NCBI RefSeq assembly: GCF_024055715.1 | Contig: NZ_JAMXMV010000002.1 | Location: forward strand, 496,001-560,000 | DNA length: 64,000 nt | Reading direction: 5' to 3' | Origin: Actinoallomurus soli | GTDB taxonomy: Bacteria; Actinomycetota; Actinomycetes; Streptosporangiales; Streptosporangiaceae | Shown: in pieces, positions 1 through 64,000 of the stretch | Layout: each line of letters opens with the position of its first letter | Numbering within the stretch: position 1 is the first letter of the stretch | Translations under genes and position numbers: made by a program | The notes under the pieces: generated by a model | Seen by the model: only the letters and a program-made list of their open reading frames with translations | What the model was told of the DNA's origin: nothing | The model's database searches: none

Positions 1-223
1 GGGTGAGGAAGAAGTCGAACCACGCGGCGGCCGACAGGGCCGCGAGCGCGCCGGCGGGCCGGTTGCCGAGAGCCGCGACCGCCACGACGACCACGACGAG
101 GATCAGCGCCAGGTTCGTGCTCGACAGGCTGCTCCGGAACGGCAGCAGGACGAGCGCGACCAGCAGCGGACCGGCCAGCGCGGCCGCCACCGCGACGGCG
201 TCCCGGCGCCGGTGTCCCCTCAT
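1..223 (-). CDS. DUF4118-type membrane sensor protein (N-terminal part)
   Basis: The gene runs off the left edge, so only about 74 N-terminal residues are visible. After a basic start (MRGHRRRD) come three closely spaced hydrophobic segments, one containing ALILVVVVVAVAALGNRPAG, ending in AAWFDFFLT. This matches the four-helix DUF4118 membrane domain of KdpD-like sensors, where the last helix reads FDFFxTxP. The start is the ATG at 221-223, preceded by a GGGGAGG Shine-Dalgarno. What follows the membrane domain (kinase, ANTAR or STAS) cannot be seen. It is transcribed away from the P450 and is probably not part of the biosynthetic cluster. Confidence 0.7.
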   Translation of the reverse strand, partial: MRGHRRRDAVAVAAALAGPLLVALVLLPFRSSLSSTNLALILVVVVVAVAALGNRPAGALAALSAAAWFDFFLT

Positions 224-394
224 GGCGTACCTCCCCTGACGAGAAGTACCCCGCACGTCACCGGTGACCGCCGGACGGCCTGAAGGAGTGTCCGTCATTC
301 GGTTATCCGCGCCCGGTAAAGGAGCCAAGAGTGGCGCTATTCACACGCTTGGTAATTGGCGTGTGTTGCATTACTCACATGAGTGGTTGATGGC

Positions 395-1636
395 TCATCT
401 ATTTCCCGTACCGTCCGATTGTCCGGCCGAAGAAGAGTTCCAGGCGACGGGCAGGCGGTCGACGCCGTACACCGCCGAGCGCTCGCGGGTCGGCACCTCG
501 GCCGCCGGGACGGCCAGGCGCAGGTCCGGGAAGCGGCCGAACAGCGCGGTCAGCGCGATGCGCAGCTCGGCCCGCGCGAGGTGCTGCCCGAGACACTGGT
601 GGGCCCCGTGGCCGAAGGCGAGGTGCCCGGTGGCGGAGCGGCCCAGGTCGAGGGCGTCCGGGTCGGCGAACCGCGCGGGGTCGCGGTTGGCGACCGGCAG
701 CGCGAGCACGACCGTCTCACCGGCCGCGATGACCTGGCCGTCGATCTCGACGTCGGCGAGCGCGGTCCGCCGTACGTCGAACTGCAGGATCGACAGGTAC
801 CGCAGCAACTCCTCGACCGCGCGCTCGGCGGTGACGGCGTCCGCGAGCGGGCGCGCCCGCTCGGTCGCGTCCGTGAGCAGCAGGAACGCGCCCAGGGAGA
901 GCATGCTCGACGTCGGCAGGTGGCCGGTGGCCAGCAGCACCATGCCGAGGTTGGTGAGCTCATCGTCGGTCAGGTCGCCGGTGACCACGGCGTGCGCCAG
1001 CAGGCCGTCGCCGGCCGCCGGGCCCGCGCCGGCGCGCAGTCGCGCGATGAGGCCGCGCACCGTCCCGGTGATCGACATGACCGCCTCGACCGCCCGCTCC
1101 GGGGCGGAGTCCAGGTCGTTCATCACCGCGGTGGCCGCTTGGATCGCGTGCCGGTCCTCCGGGGGGACGCCCAGGAGTTCGCAGATGACCAGGGCCGGGA
1201 TCGGCACGGCGAACGCGGTGACGAGGTCGGCGGGCGACCCGCCGTCCGCCATCGCGTCGAGGGCCTGGTCGGTGTGCGCCCGGATCGCCGGCGTCAGCTC
1301 CGCGACGCGCCGGGGCCCGAAGTGGGCGCTCAGCAGGCGGCGGTAGCGGGTGTGCTCGGGCGGGTCCATGTGCGGGAAGATGCCCGGTTCCGCCGGGGTC
1401 GGCCGCTCGTGCGCTCGTTCGCGGCCGACCGGCTGGTGCAGCAGCTCACGCCGGGTGCTGAAGCGCGGATCGGCGAGGATGGTCCGGGTCACGGCGTACC
1501 CGGTGGCGACCCAGCCGAGGTGCCCGTCCGGGTAGGCCAGCCGGCTGAGCGGGGGACGCCGCCGCAGCTCGACGGGCGGGTCGAAGGGGGTGGGCCGATC
1601 GGTCTCCAGCGGACGAGCCGCCCGGCCGTCGGTCAT
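395..1636 (-). CDS. Cytochrome P450
   Basis: 413 aa, the usual length of a soluble bacterial P450. The heme-binding loop is FGHGAHQCLG with the thiolate Cys at about residue 348, and the K-helix ExxR is EELLR. The I-helix reads TGHLPTSS where many family members have AGHETT: the conserved Thr is kept, but the acidic residue is Leu, so oxygen activation may be tuned differently. The substrate-free N-terminus resembles CYP105/107-like actinomycete P450s. The ATG at 1636 has a near-perfect GGGAGGTGA Shine-Dalgarno. It is divergent from the FAD monooxygenase across a 256 bp promoter region and is the likely oxidative tailoring enzyme of the cluster; ferredoxin and reductase are not encoded nearby. 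Confidence 0.9.
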   Translation of the reverse strand: MTDGRAARPLETDRPTPFDPPVELRRRPPLSRLAYPDGHLGWVATGYAVTRTILADPRFSTRRELLHQPVGRERAHERPTPAEPGIFPHMDPPEHTRYRRLLSAHFGPRRVAELTPAIRAHTDQALDAMADGGSPADLVTAFAVPIPALVICELLGVPPEDRHAIQAATAVMNDLDSAPERAVEAVMSITGTVRGLIARLRAGAGPAAGDGLLAHAVVTGDLTDDELTNLGMVLLATGHLPTSSMLSLGAFLLLTDATERARPLADAVTAERAVEELLRYLSILQFDVRRTALADVEIDGQVIAAGETVVLALPVANRDPARFADPDALDLGRSATGHLAFGHGAHQCLGQHLARAELRIALTALFGRFPDLRLAVPAAEVPTRERSAVYGVDRLPVAWNSSSAGQSDGTGNR

Positions 1637-1892
1637 CCGATCACCTCCCGCCCGGTCCCGGACCGCGACCGGCCCGGTGCATGATCATCATGCGCCGCCG
1701 ATTATGCATGACAAGTCCCAAAAAACACACCACTAGTCATTTCTGGACCGTCCGATTAGCATCGGCGCTGACCGAACGGACACATCTGTCAAACACGCTG
1801 GGCGAACGGACCGTCGCGAATGTCGCCGGTCCGTGATCGGCGACCCCGCGTCTCCTCCATCAGGCTCACTGCTATCCCGTATAGAGGTGTTA
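1637..1892. promoter_or_regulatory. Divergent promoter region of the biosynthetic cluster
   Basis: This 256 bp gap between the divergent P450 and FAD monooxygenase genes must hold the promoter of the ten-gene run. It is less GC-rich than its surroundings, with an A-tract around 1719-1726. The heptamer TGCATGA occurs at 1678-1684 and again at 1704-1710. The 11-mer ACCGTCCGATT at 1747-1757 also occurs at 410-420 near the 3' end of the P450. No clear -10/-35 pair or known regulator box is assigned. Confidence 0.45.
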
Positions 1893-3422
1893 ATGGCGGT
1901 TCGGCATGCTCAGGTGGCGGTTGTCGGCGGTGGACCGGTGGGGCTCATGCTCGCCTGCGAGGTGGCCCTGCACGACGTACCGGTGGTCGTCCTCGAACGG
2001 CTGCCCGCGATCGAATGGCGCCCGAAGGCCGAGGGGATCACCGGCCGGGCCGTCGACATCATGGACCGTCGCGGCCTGATGCTCGGGGTGACCGAGACCC
2101 CCATCACGCCGCCGACGCCCGAGCAACGCGCCCGCGTCGCGGCCGGTGAGCGGCGGCCGGACAGCCTGCTGCCCAAGGAGTTCCCCGGCGCGCGGCACTT
2201 CGCCAGCATGTTCCTGCTCCGCCCCGAGTCGCCGGACCTGCTGGTGCCCCAGCAGCTGCTGGAGGAGGACCTGGCCCGGCGCGCGGCGGAGCTGGGCGTC
2301 GAGGTGCGCCGCGGCCACACGGTCACCGGGTTCGCCCAGGACGACGACGGCGTACGCCTCGACGTCGAGGGGCCCGACGGGCCGTACGCGCTGGAGGCGG
2401 AGTGGCTGGCCGGCTGCGACGGCGGCCGCAGCACGATCCGGAAGCTGTCCGGCATCGCGTTCCCGGGCACGGACGGCGTCACGACCGGGTACCGCGCCTT
2501 CGCCGACATCGACGACCCCGACTTCCACCTGCCCGGATGGTTCCGCAAGGACGCCGGGCTGCTGGTGTACGAAGAGGGGCCGCCCCGGTTCATCACGCTG
2601 GAGTTCGACGGGCCGCCGGTGAACCGGGACGCGCCGATCACGCTGGAGGAGTTCCAGGGCTCGCTGCGCCGGCTCAGCGGCACCAAGGTGACGGTCACCG
2701 GGATCTCGAAGATCACCCGGTTCACCGACAACGCGCGGCAGGCGGAGACCTACCGCAGCGGCCGGGTCCTGCTCGTGGGCGACGCCGCGCACGTCCATTC
2801 GCATTGGAGCGGTCCAGGGCTGCGGCTCGGGCTGGGCGACGCCGTCAACGTCGGCTGGAAGCTCGCCGCCGTCGCCCGCGGCCGGTGCGACGAGAGCCTG
2901 CTCGACACCTACACCTCCGAGCGGCACCCGATCGGCGAGCAGACCCTGGAGATCCAGCGTGCCTCGATCGCGCTGATGCGGCCCGGCCCGCACGTCGACG
3001 CGCTGCGCCGGCTGCTCCGGGAGCTCCTGCTCCGCGACGAGGCGAACCGCCAGCTCACCGCCCTCGTCGACGACCTGCACATCTCCTACGACATGGGCGA
3101 CCCGGCCCTGAGGAGCCCCCTGGTCGGCCGGTACAGCCCGGACCTGCACCTGCGGCGCGCCGACGGCACCGTACGGGTCGCGGAGCTGCAGCGGAACGGC
3201 CGCGCCCTGCTGCTCGACCTGCGCGCCGACCCGGAACTGCGCGCCCTCGCCGCCCCCTGGTCCGACCAGGTGGATGTGGTGACCGCCGAGTGCGACGACG
3301 CCCCGGCGGACGCCCTGCTGATCCGGCCGGACGGCTTCGTCGCCTGGAGCACGCCCGCCGACCCGGTCTCGCTGGCCGGCGCCCTCGCCCGGTGGTTCGG
3401 CCCGCCCCCCGCGACCGCCTGA
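1893..3422 (+). CDS. FAD-dependent aromatic monooxygenase
   Basis: 509 aa, group A flavoprotein hydroxylase of the type that hydroxylates phenols or polyketide aromatics with NAD(P)H and O2. The N-terminal dinucleotide fold is seen in VVGGGPVGLMLACE (residues 10-23), the DG region in LAGCDGGRSTIRK, and the second FAD motif starts at GDAAH (about residue 297). The C-terminal thioredoxin-like domain of the family is present. The second FAD motif is odd: after GDAAHVHS the usual P-x-G-G-Q-G-L-N is H-W-S-G-P-G-L-R. The start is the ATG at 1893 with AGAGGTG just upstream; an in-frame ATG at 1833 lacks a ribosome binding site. As first gene of the run it probably hydroxylates the aryl moiety. Confidence 0.9.
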   Translation: MAVRHAQVAVVGGGPVGLMLACEVALHDVPVVVLERLPAIEWRPKAEGITGRAVDIMDRRGLMLGVTETPITPPTPEQRARVAAGERRPDSLLPKEFPGARHFASMFLLRPESPDLLVPQQLLEEDLARRAAELGVEVRRGHTVTGFAQDDDGVRLDVEGPDGPYALEAEWLAGCDGGRSTIRKLSGIAFPGTDGVTTGYRAFADIDDPDFHLPGWFRKDAGLLVYEEGPPRFITLEFDGPPVNRDAPITLEEFQGSLRRLSGTKVTVTGISKITRFTDNARQAETYRSGRVLLVGDAAHVHSHWSGPGLRLGLGDAVNVGWKLAAVARGRCDESLLDTYTSERHPIGEQTLEIQRASIALMRPGPHVDALRRLLRELLLRDEANRQLTALVDDLHISYDMGDPALRSPLVGRYSPDLHLRRADGTVRVAELQRNGRALLLDLRADPELRALAAPWSDQVDVVTAECDDAPADALLIRPDGFVAWSTPADPVSLAGALARWFGPPPATA

Positions 3423-3472
3423 GCCGGAATCCCCTGAGAACGACGACCGCCACCGCGCCATCGGAGGCCGTA

Positions 3473-4309
3473 GTGAGTGAATCCAGGCTGACCACGCTGC
3501 CCGCGTCGACCCCGGTCGACGCCGTGGTCGAGGTGGTCGACCGCGACGGAGCAGTGATCGTCGAGGACTTCCTCGACGCCGAGACGCTCCGCGGGCTGTG
3601 GGCCGACCTCGGCCCGGACCTCCAACGCCAGGCGGACGGCGACGGACGCCTGGTCGGCGAGAAGACCCGGATCCTCCCCGGCCTGGTCCGCCGGTCCGCG
3701 CACTCGATGACGATCATGCGGCAGCCGCACTTCCTCGGCCTCGCGCGGCACTTCCTGCAGCGCCCGGTCAAGGCGTGGCTCGGCGAGCAGCGCGTGGAGT
3801 TCGTCCCGACGATCCAGCTCGGCATCTCCCGGGCGATCCAGACCTGGCCGGGCGTCCCGATCCAGGCCCTGCACCGGGACGACACCGCCCACCTGCGTAC
3901 GCACCCGGGCCCGGAGAGCCGGGTCCAGGTCATGGTCGCCGCGAGCGACTTCAGCGCGCGGACGGGCGCGACCCGCGTGATCCCCGGCAGCCACCGGTGG
4001 GACGACGAGCGGGCGCCCCGCGACGAGGAGGCGGTGCCCGCCGCGATGCGGACCGGCTCCGCGCTGCTGTGGCTCGGCAGCACGTACCACGGCGCCGGCG
4101 TCAACTCCTCCGACGGGCCCCGCACCGGCCTGTCGTACGCCTACGACCTCGGCAACCTCCGCCAGGAGGAGAACCAGTACCTGTCCGTGCCGCTGGACGT
4201 GGTCCGCGGCTATCCCGAGGACATCCAGCGGCTCCTCGGCTACGAGGCGTGCCCGCCGATGTGCGGGCTCCACGAGCTGAGCGACCCGATGCTCCTGCTC
4301 CGACGCTGA
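3473..4309 (+). CDS. Phytanoyl-CoA dioxygenase (PhyH) family protein
   Basis: 278 aa, about the family length. It should be a non-heme Fe(II)/2-oxoglutarate oxygenase. The iron triad is visible as HRD at residues 134-136 and a distal His at 206 (TYHGAG), and R217 in GPRTGLS fits the Arg that binds the 2-oxoglutarate carboxylate. Family members hydroxylate, desaturate or halogenate small molecules. I favour hydroxylase/desaturase because the Asp of the HxD motif is intact, whereas halogenases lose it. The start is a GTG at 3473 with GGAGG nine bases upstream; it lies 50 bp after the FAD monooxygenase and 12 bp before the first KAS III gene. The substrate (aryl or sugar part) cannot be told. 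Confidence 0.85.
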   Translation: MSESRLTTLPASTPVDAVVEVVDRDGAVIVEDFLDAETLRGLWADLGPDLQRQADGDGRLVGEKTRILPGLVRRSAHSMTIMRQPHFLGLARHFLQRPVKAWLGEQRVEFVPTIQLGISRAIQTWPGVPIQALHRDDTAHLRTHPGPESRVQVMVAASDFSARTGATRVIPGSHRWDDERAPRDEEAVPAAMRTGSALLWLGSTYHGAGVNSSDGPRTGLSYAYDLGNLRQEENQYLSVPLDVVRGYPEDIQRLLGYEACPPMCGLHELSDPMLLLRR

Positions 4310-4321
4310 GAGGAGGGACGG

Positions 4322-5359
4322 ATGCGCACCCCCCACATGTACCTGCGCAGCATCGGCGTCCATCTGCCCCCGGTGGTCACCATCGAGACGGCCGTCGCGG
4401 AGGGCCGCTACCCGGCCGACGAGGTGGAGTACTTCCGGCTCGGCGGCGCGGCGGTGGCCGGCGACGTGCCCGCCCCGGAGCTGGCGCTGCGCGCCGCCCG
4501 GCAGGCGTTCGAGCGTTCCGGCGGGCTGTCCCCGCGCGACCTGGACCTCATGCTGTACTCCGACGTCTGGCACCAGGGGCCGGAGGGCTGGGAGCCGCAG
4601 TACTACCTGCAGCAGCACCTGGTCGGCGGCGACGTCCTCGCCGTCGAGATGCGGCACGGCTGCTGCGGGATGTTCAGCGCGCTGCAGCTGACCGCCGGGT
4701 ACCTGCGGCCCGACGGCGGCACCGCGCTGCTCGTCGGCGCCGACAACCACGGCACCCCGCTGGTCGACCGATGGCGGATGATCGAGGGCGCCGTGATGGG
4801 CGACGGCGGGTGCGCGCTGCTGGTCACGACGGAGGGCGGGTTCGCCGAGCTGCGCTCGGTCAACGTGGTCGTGCTGCCGGAGGCCGAGGCGGTCAACGAC
4901 GGGGGCGTCCCCATGTTCCCGCCGGACGCGACCGTCGGGCGCCCGCTGGACTTCGCCGCGCGCAACCGGGAGTTCCGCAAGCGGCTGATCAACGGCAACG
5001 GCGCGGACGTCATGCTCGCGATCCAGAAGACGCTGCTGGAGCTGGTCGACCGGACCCTCGGCGAGGCGGACGTCACCCTCGACGACGTGGCGCGCGTGGC
5101 GTTCCCGCACGGGCGCTGGGACGACCTGGAGCACCGGGGCGTCAACTGGCTCGGCCTGACGATGGCCGACACCACCTGGGACTACGGGGCGCGGATCGGG
5201 CACCTCGGGGTCGGCGACCAGTTCGTGGCCCTCGACCACCTCCTGGCCACCGGCGCGCTGGCCGCCGGCGACCACGTGCTGCTCGTCGGGCTCGGCGCCG
5301 GCACCACCATGGCCTGCGCCGTGCTGCGGATCCTCGGCATCCCGCCGGAGTACCGGTGA
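4322..5359 (+). CDS. KAS III-like acyltransferase A
   Basis: 345 aa, thiolase-fold protein of the FabH/KAS III superfamily. The nucleophile is C114 (HGCCGM, matching the Cys-x-Gly of FabH). The FabH catalytic His is kept as H263 (AFPHGRW). The FabH Asn is replaced: the GNTS region reads GHLGVGD with H294 and D299. Such changes are typical of KAS III relatives that esterify instead of making C-C bonds, for example the enzymes moving 6-methylsalicylate or orsellinate in the chlorothricin and avilamycin pathways. Sited directly before a paralogue and the aryl PKS, it probably transfers the PKS product. A ribosome binding site GAGAGGAGGG precedes the ATG. Confidence 0.85.
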   Translation: MRTPHMYLRSIGVHLPPVVTIETAVAEGRYPADEVEYFRLGGAAVAGDVPAPELALRAARQAFERSGGLSPRDLDLMLYSDVWHQGPEGWEPQYYLQQHLVGGDVLAVEMRHGCCGMFSALQLTAGYLRPDGGTALLVGADNHGTPLVDRWRMIEGAVMGDGGCALLVTTEGGFAELRSVNVVVLPEAEAVNDGGVPMFPPDATVGRPLDFAARNREFRKRLINGNGADVMLAIQKTLLELVDRTLGEADVTLDDVARVAFPHGRWDDLEHRGVNWLGLTMADTTWDYGARIGHLGVGDQFVALDHLLATGALAAGDHVLLVGLGAGTTMACAVLRILGIPPEYR

Positions 5360-5392
5360 GCGACGACGGCAGGGCGGCGACGGGGAGGCGGC

Positions 5393-6454
5393 ATGGAGAC
5401 GGCGGACATGTACATCAGCGGGGTCGGGTCGTACGTCCCCGCCCGGGTGAGCGTCGGCGACGCCGTGGCGGCGGGCCGGTACACCGCCGAGGAGGTCGAG
5501 CTGCACGGGCTCGCCTCGGTCGCGGTGGCCGGTGACGTCCCGGCTCCGGAGATGGCGCTGCGCGCGGCGCGCGGCGCGGTGGCCCGCAGCGGGCGGTCCC
5601 CCGCCGAGCTCGACCTGCTCCTGTACACCTCGACGTGGCACCAGGGCCCGGAGGGCTGGCCGCCGCAGTCGTACGTGCAACGCCGTCTCGTCGGCGACGG
5701 GGTCCTGTCCACCCAGCTCAAGCAGGGCTGCAACGGCATGCTCACCGCCCTCGAACTGGCCGCCTGCCACCTGCGGGCCGTGCCCGGCCGCCGGGCCGCG
5801 CTGCTCGTCACCGCCGACAACTACGGGACTCCGCTCGTCGACCGGTGGCGGATGCTGCCGGGGGCGGTCGCCGGGGACGCGGGCAGCGCGGTCGTGCTCG
5901 ACACCGAGCCGGGGTTCGCGCGGCTGGCGTCGGTGTGCACGCTGTCGGTGTCGCAGGCCGAGGAGATGCACCGCTGCGCCGAGCCGCTGTTCCCGCCCGG
6001 CATCCTCGAGGGCCGCGCGGTCGACTTCGCCGCGCACAACGACGAGTTCCGCCGGCGCGCCGTCGTCGAGGGCGACGGCACGAAGGTGCTCGTCACGCTC
6101 GACGAGCGGATGGCCGAGGCGATCGACCAGGCGCTGTCGGAGGCGGGGATCAAGCCGGGGGACGTGACGCGGGTGGCGTGCATGAACACCTCACGGGAGA
6201 TCGCCGACCAGATCTGCGAGATGCGGCTGGGTGTTCCGGCGTCCCGGTCGGCCTGGGAGTTCGGCCGGACGATCGGCCACTGCGGGGCGAGCGACCAGAT
6301 CCTCGCGCTGGAGCACCTGGTCCGCACCGGCGGCCTGGGCCCCGGCGACCACCTGCTGATGTTCGGCTTCGGACCCGGCGTGACGATCTCCGCCGCGGTC
6401 GTGGAGGTACTCGAGACGCCCGTCTGGGCGCGGGCACGGGGAGGGGATGCGTGA
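5393..6454 (+). CDS. KAS III-like acyltransferase B (paralogue with altered active site)
   Basis: 353 aa, clearly a tandem paralogue of the preceding gene: both share AVAGDVPAPE, WHQGPEGW and TPLVDRWRM at the same places. The nucleophile C113 is kept (QGCNGM). The position of the catalytic His of copy A is Asn here (N265 in CMNTSRE), while GHCGASD carries H296 and D301. The two copies therefore probably do different jobs, for instance one shuttling the aryl group between carriers and one esterifying the acceptor, as proposed for paired KAS III enzymes in chlorothricin biosynthesis. Its stop shares one base (TGATG) with the start of the PKS gene, so the two are translationally coupled. Confidence 0.85.
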   Translation: METADMYISGVGSYVPARVSVGDAVAAGRYTAEEVELHGLASVAVAGDVPAPEMALRAARGAVARSGRSPAELDLLLYTSTWHQGPEGWPPQSYVQRRLVGDGVLSTQLKQGCNGMLTALELAACHLRAVPGRRAALLVTADNYGTPLVDRWRMLPGAVAGDAGSAVVLDTEPGFARLASVCTLSVSQAEEMHRCAEPLFPPGILEGRAVDFAAHNDEFRRRAVVEGDGTKVLVTLDERMAEAIDQALSEAGIKPGDVTRVACMNTSREIADQICEMRLGVPASRSAWEFGRTIGHCGASDQILALEHLVRTGGLGPGDHLLMFGFGPGVTISAAVVEVLETPVWARARGGDA

Positions 6455-9400
6455 TGGACCGACCGGCCGAGGCCATCGCGGTGACGGGGATCGGCTGCCG
6501 CCTGCCGGGTGGCGCCGGCTCGCCGGACGCGTACTGGGACCTGCTGCGCGAGGGGCGGGACGCCAGTGGGCCCGCGCCCGCGGACCGCTGGCGGGACTAC
6601 GCCGACCGCGGCCCCTCGTACGCCGCGGCGGTGCGCCGCACCGTCCCGCGCGGGAGTTTCCTGGACGACGTCGCGGGCTTCGACGCGGAGTTCTTCGGGC
6701 TGACGCCGCGCGAGGCGGAGCTGATGGACCCGCAGCAGCGGCTCGTGATGGAGACCGCGTGGGAGGCCCTCGAACGCGCGGGCGTGTCCCCGGACGCGCT
6801 GGCCGGCACGGACGCGGGCGTGTACGTCGGCGTCTGCACCGGCGACTACGGCCACCGGCTGCTGGAGGACCTGCCCGGCATCGAGGCGTGGACCGGGATC
6901 GGCGCGGCGACCTGCGCGGTCGCCAACCGCGTGTCGTACTCCCTGGACCTGCGCGGCCCGAGCCTGGCGGTGGACACCGCGTGCTCGGCGTCGCTGGTCG
7001 CGGTTCACCTGGCCGTGCAGGCGCTGCGGGCCGGGGAGACGGACGTGGCGCTGGCCGGCGGCGTGAACCTCATCCTGTCCCCCGGCGAGACGCTGACCCT
7101 GGACGCCGCGGGCACGCTGGCGCCGGACGGGCGCAGCAAGTCGTTCGACGCCGCCGCCGACGGCTACGGGCGCGGCGAAGGCGCGGCCGTGGTCGTGCTC
7201 AAGCGGCTCTCCGACGCCGTACGGGACGGGGACCCGGTCCTCGCCGTCGTCCGCGGCAGCGCCGTCAACCAGGACGGCCGCACCGTGGGCATCATGGCGC
7301 CGTGCGGCCAGGCGCAGGAGCACGTCATGCGCCGCGCGCTGCGGCAGGCGGGCATCGAGCCGGGCACGGTCGGGTACGTCGAGGCGCACGGCACCGGCAC
7401 CGCCGTGGGCGACCCGCTCGAGGCCGCCGCGCTCGGCGACGTGTACGGGGCCGGCCGCCCGGCGGACCGGCCGTGCCTGATCGGCTCGGCCAAGTCGAAC
7501 ATCGGCCACCTGGAGGGCGCCGCGGGCATCGCCGGGCTGGTCAAGGCCGTCCTGGCGCTGCACCACGGCGAGCTCCCGCCGAGCCGGCTCGACACACCCA
7601 CCCCGGCCGTCGACTGGGCGGGCGCGGGGCTGCGCGTGGTGGACGCGCCGACGCCGTGGCCGGACGCCGGGCACCCGCGCCGGGCCGCCGTCTCCGCCTT
7701 CGGCTACGGCGGGACCGTCGCCCACGTGGTCCTCGAAGAGGCGCCGCCCGCGCGGCGTGCCGGTGAGGGGACGGCGGGACGGCTGTTCCCGGTGTCCGCC
7801 GCGTCACGGGCCGCCCTGCGACAGGCCGCGGGGAACCTGGCCGGCGTCGCCGGCGACCTGCCGGCCGCCGGCGTCGGGCACACGCTCGCGCTGCGCCGGG
7901 CGCACCTGGCCGAACGCGCCGTCGTCGCGGCGGACGACCCGGCCGCGCTGACCGCCGGGCTGCGCGCCCTGGCCGCCGGCACCCCGCACGCGTCGGTGAC
8001 CACCGGGCGGGTGCTGGGCGACCCCGGCCCCGGGCCGGTGTTCGTGTTCTCCGGCCACGGCTCGCAGTGGGCCGGGATGGGCCGGGACCTGCTGGCGGCC
8101 GAACCCGCGTTCGCCGCCGTGATCGACGAGCTGGAGCCGGTGTTCGCCGCCGAGATCGGTTTCTCGCCCCGGGAGGCGCTCGGCGGCGGTGAACTGACCG
8201 AGGTCGACCGGGTCCAGACCATGATCTTCGCGATGCAGCTCGGCCTGGTCGAGCTGTGGCGCGCGTACGGCGTCCGCCCGCACGCGGTGATCGGCCACTC
8301 GGTCGGTGAGATCGCCGCCGCCGTGACGGCCGGGGCGCTCAGCCGCCTGGACGGCGCCCGGCTGATCTGCCGGCGGTCCCGGCTGCTGCGGCGCGTCGCC
8401 GGGCGCGGCGCGATGGCCATGGTGCAGCTGCCGTTCGCCGACGCGGCCGCGCGGCTGGCGGGCCGTACCGACGTGGTCGCCGCGATCGCCTCCTCGCCCG
8501 GCTCGACGGTCGTCTCCGGCGAACCGGACGCCGTCGCCGAGGTCCTGTCCGGCTGGCTGGAGGAGGGCGTCCCGGCGCGCCGGGTCGCCTCGGACGTGGC
8601 GTTCCACGGGCCGCAGATGGACCCGCTGCTGGCCGAGCTGACCGCCGCCGCGGCCGGCCTGACGCCCGGCGCCCCGCACCTGCGGGTCTACTCGACGGCG
8701 CTGGACGACCCGCGGGCGGCGCCCGGCTTCGACGGCGCGTACTGGGCGGCCAACCTGCGCCGGCCGGTGCGCCTGGCCGACGCGGTGACCGCGGCGGCGG
8801 CCGACGGGTACCGCGCCTTCGTCGAGGTCTCCCCGCACCCGGTCGTCACCCACTCGGTGCTGGAGACCCTGAGCGTGCACGGCCACGAGGACGTCTTCGT
8901 CGGTCCGTCGCTGCGCCGGAACCGTCCCGCGCGGGACACCCTCCTGGCGAGCGTGGCCGCCGCGCACTGCGCCGGACTGGACGTCGACTGGCGGCGGCTG
9001 CAGCCGGCCGGCGGGCCGGTCGCGCTGCCCACCTACCCGTGGCAGCGCCGCAGGCACTGGCGCGCGCCCTCCGCCCCGGACGCCGGCGGGCGCGGCCACG
9101 ACCCGGACGCGCACACGCTGCTCGGCGACGGCGTCGAGCTCGCGGGAACCGACGTACGGCTCTGGCGCACCGCGCTGGACGACCAGACCCGGCCCTACCC
9201 CGGCAGCCACGCCATCGAAGGAGTGGAGATCGTGCCGGCCGCAGTGCTGGCGGTGACGTTCCTCGCCGCCTCGGGCGGCCGGGCGCTCGGCGCGGTGACG
9301 ATGTCGGCGCCGCTGCTGACCGCCGACCGCCGCGAGGTCCAGGTCGTACGGCAGGGAGCCGAGCTGCGGCTGGCCGCCCGCACGGCCGGCGACCCGGACG

Positions 9401-10377
9401 CCGCCTGGCAGATGATCGCCACCGCGACCGCCCTCGCCGAGCCGGCCACCGCCACGGCCGCCGACGCCACGGTGGTCGCCGCCACGACGGCCACGACCGC
9501 CCAGGCCACCCAGACCCCCCAGGCCGTTCAGGCCGTTCAGGCCGTTCAGGCCGCCACGGCCACCGCCGCCGAGGCCATGGCCATGGCCGCCATCGCCGCC
9601 GAGGCCGCCGCCGCCGTGACAGATCCGGGGAACGGGCCGGTTCCGCCCGTGCTGCCGCTCGCGCCGGCGGATCCGGGCTCGGTCACGCGGCGGCTCGCCG
9701 CCGTCGGCGTGCCCGGGACCGGCTTCGACTGGACCGTCGAGGAGCTCCTGTCCGGCCACGGACTGCTGCGCGCCCGCGTACGGTGCGGGCCGTCGGGCAC
9801 CTGGGCGCCGATCCTCGACGCGGCGATGTCGGTGGCGCCGAGCGCGTTCCCCGGGGACCCGCTGCTGCGGATGGTCACGAACATCGACCGGCTCGTCGTG
9901 GCCGGGGAGCCACCGGACACGGTGGACATCGAGGTGTGGCTCGACCCCGACCGTGCCGACACCGTCCAGGTCCGGATGACCGATCCCGCCGAGACGGTCG
10001 TCGGCCGGCTCGACGGGCTGCGGTACCCGGTGATCGACGCGCCGGCCGCGCGGGAGAACGGCACCGCCGGCGCAGGCGCCACCGAGTCGTTCGCCGAGCT
10101 CGGGCCGGAGGAGCTGCGCGCCTTCCTGCTCCGGGAGGTCGGCGCGCAGATCGCCCGGGAGATGCGGCTCGATCCCGCCGACCTGTCGCCGCACCGCCCG
10201 CTGGTCGAGCAGGGCCTGGACTCGGTGCTGACCGTGGTCGTGCGCCGCCGGCTGGAGAAACGGTTCCGGTGCTCGCTGCCGACCACGCTCCTGTGGCGGC
10301 AGCCGACCATCGTCGCGGTCTCCGACTACATCGCCGGGCTGGTGTCCGCGCCGAACGGGAGCGCCGATGCGGGGTGA
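6454..10377 (+). CDS. Iterative type I polyketide synthase, KS-AT-DH/TH-like-ACP (orsellinate-synthase type)
   Basis: 1307 aa, close to the roughly 1300 aa of AviM-type orsellinic acid synthases. KS: C177 in DTACSAS, H312 in EAHGTGT and H352 in KSNIGH. AT: S616 in GHSVGE, and FH at residue 718 fits malonyl selection. A double-hotdog DH-like/thioester-hydrolase-like domain follows, with H919 in YPGSHAIEGVEIVPAA. The ACP has phosphopantetheine Ser 1257 in EQGLDSVLT. No KR or Rossmann motif lies between the DH-like domain and the ACP, which argues for a fully unreduced tetraketide (orsellinate) rather than 6-methylsalicylate. Oddity: residues about 995-1055 are an Ala/Thr/Gln-rich insert within the DH-like region. 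The ATG at 6454 follows GAGGGG. Product is inferred. Confidence 0.88.
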   Translation: MDRPAEAIAVTGIGCRLPGGAGSPDAYWDLLREGRDASGPAPADRWRDYADRGPSYAAAVRRTVPRGSFLDDVAGFDAEFFGLTPREAELMDPQQRLVMETAWEALERAGVSPDALAGTDAGVYVGVCTGDYGHRLLEDLPGIEAWTGIGAATCAVANRVSYSLDLRGPSLAVDTACSASLVAVHLAVQALRAGETDVALAGGVNLILSPGETLTLDAAGTLAPDGRSKSFDAAADGYGRGEGAAVVVLKRLSDAVRDGDPVLAVVRGSAVNQDGRTVGIMAPCGQAQEHVMRRALRQAGIEPGTVGYVEAHGTGTAVGDPLEAAALGDVYGAGRPADRPCLIGSAKSNIGHLEGAAGIAGLVKAVLALHHGELPPSRLDTPTPAVDWAGAGLRVVDAPTPWPDAGHPRRAAVSAFGYGGTVAHVVLEEAPPARRAGEGTAGRLFPVSAASRAALRQAAGNLAGVAGDLPAAGVGHTLALRRAHLAERAVVAADDPAALTAGLRALAAGTPHASVTTGRVLGDPGPGPVFVFSGHGSQWAGMGRDLLAAEPAFAAVIDELEPVFAAEIGFSPREALGGGELTEVDRVQTMIFAMQLGLVELWRAYGVRPHAVIGHSVGEIAAAVTAGALSRLDGARLICRRSRLLRRVAGRGAMAMVQLPFADAAARLAGRTDVVAAIASSPGSTVVSGEPDAVAEVLSGWLEEGVPARRVASDVAFHGPQMDPLLAELTAAAAGLTPGAPHLRVYSTALDDPRAAPGFDGAYWAANLRRPVRLADAVTAAAADGYRAFVEVSPHPVVTHSVLETLSVHGHEDVFVGPSLRRNRPARDTLLASVAAAHCAGLDVDWRRLQPAGGPVALPTYPWQRRRHWRAPSAPDAGGRGHDPDAHTLLGDGVELAGTDVRLWRTALDDQTRPYPGSHAIEGVEIVPAAVLAVTFLAASGGRALGAVTMSAPLLTADRREVQVVRQGAELRLAARTAGDPDAAWQMIATATALAEPATATAADATVVAATTATTAQATQTPQAVQAVQAVQAATATAAEAMAMAAIAAEAAAAVTDPGNGPVPPVLPLAPADPGSVTRRLAAVGVPGTGFDWTVEELLSGHGLLRARVRCGPSGTWAPILDAAMSVAPSAFPGDPLLRMVTNIDRLVVAGEPPDTVDIEVWLDPDRADTVQVRMTDPAETVVGRLDGLRYPVIDAPAARENGTAGAGATESFAELGPEELRAFLLREVGAQIAREMRLDPADLSPHRPLVEQGLDSVLTVVVRRRLEKRFRCSLPTTLLWRQPTIVAVSDYIAGLVSAPNGSADAG
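9523..9549 (+). repeat. Three perfect 9-bp tandem repeats inside the PKS gene
   Basis: GCCGTTCAG is repeated three times without mismatch and is read as Ala-Val-Gln three times. It sits in a longer Ala/Thr-rich low-complexity stretch (about 9436-9620) that interrupts the DH-like domain. Confidence 0.95.
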
Positions 10378-11215
10378 GCCGACGGTCGCCGCTCAGCGGG
10401 CCGACGTCGCGCGGATCGCGCGGCTCGCGACCCGATGCCGGCTCGTCCTGCTGGAGATGATCCACCGGGCGGGGTCCGGGCACGCCGGCTCGTCGCTGTC
10501 CTGCGCGGACATCGTCAGCGTGCTGAAGTTCGACCAGCTGGACCCGGGCCCGGACCGGTCCACCGGCGACGTGTTCGTCCTGTCCAAGGGCCACGCGGCG
10601 CCGGCCTGGTACGCCGCACTGATCGTCGGCGGCGACCTGCCCGCCGAGGAGGTCGGCACGCTGCGGGCCCTGGACAGCCGCCTGCAGGGGCACCCGGACC
10701 GTACGCGGCTGGGGCTGGTCGACGTCAGCACCGGCGCGCTCGGGCAGGGCCTGTCGGTGGCCGTCGGGCGGGCCCTCGCCCGGCGGCTGCACGGCCGGAA
10801 CTCCACGGTCTACTGCCTGCTCGGCGACGGCGAATGCCAGGAGGGGCAGGTGTGGGAGGCGTTCCTGTACGCCGGCGCGCACCGGGTGCCCGGCCTGGTG
10901 GCGATCATCGACCACAACGGCAGCCAGAGCGACGGCGCGGTCGCCGACATCCTGCCGCTGTGCCCGCTGCCGGAGAAGCTGCGCGCGTTCGGCTGGCACG
11001 TCGCGGAGGTGGACGGCCACGACCACGGCGAAGTACGCGACGCGCTGCGGCGACGCGACCGCGACGGGCCCTCGGTGATCATCGCGCACACCCGCAAGGG
11101 ACATCTCGGCCCCGACCGCGTCCTGCTGAACGGCAGTCACAGCGACCTCCCCTCGGCGGCGGAGTACGCCGCCGCGGTCGACTACCTGGAGACCCTCCTG
11201 GAGGCGCACGAATGA
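10367..11215 (+). CDS. Transketolase, N-terminal (thiamine pyrophosphate-binding) subunit
   Basis: 282 aa, corresponding to the PP domain of a split transketolase. The thiamine diphosphate/Mg motif is GDGECQEG (starting at residue 153), ending about 30 residues later in an Asn (IIDHNGSQ). Substrate-phosphate and cofactor residues SGHAGSSLS and SKGHAAPA near the N-terminus fit the family. The gene overlaps the PKS end by 11 bp and the C-terminal subunit gene by 4 bp (ATGA), so it belongs to the cluster and not to the central pentose-phosphate pathway. It would move a two-carbon ketol unit, possibly to make a heptulose or another unusual ketose phosphate for the sugar part. Confidence 0.9.
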   Translation: MRGEPTVAAQRADVARIARLATRCRLVLLEMIHRAGSGHAGSSLSCADIVSVLKFDQLDPGPDRSTGDVFVLSKGHAAPAWYAALIVGGDLPAEEVGTLRALDSRLQGHPDRTRLGLVDVSTGALGQGLSVAVGRALARRLHGRNSTVYCLLGDGECQEGQVWEAFLYAGAHRVPGLVAIIDHNGSQSDGAVADILPLCPLPEKLRAFGWHVAEVDGHDHGEVRDALRRRDRDGPSVIIAHTRKGHLGPDRVLLNGSHSDLPSAAEYAAAVDYLETLLEAHE

Positions 11216-12261
11216 CTTCCACGCGGGACTGGTTCGGCACCGCGCTGGTCGAGATCGCCCGCGAGTACGACCACATCGTGGTGGTGAACTGCGACCTCGC
11301 CAAGGCCACCCGGACGCTGCCGTTCAAGGAGGAGTTCCCCGACCGGTTCTTCGAGTGCGGCATCGCGGAGGCCAACGCCATCGGCGTGGCCGCCGGGCTG
11401 GCGCAGGAGGGATTCCGGCCGTTCGTCGCGAGCTTCGGTCACTTCCTGACCGGGAAGTTCCTGGAGATCTTCCAGACGGTCGGGCTCAACGACGCGGGGG
11501 TGGTCCTGGTCGGGACCCACGCCGGGCTGGCGATCGGGCGGGACGGGCCGACCCAGATGGGGCTGCGGGACCTGGCGCTGATGCGGACCCTGCCGAACGT
11601 CGGGGTGTTCCAGCCCGCCGACGGCACCGAGACCTGGCAGATGATGGCCCACCTGGCGACCGACCGGCGCCCCGCCTACCTGCGCCTCTGCCGGCAGCCG
11701 CTGCCGGAGGTGCACACCGACGGGTACCACTTCCGGCCCGGGATCCCGCACGTGCTGCGCGCGGGCGCCGACGTGGTGGTGTTCGCGATGGGCGGCACGG
11801 TGCCGGTCGCGGTCGAGGCCGCCGACCGGCTCGCCGCTCACGGAGCCCTCGCCCACGGAGCCCCCGCGAACGGGTCCGTCGCAGGCGGGCCGGTCGCAGG
11901 CGGGCTCGCCGCGGGTGGGGTCTCAGCGGCCGGAGTCGCCGCGGGCGGGCCGGCTGCGCGTGGGATCGCGCCCACCGTCGTGAACGTGTCCTCGCTGCCG
12001 GTGGACCGCGAGACGGTCGAGCGCATCGTCGCCGGGCACCAGCGGGTGCTGGTGGTCGAGGACCACTACGCCGTGGGCGGCCTCGCCGACGAACTGGGCC
12101 GGATCGTGCTCGGCCTCCCCGACCGGCCCCGGTTCGACGTCCTGGCCGTGCCCGACTACGGGCAGGCGGGTCCACCGGAGGACCTCTACCGCCGGTACCG
12201 GCTGGACGCGGAGGGGATCGCGGCGCACGTCACCGCGCTCCTCCAGGACGCCCCCCGGTGA
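11212..12261 (+). CDS. Transketolase, C-terminal (pyrimidine-binding) subunit
   Basis: 349 aa. It contains the Pyr domain with the activating Glu in FFECGIAEANAIGVAAGLA, the aminopyrimidine-pocket Phe region (PFVASFGHFLTGKF), then the transketolase C-terminal domain (VLVVEDHYAVGGLADELG). It pairs with the upstream N-terminal subunit as in other split transketolases of secondary metabolism. Oddity: between the core and the C-terminal domain there is a 45-residue insert of nine A-x-G-x-x pentapeptides coded by 15-bp tandem repeats. It starts with ATGA overlap on the previous gene and ends in a GTGA overlap with the GT20 gene. Confidence 0.9.
   Translation: MTSTRDWFGTALVEIAREYDHIVVVNCDLAKATRTLPFKEEFPDRFFECGIAEANAIGVAAGLAQEGFRPFVASFGHFLTGKFLEIFQTVGLNDAGVVLVGTHAGLAIGRDGPTQMGLRDLALMRTLPNVGVFQPADGTETWQMMAHLATDRRPAYLRLCRQPLPEVHTDGYHFRPGIPHVLRAGADVVVFAMGGTVPVAVEAADRLAAHGALAHGAPANGSVAGGPVAGGLAAGGVSAAGVAAGGPAARGIAPTVVNVSSLPVDRETVERIVAGHQRVLVVEDHYAVGGLADELGRIVLGLPDRPRFDVLAVPDYGQAGPPEDLYRRYRLDAEGIAAHVTALLQDAPR
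11836..11970 (+). repeat. Nine 15-bp tandem repeats inside the transketolase C-subunit gene
   Basis: Nine consecutive degenerate 15-bp units, each starting with GC (or GCG/GCA) and coding a pentapeptide of the form A-x-G-x-x (AHGAL, AHGAP, ANGSV, AGGPV, AGGLA, AGGVS, AAGVA, AGGPA, ARGIA). The reading frame is kept. The insert is absent from ordinary transketolases. Confidence 0.9.
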
Positions 12262-13688
12262 CGGCACTCGAGACGAGGACGGCGACCGGAGTGAGATTGA
12301 TCGTCTGCAGCAACAGCGCGCCGCGGTGGCAGGACGGCGCCGGCCTGCTGCCCCGCTCCCCCGGCGGACTGGTCCCGCTGCTGGCCACCCTCCTGGGCGA
12401 GCACGGCGGCGACTGGGTGTGCACGATGCCCGCCGACGGCCCGCGGGGCGCGGAGCCCGTGGAGGTGACACGGCTGCCCGGTGACGTGACCCTGCACCGG
12501 CTGCGCCTGCCCCCGGCGACCGTGGAACAGCACTACGAGCAGGTCGGCGTACGGGTGCTGCTGTGGCTGTTCCACTACCTGCTCGACACCGCACGGCAGC
12601 CGGGCGAGGGCCTCGCGGAGGCGTGGCCGGCGTACGAGGCGGTCAACCGGGCGTACGCCGACCGGGTGACGTCGCTGATGACGGGGTCGGCGGACGAGTT
12701 CGTGCTGGTCAACGACCATCACCTGTTCCTCGTCCCGGAGATGCTGGGGCGGCGCGCGGACCGCCGGGGCCGGGTCGCGTTCTTCCAGGGGCTGCCGTGG
12801 TGCGAGCCGGAGTACTTCGGGGTGCTGCCCGCCTCCATCCGCGACCGCGTCCTGACCAGCCTGCTGTGCGCGGACGTGGTCGGCTTCCACTGCACCCGGT
12901 GGGCGCGGGCCTTCCTGGGCTGCTGCGCGCGCTACCTGCCCGGCTGCGCGGTCGACGAGGACGGCGCGACGTTCGACGGGCACCGGACCCGCGTGACCGT
13001 GGCGCCGTTCCCGCTGGACGTCGCGATGGTGGAACGGCTGCGCGGTGAGCCGGCCACCGCGGAGTGGCGGGCGCGGCTCGACCGGGACGCCGGCGGACGG
13101 CGGATGCTCGTCCGCGCCGACCGCATCGACCTGTGGAAGAACCTGCCGCGCGGCTTCGCCGCGTACCGGAGCCTGCTCGACCGCGACCCGGGTCTGGCCG
13201 GGGAGTGGTGGTTCTGCGCGGTGGCCACTCCGCCGGGCCGTCCCACCGAGCGCACCCGTGACCTGCGGCGCGAGTGCGAGGAGACGGTCGCCGACCTGAA
13301 CGAGCGGTTCGGCGCGCCGGGCCGGCCGGCCGTCTCGCTGATCTATCCGGACCTGGCGACCACGCGCAACTGCGTGGTGGCCGCCCTGTCGAGGGCCGAC
13401 CTCACGCTGGTGAACCCGACCTTCGACGGGATGAACCTGGTCGCCAAGGAGGCCCTGTACCTCGGCGAACGCGGACCGCTGCTGCTGTCCGTCAACGCGG
13501 GCGCCTACGAAGGACTCGCCGGGCACGTGACGCCGGTGCATCCGTTCGACGTCGAGGCCACCGCCTCGGCGCTGCGGGACGCGATGACCCGCGGTACGGC
13601 CCCGGCGGAGCGGGCGGCGGCACGCCGCCTGCTGCGCGGCCAGGACGCGACCGACTGGCTGAACCGAATGATGGAGGCGGAACGTTGA
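12258..13688 (+). CDS. GT20-family glycosyltransferase or pseudo-glycosyltransferase (OtsA/VldE-like)
   Basis: 476 aa, the size of trehalose-6-phosphate synthase (OtsA). Visible GT20 landmarks: VNDHHLFLVPEML (OtsA WVHDYHL region), VRADRIDLWKN (the R-x-D-x-x-K phosphate-binding region), and FDGMNLVAKEAL at about residue 389 for the nucleotide-sugar ribose. The N-terminal glycine loop is SPGGLVPLL. OtsA makes trehalose-6-phosphate; VldE, of the same fold, joins a cyclitol nucleotide to a cyclitol phosphate without a glycosidic bond. In this cluster it probably joins two sugar or cyclitol units to make the acceptor for the aryl acid. The GTG start at 12258 overlaps the previous stop (GTGA); a second GTG at 12291 is possible. 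Confidence 0.8.
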   Translation: MTALETRTATGVRLIVCSNSAPRWQDGAGLLPRSPGGLVPLLATLLGEHGGDWVCTMPADGPRGAEPVEVTRLPGDVTLHRLRLPPATVEQHYEQVGVRVLLWLFHYLLDTARQPGEGLAEAWPAYEAVNRAYADRVTSLMTGSADEFVLVNDHHLFLVPEMLGRRADRRGRVAFFQGLPWCEPEYFGVLPASIRDRVLTSLLCADVVGFHCTRWARAFLGCCARYLPGCAVDEDGATFDGHRTRVTVAPFPLDVAMVERLRGEPATAEWRARLDRDAGGRRMLVRADRIDLWKNLPRGFAAYRSLLDRDPGLAGEWWFCAVATPPGRPTERTRDLRRECEETVADLNERFGAPGRPAVSLIYPDLATTRNCVVAALSRADLTLVNPTFDGMNLVAKEALYLGERGPLLLSVNAGAYEGLAGHVTPVHPFDVEATASALRDAMTRGTAPAERAAARRLLRGQDATDWLNRMMEAER

Positions 13689-14491
13689 GGACGACCGAGG
13701 TCACCACGCGGTACGGACGCATCAGCCGGCTGGCCGACCAGGCCGCCGCCGGGGCCTATCTGTTCGCCGAGCACACGATCGATCCCGGACAGGCCACCCC
13801 CTTCCGGACCCATGCCCGCGACCACCGGACCTTCGTCGTCATCCAGGGCCGGGTCAGGCTGGACACCGCCCGCGACGACGGCGCGACCGAGTCGGCGGTG
13901 TACGACCACCTGAGCGGCTGGCACGCCCTCCCCGGCTGCGTCTACCGGATCGTGGGCGCGGGCGCCGGACCGGCGGTCGTCATCGAGGCCGGATCGGTGC
14001 TCGGCGAGACCAGGGAGGCGACCGGGCCGGACATCCCGGACGCGGTGGCCTGCCGCTGCCCGGACGTCTCGGACTACACGGTGCACAAGCCCTGGGGCAG
14101 CGAGGTCTGGTACACCCAGAACCTCCCCGACGTCCCGTACGCGCTGAAGCGCATCCGGATGACCGAGGGGCACCAGTCCTCGCTGCAGTCCCACCGGCAG
14201 AAGCTGGAGACCAACTACGTCATCGAGGGTGAGGCCACGGTGCTGAGCGGGGCCATGGCCCCGGACGACCTGACCGCGGTGATCGACGTGGGGAGCCTGA
14301 CCACCACCGTCCACCGGCCCCGCTCCGGCTGGACCAACCCGCCGGGCGAGTTGCACCGGGTGATCGCGCGAACGGACTACACCTCCATCGAGATCTCCAC
14401 ACCCGAACTCGACGACGTCATCCGGTGGCAGGACGACGCCGGGCGCGGACACGGCCGGATCGACTCCGAGCACGTGGGCGGCCGGTCGTGA
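13685..14491 (+). CDS. Double-cupin sugar-phosphate isomerase-like protein
   Basis: 268 aa with two cupin barrels. The first (residues about 25-105) has the DHRTFVVIQGRV motif, the second (about 130-250) begins at VHKPWGSEVWY and has SHRQKLETNYVIEGEA, which is the type II mannose-6-phosphate isomerase/RmlC-like cupin pattern with metal ligands H and E. It probably isomerises or epimerises a phosphorylated sugar of the pathway; the exact reaction is unknown. The start is a TTG at 13685 whose TTGA overlaps the previous stop; no better start exists upstream. It overlaps the next gene by 4 bp. Confidence 0.7.
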   Translation: MRTTEVTTRYGRISRLADQAAAGAYLFAEHTIDPGQATPFRTHARDHRTFVVIQGRVRLDTARDDGATESAVYDHLSGWHALPGCVYRIVGAGAGPAVVIEAGSVLGETREATGPDIPDAVACRCPDVSDYTVHKPWGSEVWYTQNLPDVPYALKRIRMTEGHQSSLQSHRQKLETNYVIEGEATVLSGAMAPDDLTAVIDVGSLTTTVHRPRSGWTNPPGELHRVIARTDYTSIEISTPELDDVIRWQDDAGRGHGRIDSEHVGGRS

Positions 14492-15132
14492 GCCTCGCCG
14501 AGACGATCGGGCTGTACCTCGCCGAGAAGCGCCGGATCCTGGACGACTTCCCCGTCGCGGTGCTGGAGCGCGCCGCCGCGATGCTGTTCGCGACCTACGA
14601 CCGGGGCGGCACCGTCTACGCCATGGCCAACGGCGGGAACGCCGGCACCCTCGACCACTTCTACTGCGATTTCAAGCACCACCCGTTCGTGACGGAGGAC
14701 AAGACCCGGCCGCTCCCGGCGGACGTTCCTCGGTTGAGCTTCGTCAACCTGTGCGGGTCGGCGGCCGAGCTGACCGGGCTCGTCAACGACATCGGCTTCG
14801 AGGACATGTTCGCGGCGGCCCTGGCCCCCGTCGTCACCTCGAAGGATCTGGTCATGGCCTATTCCGGCAGCGGCAACTCCGCGAACGTGACGAAGGCCCT
14901 GGAGGTGGCCGCCGCCGCGGGGGCCGGGACGTTCGCCATGACCAAGGGCGACGGCGGCCGGTGCAAGGACCTGGCCGAGGTGTGCCTGGTCGTGCCCGGC
15001 ACGTCCCGGTTCCCCGGCCAGGTCGGCAAGAACGACAACAACTTCCACTTCGAGGACCTGATGCTGTCGGTCAACCACATCCTCGTCGGCCTCCTGAAGG
15101 AACGCGTCGCGGCACACGCCTCCGGGAGGTGA
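14488..15132 (+). CDS. SIS-domain sugar isomerase, GmhA (sedoheptulose-7-phosphate isomerase)-like
   Basis: 214 aa, one SIS domain. MANGGNAGTLDHFYCDF corresponds to the GNGGSAxxAQHFxxE start of phosphoheptose isomerases, and AYSGSGNSANV is the SIS phosphate-binding Ser/Gly loop. GmhA-like enzymes turn ketoheptose 7-phosphate into aldoheptose 7-phosphate; LmbN of lincomycin biosynthesis does the same for an octose. With a transketolase in the same operon, a higher-carbon aldose phosphate (C7 or so) is a reasonable product. GTG start in a 4 bp overlap with the cupin gene. It is the last gene of the run. Confidence 0.8.
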   Translation: MSLAETIGLYLAEKRRILDDFPVAVLERAAAMLFATYDRGGTVYAMANGGNAGTLDHFYCDFKHHPFVTEDKTRPLPADVPRLSFVNLCGSAAELTGLVNDIGFEDMFAAALAPVVTSKDLVMAYSGSGNSANVTKALEVAAAAGAGTFAMTKGDGGRCKDLAEVCLVVPGTSRFPGQVGKNDNNFHFEDLMLSVNHILVGLLKERVAAHASGR

Positions 15133-15139
15133 CGGGTCC

Positions 15140-15198
15140 CCGCTCGGCCAGTGGCAGGATGCTTGCGACAGTCGTCATCCAGGCCACTGGCCGAGCGG
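15140..15198. promoter_or_regulatory. 16-bp perfect inverted repeat upstream of the GlxA-type regulator
   Basis: CCGCTCGGCCAGTGGC at 15140-15155 is matched exactly by its reverse complement at 15183-15198, leaving a 27 bp centre that contains TTGCGACA. The right arm ends 15 bp before the ATG and just before the GGAGGAGGG ribosome binding site. It could be an autoregulatory operator, or a terminator for the upstream operon, though no T-run follows. Confidence 0.7.
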
Positions 15199-15213
15199 TC
15201 GGAGGAGGGCCCG

Positions 15214-16161
15214 ATGAGCCGGAGGAACCACCACGTCGCCGTGCTCGTGCTCGAAGGCGCGAAGCCGCTCGACGTCGGCATTCCGGCGCAGGTGTTCGCC
15301 AGCCGGCCGACCATGCCGTACGAGGTGCGGGTCTGCGGGGCCGCGCCCGGCCTGGTGACCGGCGGCGACGGCCTCTCCTACCACGTGGCCGAGGGCCTCG
15401 ACGCCCTGGAGCACGCCGACACCGTCTTCATCCCCGGCTACCGGGAGCCGGCGACCACGGAACCGCCGGCGGCGATCGTCGGCGCGCTGCTGTCCGCCCA
15501 CGAACGCGGGACCCGGCTCGCCGCCATCTCGACCGGGGCGTTCGCGCTCGCGGCGACGGGGCTGCTCAACGGCAAGCGGGCGACGACCCACTGGCACTAC
15601 ACGCGGGCCCTCGCCGAGAGGCATCCGCTCGTACGGGTGGACGAGAACGTCCTGTTCGTCGACGAGGGCGACGTTCTCACCTCGGCGGGCGCCGCGTCCG
15701 GCATCGACCTGTGCCTGCACCTCGTACGGCGCGACCACGGCGTCGGGCTCTCCAACCAGGTGGCGAGGCGGCTGGTGGCGGCGCCGTACCGCAGCGGCGG
15801 GCAGGCGCAGTACGTGCCGCGGAGCGTCCCCGAGCCGCTCGGCGACCTGTTCGCGAGCACGCGCGAGTGGGCCCTGGCCCACATCGCCGAGCCGCTGACC
15901 CTCGAAGCGCTGGCCCGGAACGCGCGCGTGTCGACGCGCACCTTCTCGCGGCGGTTCGTGGAGGACACCGGCTACACGCCGATGCAGTGGGTGCTCCGGG
16001 CCCGGGTGGACCTGGCGCGCGAACTGCTCGAACGCACCGACCTGGGCGTGGAGGAGATCGCCGACCGCGTCGGGCTCGGCACCGGCGCGAACCTGCGGCT
16101 GCACTTCCAGCGCATCCTCGGCACCTCACCGACGGAGTACCGCCACACCTTCTCGGCCTGA
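15214..16161 (+). CDS. GlxA-family transcriptional regulator (DJ-1/PfpI + AraC HTH)
   Basis: 315 aa. The N-terminal 180 residues form a DJ-1/PfpI-like class I amidotransferase fold (VLVLEGAKPLDVGIPAQVF; the nucleophile elbow reads ISTGAFAL, where the enzymes have Cys, so probably a ligand sensor only). The C-terminal AraC domain has two helix-turn-helix units (LEALARNARVSTRTFSRRF and VEEIADRVGLGTGANLRLHF). The ATG at 15214 is set by GGAGGAGGG. A long inverted repeat lies directly upstream. It follows the biosynthetic run by 81 bp in the same direction, so a role in the pathway is possible but not shown; such regulators often stand alone. Confidence 0.88.
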   Translation: MSRRNHHVAVLVLEGAKPLDVGIPAQVFASRPTMPYEVRVCGAAPGLVTGGDGLSYHVAEGLDALEHADTVFIPGYREPATTEPPAAIVGALLSAHERGTRLAAISTGAFALAATGLLNGKRATTHWHYTRALAERHPLVRVDENVLFVDEGDVLTSAGAASGIDLCLHLVRRDHGVGLSNQVARRLVAAPYRSGGQAQYVPRSVPEPLGDLFASTREWALAHIAEPLTLEALARNARVSTRTFSRRFVEDTGYTPMQWVLRARVDLARELLERTDLGVEEIADRVGLGTGANLRLHFQRILGTSPTEYRHTFSA

Positions 16162-16192
16162 GCCCGGGCCCGTACGCTCGCCCGGCCGGCGC

Positions 16193-17179
16193 TCACGGCT
16201 CCTCCGGATCCGGCGCCGCCCCGGCCGACAGCAGTCTCTCCGCCAGTACGCGACAGCGCCGCCGGAGCTCCGGAGGGTCGAGCACCTCGAAGTCGTGCCC
16301 CAGCAGGACCATGTGCATGAGCACGAAGTCGAGGCTGCCGGCACCGCTGAGCACCTCGCAGCGCTCGCTCCCGCGCCGCCGTACGACGGCCGCCGACGCC
16401 GGAATCTGCGCGCGCACCGTGTCGGCCGACGCGTGCACGAGGAACCGCGCCCGATGCGGGTAGACCCGGCTCGCCACGCTCTCCTGCACGTACGTCGCGG
16501 CGTCGGGCACCGTACGCGGGCGGAAGCGCCAGGTCCGTGCCGACACGTCGGTCATGCGGTCGACGCGGAAGCTGCGCCAGTCGTCGCGGTCGAGGTCGTA
16601 GGCGAGGAGGTACCAGCGCCGGTCGGACGCGACCAGCCGGTAGGGCTCGACCCGACGCCGGCGCACCTCGCCCCCGGACGGGTAGTGGAAGCCGGCCTCG
16701 ACCTCGTCGCGGCAGGCCCTGGCCAGCGTCATGAGCACCTCGGAGTCGACGGGCGCGCGGCCGCCGCCGAACGACTCGACGGATCCGGCGAGCGCTCGCA
16801 CCTCATGGCGCAGCCGGGTGGGCAGCACCCGGTCGAGCTTGGTCAGCGCCCGCAGTGCGGCGTCGCCGGCACCGGCGACCGCGCCACCGGCCCCGGCGAG
16901 CAGGGACACCGCGGTGGCGATCGCCTCCTCGTCATCGAGGAGCAACGGCGGCAGGTCCCGCCCCGGGCCGAGCCGGTAGCCGCCGCCGACGCCCTGACCG
17001 GCGTGCACCGGATAGCCGAGCGCGCGGAGCCGCTCGACGTCGCGCCGTACCGTGCGCGGCGTGACCCCGAGCCGGGAGGCGAGCTCGGGGCCGGTCCACA
17101 CCTGGCGCTGCTGCAGCAGCCCGAGCAGGGTGAGCACCCGCTCCGTCGTCCCCCGCTCACCGCCGCTCGACCCGTCCAC
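16193..17179 (-). CDS. WYL-domain HTH transcriptional regulator
   Basis: 328 aa. An N-terminal winged helix of DeoR/HTH_11 type (RVLTLLGLLQQRQVWTGPEL followed by LGVTPRTVRRDVERL) is followed by the WYL sensor domain (PYRLVASDRRWYLLAYD and the WCX extension). WYL proteins bind ligands or nucleic acids and often repress a divergent neighbour. The GTG at 17179 is preferred because GGGAGGG precedes it; upstream in-frame codons run into the ridA promoter. It is divergent from the RidA gene with a candidate palindrome in between. Confidence 0.85.
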   Translation of the reverse strand: MDGSSGGERGTTERVLTLLGLLQQRQVWTGPELASRLGVTPRTVRRDVERLRALGYPVHAGQGVGGGYRLGPGRDLPPLLLDDEEAIATAVSLLAGAGGAVAGAGDAALRALTKLDRVLPTRLRHEVRALAGSVESFGGGRAPVDSEVLMTLARACRDEVEAGFHYPSGGEVRRRRVEPYRLVASDRRWYLLAYDLDRDDWRSFRVDRMTDVSARTWRFRPRTVPDAATYVQESVASRVYPHRARFLVHASADTVRAQIPASAAVVRRRGSERCEVLSGAGSLDFVLMHMVLLGHDFEVLDPPELRRRCRVLAERLLSAGAAPDPEEP

Positions 17180-17199
17180 GGCGCCCACCCTCCCAGATG

Positions 17200-17218
17200 G
17201 CGGACCGATCCTGTCCGC
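17200..17218. promoter_or_regulatory. Candidate operator between WYL regulator and ridA
   Basis: Inverted repeat GCGGAC (17200-17205), 7 bp spacer, GTCCGC (17213-17218) in the 118 bp divergent intergenic region. Position and symmetry fit an operator for the WYL regulator; no binding evidence exists. Confidence 0.5.
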
Positions 17219-17297
17219 TTGGGACCCCAGGGTGATGCCGAGGCCCGCGGAGCGGCCTCGGTCCTCACACGGACCCCGAACCTCCCAGGGGAGACTC

Positions 17298-17690
17298 ATG
17301 ACGACGAAGACGACCCACCTCGACCCCGAAGAACTCCACCGCAGCCCCGCCTTCGCGCAGGGCGTGATCGCGCCCGCCGGCCGGACCCTCTATGTCGGTG
17401 GACAACTCGGCACCGACGGCGCCGGGCGACTGCTCGACGGCATCGAGGCGCAGACCGCCCAGGCGATGCGGAACGTGCTGACCGTGCTCGCCGCCGCGGG
17501 CACCGGACCCGATCATGTCGTCAAGCTCACCATCTACCTCGTCGACGGGGTCGACGCCCAGCTGGGCTACGCGGCGTCGCGCTCGGTCTGGGGCGATCAC
17601 CGCACGGCCGTCACGGTCGTCTCCACCGCGGGACACGCTCGCCCCGGCGCGCTCGTGGAGATCGACGCCGTAGCGGTCATCCCCGAATAG
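17298..17690 (+). CDS. RidA family (YjgF/UK114) protein
   Basis: 130 aa, the normal length of RidA-like proteins, which hydrolyse reactive enamine/imine intermediates or related compounds. Visible family features are LYVGGQLGTDGAGRL, the QTAQAMRNVLTVLAAAG helix, and the late ARPGALVEIDAVAVIPE. The archetypal RidA Arg (about R105) is not obvious here because the corresponding region reads HARPGALVEID, so the R in ARPG may fill that role. It is the target gene of the divergent WYL regulator in many actinomycete genomes, by inference also here. The start ATG follows GGGGAG. Confidence 0.85.
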   Translation: MTTKTTHLDPEELHRSPAFAQGVIAPAGRTLYVGGQLGTDGAGRLLDGIEAQTAQAMRNVLTVLAAAGTGPDHVVKLTIYLVDGVDAQLGYAASRSVWGDHRTAVTVVSTAGHARPGALVEIDAVAVIPE

Positions 17691-17883
17691 GACGCACAGC
17701 GGCCGAGGTGGCCGGTGGCGACGACGTGAGCCGTACCGGCGTCCCTGGTCCGGCAGGAGTTGGCGAGATCCTTGCGGCCGGTGGCGAAAGGCGTGGCGGG
17801 ATCCTTGCTCACGTTGTCCTGCAGGCCACTGTCGGTCTCGTACTCGCCTGCCGACCATGGAGGGCGAGACGAGAGGAGCCTCC

Positions 17884-18882
17884 ATGACTCGCATCGCCGT
17901 CAACGGATTCGGCCGCATCGGACGCAACACCCTCCGCGCCCTGCTGGAGCGGGGAAGCGACCTGGACGTGGTCGCCGTCAACGACCTCACCGCCCCCGAG
18001 ACCCTCGCGCACCTGCTCAAGTACGACAGCGCGTTCGGCCGCCTCGACCGCTCGGTCGAGGTCGACGGGACCGACCTCGTGGTCGACGGCCGCCGCATCA
18101 CGGTCCTCGCCGAACGCGAGCCCGCCAAGCTGCCGTGGGCCGAGCTCGGCGTCGACATCGTGCTCGAGTCCACCGGCCGCTTCACCAAGGGAGGTGCCGC
18201 CCGCGCGCACCTCGACGCCGGCGCCAGGCGTGTCCTGGTGAGCGCCCCCGCCGACGGCGCCGACGTCACGCTCGCCTACGGCGTGAACACCGACACCTAC
18301 ATCCCCGGCGAGCACGTGATCGTCTCGAACGCCTCGTGCACCACGAACGCGCTGGCCCCGCTGGCCTCCGTGCTGGACGACCTGGCCGGCATCGAGCACG
18401 GCTTCATGACCACGGTGCACGCCTACACCCAGGAGCAGAACCTGCAGGACGGCCCGCACCGGGACCTGCGCCGCGCCCGCGCCGCCGGCATGAACATCGC
18501 GCCCACCACCACCGGGGCCGCCAAGGCCATCGGCAAGGTGCTGCCGAACCTCGACGGCAAGCTGTCCGGCGACTCGATCCGCGTACCGGTCCCGGTCGGG
18601 TCCATCGTGGAACTGAACACCACGGTGTCCCGCGAGGTCACCCGCGACGAGGTCCTCGCCGCCTACCGCGCCGCCGCCGACGGCGCGCTGAAGGGCATCC
18701 TGGAGTACGAGGACGATCCGGTGGTCTCCAGCGACATCGTCGGCCGGCCGGCGTCGTCCGTCTTCGACGCCGCCCTCACCCGCGTCGACGGCCGGCACGT
18801 CAAGGTGGTGGCCTGGTACGACAACGAGTGGGGCTTCTCGAACCGCGTCGTCGACACGCTCGAACTGCTCGCCCGCGGCTGA
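17884..18882 (+). CDS. gap: Glyceraldehyde-3-phosphate dehydrogenase, type I
   Basis: 332 aa, full length. NAD-binding start MTRIAVNGFGRIGRNTLRALL, catalytic C152 in SNASCTTNALAP, phosphate-site PTTTGAAKAIGKVLP, RVPVPVGSI and the C-terminal WYDNEWGFSNRVVD are all in place. It catalyses the NAD-dependent oxidation of glyceraldehyde-3-phosphate in glycolysis in the cytosol. It stands alone, without pgk or tpi, so it is probably a second paralogue as seen in many actinomycetes. GAGGAG precedes the ATG. The 193 bp upstream hold no gene; the 9-mer GATCCTTGC occurs there twice (17767-17775 and 17800-17808). Confidence 0.95.
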   Translation: MTRIAVNGFGRIGRNTLRALLERGSDLDVVAVNDLTAPETLAHLLKYDSAFGRLDRSVEVDGTDLVVDGRRITVLAEREPAKLPWAELGVDIVLESTGRFTKGGAARAHLDAGARRVLVSAPADGADVTLAYGVNTDTYIPGEHVIVSNASCTTNALAPLASVLDDLAGIEHGFMTTVHAYTQEQNLQDGPHRDLRRARAAGMNIAPTTTGAAKAIGKVLPNLDGKLSGDSIRVPVPVGSIVELNTTVSREVTRDEVLAAYRAAADGALKGILEYEDDPVVSSDIVGRPASSVFDAALTRVDGRHVKVVAWYDNEWGFSNRVVDTLELLARG

Positions 18883-18933
18883 CCGCCGCTGAGACGCACG
18901 ACCGTGACCGCCAGGTCCCGCGATACTCAGGGG

Positions 18934-19392
18934 ATGAACCTGCGCCCGGAACTGCTTCCGCCGGCGACCGACCAGGAGCGCCTGGCGGAGATCGGCGAGG
19001 AGATCGAGCGGATCGCGGACCTGGCGGGTCGAGGCAGGCGGCCTGCGGCCGACGAGGCGATCGCCGCCTTCAACGCCAGGACGGGGCACGACTACGTGCT
19101 CCACGACTTCGTCGCGTACCACGGTTCGCGAAGCCTGGAGGAGTTCGCGCGGGAGGCCGCCCGCCCGGCGCGGCCGCGGATCCCCGACATCACCCGGCCG
19201 GAGCTCGTCGAGATCGTCCACAGGATCCTCGCCGCGGACCCGGAAACGGACTTCTACCTCCGGCTGTTCGAATGCAACACACCGCACCCCGGGGCGAGCG
19301 ACCTGATCTTCAACCCGCCGGCGCACCTCGACGGCGGCTCCGCGGAGGCCATCGTCGACGCGGCCCTGTCCTACCGCGCGGTCGCATTGTGA
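18934..19392 (+). CDS. Hypothetical cytosolic protein
   Basis: 152 aa, not recognised. It is acidic, without membrane segments or signal peptide. It begins with a helical part (QERLAEIGEEIERIADLAG) and has a conserved-looking centre (TGHDYVLHDFVAYHGSRSLEEFA). Codon usage is typical of the region and the frame is well closed. The start is taken at the ATG at 18934; a GTG at 18904 would add ten residues that look non-coding. It ends 7 bp before the convergent DUF2000 gene. Confidence 0.65.
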   Translation: MNLRPELLPPATDQERLAEIGEEIERIADLAGRGRRPAADEAIAAFNARTGHDYVLHDFVAYHGSRSLEEFAREAARPARPRIPDITRPELVEIVHRILAADPETDFYLRLFECNTPHPGASDLIFNPPAHLDGGSAEAIVDAALSYRAVAL

Positions 19393-19399
19393 GCCCAGG

Positions 19400-19810
19400 T
19401 CAGGGATGAAGTGAGAGCCCCTTGAGGATCTTGTCGACGGCGTTCTTCGGGCCGTGCAGGGCCAGGCCCACGAGAGGCAGGTCGTCGGCGGCCCTCGCCC
19501 GTACGACGGCGCGGTTGTCCTCGTCGTGGCCCGTCTTGAACATCTCCTCGGTGTACACGCCGACGCGGAGGTCGCGGCCGAGCGCACGCTCGTGGACACG
19601 GGCCAGACCCTCGGCGTCCGCGACGTAGACGAGCACCGGCTGGCGGAAGGTCGGCAGATAGGTGTTGCCGGAGCCGTTCTCGTACGGCTCGCCGATCAAC
19701 TCGGGAAAGCCGGCGGCCACCCCGCCCGCCAGGAACGCGGTCACGTTGAGCCGCTGCCAGGCCGCGAGGTCGTCCCGCACGACAATGCCGATCTTGGTGT
19801 CGAAACGCAT
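19400..19810 (-). CDS. DUF2000 family protein
   Basis: 136 aa, single domain. MRFDTKIGIVVRDDLAAWQRLNVTAFLAGGVA and VYTEEMFKTGHDEDNRAVVRA are characteristic of DUF2000, a small family of unknown function with a peptidyl-tRNA-hydrolase-like fold. It is divergent from an AraC regulator with only 68 bp between the starts, a gene pair often seen in actinobacteria, so it is probably controlled by that regulator. No Shine-Dalgarno of note before the ATG. Confidence 0.85.
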   Translation of the reverse strand: MRFDTKIGIVVRDDLAAWQRLNVTAFLAGGVAAGFPELIGEPYENGSGNTYLPTFRQPVLVYVADAEGLARVHERALGRDLRVGVYTEEMFKTGHDEDNRAVVRARAADDLPLVGLALHGPKNAVDKILKGLSLHP

Positions 19811-19878
19811 GGCGTTCAGATTCGGGTACGGACCCGCACACCGTCTTGAACGCTCGTGCGGAAGGCGAGAATCGAGGC

Positions 19879-20712
19879 ATGACGCGCGACTGGTCCCGTT
19901 ACTGGCAGTCCGCCGAGGCGCCGCTGGAGGCGATGCACGCCCACTTCGTGCGGCACGTCTACCACCGGCACAGCCACGAGGGATACTCCTTCGGGGTCAC
20001 CGACGAGGGCGCCCAGGCGTTCTCCTGCCGGGGAGGGGCGCACACCAGCGCGGCCGGAATGGTGATGGCGTTCAACCCGGAGGACCCGCACGACGGCCGG
20101 GCCGCCGACGAGCTGGGCTTCACCTACCGGATGCTGCACATCGGCCCCGACCTGGTCACCGGCGTGCTCGCCGACCTCACCGGGCGACGGGCCGGTCTGC
20201 CGCTGTTCCGCGAGCCGGTTGTCGACGACGCCGTCCTGGCGCGGAACCTGCGGGCCCTGCACTCCGCGCTGCTCGGCGGCGCGAGCACCCTGCGGCGCGA
20301 CGAGCTGCTGGTCGCGACGGTCGCCTCGGTCGTACGGCGGGCGGCCGCGTCCGGCGGCCGGCCCGCCCCCGCGCCGACCGGGGCGAGGCTCGTCGCCGCA
20401 CGCACCCGTGAGCTGATCCACGACGCCTACCTGGAGGACCTCACCGCCGAGGAGCTGGCCGCCGCGGCCGGGCACACGCGGTTCGGGGTCTACCGGGCGT
20501 TCCGGGCGACGTACGGGATGGCGCCCAGCGACTACCAGCGGCAGCTGCGGCTCCGGGAGGCACGACGGCTGATCGCCCTCGGCCGGCCCCTCGCCGACGT
20601 CGCGGCGCACACCGGCTTCGCCGACCAGAGCCACCTGACCCGCTGGTTCGTCCGCTGGTACGGCATCACCCCGGGCCGCTACCGCCGCGCGTCACGACCG
20701 ACCCCGCCCTGA
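19879..20712 (+). CDS. AraC family transcriptional regulator
   Basis: 277 aa. An N-terminal cupin-type ligand domain (VYHRHSHEGYSFGVTDEGAQAF, FNPEDPHDGRAAD) is followed by a C-terminal AraC DNA-binding domain with two HTH units (LTAEELAAAAGHTRFGVYRAF and LADVAAHTGFADQSHLTRWF). The ATG at 19879 follows GAGG. It is divergent from DUF2000, its likely target. Confidence 0.9.
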   Translation: MTRDWSRYWQSAEAPLEAMHAHFVRHVYHRHSHEGYSFGVTDEGAQAFSCRGGAHTSAAGMVMAFNPEDPHDGRAADELGFTYRMLHIGPDLVTGVLADLTGRRAGLPLFREPVVDDAVLARNLRALHSALLGGASTLRRDELLVATVASVVRRAAASGGRPAPAPTGARLVAARTRELIHDAYLEDLTAEELAAAAGHTRFGVYRAFRATYGMAPSDYQRQLRLREARRLIALGRPLADVAAHTGFADQSHLTRWFVRWYGITPGRYRRASRPTPP

Positions 20713-20855
20713 CCAGAAGCCCGCCGCTCTCCGTCGCCGCAAATCCCTGACCGCCCGGAACACCCCGTTATAGGACGACAAGAGCGACGGCGAAGGCGTA
20801 CCGGATCGGTCATTGATTTGTCACTCAGAGAAATCGTTCGGTAACTTCTCGCGAC

Positions 20856-21704
20856 ATGCCCTCCGCCCTGCATGACACCATCAACATCCTGTTCCGTGAA
20901 CGCCCGGCGTTCGCGGTGGAGGTGCTGCGTGACCTGATGCATCTCGACATCCCCGGCACACTGCCGGCACAGGTGGAACGCAACGACTTCAACGACCGGC
21001 CCTCGAAGGATCTGCAGCCGGACACGGTGATCACCGTCGGCCCACCCCACAAGCCGGTGCACGCCGTCATCGTGGAGGTTCAGCAGGGAAAGAGCTCCAA
21101 CAAGCGCCGGCAACTGGCGCGCTACGCGGCGGCGCTGTGGCTCTTCCTGGAGTGCCCGGTGACGGTCCTGTGCGTCTGCCCTGACGCGGGGGCGGCCGCC
21201 TACTACGCCGAGCCGATCTCCACCGCGCTGCCCGGCTATACCTTCCAGGCCCTGGTGCTGGGGCCGGACCAGGTCCCGGCCATCACCGACCAGCAGGAGG
21301 CGGCGGCCCATCCCGAGCTGGCCGCGCTGGCGGTGATGATGCACGGCATGCACAAGGCGGTGGTGAAGACGTTCGTCACGGCGGTCGCCACACCCGGCAC
21401 CCCTGGCTACGCTCCGCATTACTATGAATACACATACGCGATGGCCGCGCCGGCGATCAAACGGATCATGGAGGAAGTCGTGTCCGAGACCTGGCCCGTC
21501 TACAGCCCCTTCGCCCGCGAACACTTCGGCCGCGGCAAGGCGGAAGGGGAAGCCGACGCCCTCCTGACGGTCCTGGAGACCCGAGGCATCGAGGTACCCC
21601 AGACCGCCCGAGCCCGCATCACCACCTGCACGGACGTCGAAGAACTCAAGGCCTGGCTCAAGCGCGCCGTGGTGGCGCGCTCCGCCGACGAGGTCTTCGG
21701 CTGA
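20856..21704 (+). CDS. Rpn-like PD-(D/E)XK nuclease-fold protein
   Basis: 282 aa. The core resembles Rpn/transposase-associated PD-(D/E)XK proteins: an acidic residue in QPDTVITV followed about 20 residues on by VEVQQGK, then KRRQLARYAAALW. Such proteins are common, multi-copy and of uncertain function in actinomycetes; the Rpn proteins of Escherichia coli are recombination-promoting nucleases. No transposase or inverted repeat is adjacent. The C-terminus (REHFGRGKAEGEADALLTVLETRG) is a helical tail typical of the group. No clear ribosome binding site precedes the ATG. Confidence 0.75.
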   Translation: MPSALHDTINILFRERPAFAVEVLRDLMHLDIPGTLPAQVERNDFNDRPSKDLQPDTVITVGPPHKPVHAVIVEVQQGKSSNKRRQLARYAAALWLFLECPVTVLCVCPDAGAAAYYAEPISTALPGYTFQALVLGPDQVPAITDQQEAAAHPELAALAVMMHGMHKAVVKTFVTAVATPGTPGYAPHYYEYTYAMAAPAIKRIMEEVVSETWPVYSPFAREHFGRGKAEGEADALLTVLETRGIEVPQTARARITTCTDVEELKAWLKRAVVARSADEVFG

Positions 21705-21734
21705 TCTTCAGGCGGCAAACGGGCCGCAGGCTCG

Positions 21735-23768
21735 TCACCGGTGCAGGGCGCGGGCGAGGTCGTCCAGGTGGCGGGCGACCGGGCCGATCGTGAGCAGGCC
21801 GCTACCCGCCCCGGCCAGCTCCGCCGCGGCGGGGCGCAGCGCCGCGTACGCCCGTTCCATCGCCGGCCGGTCGTCCAGGGCGACGGCCGCGCGGGCGATC
21901 AGGCACCACAGGGCCTCCAGCAGCAGGTCGCGTGGTGGGTCCGGGACCTCGCGCAGCGCGGCGGCGGCCTCCGCGCAGCGGTCCCCGGCCAGGAGCAGCA
22001 AGGGACGGACCCATGGCTCGTACGGCCCGAAGCCGGCCGGGTCGCCGGGCCGGACGGGCAAGCCGTGCCGCACGCTCAGGCACAAGAGCGCGAGCGGCAG
22101 CAGGCCGCGCTCCAGTCCCGGCATGCCCGAGTCGGGCAGGAGGGCCGCGGCCTCCCGATACGCCGACTCGGCCTCGGCCGCGGACCCGGTCGCAACGTCG
22201 GTCGCGGACACGGTTCCGGCCTCGGCTGCGGACACGGTGCCGGATTCGGCCCCCGCACCGGTCTCGGCCATCCGCAGTGCGGTGTACCACCGGGTGAACA
22301 CGTCGACCAGCGGGCGCTCGTGGCGTTCGGCCAGGCGGTCGGCGGCCGCCGCGTGCTCGTCCGCGCCCGCGAAGTCCGCCAGGGCGCTCCGGGCCTGAAG
22401 ACGGATGAGGTGGCCGAGGATCTCGAACGCCGACAGGCCGTGCCGGACGGACAGGGCCACCAGCTCGGCGCCGATCGCGTCACGGCGCGGCGCCAGGCCG
22501 GTGCGCTCGAAGCTCTGCATGAACACGGCGTTCAGGGCGAACGCCAGCAGTGTCGGATCGTCCAGCCGCCGGGCGATCTCCTCAGCCTTCCGGGCGGCGC
22601 GCGGACCGCGTTCCTCGCGGGTGCCGCGCGACTCGATGGCGATCGTGGCCAGCAGCCGGGCGCGGGCGGCGTCCTGCCCGGTCGACGGCAGGGCGGCCAG
22701 GGTGCGCTCGGCCGCCGCGACCACCCGGGCGGCCTGCTCCGGATCGTCGACGCGCGTCCAGATGGCCGGGACGTCGTACGCGCCGATCACCCGCGCGGTC
22801 AGCTCCGCGTCGCCGAGCTCCTCAGCCGCCTCGATGGCCGCGACCCGGTGCCGGCGGGACTCCGCCAGGCCGCCGCCCCCGGTCATCGCCAGGTTGCGCA
22901 GCAGGCCCACCGTCGACTCCAGCCGGGCCCGCGCTCCGGACGGCACCGCCCGGTCGTACGCGGCGGCCGTCTCCGCCCAGACCCGCCCCGCCGTGCCGCC
23001 CGGCGCCGGGTCGAGATGGGCGGCGTGGCCGAGGATGTCCGCCTCCAGGCCGCGCAGGGCCGGGCCCGGATCCAGCCCCAGCTCCTCGACGAGCAGGGTG
23101 CGGGCCCGGCGCAGCACGGTGAGCGCGTCGCCCTGCCGGCCGGTGCGGTACAGCGCCAGGGCCAGCAGTCGCCAGGCGTGCTCCCGCCAGGGATGCTCGG
23201 CCACGTGCGCGTCGAGGTCCGGCACCGTCTCGGCGGCCCGTCCCAGCTCCAGGCGGACCTCGGCTCGGCGTTCGAGCGCGTGCAGCCGCAGCTCCGCGAG
23301 GCGGGAACGCTCCGCGCGGGCCCACGGTTCGTCGGCGAACTCCGCGTACGCGGGTCCGCGCCACCACCCCAGCGCCTCGTCCAGCCGGGCGAGCGCCTCT
23401 TCGGGCGGGAGCGTGGCGGCGGCGGTGACCGCCCGCTCGAACCGCCGGGCGTCCACCGCGTCCGGCTCGGCGCGCAGCGCGTAGCCGGGGCCCTCGGTGA
23501 CGAGCAACCGGGCCGGGGCGCGCGGCGGCCGGTCCGGCTCCAGGCCCCGGCGGAGGGCGGCCACGAACGTACGGACCGCGCCGACGGCGTCCGAGGGCGG
23601 GTCGTCCGCCCACAGGTCGTCGACCAGGCGGGTGACGGGGACGACCCGGCCGCGGGCCATGATCAGCCGGGCCAGCACCGCCCGATGCCGCGGTCCCTTC
23701 AGATCGATCGCGTCCCCGGCCGGACCCCACGCCGTGACGGGTCCCAGCACCCCGAAGACGACACGCAC
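21735..23768 (-). CDS. SARP/BTAD-type transcriptional regulator
   Basis: 677 aa. The N-terminal OmpR-like winged helix (LKGPRHRAVLARLIMARGRVV...LWADDPPSDAVGAVRTFVAALRR) is followed by the BTAD bundle (EALARLDEALGWWRGPAY...YRTGRQGDALTVLRRARTLL) to about residue 255. The rest is a TPR-like helical region. The NB-ARC ATPase seen in AfsR is missing. A short insert near residues 505-535 (GTVSAAEAGTVSATDVATG) comes from 24-bp tandem repeats. It is divergent from an alpha/beta hydrolase with about 100 bp between, so that gene is the likely target. Confidence 0.88.
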   Translation of the reverse strand: MRVVFGVLGPVTAWGPAGDAIDLKGPRHRAVLARLIMARGRVVPVTRLVDDLWADDPPSDAVGAVRTFVAALRRGLEPDRPPRAPARLLVTEGPGYALRAEPDAVDARRFERAVTAAATLPPEEALARLDEALGWWRGPAYAEFADEPWARAERSRLAELRLHALERRAEVRLELGRAAETVPDLDAHVAEHPWREHAWRLLALALYRTGRQGDALTVLRRARTLLVEELGLDPGPALRGLEADILGHAAHLDPAPGGTAGRVWAETAAAYDRAVPSGARARLESTVGLLRNLAMTGGGGLAESRRHRVAAIEAAEELGDAELTARVIGAYDVPAIWTRVDDPEQAARVVAAAERTLAALPSTGQDAARARLLATIAIESRGTREERGPRAARKAEEIARRLDDPTLLAFALNAVFMQSFERTGLAPRRDAIGAELVALSVRHGLSAFEILGHLIRLQARSALADFAGADEHAAAADRLAERHERPLVDVFTRWYTALRMAETGAGAESGTVSAAEAGTVSATDVATGSAAEAESAYREAAALLPDSGMPGLERGLLPLALLCLSVRHGLPVRPGDPAGFGPYEPWVRPLLLLAGDRCAEAAAALREVPDPPRDLLLEALWCLIARAAVALDDRPAMERAYAALRPAAAELAGAGSGLLTIGPVARHLDDLARALHR
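22177..22248 (-). repeat. Three degenerate 24-bp tandem repeats inside the SARP gene
   Basis: Units at 22177-22200, 22201-22224 and 22225-22248 share GCGGACxCGGT and keep frame, coding Ala/Thr/Val/Ser-rich octapeptides. They lie in a linker between TPR-like helices. Confidence 0.8.
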
Positions 23769-23869
23769 CGATCGGCCTCCTTCCCCCTTTCGGTCACGGT
23801 AGCGCGCTCATCGGATGCTCATTCGGGCCCGGCAGGCTGACCGTGTTCCCGACCTCCAAGGAGAAGACC

Positions 23870-24748
23870 ATGACGTCCGTCATTCCCGGATTCGACTACG
23901 AGCGCGTGCCCGTCGCGGACGGCGTGTCCCTGCACACGGCCGTCGCCGGCTCGGGCCCCGCGATCGTGCTGCTGCACGGGTTCCCCGAGACCCACCTGAT
24001 GTGGCGGCACGTCGCCGCCGATCTCGCCGCCGACCACACCGTCATCTGTCCCGACCTGCGGGGCTACGGCGCGAGCGACAAGCCGGCCGAGACCGACGCC
24101 GACGCGTATTCCAAGCGGACGATGGCCGCCGACGTCGTCGCCCTGGCCCGCGCACTGGGGCACGAACGGTTCGCGCTGGCCGGGCACGACCGCGGGGCCC
24201 TGGTCGCCTTCCGCGCCGGCCTGGACCATCCGGACACGGTGACCCACCTGGCCTGCCTGGACGTGCTGCCGACCCTGGACATGTGGGACGTGATGCACGG
24301 CGTCACGGCCGCCGTCGGCTTCCACCTGTACCTGATGGCCCAGCCGCCCAGGCTGCCCGAGAAGCTGATCGCGGGCAGCCCGGACGCGTTCTTCGGCCAC
24401 TTCCTGGACCTCTGGGCCAACGACCCGGAGGCGATCCCCGCCGAGGTCCGCGCGGAGTACCTGGCGGCCTGCCGCAGTGCGGTGCCCTCCATCGTGGCCG
24501 ACTACCGCGCCTCCGCCGGGGTCGACGTCGAGCACGACGAGGCCGACCGCGCCGCCGGGCGGCGCCTGACGATGCCGGTGGCCGTGCTCCAGCAGGACTG
24601 GGGCGCCGCCCTCGGCTACGACGCCGCCGCGGTCTGGCGCGCCTGGGCGCCCGACCTGCACCACGCCACGGTGACCTGCGGTCACTTCATGGCCGAGGAG
24701 GCCCCGGCGGACATCGCCAAGGCCCTCCGCGACCTCGTCGCCCGGTGA
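23870..24748 (+). CDS. Alpha/beta hydrolase, haloacetate dehalogenase/epoxide hydrolase type
   Basis: 292 aa. Oxyanion motif HGFPETHLMWRHV, nucleophile D107 in GHDRGALVAFR, and a late His in VTCGHFMAEEAP. An Asp nucleophile in G-H-D-R-G is the mark of haloalkane/haloacetate dehalogenases and epoxide hydrolases, which form an alkyl-enzyme ester. The substrate is unknown. Start ATG with AAGGAGAAG just before. It is divergent from the SARP regulator and converges on the C-methyltransferase gene with a 13 bp gap. Confidence 0.88.
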   Translation: MTSVIPGFDYERVPVADGVSLHTAVAGSGPAIVLLHGFPETHLMWRHVAADLAADHTVICPDLRGYGASDKPAETDADAYSKRTMAADVVALARALGHERFALAGHDRGALVAFRAGLDHPDTVTHLACLDVLPTLDMWDVMHGVTAAVGFHLYLMAQPPRLPEKLIAGSPDAFFGHFLDLWANDPEAIPAEVRAEYLAACRSAVPSIVADYRASAGVDVEHDEADRAAGRRLTMPVAVLQQDWGAALGYDAAAVWRAWAPDLHHATVTCGHFMAEEAPADIAKALRDLVAR

Positions 24749-24761
24749 GCGACGCGTCCGG

Positions 24762-25631
24762 TCAGACCCGGTCGGCGGCGATCAGCAGGTACTGGAAGCT
24801 GCCGCCGGTGTAGGCGTCGAGGAAGGCGCTCTCGATGCCGGTGGCCAGGCCGGACCGGGAACGCAGCCGCCAGTACGGGATGGTCGCGGCGGTGAGGTCG
24901 ACCACGCTGACCGGGACGAGGCGGTTCGCGGCCATCTCCTTGAAGTAGGTGCTGCGCGGGTGGATGTCGCAGATGTAGTGCGCGTTGATCTGGCTGACGG
25001 CGCGGGACGGCAGCCCGTACGCGTCGTTGTAGCAGCCGGTGATGGTGACGTACCGGCCGCCGCGCCGGAGCAGCCGCGAGTGCTCGGCGAACAGGGGGCC
25101 GAGCTCGACGTACATGGTGGACTCGTTGTTCCAGATCGCCCGGAACGCGCCGGTCGGGAAGCCGGTGTCGAGCATGTTGCGCAGGTGGAAGCGCACCGAG
25201 CCGTCGACACCGCGCCGCTTGGCCTGCTCGTTCGCGAAGTCGACCTGCGACTGGGAGATCGAGACGCCGTCGACCCGGCAGCCGAACCGGGCCGCGGCCA
25301 CGAGGCTGGACCCGCCGCGCCCGCAGCCGGCGTCCAGCAGCCGGTCCTCCGGCTCGACGGCGCCGAGGTGGTCGAGGAGGAAGTCGGCCTGCGCGGACTC
25401 CAGGCGGTGCAGCTCCTCGACGATCCGTGTCTCACGAGCCTCGGGCGGGCTCTGCAGCACCGACCAGTCGACGTCGCCGATCCCGTAGTGGTGGTGGTAG
25501 ATGCCGTCCACCTCACCCAGGCGGAGGTTGACCGGGTTGCGTTCGGTGTTCCAGTAGTCGGCGACCGCCCGCTGGTACGGGCTGGCGACGACTGCGGAGT
25601 CGTCGAGGGCGGAGTCGTGGACGGACGTCAT
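24762..25631 (-). CDS. gpmT: Geranyl diphosphate 2-C-methyltransferase
   Basis: 289 aa SAM-dependent methyltransferase. LLDAGCGRGGSSLVAA is the SAM-binding loop; NPVNLRLGEVDGIYHHHYGIGD near the N-terminus and HPRSTYFKEMAAN are specific to the GPP methyltransferase group. It methylates GPP at C2 to give 2-methyl-GPP, the substrate of 2-methylisoborneol synthase encoded just upstream. Third gene of the encapsulin-cyclase-methyltransferase operon, 114 bp after the cyclase, with a strong GC hairpin in that gap. GGAGG precedes the ATG. Confidence 0.92.
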   Translation of the reverse strand: MTSVHDSALDDSAVVASPYQRAVADYWNTERNPVNLRLGEVDGIYHHHYGIGDVDWSVLQSPPEARETRIVEELHRLESAQADFLLDHLGAVEPEDRLLDAGCGRGGSSLVAAARFGCRVDGVSISQSQVDFANEQAKRRGVDGSVRFHLRNMLDTGFPTGAFRAIWNNESTMYVELGPLFAEHSRLLRRGGRYVTITGCYNDAYGLPSRAVSQINAHYICDIHPRSTYFKEMAANRLVPVSVVDLTAATIPYWRLRSRSGLATGIESAFLDAYTGGSFQYLLIAADRV

Positions 25632-25666
25632 GCCGGCCTCCTTCGTACGTCATCTTCGGGGGGTAC

Positions 25667-25697
25667 CGGGCCGGCGCGCCGAGGGCACGCCGGCCCG
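25667..25697. terminator. GC hairpin between MIB synthase and methyltransferase genes
   Basis: A perfect 10-bp stem (CGGGCCGGCG at 25667-25676 and CGCCGGCCCG at 25688-25697) with an 11 nt loop and no T-run. It may be an attenuator or an mRNA stability element that sets the ratio of cyclase to methyltransferase. Confidence 0.55.
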
Positions 25698-25745
25698 TGG
25701 TGACCGCGTGATCCGGACCAGCGGTCGCCGGGTCACGCGGACGGA

Positions 25746-26996
25746 TCAGCGGTAGCGGCTACTCGTGCTGTGCCAGTGGAAGCCGCCGCCCATCCAGGCC
25801 TGCGCGCCGCGCAGGAACCGTTGCAGCTCGGCCGACGGCACGACGGCGAGCCGCTCCTGCGCGGACTGGAAGTCCCGGACCAACCCGTTGTGCAGGCGGA
25901 CGCAGGTCTCGATCGCCTCGCGCAGTGAGCAGTCACGCTCGGCGGCGACCAGCAGGACGAGGTTGTCCGACTGGCCGTCCGCCGCCTCCCGGGCGGCCGA
26001 GTGCAGGTCGTTGACGATGACGGCGGCGGTGCCCGCCTGCATCACGGCACGGTGCACCTCCGGCGCGTAGAACAGCTCGCCCGGAAGGCGGTAACCGCCG
26101 ACCACGTCGATCAACGTCATCGACGTGTAGAAACTGTCGTGCTGCCGGGCGGCGAGATAGCGCCAGGCGGGAGGCAGCCCCCCGCTGAAGCGCCAGGCCG
26201 CGTACGCCGCCCAGCTCACGTACATCTGGAACGTGGTGTTGCAGACCCGCATGACCTGCTCCGGAGTGGCGTGGCGCCGGAGGTGGCCGGTGGCCGAGGC
26301 CAGCGCCACCAGCACCGGATCGGCCTGGACCGCCTCCTCCAGCGGCCCGGTGAACTCGGCCGCGGGCGGCGGCGGGTCCATGGCCGACATGACCAGCGCC
26401 AGCCGCGGGGGAAGCTCGATCGGAGTGGCCCCCAGGGCGCTCTCGTCGGCGTAGTAGTCGTCACTCGCCCACCACGCGGCGTTCATCTGGGCGGCGAGGA
26501 GCAGCCGGTCGGGGTCGTCGGTGTCGGGATGGGCGAGCATGGCGAGCCGGCCGAACCCGGTGCTGCGGAACGCCTCCAGGCGACCGGCGTAGATGCCGGT
26601 CTCCTCGGCCCAGGCGACGAGGGCCTCGTTGACCAGGTGCCCGAGCCCCTCGTCGTCGCGGACCGTCTCCGGGCAGTACAGCGGCGGGTACGACCCGTCG
26701 CCCCACTGCCGTTCGGCGTACCCCGGCACGGCGTCCCGGACGTCCTCGCCCGGGCAGGGGAGCGTGGGCCGCTCCGGCGCCGGCGGATCGGCGGGCGGAG
26801 CCACGCCCGTCTCCGCGGTACTCGGCGGGTCATCCGCGAGGAGGGGTGGCTCCGCGCGGACGGCCGGCCGGAGCGCGCCCATCAGGTGGGCCGCGGACGT
26901 GCCCAGCCCGGTCGGGCGGATCGGCAGGTCGTGTGACACGTGCGCTCCTGGGAGATCTCGGACGTACGGGCCGGCGATGGTGACCGTCGGGATCAC
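25746..26996 (-). CDS. mibS: 2-methylisoborneol synthase (encapsulin cargo)
   Basis: 416 aa class I terpene cyclase. The metal motifs are DDYYADE (aspartate-rich) and NDLHSAARE (NSE), and the C-terminal RY effector pair is in SSRYR. It cyclises 2-methyl-GPP to 2-methylisoborneol, the earthy odorant. The first about 110 residues are Pro/Ala-rich and disordered, with [15 protein letters not shown], a segment conserved in MIB synthases that are loaded into family 2B encapsulins. The start is a GTG at 26996 in a GTGA overlap with the encapsulin stop; no other start fits. It follows the shell gene and precedes the methyltransferase. Confidence 0.93.
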
Positions 26997-28420
26997 GAGC
27001 CCGGAGCCGCGACCTCGACGTTCTCCAGCGCACCGAGGGCGTCCGGGACCAGGACGGCGGCCGAGAAGTAGGTGCTGACCAGATACGACGTGATGGCCTT
27101 CTCGTCGATGCCCATGAAGCGGACGTTCAGCCCCGGCTCGTACTCGTCCGGGATGCCCGTCTGACGCAGGCCGACCACGCCCTGGTCGTCCTCTCCCGTG
27201 CGCATGGCGAGGATGGAGGAGGTGTGCCCGTCGGTGACCGGGATCTTGTTGCACGGGTAGATCGGAATGCCGCGCCAGGCGGGGATCCGGCCGCCCTCCC
27301 GCTCGATGGGGTCCGGATAGAGACCGCGCCGGTTGCACTCCCGCAGGAACGCCGCGATCGCCTTCGGATGGGCGAGGAACAGCCGGGTGCTGCGACGGCG
27401 GGACAGCAGCTCGTCCAGGTCGTCGGGGGTCGGCGGACCCGATCGGGTCTGCATCCGCTGGGAGTAGTCGACGTTGTGCAGCAGCCCGAAGTCGGGGTTG
27501 TTCACCATCTCGTGCTCCTGCCGCTCGCGCAGGGCCTCGATGGTCAGCCGGATCTGCTGCTCCAGCTGGTTCATCGGCTCGTTGAACAGGTCGGTGACCC
27601 GGGTGTGCACCTTCAGCACGGTCTGCGCGACGCCCAGTTCGTACTCGCGCGGGGCGAGCTCGTAGTCGGCGTACGTCGTCGGCAGGTCCAGCTCGCCCGC
27701 GTGGCCGGAGAGCAGGGCGATCTCCGCCTCACCCTTGTGGTTCTGCGGCGCCCGCAGCGCCGCCTGGTACCGCGCGACGTGTGCGGCGAGCGCCTCGGAC
27801 CGCTCGAGCATGGCCTGGAAGTCCTGGCGGGAGAGCACCAGCAGCGAGCAGGTCGTCATGGCGACGACCGTGTGGTCCCAGGTGAAGTCCGGATCCGTCA
27901 GCGCTCCGGGGAAGAGGTAGCCGCCGTCGCCCACCGGAGCGTGCGCCGCCGGCGTGTCGAACGGCCCCGCGCTCAGCCGGTCCACCTTCCCGTGCGCGAC
28001 CACGAACAGCCGATCACCGGGCTGGCCGCGCTCGACGAGCGTCTCTCCGGCCGCCGCCTCCCGCAGCATGAACCGGCCGGCCAGCTCGGCCAGCACCTCT
28101 TCGTCGGTGAACCCGGCCAGCAACGGGATCTCCCGCAGGCTGGGGGGAAGGATCTGGGCGCGGTTCTCGCTGCCGGTGACGGCGACCCGGCCGCCGCCCA
28201 CCTTGTAGGTCAGCCGCCGGTTGACCCGGTAGTGCCCGCCGGACACCTCGACCCACGGCAGGACCCGCAGCAGCCAGCGCGAGCTGATCGCCTGCATCTG
28301 CGGCGGGGTCTTGGTCGTCGTCGTAAGGTTCCGCGCCGCCGCCGTACTGAGGCTCCGCTGGTACTGCTCTTCCGCAGTCTCGTCGGTGGACACCGGCTCC
28401 TGCCACGAGGATGACGTCAA
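26993..28420 (-). CDS. Family 2B encapsulin shell protein with cyclic-nucleotide-binding domain
   Basis: 475 aa. The N-arm ([20 protein letters not shown]...[14 protein letters not shown]) and the HK97-like fold ([51 protein letters not shown]) match family 2B encapsulins, once annotated as Crp-like regulators. A CNB insertion domain lies at about residues 75-185 ([19 protein letters not shown]). The protein assembles a compartment that houses the MIB synthase encoded next. The start is a TTG at 28420 with GGGAGG eight bases before; the in-frame codon at 28543 would add 41 residues across the promoter and is rejected. Translation is coupled to the cyclase gene. Confidence 0.92.
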
Positions 28421-28499
28421 ACCGAGACCTCCCTTTTCCGCGCGCGACAGTGCGCTGAGACGGAGAATTGACCTCGCGCGGACGACCACTTTAGGTGAT

Positions 28500-28516
28500 C
28501 GATCCGATACGGATCG
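28500..28516. promoter_or_regulatory. Candidate operator of the MIB/encapsulin operon
   Basis: Perfect 7-bp inverted repeat CGATCCG-ATA-CGGATCG about 80 bp upstream of the encapsulin start, in a locally AT-richer stretch. It is suited to a dimeric repressor or activator; none is encoded beside it. Confidence 0.55.
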
Positions 28517-28639
28517 TATGGTCGGTCTCTCTCGGCCGGACACCCCCCGAGCGCGACAGCCTTCCCTTACCGCCGCCGTACGCGAATGTCGCCGACCGCT
28601 ATCGGCCAGCTACCGATGGTCACGGGATTCGCGGGTGGG

Positions 28640-29121
28640 TCAGGTGGTGGGGAACAGGCGGGTGCGCCAGGACGCCAGTTCGGTGACGGCGGCGGCGCGC
28701 TGGTCCGCGGTGACCGGGGTGCCGCTCGCCGTGTTCACGACCAGGGCGACGTGGATGCCGGCGGGCGCGGTGAGGACGAGCCGGTGGGCCGTGGTCGAGC
28801 CGGTCTCGTCGGCAGCCGTGACGGCCCCGGAGGAGGGACGCCGGTGACGGTGCCGAGGTCGCTGACGACCGTGGTGCCCGCCGGGGCGAACGACCGGGGC
28901 AGGTGCAGCTCGGTGGCGGCGCCGCCCGACGTCCCGCGCCAGACGAGCACGCCGTACTGGCGGTCCTTGACGAGGGCGGCGATGGTCGGCGGCGAGGACG
29001 GGACGGTCAGCCAGCGGCGGGGCTCCCCGCCGCCCCGGCCTGCGCCGCGGGAAGGGCGACGGCCGCCGCCACGGTGAGCGTTTTTCCGGCACGAACCGAC
29101 GCGAAGGACACCCGGGGCATG
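28640..29121 (-). pseudogene. Decayed gene for a secreted protein (glycosyl-hydrolase-like C-terminus)
   Basis: Three frames must be joined. An ATG at 29121 begins a signal-peptide-like start (MPRVSFASVRAGKTLTVAAA) that meets a TGA near 29007. A second frame reads RRWLTVPSSPPTIAALVKDR and VLVWRGTSGGAATELHLPRS, then fails near 28838, and a third frame continues with HRLVLTAPAGIHVALVVN to the stop at 28640. The pieces look like signal peptide plus the beta-sandwich C-terminus of a secreted glycosyl hydrolase with the catalytic part deleted. At least two frameshifts are needed. Confidence 0.6.
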
Positions 29122-29252
29122 GCGCGCGGCCCTTTCTGGCAGGCGGGCCTTTCACTGTCCAACGACCGCCGTGTCTCGGCAATGGCCGTCCTGATAGGTT
29201 CTCTCGCCCGATGCGCTCAAATCCGCGCAAATTGGACTGGACAGGTGAAAAT

Positions 29253-29906
29253 ATGAGGACGCGTACGTTCACGGTCGGAGTGCTGTGTTCCGGGCTCGTG
29301 CTGGCCGGATGTTCGGGAGGCTCCGGAAACTCCGGCGACAAGGGGTCCAAGTCGGCGACGGCCCGCAAGACCAAGGCCGCCGCGGCGCCGGAACTGCCGG
29401 CCGGCTTCCGGAGGATCGGCGGTACGAAGAACGGCTTCACGGCCGGCGTGCCGAAGAGCTGGAAGGCGTTGAACCTCAACGAGCTGTCCAAGGCCCGCGC
29501 GGCCCTCGAGAAGAGCGGCACCTCGCCGGCCGCCGCCAAGCAGGCGATCACGACCCTGAAGGCGAACAACGCCGTCCTCGCGATCGACCCGAAGTCGGCG
29601 CAGACCGTGCGGTTCGCCGCCAACCTCAACGGGTTCTGCCAGGTGGGCACCGCCCCCTCCGCGGCGCAGTCGAAGGCGCAGCTGCAGCAGATCGGCGGTC
29701 AGCACATCGTCTCCCAGAACGTCACCGTCGGCGGCCAGTCCGGGCACAAGACGACCTACTACCGCAAGGTGGGCACCATCATGACGGTCGGCGTGCAGTA
29801 CCAGATCACCGGCGACAGCGGGAAGGTCTGCTTCATCACGATGACCGCCAAGAAGGGGACGAAGACGCCGTTCAGCGCCATCGGCGCGACCATCCACGCG
29901 CTCTGA
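29253..29906 (+). CDS. Secreted lipoprotein of unknown function
   Basis: 217 aa. Type II signal peptide with lipobox LVLAGC (Cys about residue 20), followed by a Gly/Ser/Lys linker, then a folded domain starting at LPAGFRRIGGTKNGFTAGVPKSWKAL. The domain resembles small actinobacterial PsbP/LpqN-like lipoproteins (the VPKSWK start is typical) and has two Cys (FCQVG, VCFITM) that could pair. The ATG at 29253 is preferred over an upstream in-frame codon because the signal peptide starts there; GGACAGGTGA precedes it. Confidence 0.75.
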   Translation: MRTRTFTVGVLCSGLVLAGCSGGSGNSGDKGSKSATARKTKAAAAPELPAGFRRIGGTKNGFTAGVPKSWKALNLNELSKARAALEKSGTSPAAAKQAITTLKANNAVLAIDPKSAQTVRFAANLNGFCQVGTAPSAAQSKAQLQQIGGQHIVSQNVTVGGQSGHKTTYYRKVGTIMTVGVQYQITGDSGKVCFITMTAKKGTKTPFSAIGATIHAL

Positions 29907-29937
29907 CGGAGGGCGTTCGCCGCCCCGCGGGCGTTCG

Positions 29938-31086
29938 TCAGGGCTCGCCGAACTCGGCGAGGACGGCGGCGGTGTGCTCGCCGAGGGCCGGGACGGCCCC
30001 CATGCGCGGCTCGCGGCCGGCCACCGTCACCGGCGGGAGGAGGGCGTCGAGCGGTCCCACCGGGGACCCGACCCGCCGCCACCGGTCCCGCGCGGCGAGC
30101 TGCGGATGCGCGGCGAACTCCTCCATCGTGCGCAGCCGGGCGTTCGCGATGCCGGCCTCGTCGAGCCGGCGGACCGCCTCTTCGGCGGTCGCGTCGGCGA
30201 ACGCCTCCTCGATGAGGGCGGTCAGCTCCTCGCGGTGCTCGACTCGCAGCGAGTTGCGGGCGAAGCGCTCGTCCGTCGCGAGCCCGGGCCGGCGCAGGAC
30301 GTGCTCGCACAGCGCGGCCCACTCGCGTTCGTTCTGCACCCCGACGAAGACCTGCCCGCCGTCCCCCGTCCGGTGCGGTCCGTACGGCGCGATCGTCGAG
30401 TGCTCCGCGCCCGTACGGGCCGGGGCCGCGCCGCCGTACGCGGCGTAGTAGTAGGGGTAGCCCATCCACTCGCCCAGCGCCTCCAGCATGGCGACCGACA
30501 GGTCCGTGCCCTCTCCGGTGCGCTCCCGCTCGTACAGGGCGGTGAGGATGCCGCTGTAGGCGTACATTCCGGCGGCGATGTCGGCGACGGAGATGCCGGC
30601 CTTCACCGGCTCGCCGGGGGTCCCCGTCACGGACAGGACGCCCGCCTCGCACTGGACGAGCAGGTCGTAGGCCTTCTTGTCGCGGTACGGGCCGCTGTCG
30701 CCGTACCCGGAGATGCCGCAGGTGATCAGCCGGGGGTTGCGGCGGCGCAGGTCGGCGGGGACCAGGCCGAGGCGCTCGGCGGCGCCGGGGGCGAGGTTCT
30801 GCACGAGCACGTCCGCGCGGTCGACCATCCGGTGCAGGAGCGCCCGCCCCGCCGGGTCCTTGACGTCGAGGACCACCGACTCCTTGCCGCGGTTCAGCCA
30901 GACGAAGTGGCTGGACATCCCGCGTACGGTCTCGTCGTACCCGCGGGCGAAGTCCCCGCCGCCAGGGCGTTCGATCTTGATGACGCGCGCGCCGAGGTCG
31001 GCGAGCTGCCGGGTGGCGAAGGGCGCGGCGACGGCCTGTTCGAGCGCGACGACGGTGACGCCGTCCAGCGGCAGCGCGTCCGTCAT
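29938..31086 (-). CDS. CaiB/BaiF family CoA-transferase
   Basis: 382 aa, class III CoA-transferase length. PLDGVTVVALEQAVAAPFATRQLADLGARVIKIERPGGGD-type start, VVLDVKDPAGRALLHRMVDRADV, and the catalytic Asp region ISGYGDSGPYRDKKAYDLL are visible. It would move CoA between carboxylic acids by a ping-pong mechanism. The ATG at 31086 has GGAGGAGGG upstream. It lies 60 bp after a MaoC-type hydratase gene on the same strand, so the pair probably acts on one acyl-CoA (mesaconyl/citramalyl-like or a related dicarboxylate), which is inference. Confidence 0.9.
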   Translation of the reverse strand: MTDALPLDGVTVVALEQAVAAPFATRQLADLGARVIKIERPGGGDFARGYDETVRGMSSHFVWLNRGKESVVLDVKDPAGRALLHRMVDRADVLVQNLAPGAAERLGLVPADLRRRNPRLITCGISGYGDSGPYRDKKAYDLLVQCEAGVLSVTGTPGEPVKAGISVADIAAGMYAYSGILTALYERERTGEGTDLSVAMLEALGEWMGYPYYYAAYGGAAPARTGAEHSTIAPYGPHRTGDGGQVFVGVQNEREWAALCEHVLRRPGLATDERFARNSLRVEHREELTALIEEAFADATAEEAVRRLDEAGIANARLRTMEEFAAHPQLAARDRWRRVGSPVGPLDALLPPVTVAGREPRMGAVPALGEHTAAVLAEFGEP

Positions 31087-31146
31087 GCGCCCTCCTCCGT
31101 CGGGGAGGTGACCAGAGGCGCTGCGCTCACGGTTCACTCGCTTCGC

Positions 31147-31659
31147 TCACTCCTGCACCGGCGGGAGGGAGTCCTCGGGCGGGCGCGGCACCGGCGGGTG
31201 CGGGGCGTGGTCGCGCTTGTAGACCAGCAGCGTCCGCTTGAACGAGCAGACGATGACGCCGTTCTGGTTGAAGCCCTCGGTGGCCACGGTGACGACGCCG
31301 ACGTTCGGCCGGGAGCGGGACTCGCGGAGCGCGATGACCTTCGACCGCGAGTACAGCGTGTCACCCTCGAAGACGGGCGCCGGCAGCCGTACGTCGTCCC
31401 AGCCGAGGTTCGCCATGACGTTCTGCGAGACGTCGGTGACGGACTGGCCGGTGATGAGGGCGAGGGTGAACGTGGAGTCGACCAGCGGGCGCCCGAACTC
31501 GGTCCGCGCCGCGTAGTGGTGGTCCACGTGCACCATCGCGGTGTTCTGCGTGAGCAGGGTGAACCACATGTTGTCGGTCGTCGTGACCGTCCTGCCGAGC
31601 GGGTGGTAGTAGACGTCCCCGAGCGTGAAGTCCTCGTAGTACCGGCCACGCCACGTCAT
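31147..31659 (-). CDS. MaoC-family (hotdog) dehydratase
   Basis: 170 aa, one hotdog domain. The hydratase motif is VHVDHHYAARTEFGRPLVDS: the H-x-D pair is present but the usual final His-Gly is Asp-Ser. The protein belongs to the MaoC relatives that act on mesaconyl-C4-CoA or similar short acyl-CoAs, judged from YYEDFTLGDVYYHPLGRTVT. It is upstream of the CaiB gene and probably cotranscribed. It is divergent from the proteasome beta gene with 79 bp between starts. Confidence 0.82.
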   Translation of the reverse strand: MTWRGRYYEDFTLGDVYYHPLGRTVTTTDNMWFTLLTQNTAMVHVDHHYAARTEFGRPLVDSTFTLALITGQSVTDVSQNVMANLGWDDVRLPAPVFEGDTLYSRSKVIALRESRSRPNVGVVTVATEGFNQNGVIVCSFKRTLLVYKRDHAPHPPVPRPPEDSLPPVQE

Positions 31660-31738
31660 GACCCAAGTCTAGATGGCGGGCGAAAGCGAAGATCGTACGA
31701 TAAGCGAGGCACTTGTCCTTGATCGGAAGCGGGCGCAG

Positions 31739-32572
31739 ATGGTCGATTTCTCGCAGGGTCTCCCTCCGGCGTTCCTGAGCACCACCAACACGTCGTTCCG
31801 GCAGTTGCTCGCCGAGGTCGCGCCCGAGGCACTGCCCGCGGAACGCGTCCGTGTGTCGGCCGCCGGGCTCGACCTCCCGCACGGGACCACGATCCTGGCG
31901 CTCACCTTCGAGGGCGGCGTGCTGATGGCCGGCGACCGCCGGGCCACGATGGGCAACCTCATCGCGCAGCGCGACCTGGAGAAGGTGAACTACGCCGACG
32001 AGTACTCCGCTGTCGCGTTCGCCGGGACCGTGGGCATCGCGATCGAGATGGTCCGTCTCTTCCAGTTCGAGCTGGCGCACTACGAGAAGATCGAGGGCCG
32101 GCGGCTGTCACTCGACGGCAAGGCCCGCCGGCTGGCCGCGCTCGTCCAGGGCAACCTCGGCGCGGCCATGCAGGGGCTCGTGGTCGTCCCGTTGTTCGCG
32201 GGCTACGACCTCGACCAGGGGGCCGGCCGGATCTACTCGTTCGACGTCACCGGCGGCCCGTACGAGATGAAGGACTTCCACGCCGACGGGTCCGGCTCGC
32301 CGTACGCGCGGGGCGCGCTGAAGAAGCTGTACCGGCGCGGAATGTCCCAGGAGGACGCCGTCGTCGCGGCCGTCCAGGCGCTGTACGACGCGGCGGACGA
32401 CGACTCGGCCACCGGCGGCCCGGACCTCACCCGCCGTATCTTCCCGACCGTCTCGGTCGTCACCGAGGACGGGTACCGGAGCCTGCCGGAGGACGAGATC
32501 CGCTCGGTCGCCGAGGCGGTCGTCGCCGCCCGCCACGACTCCCCCGGCGGTCCCATCGCGCCCCTGCGCTGA
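31739..32572 (+). CDS. prcB: Orphan 20S proteasome beta subunit
   Basis: 277 aa with a 49-residue propeptide that should be cut at [13 protein letters not shown]. The N-terminal nucleophile triad is complete after cleavage: Thr1, Asp17 (AGDRRA) and Lys33 (RDLEKVN), so it is probably an active Ntn hydrolase. No prcA, pup, dop or pafA lies next to it; neighbours are a MaoC gene (divergent) and a lipase (convergent). It is either a second, stand-alone beta subunit or the only one displaced from the pup locus. The start ATG at 31739 has only a weak GGAAG upstream; an in-frame ATG at 31673 would lengthen the propeptide by 22 residues. Confidence 0.88.
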
Positions 32573-32591
32573 GCCGCCCGCGCCGGCGCGA

Positions 32592-33797
32592 TCACGGATG
32601 CTGGAAGGTGACCTCCGGGTTCGCCGGTGAGGGGCCGTCGAGCAGGGGCTGCCGGACGCCTTTGAGGTGCAGGTCGAAGAAGGCGCCGACGTACGCGCGG
32701 GTGATCTCCTCCGCGCGCTGCGGAGAGATCCCGGTCCCGGGCCTGCCCACCCACGCGGCGAGGATGGGCAGGTCGGTGAAGGTGCCGTGGTCGGAGCCGG
32801 TGACGGTCAGCCAGCGTTTCCAGCCGTCCAGGTTGCGCCACGCCTGTTCCCAGGTGTCGTCGATGCCCGGGGCCTCGTGCTCGGCGCCGAACATCAGGAA
32901 CGGGCGGTGGGACAGGCCGCCGGCCGGGATCCGCGCGTAGAAGGTGCCGTCCATGTTCACCCCGGCGTCCACCCGGTGGTCGGTGGCCATGGTCGTGGCG
33001 GTGGCGTCGCCGCCGATCGAGTGCCCGGCCATGCCGACGCGACCGGGGTCGATCAGGCCGGCGTGTCGCCATGCCGGGTGGTGGCCGGTCAGCCGGTCGA
33101 GCACGAAGGAGACGTCCTCGGCCCGGCTCCGGGCGATGGCCGGAGGGCCGCCCGCCGGAGGCTCGTCGCAGATGACGCAGGCGAGGGTGCGTCCGTCGGG
33201 GAAGGTCGTGCCGGAGTTCTCATAGGTGTGGTCGACCAGGGCGACGACGTAGCCGCGACCGGCCAGGTCCTCGGCGAGACCGGTGAGGGTCGCGCGCGGG
33301 AACCCGAGGCCGGGAGACAGCACCACCAGGGGAAACCGGCCGTGTGCCGGGCGCGCGCCGGTGTGCGCCCAGGTGCGGGTGCCGCTGAGCAGGGCGGGTG
33401 GGACGTCGACGCCGGGAGCCTTCTCCCGCAGGAACAGCCGTGCCTCGTCGACGGTCATGTACGGGGCCGGTCCCCCGGTGCCGGACCGGGCGGGGTAGTA
33501 CATCGACACCATCAGCTGCCGCGGTCCTGCGGTCGGTACCCAGGGGTCGGTGCGGTGGCGGTCGACGAGGTGCAGGATGTCGCGGCCGACCGCGTACGGG
33601 CCGGTCGGGCGGGGCAGTGCCGGCACGTCGGACGCGGGCGGGGCCGCGGAGCGAGCGGCGCGCGCGACCGCGACCTGCCGGGCCGGTGAAACGGCGCAGG
33701 CCGCCGTCGCCGTCGTGAGGCCCAGCAGGGCGGCGATCAGGCCGGGCACGCGGGTCCGGCGGGGCGTCCGGGCCGAGTCGGTGGTTCGTGGCTTCAT
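32592..33797 (-). CDS. Secreted alpha/beta hydrolase, PAF-acetylhydrolase/lipase-like
   Basis: 401 aa. A basic start and hydrophobic segment (VPGLIAALLGLTTATAACAV) serve as signal peptide, with a possible lipobox (TAAC). The esterase domain has the nucleophile elbow GHSIGG, the HSPGLGF-like oxyanion strand VVLSPGLGFPR and a late His in TVTGSDHGTFTDL. The arrangement YYPARSGTGGPAPYM is typical of platelet-activating-factor acetylhydrolase-like enzymes. It is likely an extracellular ester hydrolase. Convergent with prcB, 20 bp apart. Confidence 0.85.
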   Translation of the reverse strand: MKPRTTDSARTPRRTRVPGLIAALLGLTTATAACAVSPARQVAVARAARSAAPPASDVPALPRPTGPYAVGRDILHLVDRHRTDPWVPTAGPRQLMVSMYYPARSGTGGPAPYMTVDEARLFLREKAPGVDVPPALLSGTRTWAHTGARPAHGRFPLVVLSPGLGFPRATLTGLAEDLAGRGYVVALVDHTYENSGTTFPDGRTLACVICDEPPAGGPPAIARSRAEDVSFVLDRLTGHHPAWRHAGLIDPGRVGMAGHSIGGDATATTMATDHRVDAGVNMDGTFYARIPAGGLSHRPFLMFGAEHEAPGIDDTWEQAWRNLDGWKRWLTVTGSDHGTFTDLPILAAWVGRPGTGISPQRAEEITRAYVGAFFDLHLKGVRQPLLDGPSPANPEVTFQHP

Positions 33798-33877
33798 CGG
33801 GATTCCTCTCGGGAGGGAGCGAGGGCGTGCGTCACCGGTGGGACCGGGAGTCCGGTACCACTCGACGAGCGCGGGGA

Positions 33878-34891
33878 TCAGCCGATCCGGCGGTGGACCA
33901 GCCAGACGGTGGCGAGGCCCAGCAGGAGGATGAGCAGGCTCATCCAGCCGGCCTCGATGAACTGGAAGGTCCAGAACCGGCCGGCGGGGTGGTAGCTGGT
34001 CACGATGGTGTAGTGCCGGGCCTGGAGCCAGTCCCGGTACGAGACCGAGGGACCAGGGTCGCCGGACATCGGGAGCTGCGCCAGGTACTTCGTGTACAGG
34101 AGGTGGCCGTCGGAGGTGCCGAGCAGGTGCCCGTTCGGATCCACGTACGCCTGGGCGACCACCCAGTCACGCGGGCCGGTCCGGCCGGCCGTGACGAGGG
34201 GTGTCATGTAGTACCGGCGGAGCTTGAAGACGAGCGCCAGGATGAGGCCGGAGGAGGCGAGGAAGACCGTGCCGACCGCCACCAGGGTGCGGCGGGTCAG
34301 CACGCCGGCGAACACCCCGGCCGAGAACGCCAGCAGCGTCTGGACCGGAAAGACGACTCCACCGAGCTCGAAGCCGAGGTAGTCGTTGAAACCGAACCGC
34401 ATGACGTGGTCTAGGGGCGCGTTGTACCAGGTGTACAGGGCGCCGTAGGCCTCCGCCACCGCGGCCAGCACGGCGGCGATCAGCAGCAGCTTCGTCAGGA
34501 TCCAGCGGGTGCGCCCGACTCCCTGGGTCCAGGCGAACCGGTAGGTGCCCGTCTCCAGCTCCCGTGCGACCAGCGGCCCTCCGAAGAACGCACCGAACGC
34601 CGCAGGAAGCAGCAGCAGGAACAGGAAGGGGAGCTGCTGCGGATACCAGTCGAACAGTTGGATGCGGAGGGCCTGGCAGTGGTCGCCGGTGAAGGAGGCG
34701 CACCGGCCCAGTCCGAGCCGGTGGTAGGTCGAGCGGGCCCGCAGGCCACCGGCCACCATCAGCGCGGCGAAGCCGGCCAGCATGCCCAGCAGACCGTAGA
34801 AGGCGGACCGGTGCTGGCGCCAGGTCACCCACGCGACGCCGAGGCGTGGCAGTGGCTTACGGCCGGCCGGAAGCGGGGAGGCGGTCGTCAT
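33878..34891 (-). CDS. ABC transporter permease (ABC-2 type)
   Basis: 337 aa, six hydrophobic segments (for example FYGLLGMLAGFAALMVAGGL, LPFLFLLLLPAAFGAFFGG, LLLIAAVLAAVAEAYGAL, TVFLASSGLILALVF, SLLILLLGLATVWLV). A large loop lies between segments 5 and 6 (about residues 225-310). The stretch GGPLVARELETGTYRFAWTQGVGRTRW is typical of ABC-2 permeases acting with a GntR-controlled ATPase. It overlaps the ATPase gene by 4 bp, and the GntR regulator lies upstream in the same operon. The substrate is unknown. Confidence 0.88.
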   Translation of the reverse strand: MTTASPLPAGRKPLPRLGVAWVTWRQHRSAFYGLLGMLAGFAALMVAGGLRARSTYHRLGLGRCASFTGDHCQALRIQLFDWYPQQLPFLFLLLLPAAFGAFFGGPLVARELETGTYRFAWTQGVGRTRWILTKLLLIAAVLAAVAEAYGALYTWYNAPLDHVMRFGFNDYLGFELGGVVFPVQTLLAFSAGVFAGVLTRRTLVAVGTVFLASSGLILALVFKLRRYYMTPLVTAGRTGPRDWVVAQAYVDPNGHLLGTSDGHLLYTKYLAQLPMSGDPGPSVSYRDWLQARHYTIVTSYHPAGRFWTFQFIEAGWMSLLILLLGLATVWLVHRRIG

Positions 34892-35799
34892 CGGCAGGCC
34901 GCCTGTTCGCCATGGACGGGTCGCGGGCCGTCGAGCACCGAGGCCGAGGGCTCGCGCAGGTAGGCCAGCACCAGTTCCTCCAGCCCCACCGGCTGCCGCT
35001 GCCAGCCCGGCGGCACGGCGACCGGATCGGTGCTGCGGATCAGCAGGTGCGCCTGCGCGAAGGCACGCCGGTCCCGGACGACCGGGAAGCGTTCCGCGAC
35101 GGCATCGGCCCGATCGGCCGGTCCGGTCAGGACGTGATGTCCCGCCACCAGGTCCTCGGCGTCACCACAGACCTGAATCCGGCCGCCGTGCATGACGACC
35201 ACGTAGTCGCAGACCCGTTCCAGCTCCGCGACCACGTGGGAGGAGAACACCACCGAGACGCCGTCCTCCGCCACCGCCGCCATCAAGGCCGCCATGAAGT
35301 CATGCCGCGCCATCGGGTCCAGCGCGGCCAGCGGCTCGTCCAGGATCAGCAGCTCCGGGCGTTTGGCGAGGGCGAGGGTGAGCGCCACCTGAGACCGCTG
35401 ACCGCCCGACAGCGCGCCGACCTTCTTCTCCGGCGGAATGCCCAGCTCCGCCAGGCGGGCACGAGCGCGCTCATCGTCCCAGCGCCGGTTCAGGCTGCGG
35501 CCGATCCGCAGCATGTCGGCCACCGGCAGGGTGCGGTAGAGCGCCGCCTCCTGCGCCACGAAGGCGACGGCGTCCAGCGCGGCGGCCGACCCCGCGAGCC
35601 TGCCGCCCGCCACCCGCACCTCGCCCGTCGTCGGCGTGGCCAGCCCGACCGCCAGGCTCAGCAGCGTCGTCTTGCCCGCACCGTTCGGGCCGACCAGGCC
35701 GACCACGTGTCCGGCCGGGATGGCCAGCGAGCAGTCCCGCAGCGCCCATGTACGGCCGTAGCGCTTACCGAGCCCGGACGCCTCGATCGCGGTGCTCAC
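34888..35799 (-). CDS. ABC transporter ATP-binding protein
   Basis: 303 aa. Walker A GPNGAGKTT, Q-loop region VAFVAQEAALYRTLP, signature LSGGQRSQVALTLALAKRPELL, Walker B LLILDEPLAALDP and switch His SSHV are all present. The C-terminal 70 residues are a variable domain. The start is the GTG at 35799, whose GTGA overlaps the GntR stop; upstream in-frame sequence belongs to the GntR gene in another frame. It is the energy component for the following permease. Confidence 0.92.
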   Translation of the reverse strand: MSTAIEASGLGKRYGRTWALRDCSLAIPAGHVVGLVGPNGAGKTTLLSLAVGLATPTTGEVRVAGGRLAGSAAALDAVAFVAQEAALYRTLPVADMLRIGRSLNRRWDDERARARLAELGIPPEKKVGALSGGQRSQVALTLALAKRPELLILDEPLAALDPMARHDFMAALMAAVAEDGVSVVFSSHVVAELERVCDYVVVMHGGRIQVCGDAEDLVAGHHVLTGPADRADAVAERFPVVRDRRAFAQAHLLIRSTDPVAVPPGWQRQPVGLEELVLAYLREPSASVLDGPRPVHGEQAACR

Positions 35800-36275
35800 G
35801 CGACCACCCCCGCGCGGCCGCCGCCGTCCTCGTCCGTCCGGCCTGCACCGCTCCGCCGCAGCTCGTGCAACGCGGCCGTGAACAGGGCGCTCATCCCGGC
35901 CTCGTCGAGCCCGGCCTCGCTCGCGGTCCGCATCCACGCGAGCATGCTCTTCTGCAGGGCCGCCTGTTCGCGCAGGCCCACCCGGTCCAGGGTGCTCTCG
36001 ACGAACGTGCCGAGTCCCCGCCGTCCGGCCACCAGGCCCCGGTGCTCCAGCTCCCGGTAGGCCTTCAGCACCGTGTTCGGATTGATGGCCAGCCCGGCGA
36101 CGACGTCCTTGACCCTCGGCAGCTGATCGCCCTGTTGGAGATGGCCCAGCCGCAGCGCCTGCTCCACCTGGTGAACCAGCTGGAGATAGGTCGGCACCCC
36201 CGAGCCCGGGTCGAGGCGGAACTCGATCGGCGACGGCGGGCGGTCCGCGCTCTGGCCACCTTTATCTACATCCAT
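35796..36275 (-). CDS. GntR family regulator (YtrA subfamily)
   Basis: 159 aa. Short GntR proteins without a large effector domain, followed by ABC genes, are YtrA-like. The winged helix is seen in VPTYLQLVHQVEQALRLGHLQQGDQLPRVKDVVAGLAINPNTVLKAYRELEHRGL (two parts). It probably represses its own operon with the ABC genes. The ATG at 36275 lacks a Shine-Dalgarno and lies in AT-rich promoter sequence, so it may be translated from a leaderless mRNA. Confidence 0.88.
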   Translation of the reverse strand: MDVDKGGQSADRPPSPIEFRLDPGSGVPTYLQLVHQVEQALRLGHLQQGDQLPRVKDVVAGLAINPNTVLKAYRELEHRGLVAGRRGLGTFVESTLDRVGLREQAALQKSMLAWMRTASEAGLDEAGMSALFTAALHELRRSGAGRTDEDGGGRAGVVA

Positions 36276-36300
36276 AGTTATTGAGTTAAATGACCTTGGC
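36276..36300 (-). promoter_or_regulatory. AT-rich promoter/operator of the GntR-ABC operon
   Basis: The bases just before the GntR start are strikingly AT-rich on this strand (ATTTAACTCAATAACT), unlike all surroundings. Such TAACT...A/TTAA elements before YtrA-type genes commonly serve as operator overlapping the -10 region; assignment here is by position and composition only. Confidence 0.45.
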
Positions 36301-36330
36301 CCCGTCTTGTCAACTCGCCGGCGGAAGAGA

Positions 36331-36360
36331 CCTTCTCCCGATCGACCGATCGGGAGAAGG
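36331..36360. promoter_or_regulatory. 30-bp perfect palindrome (14-bp arms)
   Basis: CCTTCTCCCGATCG (36331-36344), two bases AC, then the exact reverse complement (36347-36360). It lies 55 bp upstream of the GntR start and 16 bp upstream of a small membrane-protein ATG, so it may be a dimeric operator controlling both, or an RNA hairpin in the 5' leader of the small gene. Confidence 0.7.
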
Positions 36361-36376
36361 AGAGGTGTGAGGTGTG

Positions 36377-36652
36377 ATGCCGTTCCTGTGGGTATCGCCG
36401 GGCCGGCGCGCGGCTCGGGTCGCCGAGGTTCTGGTACGGGGACTGACGGTCATGCTCGGCATGTCCGCGCTGGTGGCGTTCTTCATTCCGCTGGTCCCCG
36501 CGCTGCTGCTGTGGCCCGTGCTGCGCTGGCATCGGGTCCGCTGGATCTTGACCGCGTTCCTGCACGCGGCGGGAACCGTGGCGGAGCTGGGGCGTCCGGA
36601 CACTCCCCCGGTTCCACGCCGGTCGGCTGACCGAGTACCGCCTCAGCGTTGA
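36377..36652 (+). CDS. Small membrane protein
   Basis: 91 aa with one long or two short hydrophobic segments (GLTVMLGMSALVAFFIPLVPALLLWPVL), flanked by Arg-rich ends. Not recognised. GAGGTGTGAG precedes the ATG at 36377; a GTG three bases earlier is also in frame. It follows a perfect palindrome and is divergent from the GntR-ABC operon, so it could be co-regulated. Codon usage is compatible with a real gene, but short length keeps confidence modest. Confidence 0.4.
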   Translation: MPFLWVSPGRRAARVAEVLVRGLTVMLGMSALVAFFIPLVPALLLWPVLRWHRVRWILTAFLHAAGTVAELGRPDTPPVPRRSADRVPPQR

Positions 36653-36719
36653 CGACCTTCGGGCTCACCGAGCAGCCTTACCCGGTCTTCACCGCCGGCG
36701 CGCCGACGTGGGAGCGGAG

Positions 36720-37859
36720 TCAGTGCAGGGCGCTGCCGGCGAGCCACCGGTTCCAGGAGACCGTCCAGTACTTCCAGTCGTCGGCGTACGGCTCATCGGC
36801 GAACGGGCGCGTCGTCCCGGTCACGTCCACGATGTCGCCACGCTGAGAGATGTCGTAGAAGTACCTGGCGCCTTCCGGAGTCGTGCGGACGCAGCCGTGG
36901 CTCTCGTTCGACACGCCCAGGTACTGGTACTCGCCGACGCTCTGGTGCACGTACTCCCCGCCCATGGTGATCCGCACCGCCAGGTTGACCTTCTCCTGGT
37001 AGTCGTCACAGCCGGGTTGCCCGTGGCAGGTCGCCGTCATGGTCACGACCTGGGCCTTCTCCCTCGTGACATGGATCCCGCTGGTCGTGATGGTGGAGCG
37101 CAGGTCGCCCTTCCCGGCGCTGATCTTGAATTTGTGCACCGTGCCGTCGTGGTCGACCGTCATGTAGTGGGTCTTCGCGTTCGCCACGGTGACGTTGGAG
37201 TCGCCGATGCGGAAGGACCGGGAGACGTCACGGACCCCGTACGTGTCGCGAGCGGCCCGCACACCGGCCAGGTGCGCGGTGAAGGAGATCTTCTGGTGGG
37301 CCTGCCAGTACTTCCTCGTCCGGTACACGACCCGCCGGTCCGTGACCCAGCTCCAGGCACCCTCGTCGCCCTTGTCGCTCTTGACCTCCAACGCCTTCTC
37401 GACGTTCGCCCGGTTGGCGACCGGACCGGTGAAGTCGACGATGATGGGCATCCCGACGCCGACCTTCTCCCCGGGCATCGGCGTCACGTCCGCGATCCCG
37501 ATGGTCTGCTTCGCCGTGGCCGTACGGAACGCGCTGGTGGCCGTGGTGACCTTGCCCTTGGAGTTCTTCGCCGTGACGGTGACCTTGTAGGACACGCCGG
37601 GCTTGAGCGTCCAGTCGGTCTTCCAGGAGGTGCGGTCGGCGTTGAAGGCGCCGGCGACGCCGGTGACCGTCTCCAGCGTGCCGCCGGACACGGTGACCGT
37701 GACGCCCTGGTCCGGGCGGACGTCGTTGCCCGCGGCGCTAATGCGTACCGTCGCGTCCGGCGCGGCGGTGCCGTCGCGGCCGGTGGTGTCGGCCGTGCCC
37801 GCCGAACAACCCGTCACGGCGGCGAGGGCGGCCGCCGCGGCCAGAAAGATGAGCTTCAT
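36720..37859 (-). CDS. L,D-transpeptidase lipoprotein
   Basis: 379 aa. Lipobox AAVTGC at the N-terminus, two Ig-like domains (about residues 35-250, the second being the family's conserved Ig domain before catalysis) and a YkuD domain with the catalytic SHGCVRT (Cys about 323) and upstream His in GEYVHQSVGEYQYLG. It makes 3-3 (meso-Dap to meso-Dap) crosslinks in peptidoglycan outside the membrane. It has the layout of mycobacterial LdtMt2-type enzymes with a C-terminal extension rich in Trp. Stand-alone gene. Confidence 0.93.
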   Translation of the reverse strand: MKLIFLAAAAALAAVTGCSAGTADTTGRDGTAAPDATVRISAAGNDVRPDQGVTVTVSGGTLETVTGVAGAFNADRTSWKTDWTLKPGVSYKVTVTAKNSKGKVTTATSAFRTATAKQTIGIADVTPMPGEKVGVGMPIIVDFTGPVANRANVEKALEVKSDKGDEGAWSWVTDRRVVYRTRKYWQAHQKISFTAHLAGVRAARDTYGVRDVSRSFRIGDSNVTVANAKTHYMTVDHDGTVHKFKISAGKGDLRSTITTSGIHVTREKAQVVTMTATCHGQPGCDDYQEKVNLAVRITMGGEYVHQSVGEYQYLGVSNESHGCVRTTPEGARYFYDISQRGDIVDVTGTTRPFADEPYADDWKYWTVSWNRWLAGSALH

Positions 37860-38067
37860 TCGAGGGGGCTCCAGGAGGGACTACGGAATCCGGCAGGTAG
37901 GTCGGCGGTCGGCGTCGGACACGACGGTGCCCGGCCTCGCTGCCCATCAGATGCCCGGGAACGCGTTCGAGTTCGGAGAAAAGCCGCTGGATGGGCGAGA
38001 ACGTTTCAGAGCCGGCACGGGACTCGTCCCGGATCCCCGAGCGCACCCGCAGACCGTCAGGGACGGA

Positions 38068-39273
38068 TCACCAGGTGACGGGCAGGGCGTGCAGCCCGAA
38101 GAGCCCGGCGTCGTAGGCGAAGGGCAGTTCGTCGAGTCCGGTCGCCAGGCGCAGGGTCGGGATCCGGGCCGGCAGGGCGCCGTAGGCGATCTCCAGCTCG
38201 GCGCGGGCGAGGTTGTGGCCGACGCACTGGTGCACGCCGTGGCCGAAGGCGAGGTGGTGGTGCGCGGGCCGGCGGACGTCGAACGCGTCGGGATCCTCGA
38301 ACGCCCGCTCGTCCCGGTTGGCGGACGCGGCCAGCACCGTCAGCCGGTCGCCGGCGCGGATCCGCACGCCGCCGACCTCGAGGTCGTCCTCCGCTCTCCG
38401 GTCGAAGCTGACCCAGTCCTGCACCGAGTGGAACCGCAGCAGCTCGTCGACCGCCCCCGGCAGCAGACCGGCGTCGGCGCGCAGCGCCGCGAGCTGCGCC
38501 GGGTGCTCCAGCAGCGTCACGATGCCCAGCGAGATCATGTTCGCCGGCGACTCGTAGCCCGCGAGCAGCAGCAGGAACGCCATGTTGATCAGCGCGTCGG
38601 TGGTCAGCTCTCCGGTGGGCAGGTACCGCGCGGCCAGCCGCCCGATGAGGCCGTCCTGCGGCTCACGCTCGGCGCGGCCGATGAGGTCGCGCAGATGGTC
38701 GCGGAGCTCGCGGGACGCCTGGGGCGCCCGGGGGTCGAAGGTCAGCACGCTGAGCATCCGCAACCGTGACTCGAAGAACGCGTGGTCGCCGGCCGGGACG
38801 CCGAGGAGTTCACAGACGACGCGTGCCGGCACCGGGCGCGCGAACGAGTCGACGAGGTCGGCCGGTGATCCGGCCGCGAGGATCTCATCGATCGCCGTGT
38901 CGACGATCCGCTGGATGCGCGGCCGCATGGCGGCCACCGGGCGCGCCCCCAGCTCCGAGAGGAGCATCCGCCGGTACCGGGTGTGCTCCGGCGGGTCCAT
39001 GTCGATGAAGAACCCGTCGTCAGGCCGGTCGTCGTCGGGTCCGCGCGGCCGTTCGGGGCGTCCGGTGTTCGAGCTGATCCGCGGGTGACTGAGGATCTGC
39101 CGTGCCTCGGCGTGGCGGGTGACCGCCCAGACCGGCGCGCCGTTCGGCAGGGTCGCGCGGACGAGCGGCGCGCCGTCCCGCATCCGCCGGTACTCGGGCG
39201 GCGGGGCGAACGGGCAGGTCCGCGCCATCGGAAAGGACGGCGGTGCGGACTCGTCGTGCTCGGAAGCGGTCAT
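38068..39273 (-). CDS. Cytochrome P450
   Basis: 401 aa. Heme loop FGHGVHQCVG with Cys about residue 350 and ExxR as DELLRFH. The I-helix reads AGYESPANM: the acid is kept, but the Thr that normally follows is Pro, a change known from some P450s that use substrate hydroxyls for proton delivery. RYRRMLLSELGARPVAAMRPRI and FFIDMDPPEHTRYRRM are typical CYP105/107-like features. No redox partner or pathway genes adjoin it, so its substrate cannot be inferred. ATG start 127 bp from the next divergent start. Confidence 0.9.
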   Translation of the reverse strand: MTASEHDESAPPSFPMARTCPFAPPPEYRRMRDGAPLVRATLPNGAPVWAVTRHAEARQILSHPRISSNTGRPERPRGPDDDRPDDGFFIDMDPPEHTRYRRMLLSELGARPVAAMRPRIQRIVDTAIDEILAAGSPADLVDSFARPVPARVVCELLGVPAGDHAFFESRLRMLSVLTFDPRAPQASRELRDHLRDLIGRAEREPQDGLIGRLAARYLPTGELTTDALINMAFLLLLAGYESPANMISLGIVTLLEHPAQLAALRADAGLLPGAVDELLRFHSVQDWVSFDRRAEDDLEVGGVRIRAGDRLTVLAASANRDERAFEDPDAFDVRRPAHHHLAFGHGVHQCVGHNLARAELEIAYGALPARIPTLRLATGLDELPFAYDAGLFGLHALPVTW

Positions 39274-39399
39274 CGCGGTCCCCCCTCGGCGCCCGCCTCA
39301 GCATGCAACCGCGATGTGGATCATGTCCAGGGACCGACCCCGTCGGATGGGCCGACGCGCCGGGGACTTCATTTTCGCGCGTGGGGCGCTGGGAACATC

Positions 39400-39405
39400 T
39401 ATAGT
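39400..39405 (+). promoter_or_regulatory. -10 box (TATAGT) of a leaderless transcript
   Basis: TATAGT ends 7 bp before the ATG at 39413, so transcription should start at or next to the start codon. No Shine-Dalgarno is present. Confidence 0.6.
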
Positions 39406-39412
39406 CCAACGC

Positions 39413-40132
39413 ATGTCGGAGGATCGGGAAGCCTGGGGCACCCTGCTCGAAGCCGGATTCCTGCACGCGCTGCGCGAGGCGCACACGGAGGCGACGCTGG
39501 CCGTGTTCGGCGCGATGAGCCGGGCGGCCGGGTTCAAGGAGCGGTCCTTCGGCACCGGTGCCTTCGACGTGCTGGAGACCCAGCTCGACCGGGTGTTCCA
39601 CCTGGGGGAGTTCGCCCCGGACCCGGACGAGGCCGACGACGATCCGCTCGCGGCGATGGTGACCCGCCACGACCTCAACGGCTCGCCCGGCTGGCGGTAC
39701 GGCCGCTACCGGATCCTGCTCAAGCGGCACCGGTTCGGCGCGGTCCGGGCGATCCGCTGGGACCGGGAGAGCTTCACCAAGCAGGTGGTCGCGCGGCAGG
39801 AGTTCCCCGACGACCCGCAGCTCAGCCTCGACTTCGGGCTCGGTCCCGTACGCGAGACGGACGACGTCGTGACGCTCGTCCTCGCGCACAGCGCGACGGA
39901 GGAGCCGCTGGAGATGGAGCTGTTCCTCGGCCGTCCCCGGCTGAACGCCGACGGCGGTCCGGCCTGGCACTGGCTCCGTCAGCTGAACGACGACACCCTC
40001 GGCGCCGACCGACGGCGTAGGCTCGTGCCCTCCACCCTGCCCCTGTGGGCCGACGACGAGGCCGATGTTCCGCTGCGGCTCCACGGTCGGCGTGCGGGCG
40101 GCGGAGAGACGAGTATCGAAACGGCCCAGTGA
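39413..40132 (+). CDS. Hypothetical protein, partner of ImmA/IrrE-type regulator
   Basis: 239 aa, soluble, acidic, not recognised. It starts with a helical part (REAWGTLLEAGFLHALREAHTEATLAVFGAMSRAAGF) and has a strand-rich middle (RYRILLKRHRFGAVRAIRWDRE) and a Trp-rich end. The stop overlaps the GTG of the next gene (GTGA), so the two are translationally coupled and probably act together. A -10 box 7 bp upstream makes it a leaderless gene. Confidence 0.7.
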   Translation: MSEDREAWGTLLEAGFLHALREAHTEATLAVFGAMSRAAGFKERSFGTGAFDVLETQLDRVFHLGEFAPDPDEADDDPLAAMVTRHDLNGSPGWRYGRYRILLKRHRFGAVRAIRWDRESFTKQVVARQEFPDDPQLSLDFGLGPVRETDDVVTLVLAHSATEEPLEMELFLGRPRLNADGGPAWHWLRQLNDDTLGADRRRRLVPSTLPLWADDEADVPLRLHGRRAGGGETSIETAQ

Positions 40133-41235
40133 ACGACCACACCAACGAGCACGCCGCGCGGCGGCTCGCCGAGGCGCGGCTGCTGTTCGACGCCGACCGG
40201 CTCACGCTGGCGCGGCGCCTGCGCGGCATGCGCAAGAACCAGCTGGCCCAGGCCGTCGGCACCACGCCGACCGCCATCGGCCAGTACGAGGCCGGCGTGC
40301 ACCGGCCGTCGGAGAAGACCCTGTCGCGGCTCGCGTTCGCGCTGGGCGTGCCGGTGGAGTTCTTCCGCGCCGGGCGCGGCCACGTGTCCCTGGACACCGC
40401 GCACTTCCGGTCGCTGCGGTCAACGACGCAGATCGAGCGCGACCAGGCCCTCGCCCACGGCCGGATCGCTGCGGACATCGTCACCGCGCTGGAGGCGCTC
40501 GTCGAGCTGCCGCGCGCGGAGCTGCCCGAGCGGCCGGTGTCCCCGGAGGAGATCGCCGGGTCCGGTCCCGTCGAGGCGGCCCGGCTGGCGCGTCAGGTCA
40601 TGGTCGGCGGCACCGGCCCGATCCCGCACCTCGTACGGCTGCTGGAGAAGCACGGCGTCATCGTGCTGATCCTCCCCCCGTCAACGGAGCGCGTCGACGC
40701 GTTCAGCATCGGCGCTCACCCGCGCCCGATGGTGCTGTTCAATCCGGCCAAGGGCGACTACTGGCGTAACCGCTTCGACGGCGCGCACGAGCTCGGCCAC
40801 CTCGTCATGCACGCCGACGCCGAGCCGGGCAGCAAGATCATCGAGGACCAGGCGCACCGCTTCGCCGCCGAGTTCCTGATGCCGGAGGCGGCCATCGCCG
40901 ACCGGCTGCCCCGCACCGCCGACTGGGCCCACCTCGCCGAGCTGAAGTCGACGTGGGGGGTCAGCATGGCCGCGCTGCTCTACCGCGCCCGCAGCCTCGG
41001 GATCATGAAGGAGAGCACGTACCGCGGCGCGATGAGCGTGATGAGCACCCGCGGCTGGCGGCGCAGCGAGCCCGGCCCGGTCAGGCCCCTCGAGACCCCC
41101 ACGATGCTCACCCGGGCGGTCGAACTGGTCGCCGGCTCCGGCACCGGCCGCGACGAGCTGGCCGATCGGGCCGGAGTCACCCGCGCCGACCTCGACCTGC
41201 TGGTCCCGAGCCGCCGGGTGCCCGCGGTCGGCTGA
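40129..41235 (+). CDS. XRE HTH protein with ImmA/IrrE metallopeptidase domain
   Basis: 368 aa. The N-terminal XRE helix-turn-helix (RLRGMRKNQLAQAVGTTPTAIGQYEAG, residues about 25-80) is fused to an ImmA/IrrE (COG2856) zinc peptidase with HELGH at residues 220-224 and a downstream Glu in FAAEFLMP. Such proteins cleave repressors during stress or act in toxin-antitoxin and phage-response systems. The C-terminus (MSTRGWRRSEPGPV...LADRAGVTRADLDLL) is a further helical part. GTG start in a GTGA overlap. The likely target is itself or the coupled upstream protein. Confidence 0.88.
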   Translation: MNDHTNEHAARRLAEARLLFDADRLTLARRLRGMRKNQLAQAVGTTPTAIGQYEAGVHRPSEKTLSRLAFALGVPVEFFRAGRGHVSLDTAHFRSLRSTTQIERDQALAHGRIAADIVTALEALVELPRAELPERPVSPEEIAGSGPVEAARLARQVMVGGTGPIPHLVRLLEKHGVIVLILPPSTERVDAFSIGAHPRPMVLFNPAKGDYWRNRFDGAHELGHLVMHADAEPGSKIIEDQAHRFAAEFLMPEAAIADRLPRTADWAHLAELKSTWGVSMAALLYRARSLGIMKESTYRGAMSVMSTRGWRRSEPGPVRPLETPTMLTRAVELVAGSGTGRDELADRAGVTRADLDLLVPSRRVPAVG

Positions 41236-41263
41236 CCCGCCCCACCCCCGTACAGGAGGCACG

Positions 41264-41698
41264 ATGCTCCGGCCGGTGCTCCCCCTCGTCGTGCTCGCCT
41301 GCGCCCTCGGTCTGGCGGCCTGCAAGTCCCAGGCCGAGTCGAAGCCGCAGAGCGCGGCCTCGTCGTCCCCGGCCGCCTCCGCCACGCCGAGCACGTCGTC
41401 CGCCGCACCGGCGACCACGCCGTCCGAACCCTGCGCGTCGGCGTCGGACTTCCTCACGGCCCGGGCCGCCGAGGGCTCGATGGAATTCCAGGTCTCCGGC
41501 CCCGTCACCTGCGACCACGGCTGGGCGGCCGCGTACTTGAAGCAGCCTGCCGGGCTCACCGACCCCGCCTGGACCGTGCTCCGGAACACCAATGGTCGCT
41601 GGCACCTGGTCACCTACGGCACCGACGGCCTCTGCGGCGCCCCGGGCATGGGGCCGGCCCCGGCCACGGTCAAGAAGGCCCTCGGCCCGTACTGCTGA
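41264..41698 (+). CDS. Small secreted lipoprotein
   Basis: 144 aa. Signal peptide with lipobox LGLAAC (Cys about 20), a Ser/Ala/Pro/Thr linker, and a small domain with four Cys (CASASDF, VTCDHGWAAAYL, LCGAP, PYC) that may form disulfides. Unknown function, extracytoplasmic. An AGGAGG ribosome binding site precedes the ATG. It follows the ImmA gene by 28 bp and converges on the next gene with one base between. Confidence 0.75.
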   Translation: MLRPVLPLVVLACALGLAACKSQAESKPQSAASSSPAASATPSTSSAAPATTPSEPCASASDFLTARAAEGSMEFQVSGPVTCDHGWAAAYLKQPAGLTDPAWTVLRNTNGRWHLVTYGTDGLCGAPGMGPAPATVKKALGPYC

Positions 41699-41699
41699 C

Positions 41700-42437
41700 T
41701 CAGCCGCAGACCGCGCGGTAGTACTTCAGCCGCTCCTGCAGGACGTATCCGGCCAGGCCCTTCTCCACCACGACGCCGTAGTAGCGGTACGGCCGGGCCG
41801 GGTTCGCCGGCGTCTCATCCCGCGTGAACAGGTCGCCCGGCCATACCGTCCCGACGATGACACCGTTCGCGTCCACGACGTTGCCCCGGTGCTCGACCTT
41901 GTACTGCGGACGCTGCCGGCAGCCGCTCCGCCGGACCGCCGAGTGGGCGGCCGGTGGACGGTGGTCCCCGGCGACGGCCACGATGACGGTGACGGCCGCC
42001 GCGCCGACGGCCGCCACCGCGAGGACGGCCACCGCGATCCACCGGCCACGCCCGCGCGAGACGGGTCCGCCCGGGGCGGACTCATGTTCCGCCGCGCCCG
42101 TATCCCGGGGGCTTCGGTCGCCGTCCCCGGTACGCCGTTCACCGGGGCCCGCCGCTCGTGCGGCCAGTGCCGCCTCACGCAGGTCCCGCAGGCGCTGCCG
42201 TTCTTCCGAGGGCACGTCGGCGAGTTCACAGAGCCGGTCGAGCACATCCGCCGGCACCGGGGTCTGGGCGTTCAGGTACCGCGAGAGGGAGGAGTCCGAG
42301 ACGTTGAGGTCCCTCCCGAGCCGGGCGAGTGTCGATCCGACGCGTTCGTACAGGAGGCGGACCTCCTCGGTGAACCGCCGGACCGGTTCGGCCAGATCCG
42401 GGGGCAGTGGCTGAAGAGGCTTGCGGCGCTCCGCCAC
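41700..42437 (-). CDS. Membrane-anchored HTH protein with extracellular SH3-like end
   Basis: 245 aa. An N-terminal XRE-like HTH (LARLGRDLNVSDSSLSRYLNAQTPVP) is followed by a linker, one transmembrane helix (WIAVAVLAVAAVGAAAVTVIVAVAG) and an outer part with strand-rich SH3-like sequence (VVDANGVIVGTVWPGDLF...YYGVVVEKGLAGYVLQERL) ending in a Cys pair. The layout recalls RodZ-like transmembrane regulators. The GTG at 42437 has GGGAGA before it. It is divergent from a secreted protein with a similar SH3-like fold, which suggests a related function. Confidence 0.75.
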   Translation of the reverse strand: MAERRKPLQPLPPDLAEPVRRFTEEVRLLYERVGSTLARLGRDLNVSDSSLSRYLNAQTPVPADVLDRLCELADVPSEERQRLRDLREAALAARAAGPGERRTGDGDRSPRDTGAAEHESAPGGPVSRGRGRWIAVAVLAVAAVGAAAVTVIVAVAGDHRPPAAHSAVRRSGCRQRPQYKVEHRGNVVDANGVIVGTVWPGDLFTRDETPANPARPYRYYGVVVEKGLAGYVLQERLKYYRAVCG

Positions 42438-42611
42438 GTCGTCTCCCGTCCCGTTGTCGATCCCGTCCTCGGCGATCGGCCTGGTCAGCGGCGCGGGATA
42501 TCCCGCCTGTCCCGTCATCGGCCGATCTGTGGCGGCCCTGTCCATCCGGACCACAGGATCGATCTTGCCCGCGGCGTCCGGAGCAGCCGGGCGGAAACCC
42601 GAAGACCCGCC

Positions 42612-42625
42612 GTCCGCTTGCGGAC
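42612..42625. promoter_or_regulatory. Short palindrome in divergent promoter
   Basis: GTCCGC-TT-GCGGAC, a 6-bp inverted repeat, 29 bp before the ATG of the secreted SH3-like protein. Candidate operator in the 216 bp divergent region. Confidence 0.4.
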
Positions 42626-42653
42626 AGCGCATCCCCTTGGAGGAACACCGGGA

Positions 42654-43574
42654 ATGGTTTCGAAGAACACACTCCGCCGTGGTGCCGTTGTGGCGGCGGC
42701 CGCATCGCTGGCAAGCGCGGCGCTGCTCATCGGCGGCACCGGCGCGGAGGCGGCGCAGGCCCCGACCAATCCGGCGAAGCTCAAGAAGAGTTGCACCCTG
42801 TGGTACAACTACACGCCGCATCGGGCGATGGACAAGGCACCGGGCCACTCCGTACCGGTGAAAGCGGGTAACGGCCGGACCGTCAACGATCGGTACAACT
42901 GGGACTCCCACTACGCGGTCGTCTCCACCTGGGGCTCCCCCGCGGTCTGGGGCTTCATGAACCGCTCCTGCCTCGGCAAGCCCGAGCACGCGGTCGGCGG
43001 GCGGCTCACCGAGCACCTGTCCTCGCGCGTCGCCAAGCACACCCGCTACATGTGCGGTCAGCAGACCCTGTACGTGCGAGACCACCAGCAACGGGTCATC
43101 GGCCGGCTGTACCACGGCGACCGGTTCGTCCAGTACGGCAAGACGCGGAAGATGAAGAAGGACAACGGACGGATCGCGGTCGGGTACGCCTACGGGCGGG
43201 TCGACAAGGCCGGGCGCGTGTACGCGAAGTACCTGTCCACGAAGCCGTGCCCCACCGCCGCCGCGGCGCCCGCCGCCGTGGCCGCGGCGACGGCCCCGGC
43301 GGCCCCCGTGGCCTCCGGGCCGGTCCTGCCCGCGTCCCGCGCGGTCGCGGCCGGCTGCCAGTACAAGGTGACCTGGCCGGTCGCCGGCGTGTACGAGCAG
43401 CCGACCAACGCCTCGGCGCTCCTGAAGGACAAGCGCGCCGGTGACGTCGTCGGCGGGTACTGCGACTGGACGTACGACAACACCACCGAGGGCCACACCT
43501 ACCTCGCGGTGGCCACCGACAGCGCGGCGGACGGCATCGGCTGGATGCGCCGCGACGCCCTCGTGAAGCTCTGA
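42654..43574 (+). CDS. Secreted protein with two SH3-like domains
   Basis: 306 aa. An N-terminal Sec-type signal peptide (VVAAAASLASAALLIGGTGAEAAQA) is followed by a Cys-containing part with a GNGRTVNDRYNWDSHYAVV segment, an SH3-like unit (TLYVRDHQQRVIGRLYHGDRF), an Ala/Pro linker (about residues 205-230) and a second SH3-like unit (CQYKVTWPVAGVYEQPTNASALLKDKRAGDVV). SH3b-type domains bind cell-wall peptides. TTGGAGGAAC precedes the ATG. A strong terminator follows at 43593. Confidence 0.75.
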   Translation: MVSKNTLRRGAVVAAAASLASAALLIGGTGAEAAQAPTNPAKLKKSCTLWYNYTPHRAMDKAPGHSVPVKAGNGRTVNDRYNWDSHYAVVSTWGSPAVWGFMNRSCLGKPEHAVGGRLTEHLSSRVAKHTRYMCGQQTLYVRDHQQRVIGRLYHGDRFVQYGKTRKMKKDNGRIAVGYAYGRVDKAGRVYAKYLSTKPCPTAAAAPAAVAAATAPAAPVASGPVLPASRAVAAGCQYKVTWPVAGVYEQPTNASALLKDKRAGDVVGGYCDWTYDNTTEGHTYLAVATDSAADGIGWMRRDALVKL

Positions 43575-43592
43575 CCGCGACAGGAACACCGA

Positions 43593-43629
43593 CGGGTGAC
43601 GGCGGTGGTGGAGGGACCGCCGTCACCCG
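43593..43629. terminator. Hairpin terminator, 14-bp perfect stem
   Basis: CGGGTGACGGCGGT (43593-43606) pairs with ACCGCCGTCACCCG (43616-43629) around a 9 nt loop, 19 bp after the secreted protein stop. It can serve the gene on either strand, as the next gene converges on it. Confidence 0.8.
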
Positions 43630-43692
43630 CTACCGCGTCAACGCGTTCCTGCGCGGCATGGTCCATCGGGAAAGCCGTTGGACATCCTCGGC

Positions 43693-44673
43693 CTAGATCT
43701 TGACGACGACCTTCCCGGCGTGGAGCCCCTCCTCGAGGCGGCGGTGCGCTTCGACGACGTCGTCGAGGGCGAACACCTTGTCGATGGCCGGCCGCAGTGC
43801 ACCGAGGCGTACACCGGCGTACAGGAAGGCCGCCATGCGCTTCACCACGACGGGGTCGAGGGTGTGCTCGAAGCTCCGGTAGCCGACGATCGTGAGCGAC
43901 GTGCTTTCCGGGGAAGGTGTGGGCCGAGGATCCAGGAAGCCCGCGGCGACCAGTGTTCCGCCGGTGCGGGCGGCCTTCAGAAGATCCTGCTGGCCGGGGC
44001 CTGTGACAAGGTCGAGGACGATGTCGACGCCGGTCCCGCCGGTGTGGTGGCGGGCGGCTTCGACGACGTCCACGTCGTCGGTGGCGATGACCGCGGCGGC
44101 GCCGGCGGCGAGCAGGCCGGCCTTCTTCGTGGTGTGCCGGGTGACGGCGATGGGCACGGCGCCGATCTGATTGGCGATCTGCATCGCCGCCCGGCCGACG
44201 CCACCGGACGCGGCGGTGATGAGGACGTGGTCGCCGGGCCGCATCCCCGCCTTCTCGACGAGCGCGCCGTAGGCGGTGGAGTACGCGACCCAGACCGCCG
44301 CCGCCTCCGTGATCCCGAGCCCCGCCGGCCTGGCGATGACCCGGCTCGCGGGGAGCGTGGTGTATTCGGCATAACTGCCTCTGGCGCTCGCGTCCGGAAT
44401 GGCCGTGAGGATGACCGGATCACCGATCTCCAGCCCGGTGGTCTCGGGGCCCAGCGCGTCGACGACGCCGGTTCCTTCGACGCCGAGGCGAGCGTGTGGC
44501 AGGGGGACGGTCACGGGCGAGGTGCCGGAACGCATCATCAGGTCGAGCGGGTTGACGGCGAACGCTTCGATCCTGACCCGTACCTCGCCGGCCGCCGGCT
44601 CGGCGACCGGCTCCTCGACGACGTGCATGACCTCCGGCCCGCCGAACTCGTCGAACACGACGACTCGTGACAT
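43693..44673 (-). CDS. NADP-dependent quinone oxidoreductase (zinc-free MDR family)
   Basis: 326 aa. The GroES-like N-terminus (EVRVRIEAFAVNPLDLMMRSG) and Rossmann domain (DHVLITAASGGVGRAAMQIANQIGA) mark the quinone reductase/crotonyl-CoA reductase branch of medium-chain dehydrogenases. No structural zinc Cys cluster. It reduces quinones or enones with NADPH. It is divergent from an HxlR regulator, a standard pairing with redox-responsive control. GGAGGAG before the ATG. Confidence 0.92.
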   Translation of the reverse strand: MSRVVVFDEFGGPEVMHVVEEPVAEPAAGEVRVRIEAFAVNPLDLMMRSGTSPVTVPLPHARLGVEGTGVVDALGPETTGLEIGDPVILTAIPDASARGSYAEYTTLPASRVIARPAGLGITEAAAVWVAYSTAYGALVEKAGMRPGDHVLITAASGGVGRAAMQIANQIGAVPIAVTRHTTKKAGLLAAGAAAVIATDDVDVVEAARHHTGGTGVDIVLDLVTGPGQQDLLKAARTGGTLVAAGFLDPRPTPSPESTSLTIVGYRSFEHTLDPVVVKRMAAFLYAGVRLGALRPAIDKVFALDDVVEAHRRLEEGLHAGKVVVKI

Positions 44674-44729
44674 GGCGACTCCTCCGCATTGCTGGTCTCA
44701 TTGCTCGTGGAGGACGCTACGAAGCCGTC

Positions 44730-44748
44730 GGTTACCTTTTGGTACCTT
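44730..44748. promoter_or_regulatory. Candidate HxlR operator
   Basis: GGTTACCTTTTGGTACCTT in the 83 bp divergent region. It is AT-rich and built of two GGT(T)ACCTT halves, as seen in HxlR/QorR-type operators between a regulator and a quinone reductase. Confidence 0.55.
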
Positions 44749-44756
44749 CGATTTCC

Positions 44757-45140
44757 ATGCGGAACGCGGCTGGACCGGCCTTCCTCGCCGACTGCCCCAC
44801 GCGCCTGGTGGTCGAGATCCTCTCCGACAAGTGGACCGTGCTCGTGATCTTCGCGCTCAGCCGTCAGCCTCGCAGGCACGGTGAACTCGTCGACCTCATC
44901 GGCGGCGTCTCGCGCAAGGTCCTCACCCACACGCTGCGCCGGCTCCAGCAGTACGGTCTGGTCGAACGCCGTGCCGAAACGCCACGGCAGATCGAGTACA
45001 GCCTCACCGCCCTCGGCCGGACCCTCGTCGAGCCCATCGAGGTCCTGACGAACTGGGCGAGGGATTACGGCGGGGCCATCGCCGACTTCCAAGAGGCGGC
45101 GGAAGCCGCTACCTCGGCTCAGGCTCGCGCGGCGGGTTGA
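44757..45140 (+). CDS. HxlR family transcriptional regulator
   Basis: 127 aa, single winged-helix HxlR domain (CPTRLVVEILSDKWTVLVIFAL...RKVLTHTLRRLQQYGLVERR). C13 at the start of the domain could be a redox switch as in QorR/YodB. The ATG at 44757 is chosen because the domain begins right after it. It probably controls the divergent quinone reductase. Confidence 0.9.
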   Translation: MRNAAGPAFLADCPTRLVVEILSDKWTVLVIFALSRQPRRHGELVDLIGGVSRKVLTHTLRRLQQYGLVERRAETPRQIEYSLTALGRTLVEPIEVLTNWARDYGGAIADFQEAAEAATSAQARAAG

Positions 45141-45197
45141 TCTGGGCGATGGGCGGCCTCGCCGCCGGGGCGGTGATGGCCGGCGCGGAGCGAGCCC

Positions 45198-45236
45198 TCA
45201 TGCCCACGAGACGCCCGTGATGATTCGACCGGTCAT
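45198..45236 (-). CDS. Possible leader mini-ORF with strong ribosome binding site
   Basis: 12 codons (MTGRIITGVSWA) after an excellent GGAAGGAGGAAG Shine-Dalgarno, 27 bp behind the ATPase gene. The stop TGA overlaps an ATG of a 31-codon frame (45195 region). It may be the remnant of a small protein broken by a frameshift, or a translated leader. Weakly supported. Confidence 0.25.
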   Translation of the reverse strand: MTGRIITGVSWA

Positions 45237-45263
45237 CGCTTCTTCCTCCTTCCGATAGATGTC

Positions 45264-45689
45264 TTACTCCGGCAGAACCGCCCAGACGCACTTGCCGGAG
45301 GCCGCCAGGCGGGAGCCCCACACTTCGGAGAGGGCCGCGATGATGTGCATCCCGCGCCCGGACTCCTGCTCGAAGTCGGCGGGGGCGATTCGAGGACGGC
45401 AAGGAGAGTCGTCCCACATCTCCAGCCGGATCCGCCCCCCGTTCCAGTCGATGGCCACGACCAACTCTTTCGAGTCGGTGTGCAGGAGAGCGTTGTTGAA
45501 CAGCTCTCCGATGATCACCGTGGCGTCCTCGATCTGATCGGCGCGACCCCAGGCTCTCAGCCGGGACTCCACGAAGTCACGGGCCGTCCCCGCAGCGGCC
45601 TTGACAGGAGGAAGACGCCATTCGTGGCGGCACCGAACATGCTGAAGTTGCCGAGACATCCCGTTTCCGGCTATTTCACTCCGATCCAT
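45264..45689 (-). CDS. HATPase_c protein (AbaA/anti-sigma kinase-like)
   Basis: 141 aa, a single GHKL ATPase domain of the RsbW/anti-sigma type: N-box IIGELFNNALLHT, G1 region EMWDDSPCRPR and G2 ESGRGMHIIAAL. Such small ATPases occur next to WhiJ-like HTH and DUF397 genes in actinomycetes (the aba and whiJ loci), where they affect development and antibiotic production. The ATG at 45689 is favoured because AAGGAGG is five bases upstream. It is divergent from the HTH gene. Confidence 0.85.
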   Translation of the reverse strand: MDRSEIAGNGMSRQLQHVRCRHEWRLPPVKAAAGTARDFVESRLRAWGRADQIEDATVIIGELFNNALLHTDSKELVVAIDWNGGRIRLEMWDDSPCRPRIAPADFEQESGRGMHIIAALSEVWGSRLAASGKCVWAVLPE

Positions 45690-45809
45690 CACTGCCTCCT
45701 TGCGTGTACGTGACAGCGTGGCGCGCCGGAGTTACCCTCGGAAGCGATTCAACTCTTCTTTCAGAGTGAACAGTTACTGCACCGTCACAAGCCGTGATAG
45801 GCAAAGAGC

Positions 45810-46622
45810 ATGAACAGAGGGAGTGACCTAGATCCAAAAGAGTCTCTGGCCCATCTAATGGCCTACTACCTACGGAAATACCGCGAGGCGGCCGGCCTGA
45901 CCCAGCTGGAGCTGGCCGGGAGGCTGCACGTCGGGGACAGCCACCTCGGCAACCTCGAACGGGGCCGCAGGCGGATCACGATCACACAGGCCGAGGAAGC
46001 CGACAAGATCTTCGACTTGCCCGGCTGGTTCGAGAACCTTCACTACCACGCCCAGCGACAGCACAGAGACTGGCTGGAACAGTACGCAGCGCTGGAGGTC
46101 GAGGCATCAGACATCAAGACGTGGCAGCCACTGTGGCTGCCTGGCCTGCTACAGACCCCGGCATACGCCAAGGCGACATTCGAAAGCGGCCACGCAGACG
46201 ACATCGACGCCAGGGTAGAGACCCGCCTGCAGAGGCAGCGCATTCTTGATCGAGACGACCCGCCCCGTCTATGGATTCTGATCGATGAGAAGGCTCTCCT
46301 CCAAGGTGTAGGAGGCCCTGAGGTCATGCGCGATCAGATAGAGCACCTGCTGGCACTCGCGGAGCGATCCTCAGTCACCTTACAGATGGTTCCCGCGAGA
46401 TCCGGTTCTCACGCCGGCCTGGACGGTGGCTTTAACGTCCTGACGACAGAGGAAGGCGACATCGGCTTCGTAGAGGCTCCGCTCGGCGGAAGGCTCGTAC
46501 AGGACGAACAAGACGTCCGGAAGCTCCTTAGACGATGGGATGGGATTCGATCCCTCGCACTCCCGGTCAACGAAACCCGAGAGAAGCTCTTCAGCATCCT
46601 GAAAGGACTGAGCGAAGAATGA
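45810..46622 (+). CDS. WhiJ-like HTH protein (XRE + DUF5753)
   Basis: 270 aa. XRE helix-turn-helix in REAAGLTQLELAGRLHVGDSHLGNLERGRR, followed by DUF5753 (WLPGLLQTPAYAKATFESG, RQRILDRDDPPRLWILIDEKALLQGVGG, LQMVPARSG). This family works with a DUF397 partner encoded directly downstream. Base composition is clearly lower in GC than neighbours, which suggests a transferred segment. The gene overlaps the DUF397 remnant by 4 bp (ATGA). Confidence 0.92.
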   Translation: MNRGSDLDPKESLAHLMAYYLRKYREAAGLTQLELAGRLHVGDSHLGNLERGRRRITITQAEEADKIFDLPGWFENLHYHAQRQHRDWLEQYAALEVEASDIKTWQPLWLPGLLQTPAYAKATFESGHADDIDARVETRLQRQRILDRDDPPRLWILIDEKALLQGVGGPEVMRDQIEHLLALAERSSVTLQMVPARSGSHAGLDGGFNVLTTEEGDIGFVEAPLGGRLVQDEQDVRKLLRRWDGIRSLALPVNETREKLFSILKGLSEE

Positions 46623-46720
46623 AGATTCTCGAAGTCATCGAGAACTTCCGGAAGACGAAGCGCTCTGAAGGCGAAAGCAACTGCGTCGAGGTAGCCCAAG
46701 TGGTCGCGACGAAGCAATAG
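46619..46720 (+). pseudogene. Truncated DUF397 protein
   Basis: 33 codons. FRKTKRSEGESNCVEVAQVVATKQ matches the first half of DUF397 (W/F-x-K-S-x-x-S...N-CVEVA), but a TAG ends the frame where the conserved RDSK-x-P and the second half should follow. Sequence after 46721 returns to very high GC without any DUF397 continuation, so the 3' part was lost by recombination rather than by a point mutation. Confidence 0.7.
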
Positions 46721-46799
46721 CCTCTCTCAGCTTGCCGCGCCGGCGCGCCGGGCGGGACCGGTGGTCCGCGTCCGGCGCGTCGGCGAAGCACGCTCGCGG

Positions 46800-47515
46800 C
46801 TACGGGCGGGAGCCGATGAGGTCGGCGGGGGCGGGTGGCCGGCGCGAGGCGGGCGCGTCGCGACCAGCGCGAGCACCGCGGCCGTCCCGATGACGGCCAG
46901 GTACGTGACCGGCGGGACCTACGGCGCGGCGGATCCGATCATCCCGGTGGCGAAGGCCGCCAGGGTGAGGAGCGTGACGGCCGTGCCGAGGACGACGGCC
47001 GTCGCCACGATCACGAGGGTCTCCCAGCGGAGCATCCGCATGACCTGCCGGCGGGTGGTGCCGACCAGACGGAGCAGGGCAAGTTCGCGGGCGTGGTCGG
47101 CGGTGGCCATGGCGAGGGTGTTCACGACCGCGATGGCGGTGAAGGCGATGATCAGGCCCATCGCGACGTAGTTGACCTCGGCGCCGGCGGCGGCCCTGTC
47201 CTCCGACAGCGTGGTCTGGTCGAGGACGGTGACGCCCGGGTAGTGCCGGACGGCCGACCGCAGGGCGTCCGCGCCGACCGGTCCGGCGACCAGCACCGTG
47301 TCGGCGCGGGGGTCGTCGACGTGCGCGGCGAGCAGATCGTGGGCGACGGTGAGGTCGCCGAAGCCGGGGCCGCGGCCGTACACCGCGACGACCCGGGGCG
47401 CGTACGGCGTGCCGTCGCCGAGCGTCATGCGGGCCGTGTCGCCGACGCGTACGCCTTTGCCGGCGAGGTACCGCCTGATCACCGGCCGACCATGACCTCG
47501 TCATGGTCCGCGCCG
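46800..47515 (-). pseudogene. Decayed FtsX-like ABC transporter permease
   Basis: The C-terminal MacB/FtsX domain is still readable: VAVYGRGPGFGDLTVAHDLL, then EVNYVAMGLIIAFTAIAVVNTLAMATADHARELALLRLVGTTRRQVMRML. Three defects are visible. At the left of the protein, DEVMVGR is followed by TGA and the frame shifts to PVIRRYLAGKG. An in-frame TAG at 46919-46921 stands where Tyr of (Y)VPPVTYLAVIGTAA is expected. A shift then leads into RRPPAPADLIGSRP. The N-terminal half and the ATPase partner are absent. Confidence 0.75.
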
Positions 47516-47608
47516 TGACGAGGACTCCGGTGATCCGCCTCACAGGCCGTCACAGGAGCCGATGACGCGGTGTCTTGAGGCCGGAACAACGAGAACGGAG
47601 AGTCCCCC

Positions 47609-47992
47609 ATGAATCTCGCTTTGTGGATCGCCGCCGGACTGCTCGCCGCGGTCGCCCTGCTCGGTGGCGTCACGAAGTCGTTCGTGCCCAAGGAGAGACT
47701 GGCCGCGCAGCACGGCGGGGAGTGGACCCGGCATGCGAGCGCCGGCTTCGTCAGGACCCTCGGGGCCCTCGAACTCCTCGCCGCGGTCGGCCTGGTCCTG
47801 CCCGCCATCCTCGGCATCGCACCGGTCATGGTGCCCGTGACCGCCGTCTGCTGGGTCCTGCTGATGGTCGGCGCGATGATCACCCATGGCCGTCTCGGTC
47901 AGCACAGGCTCGTGATGCTGAATCTTGCCTACCTCGCGCTCGCGGTCTTCATCGCGTGGGGCCGCTTCGGGTCCGGGCACTTCACCGGCTGA
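47609..47992 (+). CDS. DoxX-like membrane protein
   Basis: 127 aa with four hydrophobic segments (LWIAAGLLAAVALLGGVTKS, LGALELLAAVGLVLPAILG, MVPVTAVCWVLLMVGAMITH, LNLAYLALAVFIAWGRFG). It belongs to the DoxX/DUF4870-like four-helix proteins of unknown function, often linked to redox homeostasis. GGAGAG precedes the ATG. It stands between two decayed loci. Confidence 0.8.
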   Translation: MNLALWIAAGLLAAVALLGGVTKSFVPKERLAAQHGGEWTRHASAGFVRTLGALELLAAVGLVLPAILGIAPVMVPVTAVCWVLLMVGAMITHGRLGQHRLVMLNLAYLALAVFIAWGRFGSGHFTG

Positions 47993-48065
47993 GATCGGCC
48001 GTACGTCACGTGACCGTCCCACTCCCGGGCGCCGGTGCACGGCCGGGGCAGAGGCGCGCAGGCGC

Positions 48066-48150
48066 ATCCGGTCCGCCGTCCCTGACATCGACATGCCCGG
48101 CGCCGACGGGCTGAGCGCCGCCGCGGCGGTGCGCGCGCGGCTCACCTCCG
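48066..48150 (+). pseudogene. Relic of a response-regulator receiver domain
   Basis: The frame here reads DIDMPGADGLSAAAAVRARL, the phosphorylation-site segment of DesR/NarL-type receivers (LLDIDMPGxDGL). Only about 25 residues are recognisable and no start, N-terminus or HTH is found. The remainder was deleted before 48172. Confidence 0.5.
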
Positions 48151-48171
48151 CGGAACGTGGGGGCCGCCGGT

Positions 48172-49059
48172 TCAGCGCGGTCCGGCGTCCTCGGCGAGCC
48201 ACGCCATCGGGTCCCTGCCCACGACGACCGTGCTCGTGAGCGTGCCGACCTCGGCGATCGTGATCGTGATCTCGTCGCCGTCCGCGAGGGTGAACGGCAG
48301 TTCCGGGACCAGGCAGGTGCCGGTGGCGAGGACGGCGCCGTCCGGGAACGCGTCCGCGCGGAAGAGGTATCCGGCCAGGTCGTCGAGCCTGCGGTTCAGT
48401 TGCCCGGTGCTCGCCGTCCCCGTCCACGCCACGCCGCCGTCGCGCCGGATCGTGAGCTCGATGCCCAGGGCGTACGGGTCGGGGATCTCCCAGGCCGGCC
48501 GTACGGCGGGACCGGCCGCGCAGCCGCCCAGGTAGATCTTGGCCTGGGGCAGGTACAGCGGGTTCTCGCCCTCGATGGTGCGGGAGCTCATGTCGTTGAC
48601 GACGGTGTAGCCGACGATCTCGGCGTGGCGGTTGAGCACCAGCCCGAGCTCGGGTTCGGGCACGTCGACCGCGGAGTCGGCCCGGATCGCGACGGTCTCG
48701 CCGTCGCCGGTCACCCGCCAGGCCGCGGACTTGAAGAACAGCTCCGGGCGCTCGGCGTCGTACACCTGCTCGTACACGTCGGCGGACCGCTCGCTCTCGG
48801 TCATCCGGGCCTCGCGGGAACGCCGGTAGGTGACGCCGGCCGCCCAGACCTCCATCCGCCCGTCCGCCGGCGGCAGCGTCCGTACGACGGCGGCGTCGTG
48901 CCGGGGGCCGTCCGCCGCGAGGCAACGGTCCCGCAGCTCCGTCAGGGGGAGCCGGAGCAGTTCGCCGAGGCTTGCGCCCAGCTCGGTGACGGTCGACCCG
49001 TCGGAGACCCCCGCCAGCGGGTGGTTCCCACCGGTCGACACGAAACGGACAATGTGCAC
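48172..49059 (-). CDS. Fumarylacetoacetate hydrolase family protein
   Basis: 295 aa. C-terminal FAH fold with metal ligands in PEPELGLVLNRHAEIVGYTVVNDMSSR and LPQAKIYLGGCAAGPAV. N-terminal beta-domain is short. The group includes hydrolases/decarboxylases of 2-keto-3-deoxy-sugar acids and hydroxymuconate derivatives; ERPELFFKSAAWRVTGDGE fits those acting on sugar-acid-like compounds (2,4-diketo-3-deoxy). It is followed on the same strand by nothing related; the GH28 enzyme upstream might supply sugar acids, which is speculation. Confidence 0.88.
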   Translation of the reverse strand: MHIVRFVSTGGNHPLAGVSDGSTVTELGASLGELLRLPLTELRDRCLAADGPRHDAAVVRTLPPADGRMEVWAAGVTYRRSREARMTESERSADVYEQVYDAERPELFFKSAAWRVTGDGETVAIRADSAVDVPEPELGLVLNRHAEIVGYTVVNDMSSRTIEGENPLYLPQAKIYLGGCAAGPAVRPAWEIPDPYALGIELTIRRDGGVAWTGTASTGQLNRRLDDLAGYLFRADAFPDGAVLATGTCLVPELPFTLADGDEITITIAEVGTLTSTVVVGRDPMAWLAEDAGPR

Positions 49060-49230
49060 GACATCCCTCGCTTCACGTCGGCTTACGCCAGCAAGGTAGG
49101 CGGGCGCGGGCGGCGCGGTCCAGCCCGTACCGCCGACCCGGGCCCGGACGGGCGGGCCGCAGCGGCCCGCGCGTCGGGGCCCGTCGAGAGGATCCGCTCG
49201 GATCGCCGGCGACGGCCGCCTCGCGTTCGG

Positions 49231-50622
49231 TCAGGTCGTGACGTGACGGGTCGTGACGTCGGCGTTCTCGACGACCGGCGGGTTCTTCGGCTGCTCGAAG
49301 GTGAGGTTCGTCAGGCGCACGTCGCGTACGGGGGCGGCCGGGACGCCGCGGACCCGGTAGGGGTAGTCGCAGGGGCCGCCGACCGACCAGTTCCATACGG
49401 TGATGTGCGACGTGTCCGGGTACAGGTCGCTCGCGCCGCCGCCCATGTAGGTGTAGGTCACCTCGAACGGCACGTACGTCCACGCGGGGCACGAGACGTC
49501 CGTGACGGTGATGTCCCGCATGTACCCGCCGCGCGTCGAGGTCGACTTGACCGACAGGATCCACGAGACGCTGGCCTCGTCGATGGACGCGTCGAACGGC
49601 AGGCTGAGCCGCCGCGCGACGACGTCCGACACCCCGGCGCTCATCTCGCTGCCGATCGCGACCGCGCCGCCGCCGCTGAGGAAGACGCAGTCCTCGATGA
49701 GGATGTTCTTCGAGGGCACGCCGACCCGCCGGCCGTCCTGGTCCCGCCCCGACTTGATGGCGATGCAGTCGTCGTGGGTGGCGAACGTCGTGTTCCGGAT
49801 CACCACGTCCTGGCAGGAGTCGGGGTCGCATCCGTCGCCGTTGGGCCCGAGACTGTCGATCGTCACGCCGCTCACCGTGACGTTCCGGCAGAGCACCGGG
49901 TGGATGTTCCACATCGGGGAGTGGCGCAGGGTGACGCCCTCGATCAACACGTTCTCGCAGGCGTACGGCTGGATGAAGCTGGGCCGGAGGTAGTGGCCCG
50001 CGCCGAAGACGCGCTGGTCGACCGGGGTCCCGTTCTCGCCCATCTTCTCGAGGGCCGCCCAGTCCGCCCGCTGGTTCGGCATGCCGGACCTCCAGCCGTA
50101 CTGGCCGGAGCCGACCCAGGACCACCAGTGCGCGTTGTCACCCTGCGCGTCGAGCACCCCGCCGCCGGTCACGGCGATGTCCCGCTGCCCGTACGCGTAG
50201 ATGAGCGGCGAGTAGTTGTACGCCTCGACGCCCTGCCAGCGCGTCAGCACGACCGGGAGGTACGCGGCCGGATCGGTGCTGAACAGCACCGTCGCGTCCT
50301 TGTCCACGTGCAGGTCCACCCCGCTGAGCAGGTGGATCGCGCCGGTCGCCCACCGGCCCGCCGGCACGAGGACGTGCCCGCCGCCCGCCGCGTGGCAGGC
50401 CTTGATCGCCGCGTCGATCGCCCGCGTGCAGTCGGTGGTGCCGTCGCCCGAGGCGCCGAAGTCGGTGATCGGGAACCAGGCGTCGCGGAATCGCGGCGGC
50501 CGCACCCGCGCGGCCACGCCCTCCGTGGCGGCGGCCGCGGGGCGTACGCCCCCGAGCAGCGGCAGTCCGCCTGCCATCAGCGCGCCCATCCTGAGCACGT
50601 CTCGTCTCGCGGGACCGGTCAT
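49231..50622 (-). CDS. Secreted GH28 (polygalacturonase-like) hydrolase
   Basis: 463 aa. Tat signal RRDVLRMGALMAGGLPLLGG, then a right-handed beta-helix starting at FPITDFGASGDGTTDCTRAIDAAI. GH28 catalytic motifs: GPNGDGCDPDSC, THDDCIAIKSGRD (two Asp) and GGGAVAIGSEMSAGV. The His of the usual G-H-G is missing, and the RIK site reads LSVKS, as in GH28 members active on rhamnogalacturonan or other uronides. Exported, acts on plant pectic polysaccharide. The ATG at 50622 follows GAGGTGAC. Confidence 0.9.
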   Translation of the reverse strand: MTGPARRDVLRMGALMAGGLPLLGGVRPAAAATEGVAARVRPPRFRDAWFPITDFGASGDGTTDCTRAIDAAIKACHAAGGGHVLVPAGRWATGAIHLLSGVDLHVDKDATVLFSTDPAAYLPVVLTRWQGVEAYNYSPLIYAYGQRDIAVTGGGVLDAQGDNAHWWSWVGSGQYGWRSGMPNQRADWAALEKMGENGTPVDQRVFGAGHYLRPSFIQPYACENVLIEGVTLRHSPMWNIHPVLCRNVTVSGVTIDSLGPNGDGCDPDSCQDVVIRNTTFATHDDCIAIKSGRDQDGRRVGVPSKNILIEDCVFLSGGGAVAIGSEMSAGVSDVVARRLSLPFDASIDEASVSWILSVKSTSTRGGYMRDITVTDVSCPAWTYVPFEVTYTYMGGGASDLYPDTSHITVWNWSVGGPCDYPYRVRGVPAAPVRDVRLTNLTFEQPKNPPVVENADVTTRHVTT

Positions 50623-50806
50623 CGTCACCTCACGCGGCCAGGAAAACCTTTTCCCGCACAAAGGTGACATGAGGGACTACGTGCCGTCAACGGTGCAGCG
50701 GCGGCGGCCGGTGGAGGGTCAATTACGCGGGATCGAGAACTTTCCGACCTGACGGCGTATCTACACCACCGGTAAGGCCCCGCCCCCAGGAGAGGAGCTG
50801 TTCCGG

Positions 50807-51538
50807 ATGGTGCGTCGCGTTCGTTCGCTGTTGGTGTCCGCGTTGGTGCTGATGACGGGCTTGGTGGTGGCGGCCGGGCCGGCCTCGGCCGTCATCGGCG
50901 GGTCGAAGAGCACTTACGGCCCCTGGGCGGTGCGCATGCTCATCGACGGCAAACCGGCGTGCACCGGCACGGCGGTCACCAAGCAGTGGATCATCACCGC
51001 CTCGCACTGCTTCTTCGAGCAGGGCGAGGAGATCGCCGACAAGCGGATCTCGTTCCGGGTCGGCAACCTCGACATGCGCAAGGGCACCACGGTCCGCCCG
51101 GTGGGCAAGCGGGCGGGAAACGCGCACGCCGACATGATGCTCATCAAGGTCTCGCCGATGAAGGTCCGCCCGGCGCGCCTGGCCACGGCCCATGTCCACC
51201 CCGGCGAGATCGTGCGGCAGTACGGGTGGGGCGCCACCTGCACCACGGATGAGAACAGCTGCCAGTCGCCCGTGCTCAAGCAGTCGACGCTCCGGGTCGT
51301 GCGCTCGGACGCCCGCCGCTGCGAGGGCTTCGCCGTACCGGGCGGCACGGACTTCTGCCTGGAGAAGGTGTCCGGGATTCCCGCCGGCGGCGACTCCGGA
51401 GCCCCGGTGATGAGCATCGGCGCCCACGGCAAGGAGACCCTGCTCGGCGTCTTCTACGGTTCCGACCGGGAGAAGATGGCCGGGGCCGGCGAGATCGCCC
51501 AGCAGCTCGCCTGGATCCACAAGGTCACCAGGCGATAG
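50807..51538 (+). CDS. Secreted trypsin-like serine protease (S1 family)
   Basis: 243 aa. Signal peptide to about residue 28 (VVAAGPASA) and a mature start VIGGSKSTYGPWAV. The triad is H67 (TASHC), D109 (NAHADMMLI) and S197 (GGDSGAP), and three Cys pairs are possible. The activation-like VIGG start means it may be processed on export. Start ATG at 50807 has AGGAGAGGAG. A strong terminator follows. Confidence 0.93.
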   Translation: MVRRVRSLLVSALVLMTGLVVAAGPASAVIGGSKSTYGPWAVRMLIDGKPACTGTAVTKQWIITASHCFFEQGEEIADKRISFRVGNLDMRKGTTVRPVGKRAGNAHADMMLIKVSPMKVRPARLATAHVHPGEIVRQYGWGATCTTDENSCQSPVLKQSTLRVVRSDARRCEGFAVPGGTDFCLEKVSGIPAGGDSGAPVMSIGAHGKETLLGVFYGSDREKMAGAGEIAQQLAWIHKVTRR

Positions 51539-51553
51539 GGCGGCACGCGACCA

Positions 51554-51590
51554 CTGAGGCCGATCCCCACCACGCGGGGATCGGCCTCAG
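51554..51590. terminator. Hairpin terminator, 15-bp perfect stem
   Basis: CTGAGGCCGATCCCC (51554-51568) pairs with GGGGATCGGCCTCAG (51576-51590) around ACCACGC, 15 bp after the protease stop. No T-run, as usual in high-GC actinomycetes. Confidence 0.85.
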
Positions 51591-51629
51591 CGCGGGTGAG
51601 AGTCGTACGGCGCTGGTACTACTGGCCGG

Positions 51630-52538
51630 ATGGACGCTCTGGAATGGGAGATCAGGCCCTTCGCGGGCATCAGCGGGTTCGGGGTGGACGTGCGGTTCGG
51701 CGCACGGCGCGACGAGGTCGCCGCCGACTTCGCGAAGCGGTTCGGCGACGACCTCGGTGAGGTCCGGCCCTTCCGCAAGGCCGCCTGGGACGTCGGAATC
51801 TGCGACCACTACGTCGCGGGCGACCTCATCGCCTTCTTCGACGACCAGGACCGGCTCTACTACCTCGAGCCGGGCTCCCGCGCGCCGGTCGGCTTCGACG
51901 GGATCGCGCTCACCGGCCGCCCGTACGACGACGTCATCGCGGAGCTGACCGCCCACGGCCTCGAGGTGCCGGGCGGCGACGACGGGCACCGGGTGCCCGA
52001 GGCCGGCTTCGCCCTGACGCGGAACGGCGACGGCGAGGTCGGCTCGGTGGGCGTGTTCGCCGCCGATCCCGGGGACGAGCCCGCCATGTCCGACGAACCC
52101 GAGGTCGCGCCCATCACGGAGCACCGGCTGGTCTCCGGCCGGGGCACCGAGACGGTACGGCTCGGGCAGTCGCGTCAGGAGCTCCGCGCCCTGCTCGGCC
52201 CCGCCCTGCAGAGCGTCCCGCCCTACGGCGGCACCGCGCAGGACTGGTACTTCGACCACGGACTGATCCTCACCTTCGACGAGGACTCCCGGCTCACCAC
52301 CCTCGTGATCGGTTACGTCGGCGTGTCGGGCACCGCCTGGTTCGAGGACGTGCAGCTCCTCGGTCGCGGCTACGCGGAGGTGACCGCGGACCTGGCGGCG
52401 CGCGGCGTCCGGGTCGAGCAGGAGGTCCTCGGCGGCCGCGTGCCCGAGCACGGCTTCTCCCTGTCCCTGCTCGGCCTGCAGAACCCGGCCATGCCGATCG
52501 CCGCCGTCGTCTTCCGCGCGGACCCGACGAGCGGCTGA
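51630..52538 (+). CDS. Hypothetical protein with two related halves
   Basis: 302 aa, soluble, not recognised. The two halves (about 1-145 and 165-302) resemble each other: GARRDEVAADFAKRFG with GQSRQELRALLGPALQ; HYVAGDLIAFFDDQDRLYYLE with YFDHGLILTFDEDSRLTTLV; LTGRPYDDVIAELTAHGLEV with LLGRGYAEVTADLAARGVRV. This looks like an internal duplication of a SMI1/immunity-like or LpqV-like alpha/beta unit. It stands alone with its own promoter after the terminator. Confidence 0.75.
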   Translation: MDALEWEIRPFAGISGFGVDVRFGARRDEVAADFAKRFGDDLGEVRPFRKAAWDVGICDHYVAGDLIAFFDDQDRLYYLEPGSRAPVGFDGIALTGRPYDDVIAELTAHGLEVPGGDDGHRVPEAGFALTRNGDGEVGSVGVFAADPGDEPAMSDEPEVAPITEHRLVSGRGTETVRLGQSRQELRALLGPALQSVPPYGGTAQDWYFDHGLILTFDEDSRLTTLVIGYVGVSGTAWFEDVQLLGRGYAEVTADLAARGVRVEQEVLGGRVPEHGFSLSLLGLQNPAMPIAAVVFRADPTSG

Positions 52539-52593
52539 GGACTCCCACCTGAACACCCCGCTCGATGACGAGGCGCCTCCGCCGCCCGTCACA

Positions 52594-52971
52594 TCACGGA
52601 CGGACCGGCGCCTGCCTGCGGCGGAACTCGTCGAACGGCGTGCGGTCGAACACGAAGCGGTTGTAGACGATCCTCCCGTCGCGGACCGTGACGCACTCGG
52701 CCGCCGGCGCGCTCTCGGCCGGAACCGTCTCGGCGTCGTACATGAGCAGGGCCGTGGTGTCATCCCCGAACGCGGCGATCATCTCGGCCCTGATGAGGAA
52801 CCGCTCGGCGAAGGGCGCGAGGAACTCCCGATACGCCGCGACGCCTTCGAGCCGTCCCGCCGGCGCGTCGCACACGACGTCGTCGGCAAGGTAGGCCACC
52901 GCCGTGTCGAGGTCCTTGCCGGTCCACGCCCGGTGATACGCCAGTGCGGTCTGCAATGCTGGGCTGGTCAT
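52594..52971 (-). CDS. SnoaL-like (NTF2-fold) protein
   Basis: 125 aa, single NTF2-like cone fold: ALAYHRAWTGKDLDTAVAYLADDVVCDAPAG and AAYREFLAPFAERFL. It is divergent from an ECF sigma factor that carries a similar fold at its C-terminus, so it may be the target or partner of that sigma. GAAGGAGA before the ATG. Confidence 0.85.
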   Translation of the reverse strand: MTSPALQTALAYHRAWTGKDLDTAVAYLADDVVCDAPAGRLEGVAAYREFLAPFAERFLIRAEMIAAFGDDTTALLMYDAETVPAESAPAAECVTVRDGRIVYNRFVFDRTPFDEFRRRQAPVRP

Positions 52972-53032
52972 GATGTCTCCTTCTTCCGGTGTCACCTCTT
53001 ACGACACCGGCGAGCCGCGGAACGGAACGGTC

Positions 53033-54013
53033 ATGGCGGACGTGACTCTGGAATCTCTGATGACGGCTCACCGGCCCGAGCTGCTGCTGCACTGCTACCG
53101 GCTGCTCGGCTCGCTGACCGACGCCGAGGACGTCCTGCAGGAGACGTTCCTGGCGGCCTGGCGCGGCCTCGACTCCTTCGAGCACCGCGCGTCGCCCCGC
53201 TCGTGGCTGTACCGCATCGCCACCAACCGCTGCCTCAACGCGCTGCGCGACCGTCGTCGGCGGATCCCGCCCGCGCCCGAGCCGCCGTTCGAGCCGCCGC
53301 GACCCAGCCGCCGCGGTGACGTTCCCTGGCTGCAGCCTTACCCGGACGCGCTGCTGGAACAGCTTCCCGGCACCGAACCCGGTCCCGAGACGCGGTACAC
53401 GGCGCGAGAGGCGATCGAGCTGGCTTTCGTCGCCGCGCTGCAACGGCTTCCGCCGCGGCAGGCGGCCGCGCTGGTGCTCTGCGACGTGCTCGGTCATCCG
53501 CTCGATGAGGCCGCCTCGCTGCTCGGCACGACACCGACCGCCGTCAAGGGGCTCCGTCAGCGGGCCCGGGCCGCACTCGGCCGGTGTCGCGGCGACGCCC
53601 ACGCCGCACCGCCCGACCCGGGTTCGGCGCAGGAGCGGGAGCTGGTCCGCCGCTTCGCCGACGCCTTCAGCACCGACGACGTCGATACGGTGATCGGCCT
53701 GCTCACCGATGACGCGTGGCTGGCGATGCCGCCCGCCCCGCACGAGTACCAGGGCATCGCGGCGATCGGCTCGTTCCTGCGGGCGAGCGCCGCCTGGCGC
53801 GCGGGCCGGCGTCTGAGGCTGCACTCCACCCGGGCCAACGGGCAGCCGGCGTTCGTCTGCCGCCTCGACGGCGCCGTCGAACGACCCGCCGGGCTGATCG
53901 TGCTGACGCTCGCCGGCGGCCGCGTCCACGCCATCACCCGGTTCCTCGACGACCGGGTGATGGATCCCTTCGGACCGACGCCCGACGACCAGGACCGCTC
54001 CGCGACGCCGTAG
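53033..54013 (+). CDS. ECF sigma factor with C-terminal SnoaL-like domain
   Basis: 326 aa. Sigma region 2 (ELLLHCYRLLGSLTDAEDVLQETFLAAWRGL), region 4 (LPPRQAAALVLCDVLGHPLDEAASLLGTTPTAVKGLRQRARAAL) and a SnoaL-like C-terminal domain (FADAFSTDDVDTVIGLLTDDAWLAMPPAPHEYQG). It belongs to the SigX5/ECF56-like group, where the C-terminal domain replaces an anti-sigma factor. No anti-sigma gene is adjacent. ATG at 53033. Confidence 0.9.
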   Translation: MADVTLESLMTAHRPELLLHCYRLLGSLTDAEDVLQETFLAAWRGLDSFEHRASPRSWLYRIATNRCLNALRDRRRRIPPAPEPPFEPPRPSRRGDVPWLQPYPDALLEQLPGTEPGPETRYTAREAIELAFVAALQRLPPRQAAALVLCDVLGHPLDEAASLLGTTPTAVKGLRQRARAALGRCRGDAHAAPPDPGSAQERELVRRFADAFSTDDVDTVIGLLTDDAWLAMPPAPHEYQGIAAIGSFLRASAAWRAGRRLRLHSTRANGQPAFVCRLDGAVERPAGLIVLTLAGGRVHAITRFLDDRVMDPFGPTPDDQDRSATP

Positions 54014-54045
54014 CCGGCGGCGTCCTCACCGGCGCGGTCACCGCC

Positions 54046-54819
54046 TCACGCGTCCCGCAGCCGGAACAGCAGGCCGCCGGTGAGCAGCCCGGCTCCGGCC
54101 CAGGCGGCGAGCACGCACAGACCCGCCCATGGTCCGACGGGAAGGCTCGACAGGTGGGCGGTCGACTGGACGGCGAGCCCGGCGTTCATCGGCGAGATCC
54201 GCCACAGGAACCTGCCCCAGTACGGGTCGGTGACCAGGTACGGCAGCACCGACAGGACGTACAGCAGGCCGAACACCAGACCGATGGCCGTCGCCGAGTC
54301 GCGCACCGCGGTCGCGACGCCGAGGCCCAGCAGGGCGATCAGCGCGAGGTACACGACGGAACCGGCCGCCGCCCGGAGCGTCGGCCCGTCGGCCAGGGAC
54401 AGGGTCGGGTACCCGTGCGCGGGGACGAAGCCGTTCCCCGGCAGGATGAGCCGCGCCGCCAGGACGGACCCGAGCACGGCGGCCGTTCCCGCGGCCGAGG
54501 TGAGCGCGGTGAGCAACGTCGCCTTGGCCGCCAGGACGGCGGTGCGGCGCGGCATCGCGGTCAGGGTGGTGCGGATCATGCCGGTGCCGTACTCCCCGCC
54601 GGCCGAGAGCACGGCCAGGATGACGACGATCGCCTGGCCCGCCTGCACGCCGGACAGGCCGATCTTCGGCGCGTCGTACCGGCACCCCGCCGAGGGGCAG
54701 GACACGATCGCGGCCGCGGCGGCGCTCACGGTGACGGTCAGCGCCACGGCGGCGAGCAGCAGCCAGAAGGTGCTCGGCAGGGTCCGTAGTTTGGTCCACT
54801 CCGCGCGCAGTTCCCTCAC
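54046..54819 (-). CDS. ABC-2 type permease (second of two)
   Basis: 257 aa, six membrane segments. ELRAEWTKLRTLPSTFWLLLAAVALTV is the usual actinomycete ABC-2 N-terminus, followed by GGEYGTGMIRTTLTAMPRRTAVLAAK. It overlaps the previous permease gene by 4 bp (GTGA). Last gene of the three-gene ABC operon. Confidence 0.9.
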   Translation of the reverse strand: MRELRAEWTKLRTLPSTFWLLLAAVALTVTVSAAAAAIVSCPSAGCRYDAPKIGLSGVQAGQAIVVILAVLSAGGEYGTGMIRTTLTAMPRRTAVLAAKATLLTALTSAAGTAAVLGSVLAARLILPGNGFVPAHGYPTLSLADGPTLRAAAGSVVYLALIALLGLGVATAVRDSATAIGLVFGLLYVLSVLPYLVTDPYWGRFLWRISPMNAGLAVQSTAHLSSLPVGPWAGLCVLAAWAGAGLLTGGLLFRLRDA

Positions 54820-56357
54820 GCGTCCCTCCGGCGCAGTACGAGGGCGGCCAGAGCGAGGGCGAGTACGGCGTATCCGCAGGAGACGGCGAAGCCGGCCCAC
54901 GGTGCCAGCGGGTAGTAGCCGGCCTGCGGCGAGTAGAACGCGGTCACCTGCGGATACGCCGGGACGCTCTGCTGGAGCGCGAACCCGGCGGCGGGCGTCA
55001 CCCGCAGCAGCCACCGCGACGCATCGACGGGCAGGACCGAGGTGGTCGCGAGGATGCGGGGCAGGACGACCAGCGCGATCGCGCCGGTGATCGCCACGGC
55101 GCTGCGCCGGAACACGGTACCGAGCGCGAGGGCGAGGACGGCCGTGACCGCGAGCAGTGCGGCGGTGCCCGCCACGACGCGCAGGTCGGTGAGCGGGCCG
55201 ACCGGCAGGAGGTAGTCGCCGTTGGCGCGCAGGATGTGCGCGCCGAGCGGGACCGTGACGCCGGCGGCGGCCACTCCGGCCGCGAACGTCACCGCGGCGA
55301 TCACCACGGCCTTCGCCGTCAGCGTCCGGCCACGCCGGGGACCGGCGAGCAGGGTCGTGCGGATCAGCCCCCGCCGGTACTCCGCGGTGACGAACACCAC
55401 CGCGACCACGATCACGACGATCAGGCCCGCGAGCAGCCCGGAGAGGGTCTTCTCGACCATCTGGCCGTCCGTGCGGGGCGCGATGTCGCCGTTCCCCGTC
55501 ACGGTGAAGACGCCGCCGGCCCGGGTGGCTCCGCCCGGATGGTGGATGGCCCCGCCGGGTTCCCTCTCGGCCCCGATGTCGTCGTCGCGCCACGAACCGC
55601 CGGACGTCCCGCCTCGGACTGCGACGTGGTCGAAGGCCGCTGTGGCCTCGGCGAAGCGCAACGCGGCGACGGCTCCGCCGAGATCGGCCTGCCGCACCGT
55701 CAGGTCGCCGGGGCAGGCGGCGAACAGCCCGACCTGTACGGCGGCCGGCAGCCCGGCCGGGCGGGCCGTGCCGACCTTCGCCCACCGGGTGCCGTCGGCC
55801 GACTCGTAGCCGGTCAGTTCGTCGCCCGCGCGGGTGAGCCGGAGCCAGCGCGGGGCCGCCTGCGAGACACCGCTCCGGCCGCCGGCCGTGTCGTGGACGA
55901 AGTCGTGCTGCATCCGCACCCCGTGCCGGCCGGTCACCATCAGCGCCGCGTAGGCCGCGCCCTGACGAGTGCCATCCTTGATCATCACGCCGGCCTTCGC
56001 CCACGGCTCCACCCCGGGAACGACCCGCCGGACGCCGGGGGTGGCGTCCGGCAGCCGGATCCGGCCGGTCAGGGAGGTCACGCGGACGGTGATGGAGCCG
56101 TCTCCGTCCAGCGTCCGGTGCACGAAGAAGAACTTGTCGTCGACGGCCTCGCCGCCCGGGCCGAGCGGCACGGCGGGGCAGACGTCGCTCGGACCGCCGC
56201 ACGAGGAGTGGCTGCCGGACGCCGAGAAGAGCCCGAGGCCCACGGTGACCAGCACCGCGACCGCCATGCCGAGCACCCAGCCCCGGACCGTACGGAACTT
56301 GGTCCACTCCGCGCGCGACAGCCGCGCGAGGCTCCGCCAGCCGTACGCGAAGGTCAT
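54816..56357 (-). CDS. ABC-2 type permease with inserted extracellular beta-sandwich domain
   Basis: 513 aa. Between the first membrane helix (VLGMAVAVLVTVGLGLF) and the second (LAGLIVVIVVAVVFV) about 230 extracellular residues are inserted. They read VDDKFFFVHRTLDGDGSITVRV, VEPWAKAGVMIKDGTRQG and LRLTRAGDELTGYESADGTRW, the signature of DUF1349/laminin-G-like beta sandwiches. The rest is a normal ABC-2 permease with RRGLIRTTLLAGPRRGRTLTAK. The outer domain may sense or bind an extracellular substrate. Overlaps ATGA with the ATPase. Confidence 0.88.
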   Translation of the reverse strand: MTFAYGWRSLARLSRAEWTKFRTVRGWVLGMAVAVLVTVGLGLFSASGSHSSCGGPSDVCPAVPLGPGGEAVDDKFFFVHRTLDGDGSITVRVTSLTGRIRLPDATPGVRRVVPGVEPWAKAGVMIKDGTRQGAAYAALMVTGRHGVRMQHDFVHDTAGGRSGVSQAAPRWLRLTRAGDELTGYESADGTRWAKVGTARPAGLPAAVQVGLFAACPGDLTVRQADLGGAVAALRFAEATAAFDHVAVRGGTSGGSWRDDDIGAEREPGGAIHHPGGATRAGGVFTVTGNGDIAPRTDGQMVEKTLSGLLAGLIVVIVVAVVFVTAEYRRGLIRTTLLAGPRRGRTLTAKAVVIAAVTFAAGVAAAGVTVPLGAHILRANGDYLLPVGPLTDLRVVAGTAALLAVTAVLALALGTVFRRSAVAITGAIALVVLPRILATTSVLPVDASRWLLRVTPAAGFALQQSVPAYPQVTAFYSPQAGYYPLAPWAGFAVSCGYAVLALALAALVLRRRDA

Positions 56358-57412
56358 CGGACCGCCTCCCGGCCCGTGCCGGCGTGGAACTCGACCGCGT
56401 CGCGGGTGAGCTCCAGGTACGCCTCTTCGAGCGTCGCGCGCTGGGCCACGACCTCGGAGAACGGCACCGAGTCGGCGGTGAGCAGCGCGACGATCCGCTC
56501 GCCCGGCAGCCCGGAGACGGTGAGCAGGTCGCCCCCGGAGACGGCGAACGCCTCGCCCCCGGAGACGGCGAAGGCCTCGCCCCCGGAGACGGTGAGCGGG
56601 CCGTTCCCGGAGGCGGCGAACGTTTCGCTCCGGGAGACGGCGAGCGCGTCGCTTCCGGAGACGGTCACGGTGGCGCCCGCGCGCGCCAGCGTCCGCATCG
56701 CCCGCTCCGGCTCCGGGGTGCGCACGGCGACGCGGCCGCGCGAGACGGCGGCGATGAGTTCCGTGACACCGGTGTCGGCGATGACCCGGCCCCGGCCCAC
56801 CACGATCAGGTGGTCGGCGGTGCCCTGCAACTCGCCCATCAGGTGGCTGGACACCAGGACGGCACGGCCCTGGGCGGCCAGCGACCGCAGGAGGCCGCGG
56901 ATCCAGATCACGCCCTCGGGATCGAGGCCGTTGACCGGCTCGTCGAGCATGAGCACCGGCGGGTCGCCGAGCAGCGCGGCCGCGATCCCCAGCCGCTGGC
57001 GCATGCCCAGCGAGAAGCCACCCGCCTTCCGCCGGGCCGCGGACCGCAGGCCCACCTGCTCGATCACCTCGTCGACGCGCCGGGCACCCAGCCCCTGGGA
57101 GTGGGCCAGCCACAGCAGGTGGCCGCGGGCGGACCGGCTCGGTTGCAGCGCGGCGGCGTCCAGCAGCGCCCCGACGTGGCGCAGGGGCTCGCGCAGGCTC
57201 CGGTACGGCCGGCCGCCGACCAGCGCCGTGCCCTCGTCCGCCGCGTCCAGGCCCAGGACCACCCGCATGGTGGTCGACTTCCCCGCGCCGTTGGGTCCGA
57301 CGAAGCCGGTGACCCGTCCCGGCCGTACCGTGAACGACATCCCGTCCAGCGCCAGAGTCGGCCCGAACCGTTTGCGCAGCCCGTTCACCTCGATGGTCGC
57401 TTCTCCGCGCAT
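56354..57412 (-). CDS. ABC transporter ATP-binding protein
   Basis: 352 aa. Walker A GPNGAGKSTT, signature (GFSLGMRQRLGIAAALLGDPP), Walker B VLMLDEPVNGLDP and switch His SSHLMGEL. After residue 240 comes a tandem-repeat insert, six 8-residue units (AFAVSGGE-like), within the C-terminal extension. ATG preceded by GAGGGAAAGG. It is upstream of two permeases and divergent from a two-component system, a pairing typical of peptide-antibiotic detoxification (Bce/lantibiotic-type), which is inference. Confidence 0.92.
   Translation of the reverse strand: MRGEATIEVNGLRKRFGPTLALDGMSFTVRPGRVTGFVGPNGAGKSTTMRVVLGLDAADEGTALVGGRPYRSLREPLRHVGALLDAAALQPSRSARGHLLWLAHSQGLGARRVDEVIEQVGLRSAARRKAGGFSLGMRQRLGIAAALLGDPPVLMLDEPVNGLDPEGVIWIRGLLRSLAAQGRAVLVSSHLMGELQGTADHLIVVGRGRVIADTGVTELIAAVSRGRVAVRTPEPERAMRTLARAGATVTVSGSDALAVSRSETFAASGNGPLTVSGGEAFAVSGGEAFAVSGGDLLTVSGLPGERIVALLTADSVPFSEVVAQRATLEEAYLELTRDAVEFHAGTGREAVR
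56531..56674 (-). repeat. Six 24-bp tandem repeats inside the ABC ATPase gene
   Basis: Six consecutive 24-bp units from 56531 to 56674. Units 1 and 2 (56531-56554 and 56555-56578) differ at one base only; later units are more diverged (CCCGGAGACGG core). They code octapeptides like AFAVSGGE and keep frame. Confidence 0.95.
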
Positions 57413-57549
57413 CGTCCCGTCCTTTCCCTCGGTCGGGACAGACCCTGGACGGGACGCCGTAACGGGGGCCGAACGGATGCCGTTATTCCGCTGTTAGGCG
57501 CGGCCCGGCATGCTGTTCCCGGCGCGGGAACGGACGTCGGGAGGGGACC

Positions 57550-58713
57550 ATGAGGCTGCGGATCCGCACCGTACGGGCGCGGTTCACCGCCCTCTACGGC
57601 GTCGTCTTCTTCCTGTCCGGCGTGGTGCTCCTGGCGATCGCCGGGGGCGTGGCCCTGAGCCCGACGCGGGTCTCCAGCGTGGCGCCGGGCCCGGAGCCGG
57701 CCCCTCCCGGAAGTGCCCTGACCCAGGCGCAGACGCAGATCGCCTGGCTGCGGCGGCAGCTGGCCGAGCAGCAGGCGGTCCACACCCGGCAACTGCTGGC
57801 GGGGGCGGCCGTCGCGCTGGCCGTCATGGGGGTCGCGTCGATCGTGCTGGGGCGTGTCATCGCGGGCCGCGTGCTGCGCCCGCTGCGGGCCATCACCGCG
57901 GCGACCCGGCGGATCACCGCCGACAGCCTGCACGAGCGGCTGGCCGTCCCCGGCCCCGCCGACGAGGTCAAGGATCTCGCCGACACCATCGACGACCTGC
58001 TGGAGCGCCTGGAGGACGCCTTCGCGGCCCAGCGGCGCTTCGTCGCGGACGCGTCCCACGAGCTGCGCACCCCGCTGACGACGATGCGCGCGTCCCTGGA
58101 CGTGGCGATGGCCAAGCCGGAGCCCGCCCCGCCGCAGACCGTCGCCCTCGCCGGCCGGCTGCGGACCGGACTCGACGAGATCGACCGGCTGCTGGAGGGT
58201 CTTCTCGCGCTCGCCCGGGCGCAGCACGGCGAGCTTCCCGACCGTACGACGGTGTCGCTCGCCGGTCTGGTGTCCCCATCGGTGGCCGCCCGTGCTCCCG
58301 ACATCGCCGCCAGGGGGCTGACCGTGCACGAGGCCCTCGGCGGCGACCTGCCCGTACGGGGCAGCAGGGCGCTGCTGGGCCGCATGGTCGACAACGTCAT
58401 CGACAACGCGATCCGCCACAACCACGATCGCGGCTGGATCCGCGTCGCCACCACGGACGACGGCGGGACGGGCCGGCTGGTCGTCGAGACGGGCGGCGAG
58501 GTCCTCGACCCACGGCAGGTCGCGGAGCTGGCCCGGCCGTTCCGCCGGCTCGGCGCCGACCGGACCGGTACGGGCGACGGCACGGGGCTCGGCCTGTCGA
58601 TCGTCGCGGCCGTGGCCACCGCGCACGGTGGCCGGTTGGACCTGCGCGCCCTCCCGGAGGGCGGCCTGCGCGTCGCCGTCTCGCTGCCGCTGGCCGCCGC
58701 GGTTCCGGCATGA
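57550..58713 (+). CDS. Sensor histidine kinase
   Basis: 387 aa. Two membrane helices (FTALYGVVFFLSGVVLLAIAGG, LLAGAAVALAVMGVASIVLG) enclose a short outer loop of about 60 residues, then HAMP, dimerisation with phospho-His H170 (DASHELRTPL), N-box MVDNVIDNAIRHN and G-box DGTGLGLSIV. It senses an extracytoplasmic or membrane signal. The stop overlaps the response regulator start by 4 bp (ATGA). Divergent from the ABC operon, its probable target. Confidence 0.92.
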   Translation: MRLRIRTVRARFTALYGVVFFLSGVVLLAIAGGVALSPTRVSSVAPGPEPAPPGSALTQAQTQIAWLRRQLAEQQAVHTRQLLAGAAVALAVMGVASIVLGRVIAGRVLRPLRAITAATRRITADSLHERLAVPGPADEVKDLADTIDDLLERLEDAFAAQRRFVADASHELRTPLTTMRASLDVAMAKPEPAPPQTVALAGRLRTGLDEIDRLLEGLLALARAQHGELPDRTTVSLAGLVSPSVAARAPDIAARGLTVHEALGGDLPVRGSRALLGRMVDNVIDNAIRHNHDRGWIRVATTDDGGTGRLVVETGGEVLDPRQVAELARPFRRLGADRTGTGDGTGLGLSIVAAVATAHGGRLDLRALPEGGLRVAVSLPLAAAVPA

Positions 58714-59393
58714 GGGTCCTGGTGGTCGAGGACGCCCGGTCCCTCGCCGAGGTCCTGGTCGAGGGACTCCGCGACCAGGGCATGGCCGTGGACGCCGCCC
58801 ACGACGGGCTGGAGGCCGCCGCCAAGCTCGACCGCAACGCCTACGACGTCGTCGTCCTCGACCGCGACCTGCCCGGCGTCCACGGCGACACGCTCTGCCA
58901 GATGATCACCGAGGACGACGACCGTCCCCTGGTGCTGATGCTGACCGCGGCCGGGGCGCCCGGCGACCGTGTCAGCGGGCTGAGCCTGGGGGCCGACGAC
59001 TACCTGGCCAAACCGTTCCACTTCCCCGAGCTCGTCCTGCGCGTGCGCGCCCTGGCGCGCCGCCGGCCCTCGGCGCGGGCCCGTACGCTGCGCGCGGCGG
59101 GGATCGAACTGGACCCGGCACGGCGCACCGTGACCCGCGACGGCCGCCACCTCGACCTGTCGGTCAAGGAGTTCGGCGTCCTGGAGGCGCTGCTGCGCGC
59201 GGCGCCCGCGTTCCTCAGCGCCGAGGACCTGCTCGACCAGGTGTGGGACGAGCACGCAGATCCCTTCACCAACACCGTCGCGGTGACGATCGGCCGGCTG
59301 CGCCGCAAGCTCGGCGACCCGCCCGTCATCGTCACCACCCCGGGCGTGGGCTACCGCGTCGTCGGCGAGGCCCCGACCACCCGGCCCGGCTGA
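58710..59393 (+). CDS. OmpR/PhoB-type response regulator
   Basis: 227 aa. Receiver with phospho-acceptor D51 (VVVLDRDLPGVHG), Thr and Lys in LMLTAAG and DDYLAKPFHF, and a winged helix (HLDLSVKEFGVLEALLRAAPAFLSAEDLLDQVWDE). Partner of the preceding kinase. Its 3' end overlaps the convergent MFS gene by 43 bp. Confidence 0.93.
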   Translation: MRVLVVEDARSLAEVLVEGLRDQGMAVDAAHDGLEAAAKLDRNAYDVVVLDRDLPGVHGDTLCQMITEDDDRPLVLMLTAAGAPGDRVSGLSLGADDYLAKPFHFPELVLRVRALARRRPSARARTLRAAGIELDPARRTVTRDGRHLDLSVKEFGVLEALLRAAPAFLSAEDLLDQVWDEHADPFTNTVAVTIGRLRRKLGDPPVIVTTPGVGYRVVGEAPTTRPG

Positions 59394-60547
59394 TCGAGAC
59401 CGCCGGCGCGGTCCGGGACCGCCCAGGCGGCGAGGGCGCAGAGCGCGAGCGCCGCGCCGAGGACGGTGGGGCCGGTCCAGCCGGCGGCGTCGAACAGGGC
59501 CGTGGTCGCGGCCGCTCCCAGGGCGGAGCCTAGGGAGTAGAAGACCATGTAGGCGCCGATGGTGGTGCTGGTGCGGTCGGGGTAGGCGGCGGTGAGAGTG
59601 TGCTGGTTGCTCACGTGCACGGCCTGCACGGCGAAGTCGAGCAGGAGCACGCCGAGGGTCAGCAGCGGCAGCGACCACGGAAGCTGTCCGATCGCGGCCC
59701 AGGAGGCGAGCAGGAGCGCGAGGGCGATGCCGGTGACCCGGCGCGCGTGCCCGGCATCGCTCCAGCGTCCGGAGCGGGCGGCACCGAGGGCTCCGGCGAG
59801 CCCGGCGATGCCGAAGAGCCCGATCCGCGCTTCACTGAGGTGCCACGGCGCCCCGGCCAGCGGCAGGGCCATGCCGCTCCACAGGGTGCCGAACGAGGCG
59901 AACAGGAAGAACGCGATCAGCCCGCGGCGGAGGAACACCGGCCGGGTGAACAGCCCGCCGAAGGACCGGAGGACCTGCCCGTACCGTGCCCGGTCCGGGC
60001 GGGCGTCGGCGGGCAGCAGGGTGAGGGTGAGCACCGCGAGGACGGCGGCGAGGATCGCCAGGGTGAGGTAGATGCTCCGCCATCCCCACAGGTCGGCGAG
60101 GACTCCCGCGATGACGCGGGCGCCGAGGATGCCGATGACCACGCCCGAGGTCACGATGCCGAGGTTGCGTCCGCGCTCGGCGGGCGGCGAGATCGACGCC
60201 GTGTACGCGACGGTGGTCTGCACGACCACCGCGAACACGCCCGCCGCGGCCAGCCCGGAGAACGCCGCCCAGGCCACCGGGGCGGCCGCGGTGATGGCCG
60301 TTCCCGCGGCCACCAGGGCGAGGTGCGCGGCGATCAGGCGCCTGCGGTCGAGCACGTCGCCCAACGGCACCAGCAGCACCAGTCCGGCCAGGTAGCCGAG
60401 CTGGCCGGTGGCCACGAACCCGCCGACCGAGTCGGCCGGAACTCCCAGGTCGCGTCCCATCGGGGCAAGCACCGGCTGCCCGGCGTAGACGCTCGCCACC
60501 GCGACCCCGCACACGACCGCGAGCAGCAGCCTGGTCCTCCGGTTCAC
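59351..60547 (-). CDS. MFS transporter
   Basis: 398 aa, twelve hydrophobic segments. GRDLGVPADSVGGFVATGQLGYLAGLVLLVPLGDVLDRR is the loop 2-3 motif of drug:H+ antiporters of the DHA1 group. The GTG at 60547 with GGAGCG before it is preferred; a TTG at 60559 is in frame as well. It overlaps the response regulator gene tail to tail by 43 bp. Divergent from an HxlR regulator with duplicated operator-like sequence between. Confidence 0.92.
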   Translation of the reverse strand: MNRRTRLLLAVVCGVAVASVYAGQPVLAPMGRDLGVPADSVGGFVATGQLGYLAGLVLLVPLGDVLDRRRLIAAHLALVAAGTAITAAAPVAWAAFSGLAAAGVFAVVVQTTVAYTASISPPAERGRNLGIVTSGVVIGILGARVIAGVLADLWGWRSIYLTLAILAAVLAVLTLTLLPADARPDRARYGQVLRSFGGLFTRPVFLRRGLIAFFLFASFGTLWSGMALPLAGAPWHLSEARIGLFGIAGLAGALGAARSGRWSDAGHARRVTGIALALLLASWAAIGQLPWSLPLLTLGVLLLDFAVQAVHVSNQHTLTAAYPDRTSTTIGAYMVFYSLGSALGAAATTALFDAAGWTGPTVLGAALALCALAAWAVPDRAGGLDQPGRVVGASPTTR

Positions 60548-60562
60548 GGCACGCTCCAATCA

Positions 60563-60616
60563 GTTTCATTTTGCAACTTTTCGGAGGCTAGGCCAGAATG
60601 GTTTCAATACGCAACT
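60563..60616. promoter_or_regulatory. Two direct repeats GTTTCA-N4-GCAACT between MFS and HxlR genes
   Basis: Copies at 60563-60578 and 60601-60616, 38 bp apart from start to start. The right copy ends five bases before the HxlR ribosome binding site GGAGGGG. This is a likely double operator for the HxlR protein, controlling both genes. Confidence 0.7.
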
Positions 60617-60629
60617 CTTTGGAGGGGTG

Positions 60630-61085
60630 ATGGCACGCGACGCCGACGGGCGGAGCCCCGCGTGGACGGACCCGAGCTGCCCGGTCGCCCGCACGGTCGA
60701 TCTGGTCGGCGACCGGTGGAGCCTGCTCATCATCCGCGACGCGATGGACGGCGCCCGCTCGTTCACCGACTTCCAGCAGCGCACCGGCATCGCCCGCAAC
60801 ATCCTCACCGAACGGCTCCGCAGGCTCACCGACCATGGCGTGCTCGCCCAGGTCGACGCCCCGTCGGGCAGACGCAGGCTGTACGCCCTCACCGAGACGG
60901 GCAAGGACCTCTTCCCCGTGATCGTCACGCTGCGACAGTGGGGCGAACGCCACGCCTTCGAAGCGGGTGAGACGCACTCGGTCCTGGTCGACGGTGACGG
61001 CGTCCCCGTGCCCGACCTCCGGCCGGTGGCGGCGAACGGATCGCCGCTGACGAGCGATACGACCTCGGTGCGCCGGCACACCTGA
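60630..61085 (+). CDS. HxlR family transcriptional regulator
   Basis: 151 aa. HxlR winged helix: CPVARTVDLVGDRWSLLIIRDAMDGARSFTDFQQRTGIARNILTERLRRL (as two parts), with C18 before the domain. A C-terminal extension of about 45 residues carries VLVDGDGVPVPDLRPV. The ATG at 60630 follows GGAGGGG. It is divergent from an MFS exporter, its likely target. Confidence 0.92.
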   Translation: MARDADGRSPAWTDPSCPVARTVDLVGDRWSLLIIRDAMDGARSFTDFQQRTGIARNILTERLRRLTDHGVLAQVDAPSGRRRLYALTETGKDLFPVIVTLRQWGERHAFEAGETHSVLVDGDGVPVPDLRPVAANGSPLTSDTTSVRRHT

Positions 61086-61108
61086 CCCCGTGCCGGCACG
61101 GCGCGGGG

Positions 61109-61351
61109 TCAACGCGGTCGAAGGTCCCGGCCGAGGAAGGCGAGGAGTCGCCCGTGGGCGGGGGCGCCGGCGGGTGCGGGGACCTCGGGCCCGAACATGC
61201 CGGGGCGGCGGAAGGCACCGAAGTCCATGCGGCGCATGGTCGTGAGCGGTTCCTCGCACGCGGGCTCGTCGATGAGCGCCTCCCGGCCACCGGCGATCGC
61301 CAGACCGGCGCCGTGGACGAGGACCTCGTTGAGGTGGATGAGCGCGGCCAT
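61109..61351 (-). pseudogene. C-terminal fragment of a TIGR03086/maleylpyruvate-isomerase-like protein
   Basis: 80 aa. The sequence LNEVLVHGAGLAIAGG and FGPEVPAPAGAPAHGRLLAFLGRD is the C-terminus of TIGR03086-type mycothiol/metal-binding proteins, which are normally about 190-200 aa and carry an N-terminal DinB-like helical bundle. Here only the C-terminal part remains, but it has its own GAGGAG ribosome binding site and ATG at 61351, 20 bp after the hydrolase. It might be expressed as a small protein; decay is the simpler reading. Confidence 0.6.
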
Positions 61352-61371
61352 CGGTCTCCTCGGGATGTCGA

Positions 61372-62586
61372 TCAGGCGGCGAAGACGTCGTCGAGCCAGT
61401 CGTAGACGCGGGCGAAGGCCAGGCGCTGGGCGCCGGACTGGCAGTGGGCGTCCGCGCCCTGGTCGGCACCGAACTCCAGCAGCGTCTTCGGACAGGTCAG
61501 GTGCTCGTACAGCAGCTCGGGCTGGCCCTTGAAGAACCCGTCGTCGGCGCCCGCGCAGACCAGGGTCGGGCAGGTGATCTTCTCGGCGATGCCCTCGCGC
61601 AGATGGTGGTCGAGGTAGGCCGCCCCGAACGCGCGCGGGGTGTCGGCGCCCATCACGTACATGCCGTGCTCGATGGCCCATCGCACCATGGGATTCCCGG
61701 CCATGGCCGCCTCCAGCATCGCGTCCAGGTCGGGGTCGTGGGCGGCGCGCAGCCGCCGTTCGGCCTCGGCGCGGTCGCCCGGGATAGGGGAGGTGGTGAT
61801 GACGCCGAGGTCGTAGACGCCGTCGAGGGCGATGACGGCGGCGACGCGGTGCTCGAACGCCGCGGCGCGTGGTGCGAGCAGGCCGCCCATGCTGGCGCCG
61901 AGCAGCGCGATCCGGGCCGGATCGACCTCCGGGATCGTGACGGCGTGGTCGATGACGGGGCCGACGACGTTCTCCCAGTCGGGGCGGAACGTCAGGCCCT
62001 GGTGGTGGCGGGTGCCCGGCTGGCCCGGCCCGTCGAAGGCCAGCACCGTGTATCCGCGCTCGACGGCCGCGGCGGCCCCGAAGAAGTGCATCTCCTCGAC
62101 CGTGCCGTCGAACCCGTTGTGCATCACCACGGTCGGCCGGGCGGTTCCGGAGTCGTCGGCCCGGTAGAGGTAGCCGGGCAGGACGGTGTCCTCGTAGGGG
62201 ATCGCCACCGGCTCGACGGCCGGGGTGAACAACGCCGCGGCCTGCCGGAAGCAGGAGACCGACGCGTCGTAGGCGTGCCGGATCCGCGGGTCTTCGGGGT
62301 CGCCGTGCAGGAAGAACTCGGCGTTGCGGTAGTAGTTCGACGCGCGCAGGAAGGCGTCGCGGGCGCTGACCCGGTGGCCACCGGCCAGGGCCGTCGCGCC
62401 CTCGGCGGCCACGCGGTCGGCGGTGGCCAGCCACTCGTCGTGCCACCCGTCGTAGTCGCCGGCGCTGATCCGCCGGACGGTCGTCACGACCTCGCCGAAG
62501 TCGGCGCCCCCGTAGGCGATGTGCCCGAGACTCCGCAGGGTCTCGTACCAGAACTGCGGGTTCCCAGGGAAGAACAGTGGTTCCAC
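61372..62586 (-). CDS. Alpha/beta hydrolase (2,6-dihydroxypseudooxynicotine-hydrolase-like)
   Basis: 404 aa. An N-terminal helical cap (about 130 residues, RASNYYRNAEFFLHGDPEDPR) precedes the hydrolase core: HNGFDGTVEEM, nucleophile elbow GASMGG, Asp in CAGADDGFFKG and His in GADAHCQSG. This cap layout is typical of C-C-bond hydrolases/FrsA-like enzymes. The GTG at 62586 with TAGGAGCC is the preferred start; an ATG at 62628 lies in the operator. Divergent from a TetR gene. Confidence 0.88.
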   Translation of the reverse strand: MEPLFFPGNPQFWYETLRSLGHIAYGGADFGEVVTTVRRISAGDYDGWHDEWLATADRVAAEGATALAGGHRVSARDAFLRASNYYRNAEFFLHGDPEDPRIRHAYDASVSCFRQAAALFTPAVEPVAIPYEDTVLPGYLYRADDSGTARPTVVMHNGFDGTVEEMHFFGAAAAVERGYTVLAFDGPGQPGTRHHQGLTFRPDWENVVGPVIDHAVTIPEVDPARIALLGASMGGLLAPRAAAFEHRVAAVIALDGVYDLGVITTSPIPGDRAEAERRLRAAHDPDLDAMLEAAMAGNPMVRWAIEHGMYVMGADTPRAFGAAYLDHHLREGIAEKITCPTLVCAGADDGFFKGQPELLYEHLTCPKTLLEFGADQGADAHCQSGAQRLAFARVYDWLDDVFAA

Positions 62587-62610
62587 GACGGCTCCTAAAG
62601 CAGGAATCGG

Positions 62611-62668
62611 CTGCGTTAGTGCGACCATAGGACTCGGCTCGCCGCAAACGCAAGTCCGGACTGCGTTA
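62611..62668. promoter_or_regulatory. Candidate TetR operators between hydrolase and TetR genes
   Basis: TGCGTTA occurs twice (62612-62618 and 62662-62668), and the second copy is part of AACGCAAGTCC/GGACTGCGTT (62647-62667), a near-perfect palindrome with one extra base. It fits an autoregulating TetR dimer and lies over both starts. Confidence 0.6.
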
Positions 62669-62679
62669 AGCTGAGGGCC

Positions 62680-63267
62680 ATGACGGAACGGCAGCGGGCC
62701 CGCAGGCCCGGCGGGCGCAGCGCCCGGGTCCGCGCGGCGGTGCACCGGGCGGTCACCGATCTGGTCACCGAACGTGGATACGGCGCCTTCACCGTGGGTG
62801 ACGTCGCGGCCCGCGCGGGCGTGGCCGACACGAGCGTCTACCGCCGCTGGGGCACCCTCGAGTCCCTGCTGATCGACGTGGTGATCACCCGGCTCACCGC
62901 CGGCTCCCCGATCCCCGACACCGGCACTCTGAAGGGCGACCTGCGCTCTTGGGCCGCCAATGTCGCCCGCGACATCACCGGGGACGAGGGACCCGCGGTG
63001 CTGCGCCTGGTCGTCGCCCTGTCGGGTGCGGGCGAGGCGGGCACGCAGGCCCGGGACCGGTTCCTGGACACACGCGCCCGCCAACTCCAGGAGATGCTCG
63101 ACCGCGCCCGGGAACGCGGCGAGGACCCGCCGGACGTCCTCGACCTGGTCGACCACATCCTGGCCCCGATGTACGTCCGCGTCCTGTTCGGAGCCGGCCC
63201 GCTCTCCCCCGCCTACGTCGACACGCTCGTCGACCGTCTCCTGTCCCCATCGGCCGACCGCGCATGA
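62680..63267 (+). CDS. TetR/AcrR family transcriptional regulator
   Basis: 195 aa. N-terminal HTH (FTVGDVAARAGVADTSVYRRWGTLESLL) and a C-terminal TetR_C ligand domain. It probably represses the divergent hydrolase gene. The ATG at 62680 follows GCTGAGGGCC. Confidence 0.92.
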   Translation: MTERQRARRPGGRSARVRAAVHRAVTDLVTERGYGAFTVGDVAARAGVADTSVYRRWGTLESLLIDVVITRLTAGSPIPDTGTLKGDLRSWAANVARDITGDEGPAVLRLVVALSGAGEAGTQARDRFLDTRARQLQEMLDRARERGEDPPDVLDLVDHILAPMYVRVLFGAGPLSPAYVDTLVDRLLSPSADRA

Positions 63268-63375
63268 CCGTCGTGGCGGACGTCTCGCGCGACGCCGTGG
63301 GCGACGATGCCGAACGCTCGGTGACCGCAGCCGCGAACCGGGACGAACGACCCAGGACAGCGATCGGTATGGCCG

Positions 63376-63630
63376 TCAGCCGAGCATTCCGCACGCCGGG
63401 CCGTACGGCCGGTCGGCGGGCGCCGGGTAGTCCTTGAGGTCGATGCGCGTGGCGAACCGGTCGGTCATCCACAGCATCGACGTGAGCAGGAACCTGCGCT
63501 TGAACATCTGGTTCCGCATCGCGATCCGGCCCTGGGTCGGTGGGGCGAGGAACGGCCCGGCGTTCCCCTTCCGCGCGATCCTGGCGTAACCGCGGAACTC
63601 CTCCTCGTACCGGCGGAACGCCACCATCCA
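63376..63630 (-). pseudogene. C-terminal remnant of an FAD-dependent monooxygenase
   Basis: About 80 codons. FRRYEEEFRGYARIARKGNAGPF and FKRRFLLTSMLWMTDRFATRIDLKDYP match the C-terminal helices of FAD-dependent hydroxylases. The frame is not preceded by any flavin-binding part: at about 63630 it meets an AfsR-like gene in another frame. Confidence 0.65.
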
Positions 63631-64000
63631 GCGGCGCGAGCGGCACGAGCGTCTCACCGGTGATGCCGAGGGGCTCGCGGCTCGTGGCCAGGATCCGCAG
63701 GCGCGGGCACTCGCCGAGGGCCCGGCGGGCCAGCGCGGCGGCGCCGGTGACGGTGTGCTCGCAGTTGTCGAGCACGAGCAGCAGCTCCCGGTCCGCGACG
63801 GCCGCGGCCAGGCGTCCGACCGGGTCCGGCGTCTCCAGGGACTGCAGTCCCGTCTCGCGCAGGCCGAGCGCGCCGAGGACCGCGTGCGGCACCTGGTCGT
63901 CGTCGTCCAGCGGGGACAGGTCGGCGAACGCGGCCTCGGCCCCGTCGCGGGCCGCCGCCTCGATCGCCAGCCGGGTCTTGCCGGCGCCGCCGGGCCCGAC
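63628..64000 (-). pseudogene. AfsR/LuxR-type regulator, NB-ARC part, cut at its 3' side
   Basis: The gene continues beyond the right edge. Walker A GPGGAGKTRLAIEAAA, DQVPHAVLGALGLRETG, Walker B LLLVLDNCEHT and SREPLGITGETLVPLAPL are those of AfsR-like STAND ATPases. After APL the homology stops, at about 63628, where the FAD-monooxygenase remnant begins in another frame. The helical repeats that should follow the ATPase are missing, so the protein is truncated. Confidence 0.75.

Follow-up and report, generated by a model that had tools for sequence, protein, structure and literature searches.

An Actinoallomurus gene cluster combining an orsellinate-type aryl module with a sugar module that contains an altered trehalose-synthase-like enzyme

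We found that a 64,000-nucleotide stretch of the Actinoallomurus soli genome (the window) holds a specialised-metabolite gene cluster of two modules, in which an aryl module (P450-FMO-PhyH-KAS III-KAS III-PKS) is fused to a sugar module (transketolase-GT20-cupin-SIS) that has a changed trehalose synthase (Table 1). A plausible, though tentative, product is a trehalose-like 1,1-disaccharide bearing one or two ester-linked oxidised orsellinate groups, a relative of brartemicin. In the open-access literature, we found no metabolites described for the strains that bear these genes and, in agreement with an earlier sequence-only reading, no described cluster with this set, which cannot rule out one elsewhere.

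Table 1. Genes of the 11-gene block and the distant P450 in the window
Gene and product	Position	Strand	Basis
P450-1, cytochrome P450	395..1636	-	PF00067 4e-20; divergent from operon
FMO, FAD aromatic-ring monooxygenase	1893..3422 (start possibly 1833)	+	PF01494 1.9e-67, PF21274 7.1e-28
PhyH-type Fe(II)/2-oxoglutarate dioxygenase	3473..4309	+	PF05721 1.8e-30; nearest solved chains SwnH1/SwnH2
KSa, KAS III-like acyltransferase	4322..5359	+	nearest solved chain ChlB3 7eqi, 382 bits; Cys-His-Asp triad
KSb, KAS III-like acyltransferase	5393..6454	+	ChlB3 429 bits; Cys-His-Asp triad
Iterative type I PKS, KS-AT-DH/TH-like-ACP	6454..10377	+	PF00109, PF02801, PF00698, PF21089, PF00550
TKN, split transketolase N subunit	10367..11215	+	PF00456 2.5e-37; nearest solved chain the N component of a split transketolase (6yak)
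TKC, split transketolase C subunit	11212..12261	+	PF02779, PF02780; 6yaj 186 bits
GT20, trehalose-phosphate-synthase-like glycosyltransferase, 'SNS' clade	12258..13688	+	PF00982 8.2e-76; clade residues
CUP, double cupin	13685..14491	+	PF01050 25.6 bits (cut-off 23.6), PF07883 30.2 (27.2); G271 orthologue
SIS, SIS-domain GmhA-like phosphosugar isomerase	14488..15132	+	PF13580 30.6 bits (cut-off 27)
P450-2	38068..39273	-	23 kb right of block in window strain; identity to block-end P450s

Ten plus-strand genes fill positions 1893-15132; no gap between neighbours exceeds 50 bp, overlaps measure 1-11 bp, and the layout is consistent with a GC3 frame analysis. The intergenic distances are 50 bp (FMO-PhyH), 12 bp (PhyH-KSa), 33 bp (KSa-KSb), -1 bp (KSb-PKS), -11 bp (PKS-TKN), and -4 bp at each of the TKN-TKC, TKC-GT20, GT20-CUP, and CUP-SIS junctions. 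The coupled ten-gene run of the sequence-only reading was borne out by frame analysis, by Pfam domains, and by the same 11-gene block in three species. That reading had also placed the P450 among three oxygenases of the run; Pfam confirmed the oxygenase families, but P450-1 is on the minus strand, outside the run. Since it is divergent from the ten genes, we counted it as the eleventh. A promoter scan gave one promoter-like minus-strand site (1714-1687) at the start of P450-1 (shuffles average 0.1), and one terminator-like site was seen inside the PKS gene, no more than chance. A domain search of the 11 genes turned up neither a phosphatase nor an exporter, nucleotide-sugar gene, or discrete ACP, which counts against the ester proposed above.

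Three other species, Actinoallomurus spadix, A. iriomotensis, and Actinomadura alba, carry all 11 genes together as a block; hence, with the window strain, the block is conserved in four species of two genera. Eight of the 11 genes were each compared with their A. alba and A. iriomotensis orthologues; the resulting 16 dN/dS values, 0.17-0.36, indicate purifying selection on these eight. The block keeps a P450-1 orthologue beside it in A. spadix (90-91%), A. alba (85%), and A. iriomotensis (84-85%). P450-2 shares 84% identity with the P450 that closes the block on the left in A. alba and A. iriomotensis and 73-79% with a P450 ('c6') adjoining the Nonomuraea-like aryl loci described below, which marks it as a second P450 of the pathway.

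By nucleotide search, the sequences to the right of the block in A. alba, A. iriomotensis, and the window had no mutual match, and on the left A. alba and A. iriomotensis had none beyond the second P450. Hence, the ends of the block are sharp. Three genes to its right were rejected as members: the AraC (15151-16161) and GAPDH (17857-18882) genes are matched beside the A. spadix block and unmatched in the A. alba and A. iriomotensis loci, and the WYL gene (16193-17299) is matched in none of the three other block loci. On the left (L005), where the neighbours include beta-lactamase-type, penicillin-amidase, and transporter genes, no pathway gene was found among the 10 of 13 genes that were scanned.

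In the PKS, the KS, AT, HxxxGxxxxP, and ACP-serine motifs are all present, and a Pfam domain search found no KR family. The protein has the layout of a bacterial iterative type I orsellinic-acid synthase, which fits the orsellinate-type enzyme proposed earlier, and orsellinate formation is predicted. The KAS III-like acyltransferase pair proposed with it is also supported, as enzymes of the ChlB3 kind: ChlB3 is the closest relative of both KSa and KSb among solved structures, and its Cys-His-Asp triad (Cys113, His296, Asp301) is kept in 31/31 aligned KAS III sequences, KSa and KSb included. ChlB3 is reported to transfer 6-methylsalicyl from the PKS to an ACP, using this triad (PMC9573744). The chlorothricin system (ChlB1/ChlB2/ChlB3/ChlB6) thus resembles the aryl module in having an iterative type I aryl PKS and two aryl-transfer steps, one by ChlB3. 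In contrast, ChlB1 produces 6-methylsalicylate for transfer to the chlorothricin scaffold, with a discrete ACP, ChlB2, between the transfer steps, whereas KSa and KSb are separated by a short gap with no ACP gene in the block. More distant relatives (L109-L112) likewise have an ACP-like gene between both KAS III genes, and the lack of a discrete ACP in the block counts against the aryl-sugar ester. KSa orthologues (82-83%) also occur at two loci without KSb and PKS (L115, L116); therefore, KSa may serve other acceptors.

The FMO is related to rifampin monooxygenases, although below the cut-off of that family (337 vs 800 bits). Tropolone-type ring expansion by an FMO, a dioxygenase, and a P450 is known from fungi; we dropped this route because the PKS has no methyltransferase domain. 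A plasmid search gave no relative of SIS, and its matches to the aryl-module KSb did not exceed 62% (N. gerenzanensis).

The aryl module also occurs alone. We took 13 regions from other genomes and left out one (L108, genome G256), as only a divergent KAS III is found there. Among the remaining 12 loci, whose genomes look like Nonomuraea, the genus yielding brartemicin, P450, FMO, PhyH, and KSb are present in 12/12 and KSa and PKS in 10/12, so that the module is complete in 10/12; at one locus (L106), the PKS match covers only the first 991 residues at the cut-off used. KSb in these genomes is 82-87% identical to that of the window. None of the five sugar genes was found in any of the 12 loci (18-19 kb stretches, E <= 1e-5). 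In a tree of four aryl proteins, the four clusters with sugar genes group in a single clade (0.88); therefore, the sugar module was probably gained once and then jointly kept. By contrast, a tree of KSb only was poorly resolved and left A. alba apart from the other three clusters with sugar genes.

In one genome (G271), a cupin-SIS pair adjoins a TreT-type trehalose synthase, 40 kb from the aryl locus. Together with the lone aryl module in genomes like those of the brartemicin genus, this strengthened the aryl-sugar interpretation, and the sequence-only reading as a whole is partly supported. Counting against the ester, the same genome, with its cupin-SIS-TreT genes, has neither KSa nor PKS at its aryl locus.

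The GT20 protein is not a normal OtsA, as judged from its scores and pocket residues. It reaches 215 bits against an OtsA equivalog cut-off of 565. In 12/12 members of its 'SNS' clade, Ser and Gly replace two conserved pocket residues, the Arg of the SNR motif and the donor-pocket His (R9 and H154 of E. coli OtsA); among 10 other GT20 proteins, the His is present in 10/10 and the Arg in all 6 readable at that position. Hence, a plain trehalose product is doubtful. The donor-phosphate Arg/Lys and the DGxNLxxKE motif, presumably catalytic in OtsA and other GT20 enzymes, are kept in 12/12 clade members. The clade also appears to be rare: among the matches listed for 200 genomes of the order, the sole comparable GT20 is that of G135 (51%, E 1.8e-138), and the next best is at most 41% (E about 1e-67 or weaker). 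We rejected an ordinary trehalose operon on account of the clade's rarity, the OtsA score, and the pocket residues.

The sequence-only reading had called this enzyme OtsA/VldE-like and its product a pseudo-disaccharide. The trehalose-synthase type held (207 bits to trehalose-phosphate synthase 5lqd); 'VldE-like' was too specific (about 125 bits to VldE), and we dropped the specific label of VldE-like pseudo-glycosyltransferase on this lower score. VldE of validamycin biosynthesis is a fellow GT20 member, but the window protein is closer to OtsA in sequence, and no cyclitol genes were seen. The pseudo-disaccharide is not supported, as the domain matches of the block include no cyclitol or cyclase gene.

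The split transketolase looks intact apart from one Ser-to-Ala change: ThDP- and phosphosugar-site residues are kept in TKN/TKC, except that a serine of human transketolase, which we take to be a phosphate ligand there, is alanine in 4/4 orthologues. TKC has a Gly/Ala-rich insert of about 40 aa, found in the window strain only among the four block strains. Only 7 of 325 class genomes had a match to TKN at E <= 1e-50, the best outside its own genome being 50% identical. The C half of CUP resembles the C-terminal family of mannose-6-phosphate isomerase (PF01050; 26.7 bits for the G271 orthologue), and CUP is predicted to be a type II mannose-6-phosphate isomerase-type cupin; no solved structure matched it below E 0.5. 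SIS matches phosphoheptose isomerases at up to 59 bits and, at 60 bits, falls far short of the GmhA equivalog cut-off of 209. Its phosphate loop, SGSGNS, is kept in 4/4 block orthologues and is SGSGDS in G271. SIS occurs at >=73% identity in 5/341 family genomes and at E <= 1e-35 in 1/394 class genomes, its own.

In the pathway that we propose, the KR-less iterative PKS would build an orsellinate-type acid on its own ACP, and the FMO, the PhyH dioxygenase, and the two P450s would oxidise it. The split transketolase would shift two carbons from one phosphosugar to another, setting the ketose/aldose form would fall to the mannose-6-phosphate-isomerase-type cupin and the GmhA-like SIS, and GT20 may join the sugar (phosphate) so formed through a 1,1 bond to a unit drawn from a nucleotide sugar. 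The ChlB3-like pair would load the aryl group on cysteine and then pass it to acceptor hydroxyls, perhaps of this sugar, to yield a trehalose-like disaccharide esterified with one or two aryl groups; we infer that aryl and sugar are joined in one molecule. A more specific form, possible but doubtful, has the transketolase and isomerases making a non-glucose aldose phosphate (possibly C7/C8), GT20 coupling it 1,1 to a hexose, and the KAS III pair acylating both halves of this unnatural trehalose with oxidised orsellinate. In that case, we would know of no earlier cluster for aryl-trehalose-type metabolites, and the trehalose synthase would have evolved to use a new sugar.

Brartemicin itself, from Nonomuraea, is described as trehalose 6,6'-bis(2,4-dihydroxy-6-methylbenzoate) (PMC4393326, PMC6838623), and the genome paper (PMC6838623) does not name its biosynthesis genes. 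It resembles the proposed product in carrying two orsellinates on alpha,alpha-trehalose and in coming from the genus to which the bearers of the stand-alone aryl module probably belong. However, it needs no oxygenases, transketolase, cupin, or SIS, and the window GT20 departs from OtsA. For an oxidised relative of brartemicin, the stand-alone aryl module of the Nonomuraea-like genomes is a concrete candidate.

It is unlikely that both modules serve one compound in which the aryl acceptor is another scaffold or a carrier protein encoded elsewhere while the sugar module glycosylates or decorates separately. The aryl loci that stand alone, the lone KSa orthologues, and ChlB3 itself, which is reported to hand its aryl group to an ACP rather than a sugar (PMC9573744), are consistent with such an acceptor. 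However, the ORFs scanned (the block, 10 of the 13 called genes of the 20 kb leftward, and a selection elsewhere in the window) showed no modular PKS or NRPS domain, and trehalose is probably available there, as trehalose-type GT20 genes were found in 200/200 genomes searched in the order, which include 4 of the 12 aryl-locus genomes. A main rival, which we judge quite improbable, is that the transketolase acts like Rif15 and takes a two-carbon keto fragment off a 2-ketose and places it on the oxidised (quinone) aryl group, with P450 chemistry following and GT20, cupin, and SIS making a separate sugar or the C2 donor. Rif15 is reported to be a two-subunit transketolase from overlapping genes of a polyketide cluster with P450s, acting with the P450 Rif16 on rifamycin S (PMC6002545); the window transketolase genes likewise overlap each other, and also the PKS gene, beside P450s and a rifampin-monooxygenase-related FMO, and the phosphate-ligand serine is replaced. 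Yet the other phosphosugar-site residues are kept, and the transketolase pair travels with the sugar-isomerase and GT20 genes rather than the aryl genes, being absent from 12/12 Nonomuraea-like aryl-locus stretches. Hence, the aryl chemistry there seems independent of transketolase.

That the sugar module is a trehalose or stress-sugar operon merely sharing a promoter with the aryl operon is very improbable. Trehalose operons are common and GT20 belongs to the OtsA family, but this GT20 clade and SIS are both rare, the genes overlap at their stop/start codons, and the block is conserved in four species of two genera. For the aryl-sugar ester, the occurrence of the aryl module both alone and with sugar genes allows a direct test of the paired KAS III enzymes on 1,1-disaccharides and of the product of an SNS-clade GT20.

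The SNS clade is also found at loci where GT20 adjoins a ThiG-family gene and an MFS transporter, a setting reminiscent of the BE-7585A 2-thiosugar genes (BexX), in which BexG2 would be the candidate clade member. The window block differs in having transketolase, SIS, and cupin genes instead of a ThiG gene. Since the clade ties the cluster to 2-thiosugar-type loci, one GT20 assay would inform several orphan clusters.

The cluster is real and conserved, and it is of a known broad kind, an iterative aryl PKS with KAS III transfer. What is new is the combination of this system with an unusual trehalose-synthase-like sugar module. In the window's genome (9.42 Mb, 60 contigs), we confirmed the ten plus-strand genes and the P450 gene proposed by the sequence-only reading, but the P450 gene lies on the minus strand. 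Along the ten genes the spacing is 50, 12, 33, -1, -11, -4, -4, -4 and -4 bp, which fits a single operon. For eight of the eleven genes (dioxygenase PhyH, KSa, KSb, both transketolase subunits, GT20, cupin and SIS), dN/dS was 0.17-0.36 for the window versus Actinomadura alba or Actinoallomurus iriomotensis.

Positions of the features discussed
Feature	Position in window	Strand	Remark
P450	395-1636	-	divergent from ten-gene run
Ten-gene run	1893-15132	+	gene calls and domain hits
TKC (transketolase C subunit)	11212-12261		
Methyltransferase, terpene synthase, encapsulin row	24762-28543	-	
Proteasome-family subunit	31673-32572	+	PF00227
Second P450	38068-39273		

The PKS (1307 aa) has KS, AT, DH/TH-like and ACP domains with active-site motifs, and the domain search found no KR domain. 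Hence, it has the layout of an orsellinic-acid synthase, as had been claimed. The proposed pair of KAS III-like acyltransferases also held: ChlB3 is the nearest solved structure for both KSa (382 bits) and KSb (429 bits), and its Cys-His-Asp triad is retained in the two and in 31/31 aligned sequences. By alignment, KSa and KSb are unlikely to be redundant, since KSa has His where KSb has the Asn of the MN motif. The FAD monooxygenase FMO, PhyH and the P450 could plausibly oxidise the aryl unit.

Other genomes of the family hold, at four loci (L109-L112), a cassette of KAS III, ACP-like protein, KAS III and orsellinate-type PKS, with KSb at about 62%; Nonomuraea gerenzanensis has a 62% KSb match as well (H11).

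In the sugar half, the GT20 protein is OtsA-like by sequence, with 207 bits to trehalose-phosphate synthase 5lqd; the VldE part of its earlier OtsA/VldE-like label fared less well (about 125 bits). Twelve sequences of its clade share two replacements, SNR arginine to Ser and donor-pocket His to Gly, at the positions of R9 and H154 of the E. coli enzyme. Among 10 other GT20 proteins, Arg is found in 6/6 readable at the SNR position and His in 10/10. The donor-phosphate residues are retained in 12/12 clade sequences.

The split transketolase has the split enzyme of Carboxydothermus as its nearest solved relative. Aligned to human transketolase, it retains the phosphate ligands except for one Ser, which is Ala in 4/4 orthologues. 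TKC has a Gly/Ala/Val-rich insert of about 40 residues that three orthologues do not have. The cupin clears the cut-off of Pfam's family for the C terminus of mannose-6-phosphate isomerase, with no match below E 0.5 among solved structures. The SIS protein is, from its profile score, a distant GmhA relative (60 bits, cut-off 209), and its phosphate loop SGSGNS is retained in four block orthologues.

A GT20 query against named genomes gave 25 candidate stretches and 10 confirmed loci, three of which hold the block (Actinoallomurus spadix, A. alba and A. iriomotensis). The cupin is present in 3/8 genomes of the genus, our own counted. With SIS as query, E <= 1e-20 was reached in 10/341 genomes of the family, five of which have at least 73% identity, and E <= 1e-35 in 1/394 class genomes, our own.

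The aryl module is found without the sugar genes. KSb has matches in 78/338 family genomes at E <= 1e-70, and those of at least 82% identity fall in 16 genomes: four block carriers (G000, G215, G211, G220) and 12 of one genus, g7. This genus is very likely Nonomuraea, as a 4-kb flank in its member G093 is 84% identical over its full length to N. gerenzanensis. The P450, FMO, PhyH and KSb occur in 12/12 g7 aryl loci, and KSa and PKS in 10/12; the exceptions, L105 (G271) and L107 (G280), retain the other four. Transketolase, GT20, cupin and SIS were found in 0/12 (18-19 kb fetched each, E <= 1e-5). Four of these 12 genomes (G093, G111, G130 and G136) were covered by the GT20 search too, and among the matches listed they reach ordinary-GT20 level only (E 1e-55 to 1e-58, versus 1e-138 for a clade member). 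Two genomes with the aryl module (G093, G264) have, at loci apart from it (L115, L116), further KSa orthologues (82-83%) that neither KSb nor PKS accompanies.

In a midpoint-rooted tree of P450, FMO, PhyH and KSb, the four sugar-bearing clusters form one group (support 0.88) within the Nonomuraea-like diversity. A single gain of the sugar genes is the simplest history. The tree of KSb alone is poorly resolved and did not confirm the grouping of A. alba with the other sugar-bearing clusters.

An aldo/keto reductase adjoins the P450 in 10/12 g7 loci, and seven of the 12 also have an SDR and a second P450. The left block end of A. alba and A. iriomotensis consists of the reductase and second P450 without the SDR. 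The window's second P450 is 84% identical to the latter copies and 73-79% to the Nonomuraea-like ones. A. spadix has its homologue likewise right of the block (76% to the window's). A search of the window and of 20 kb on its left did not find the reductase; our genome's best match (60%) is on a different contig.

Brartemicin, a Nonomuraea product, is trehalose acylated at both O-6 and O-6' with orsellinoyl (2,4-dihydroxy-6-methylbenzoyl) groups (PMC4393326); the genome paper of its producer names no cluster (PMC6838623). The g7 aryl module has an orsellinate PKS, two acyltransferases and no sugar genes, very likely in that same genus. Such a set is consistent with brartemicin-like acylation of trehalose from primary metabolism, and the sugar module, as a later addition, with a changed disaccharide. 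We infer that the two halves of the block are coupled. Since oxygenases are present, the aryl unit probably has a higher oxidation level than its brartemicin counterpart.

Two rivals are the strongest. The split transketolase may instead perform a two-carbon transfer to the aryl group, of the type described for Rif15 (PMC6002545), or the aryl acceptor may be other than a disaccharide. Independent evidence on the sugar comes from G271: at a distance of 40 kb from the aryl locus, cupin (55%) and SIS (73%) genes directly adjoin a gene for a TreT-type trehalose synthase. That these two isomerases also accompany another trehalose-type glycosyltransferase supports, by gene context, a trehalose-like sugar; the link to acylation is weaker, because the G271 aryl locus lacks KSa and PKS. 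The product idea first proposed, an orsellinate-derived ester of a trehalose-like or C7-sugar pseudo-disaccharide, is now better backed and plausible, with both sugar and ester putative.

At six other clade loci (L042-L047), the GT20 gene adjoins a ThiG-type protein cluster (called from a Pfam scan of one member, L044) and an MFS transporter. The arrangement recurs on Streptomyces plasmid NZ_CP108468.1 (L095), where the position of ThiG is taken by a gene with the annotation nitronate monooxygenase; the plasmid's GT20 relative (48%) is annotated trehalose-6-phosphate synthase. These are candidate orphan 2-thiosugar loci; in BE-7585A, the 2-thiosugar is made by ThiG-type BexX (PMC4784017). The GT20 neighbour at L040 had no match in a domain search, and that at L041 matched just a cupin, below the cut-off (E 0.052).

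Elsewhere in the window, a methyltransferase, a terpene synthase (PF19086) and an SrpI-like encapsulin shell that also bears a cyclic-nucleotide-binding domain lie in a row. The row resembles a 2-methylisoborneol synthase set together with a family 2 encapsulin. The proteasome-family subunit (3.7e-41) has neighbours of other kinds.
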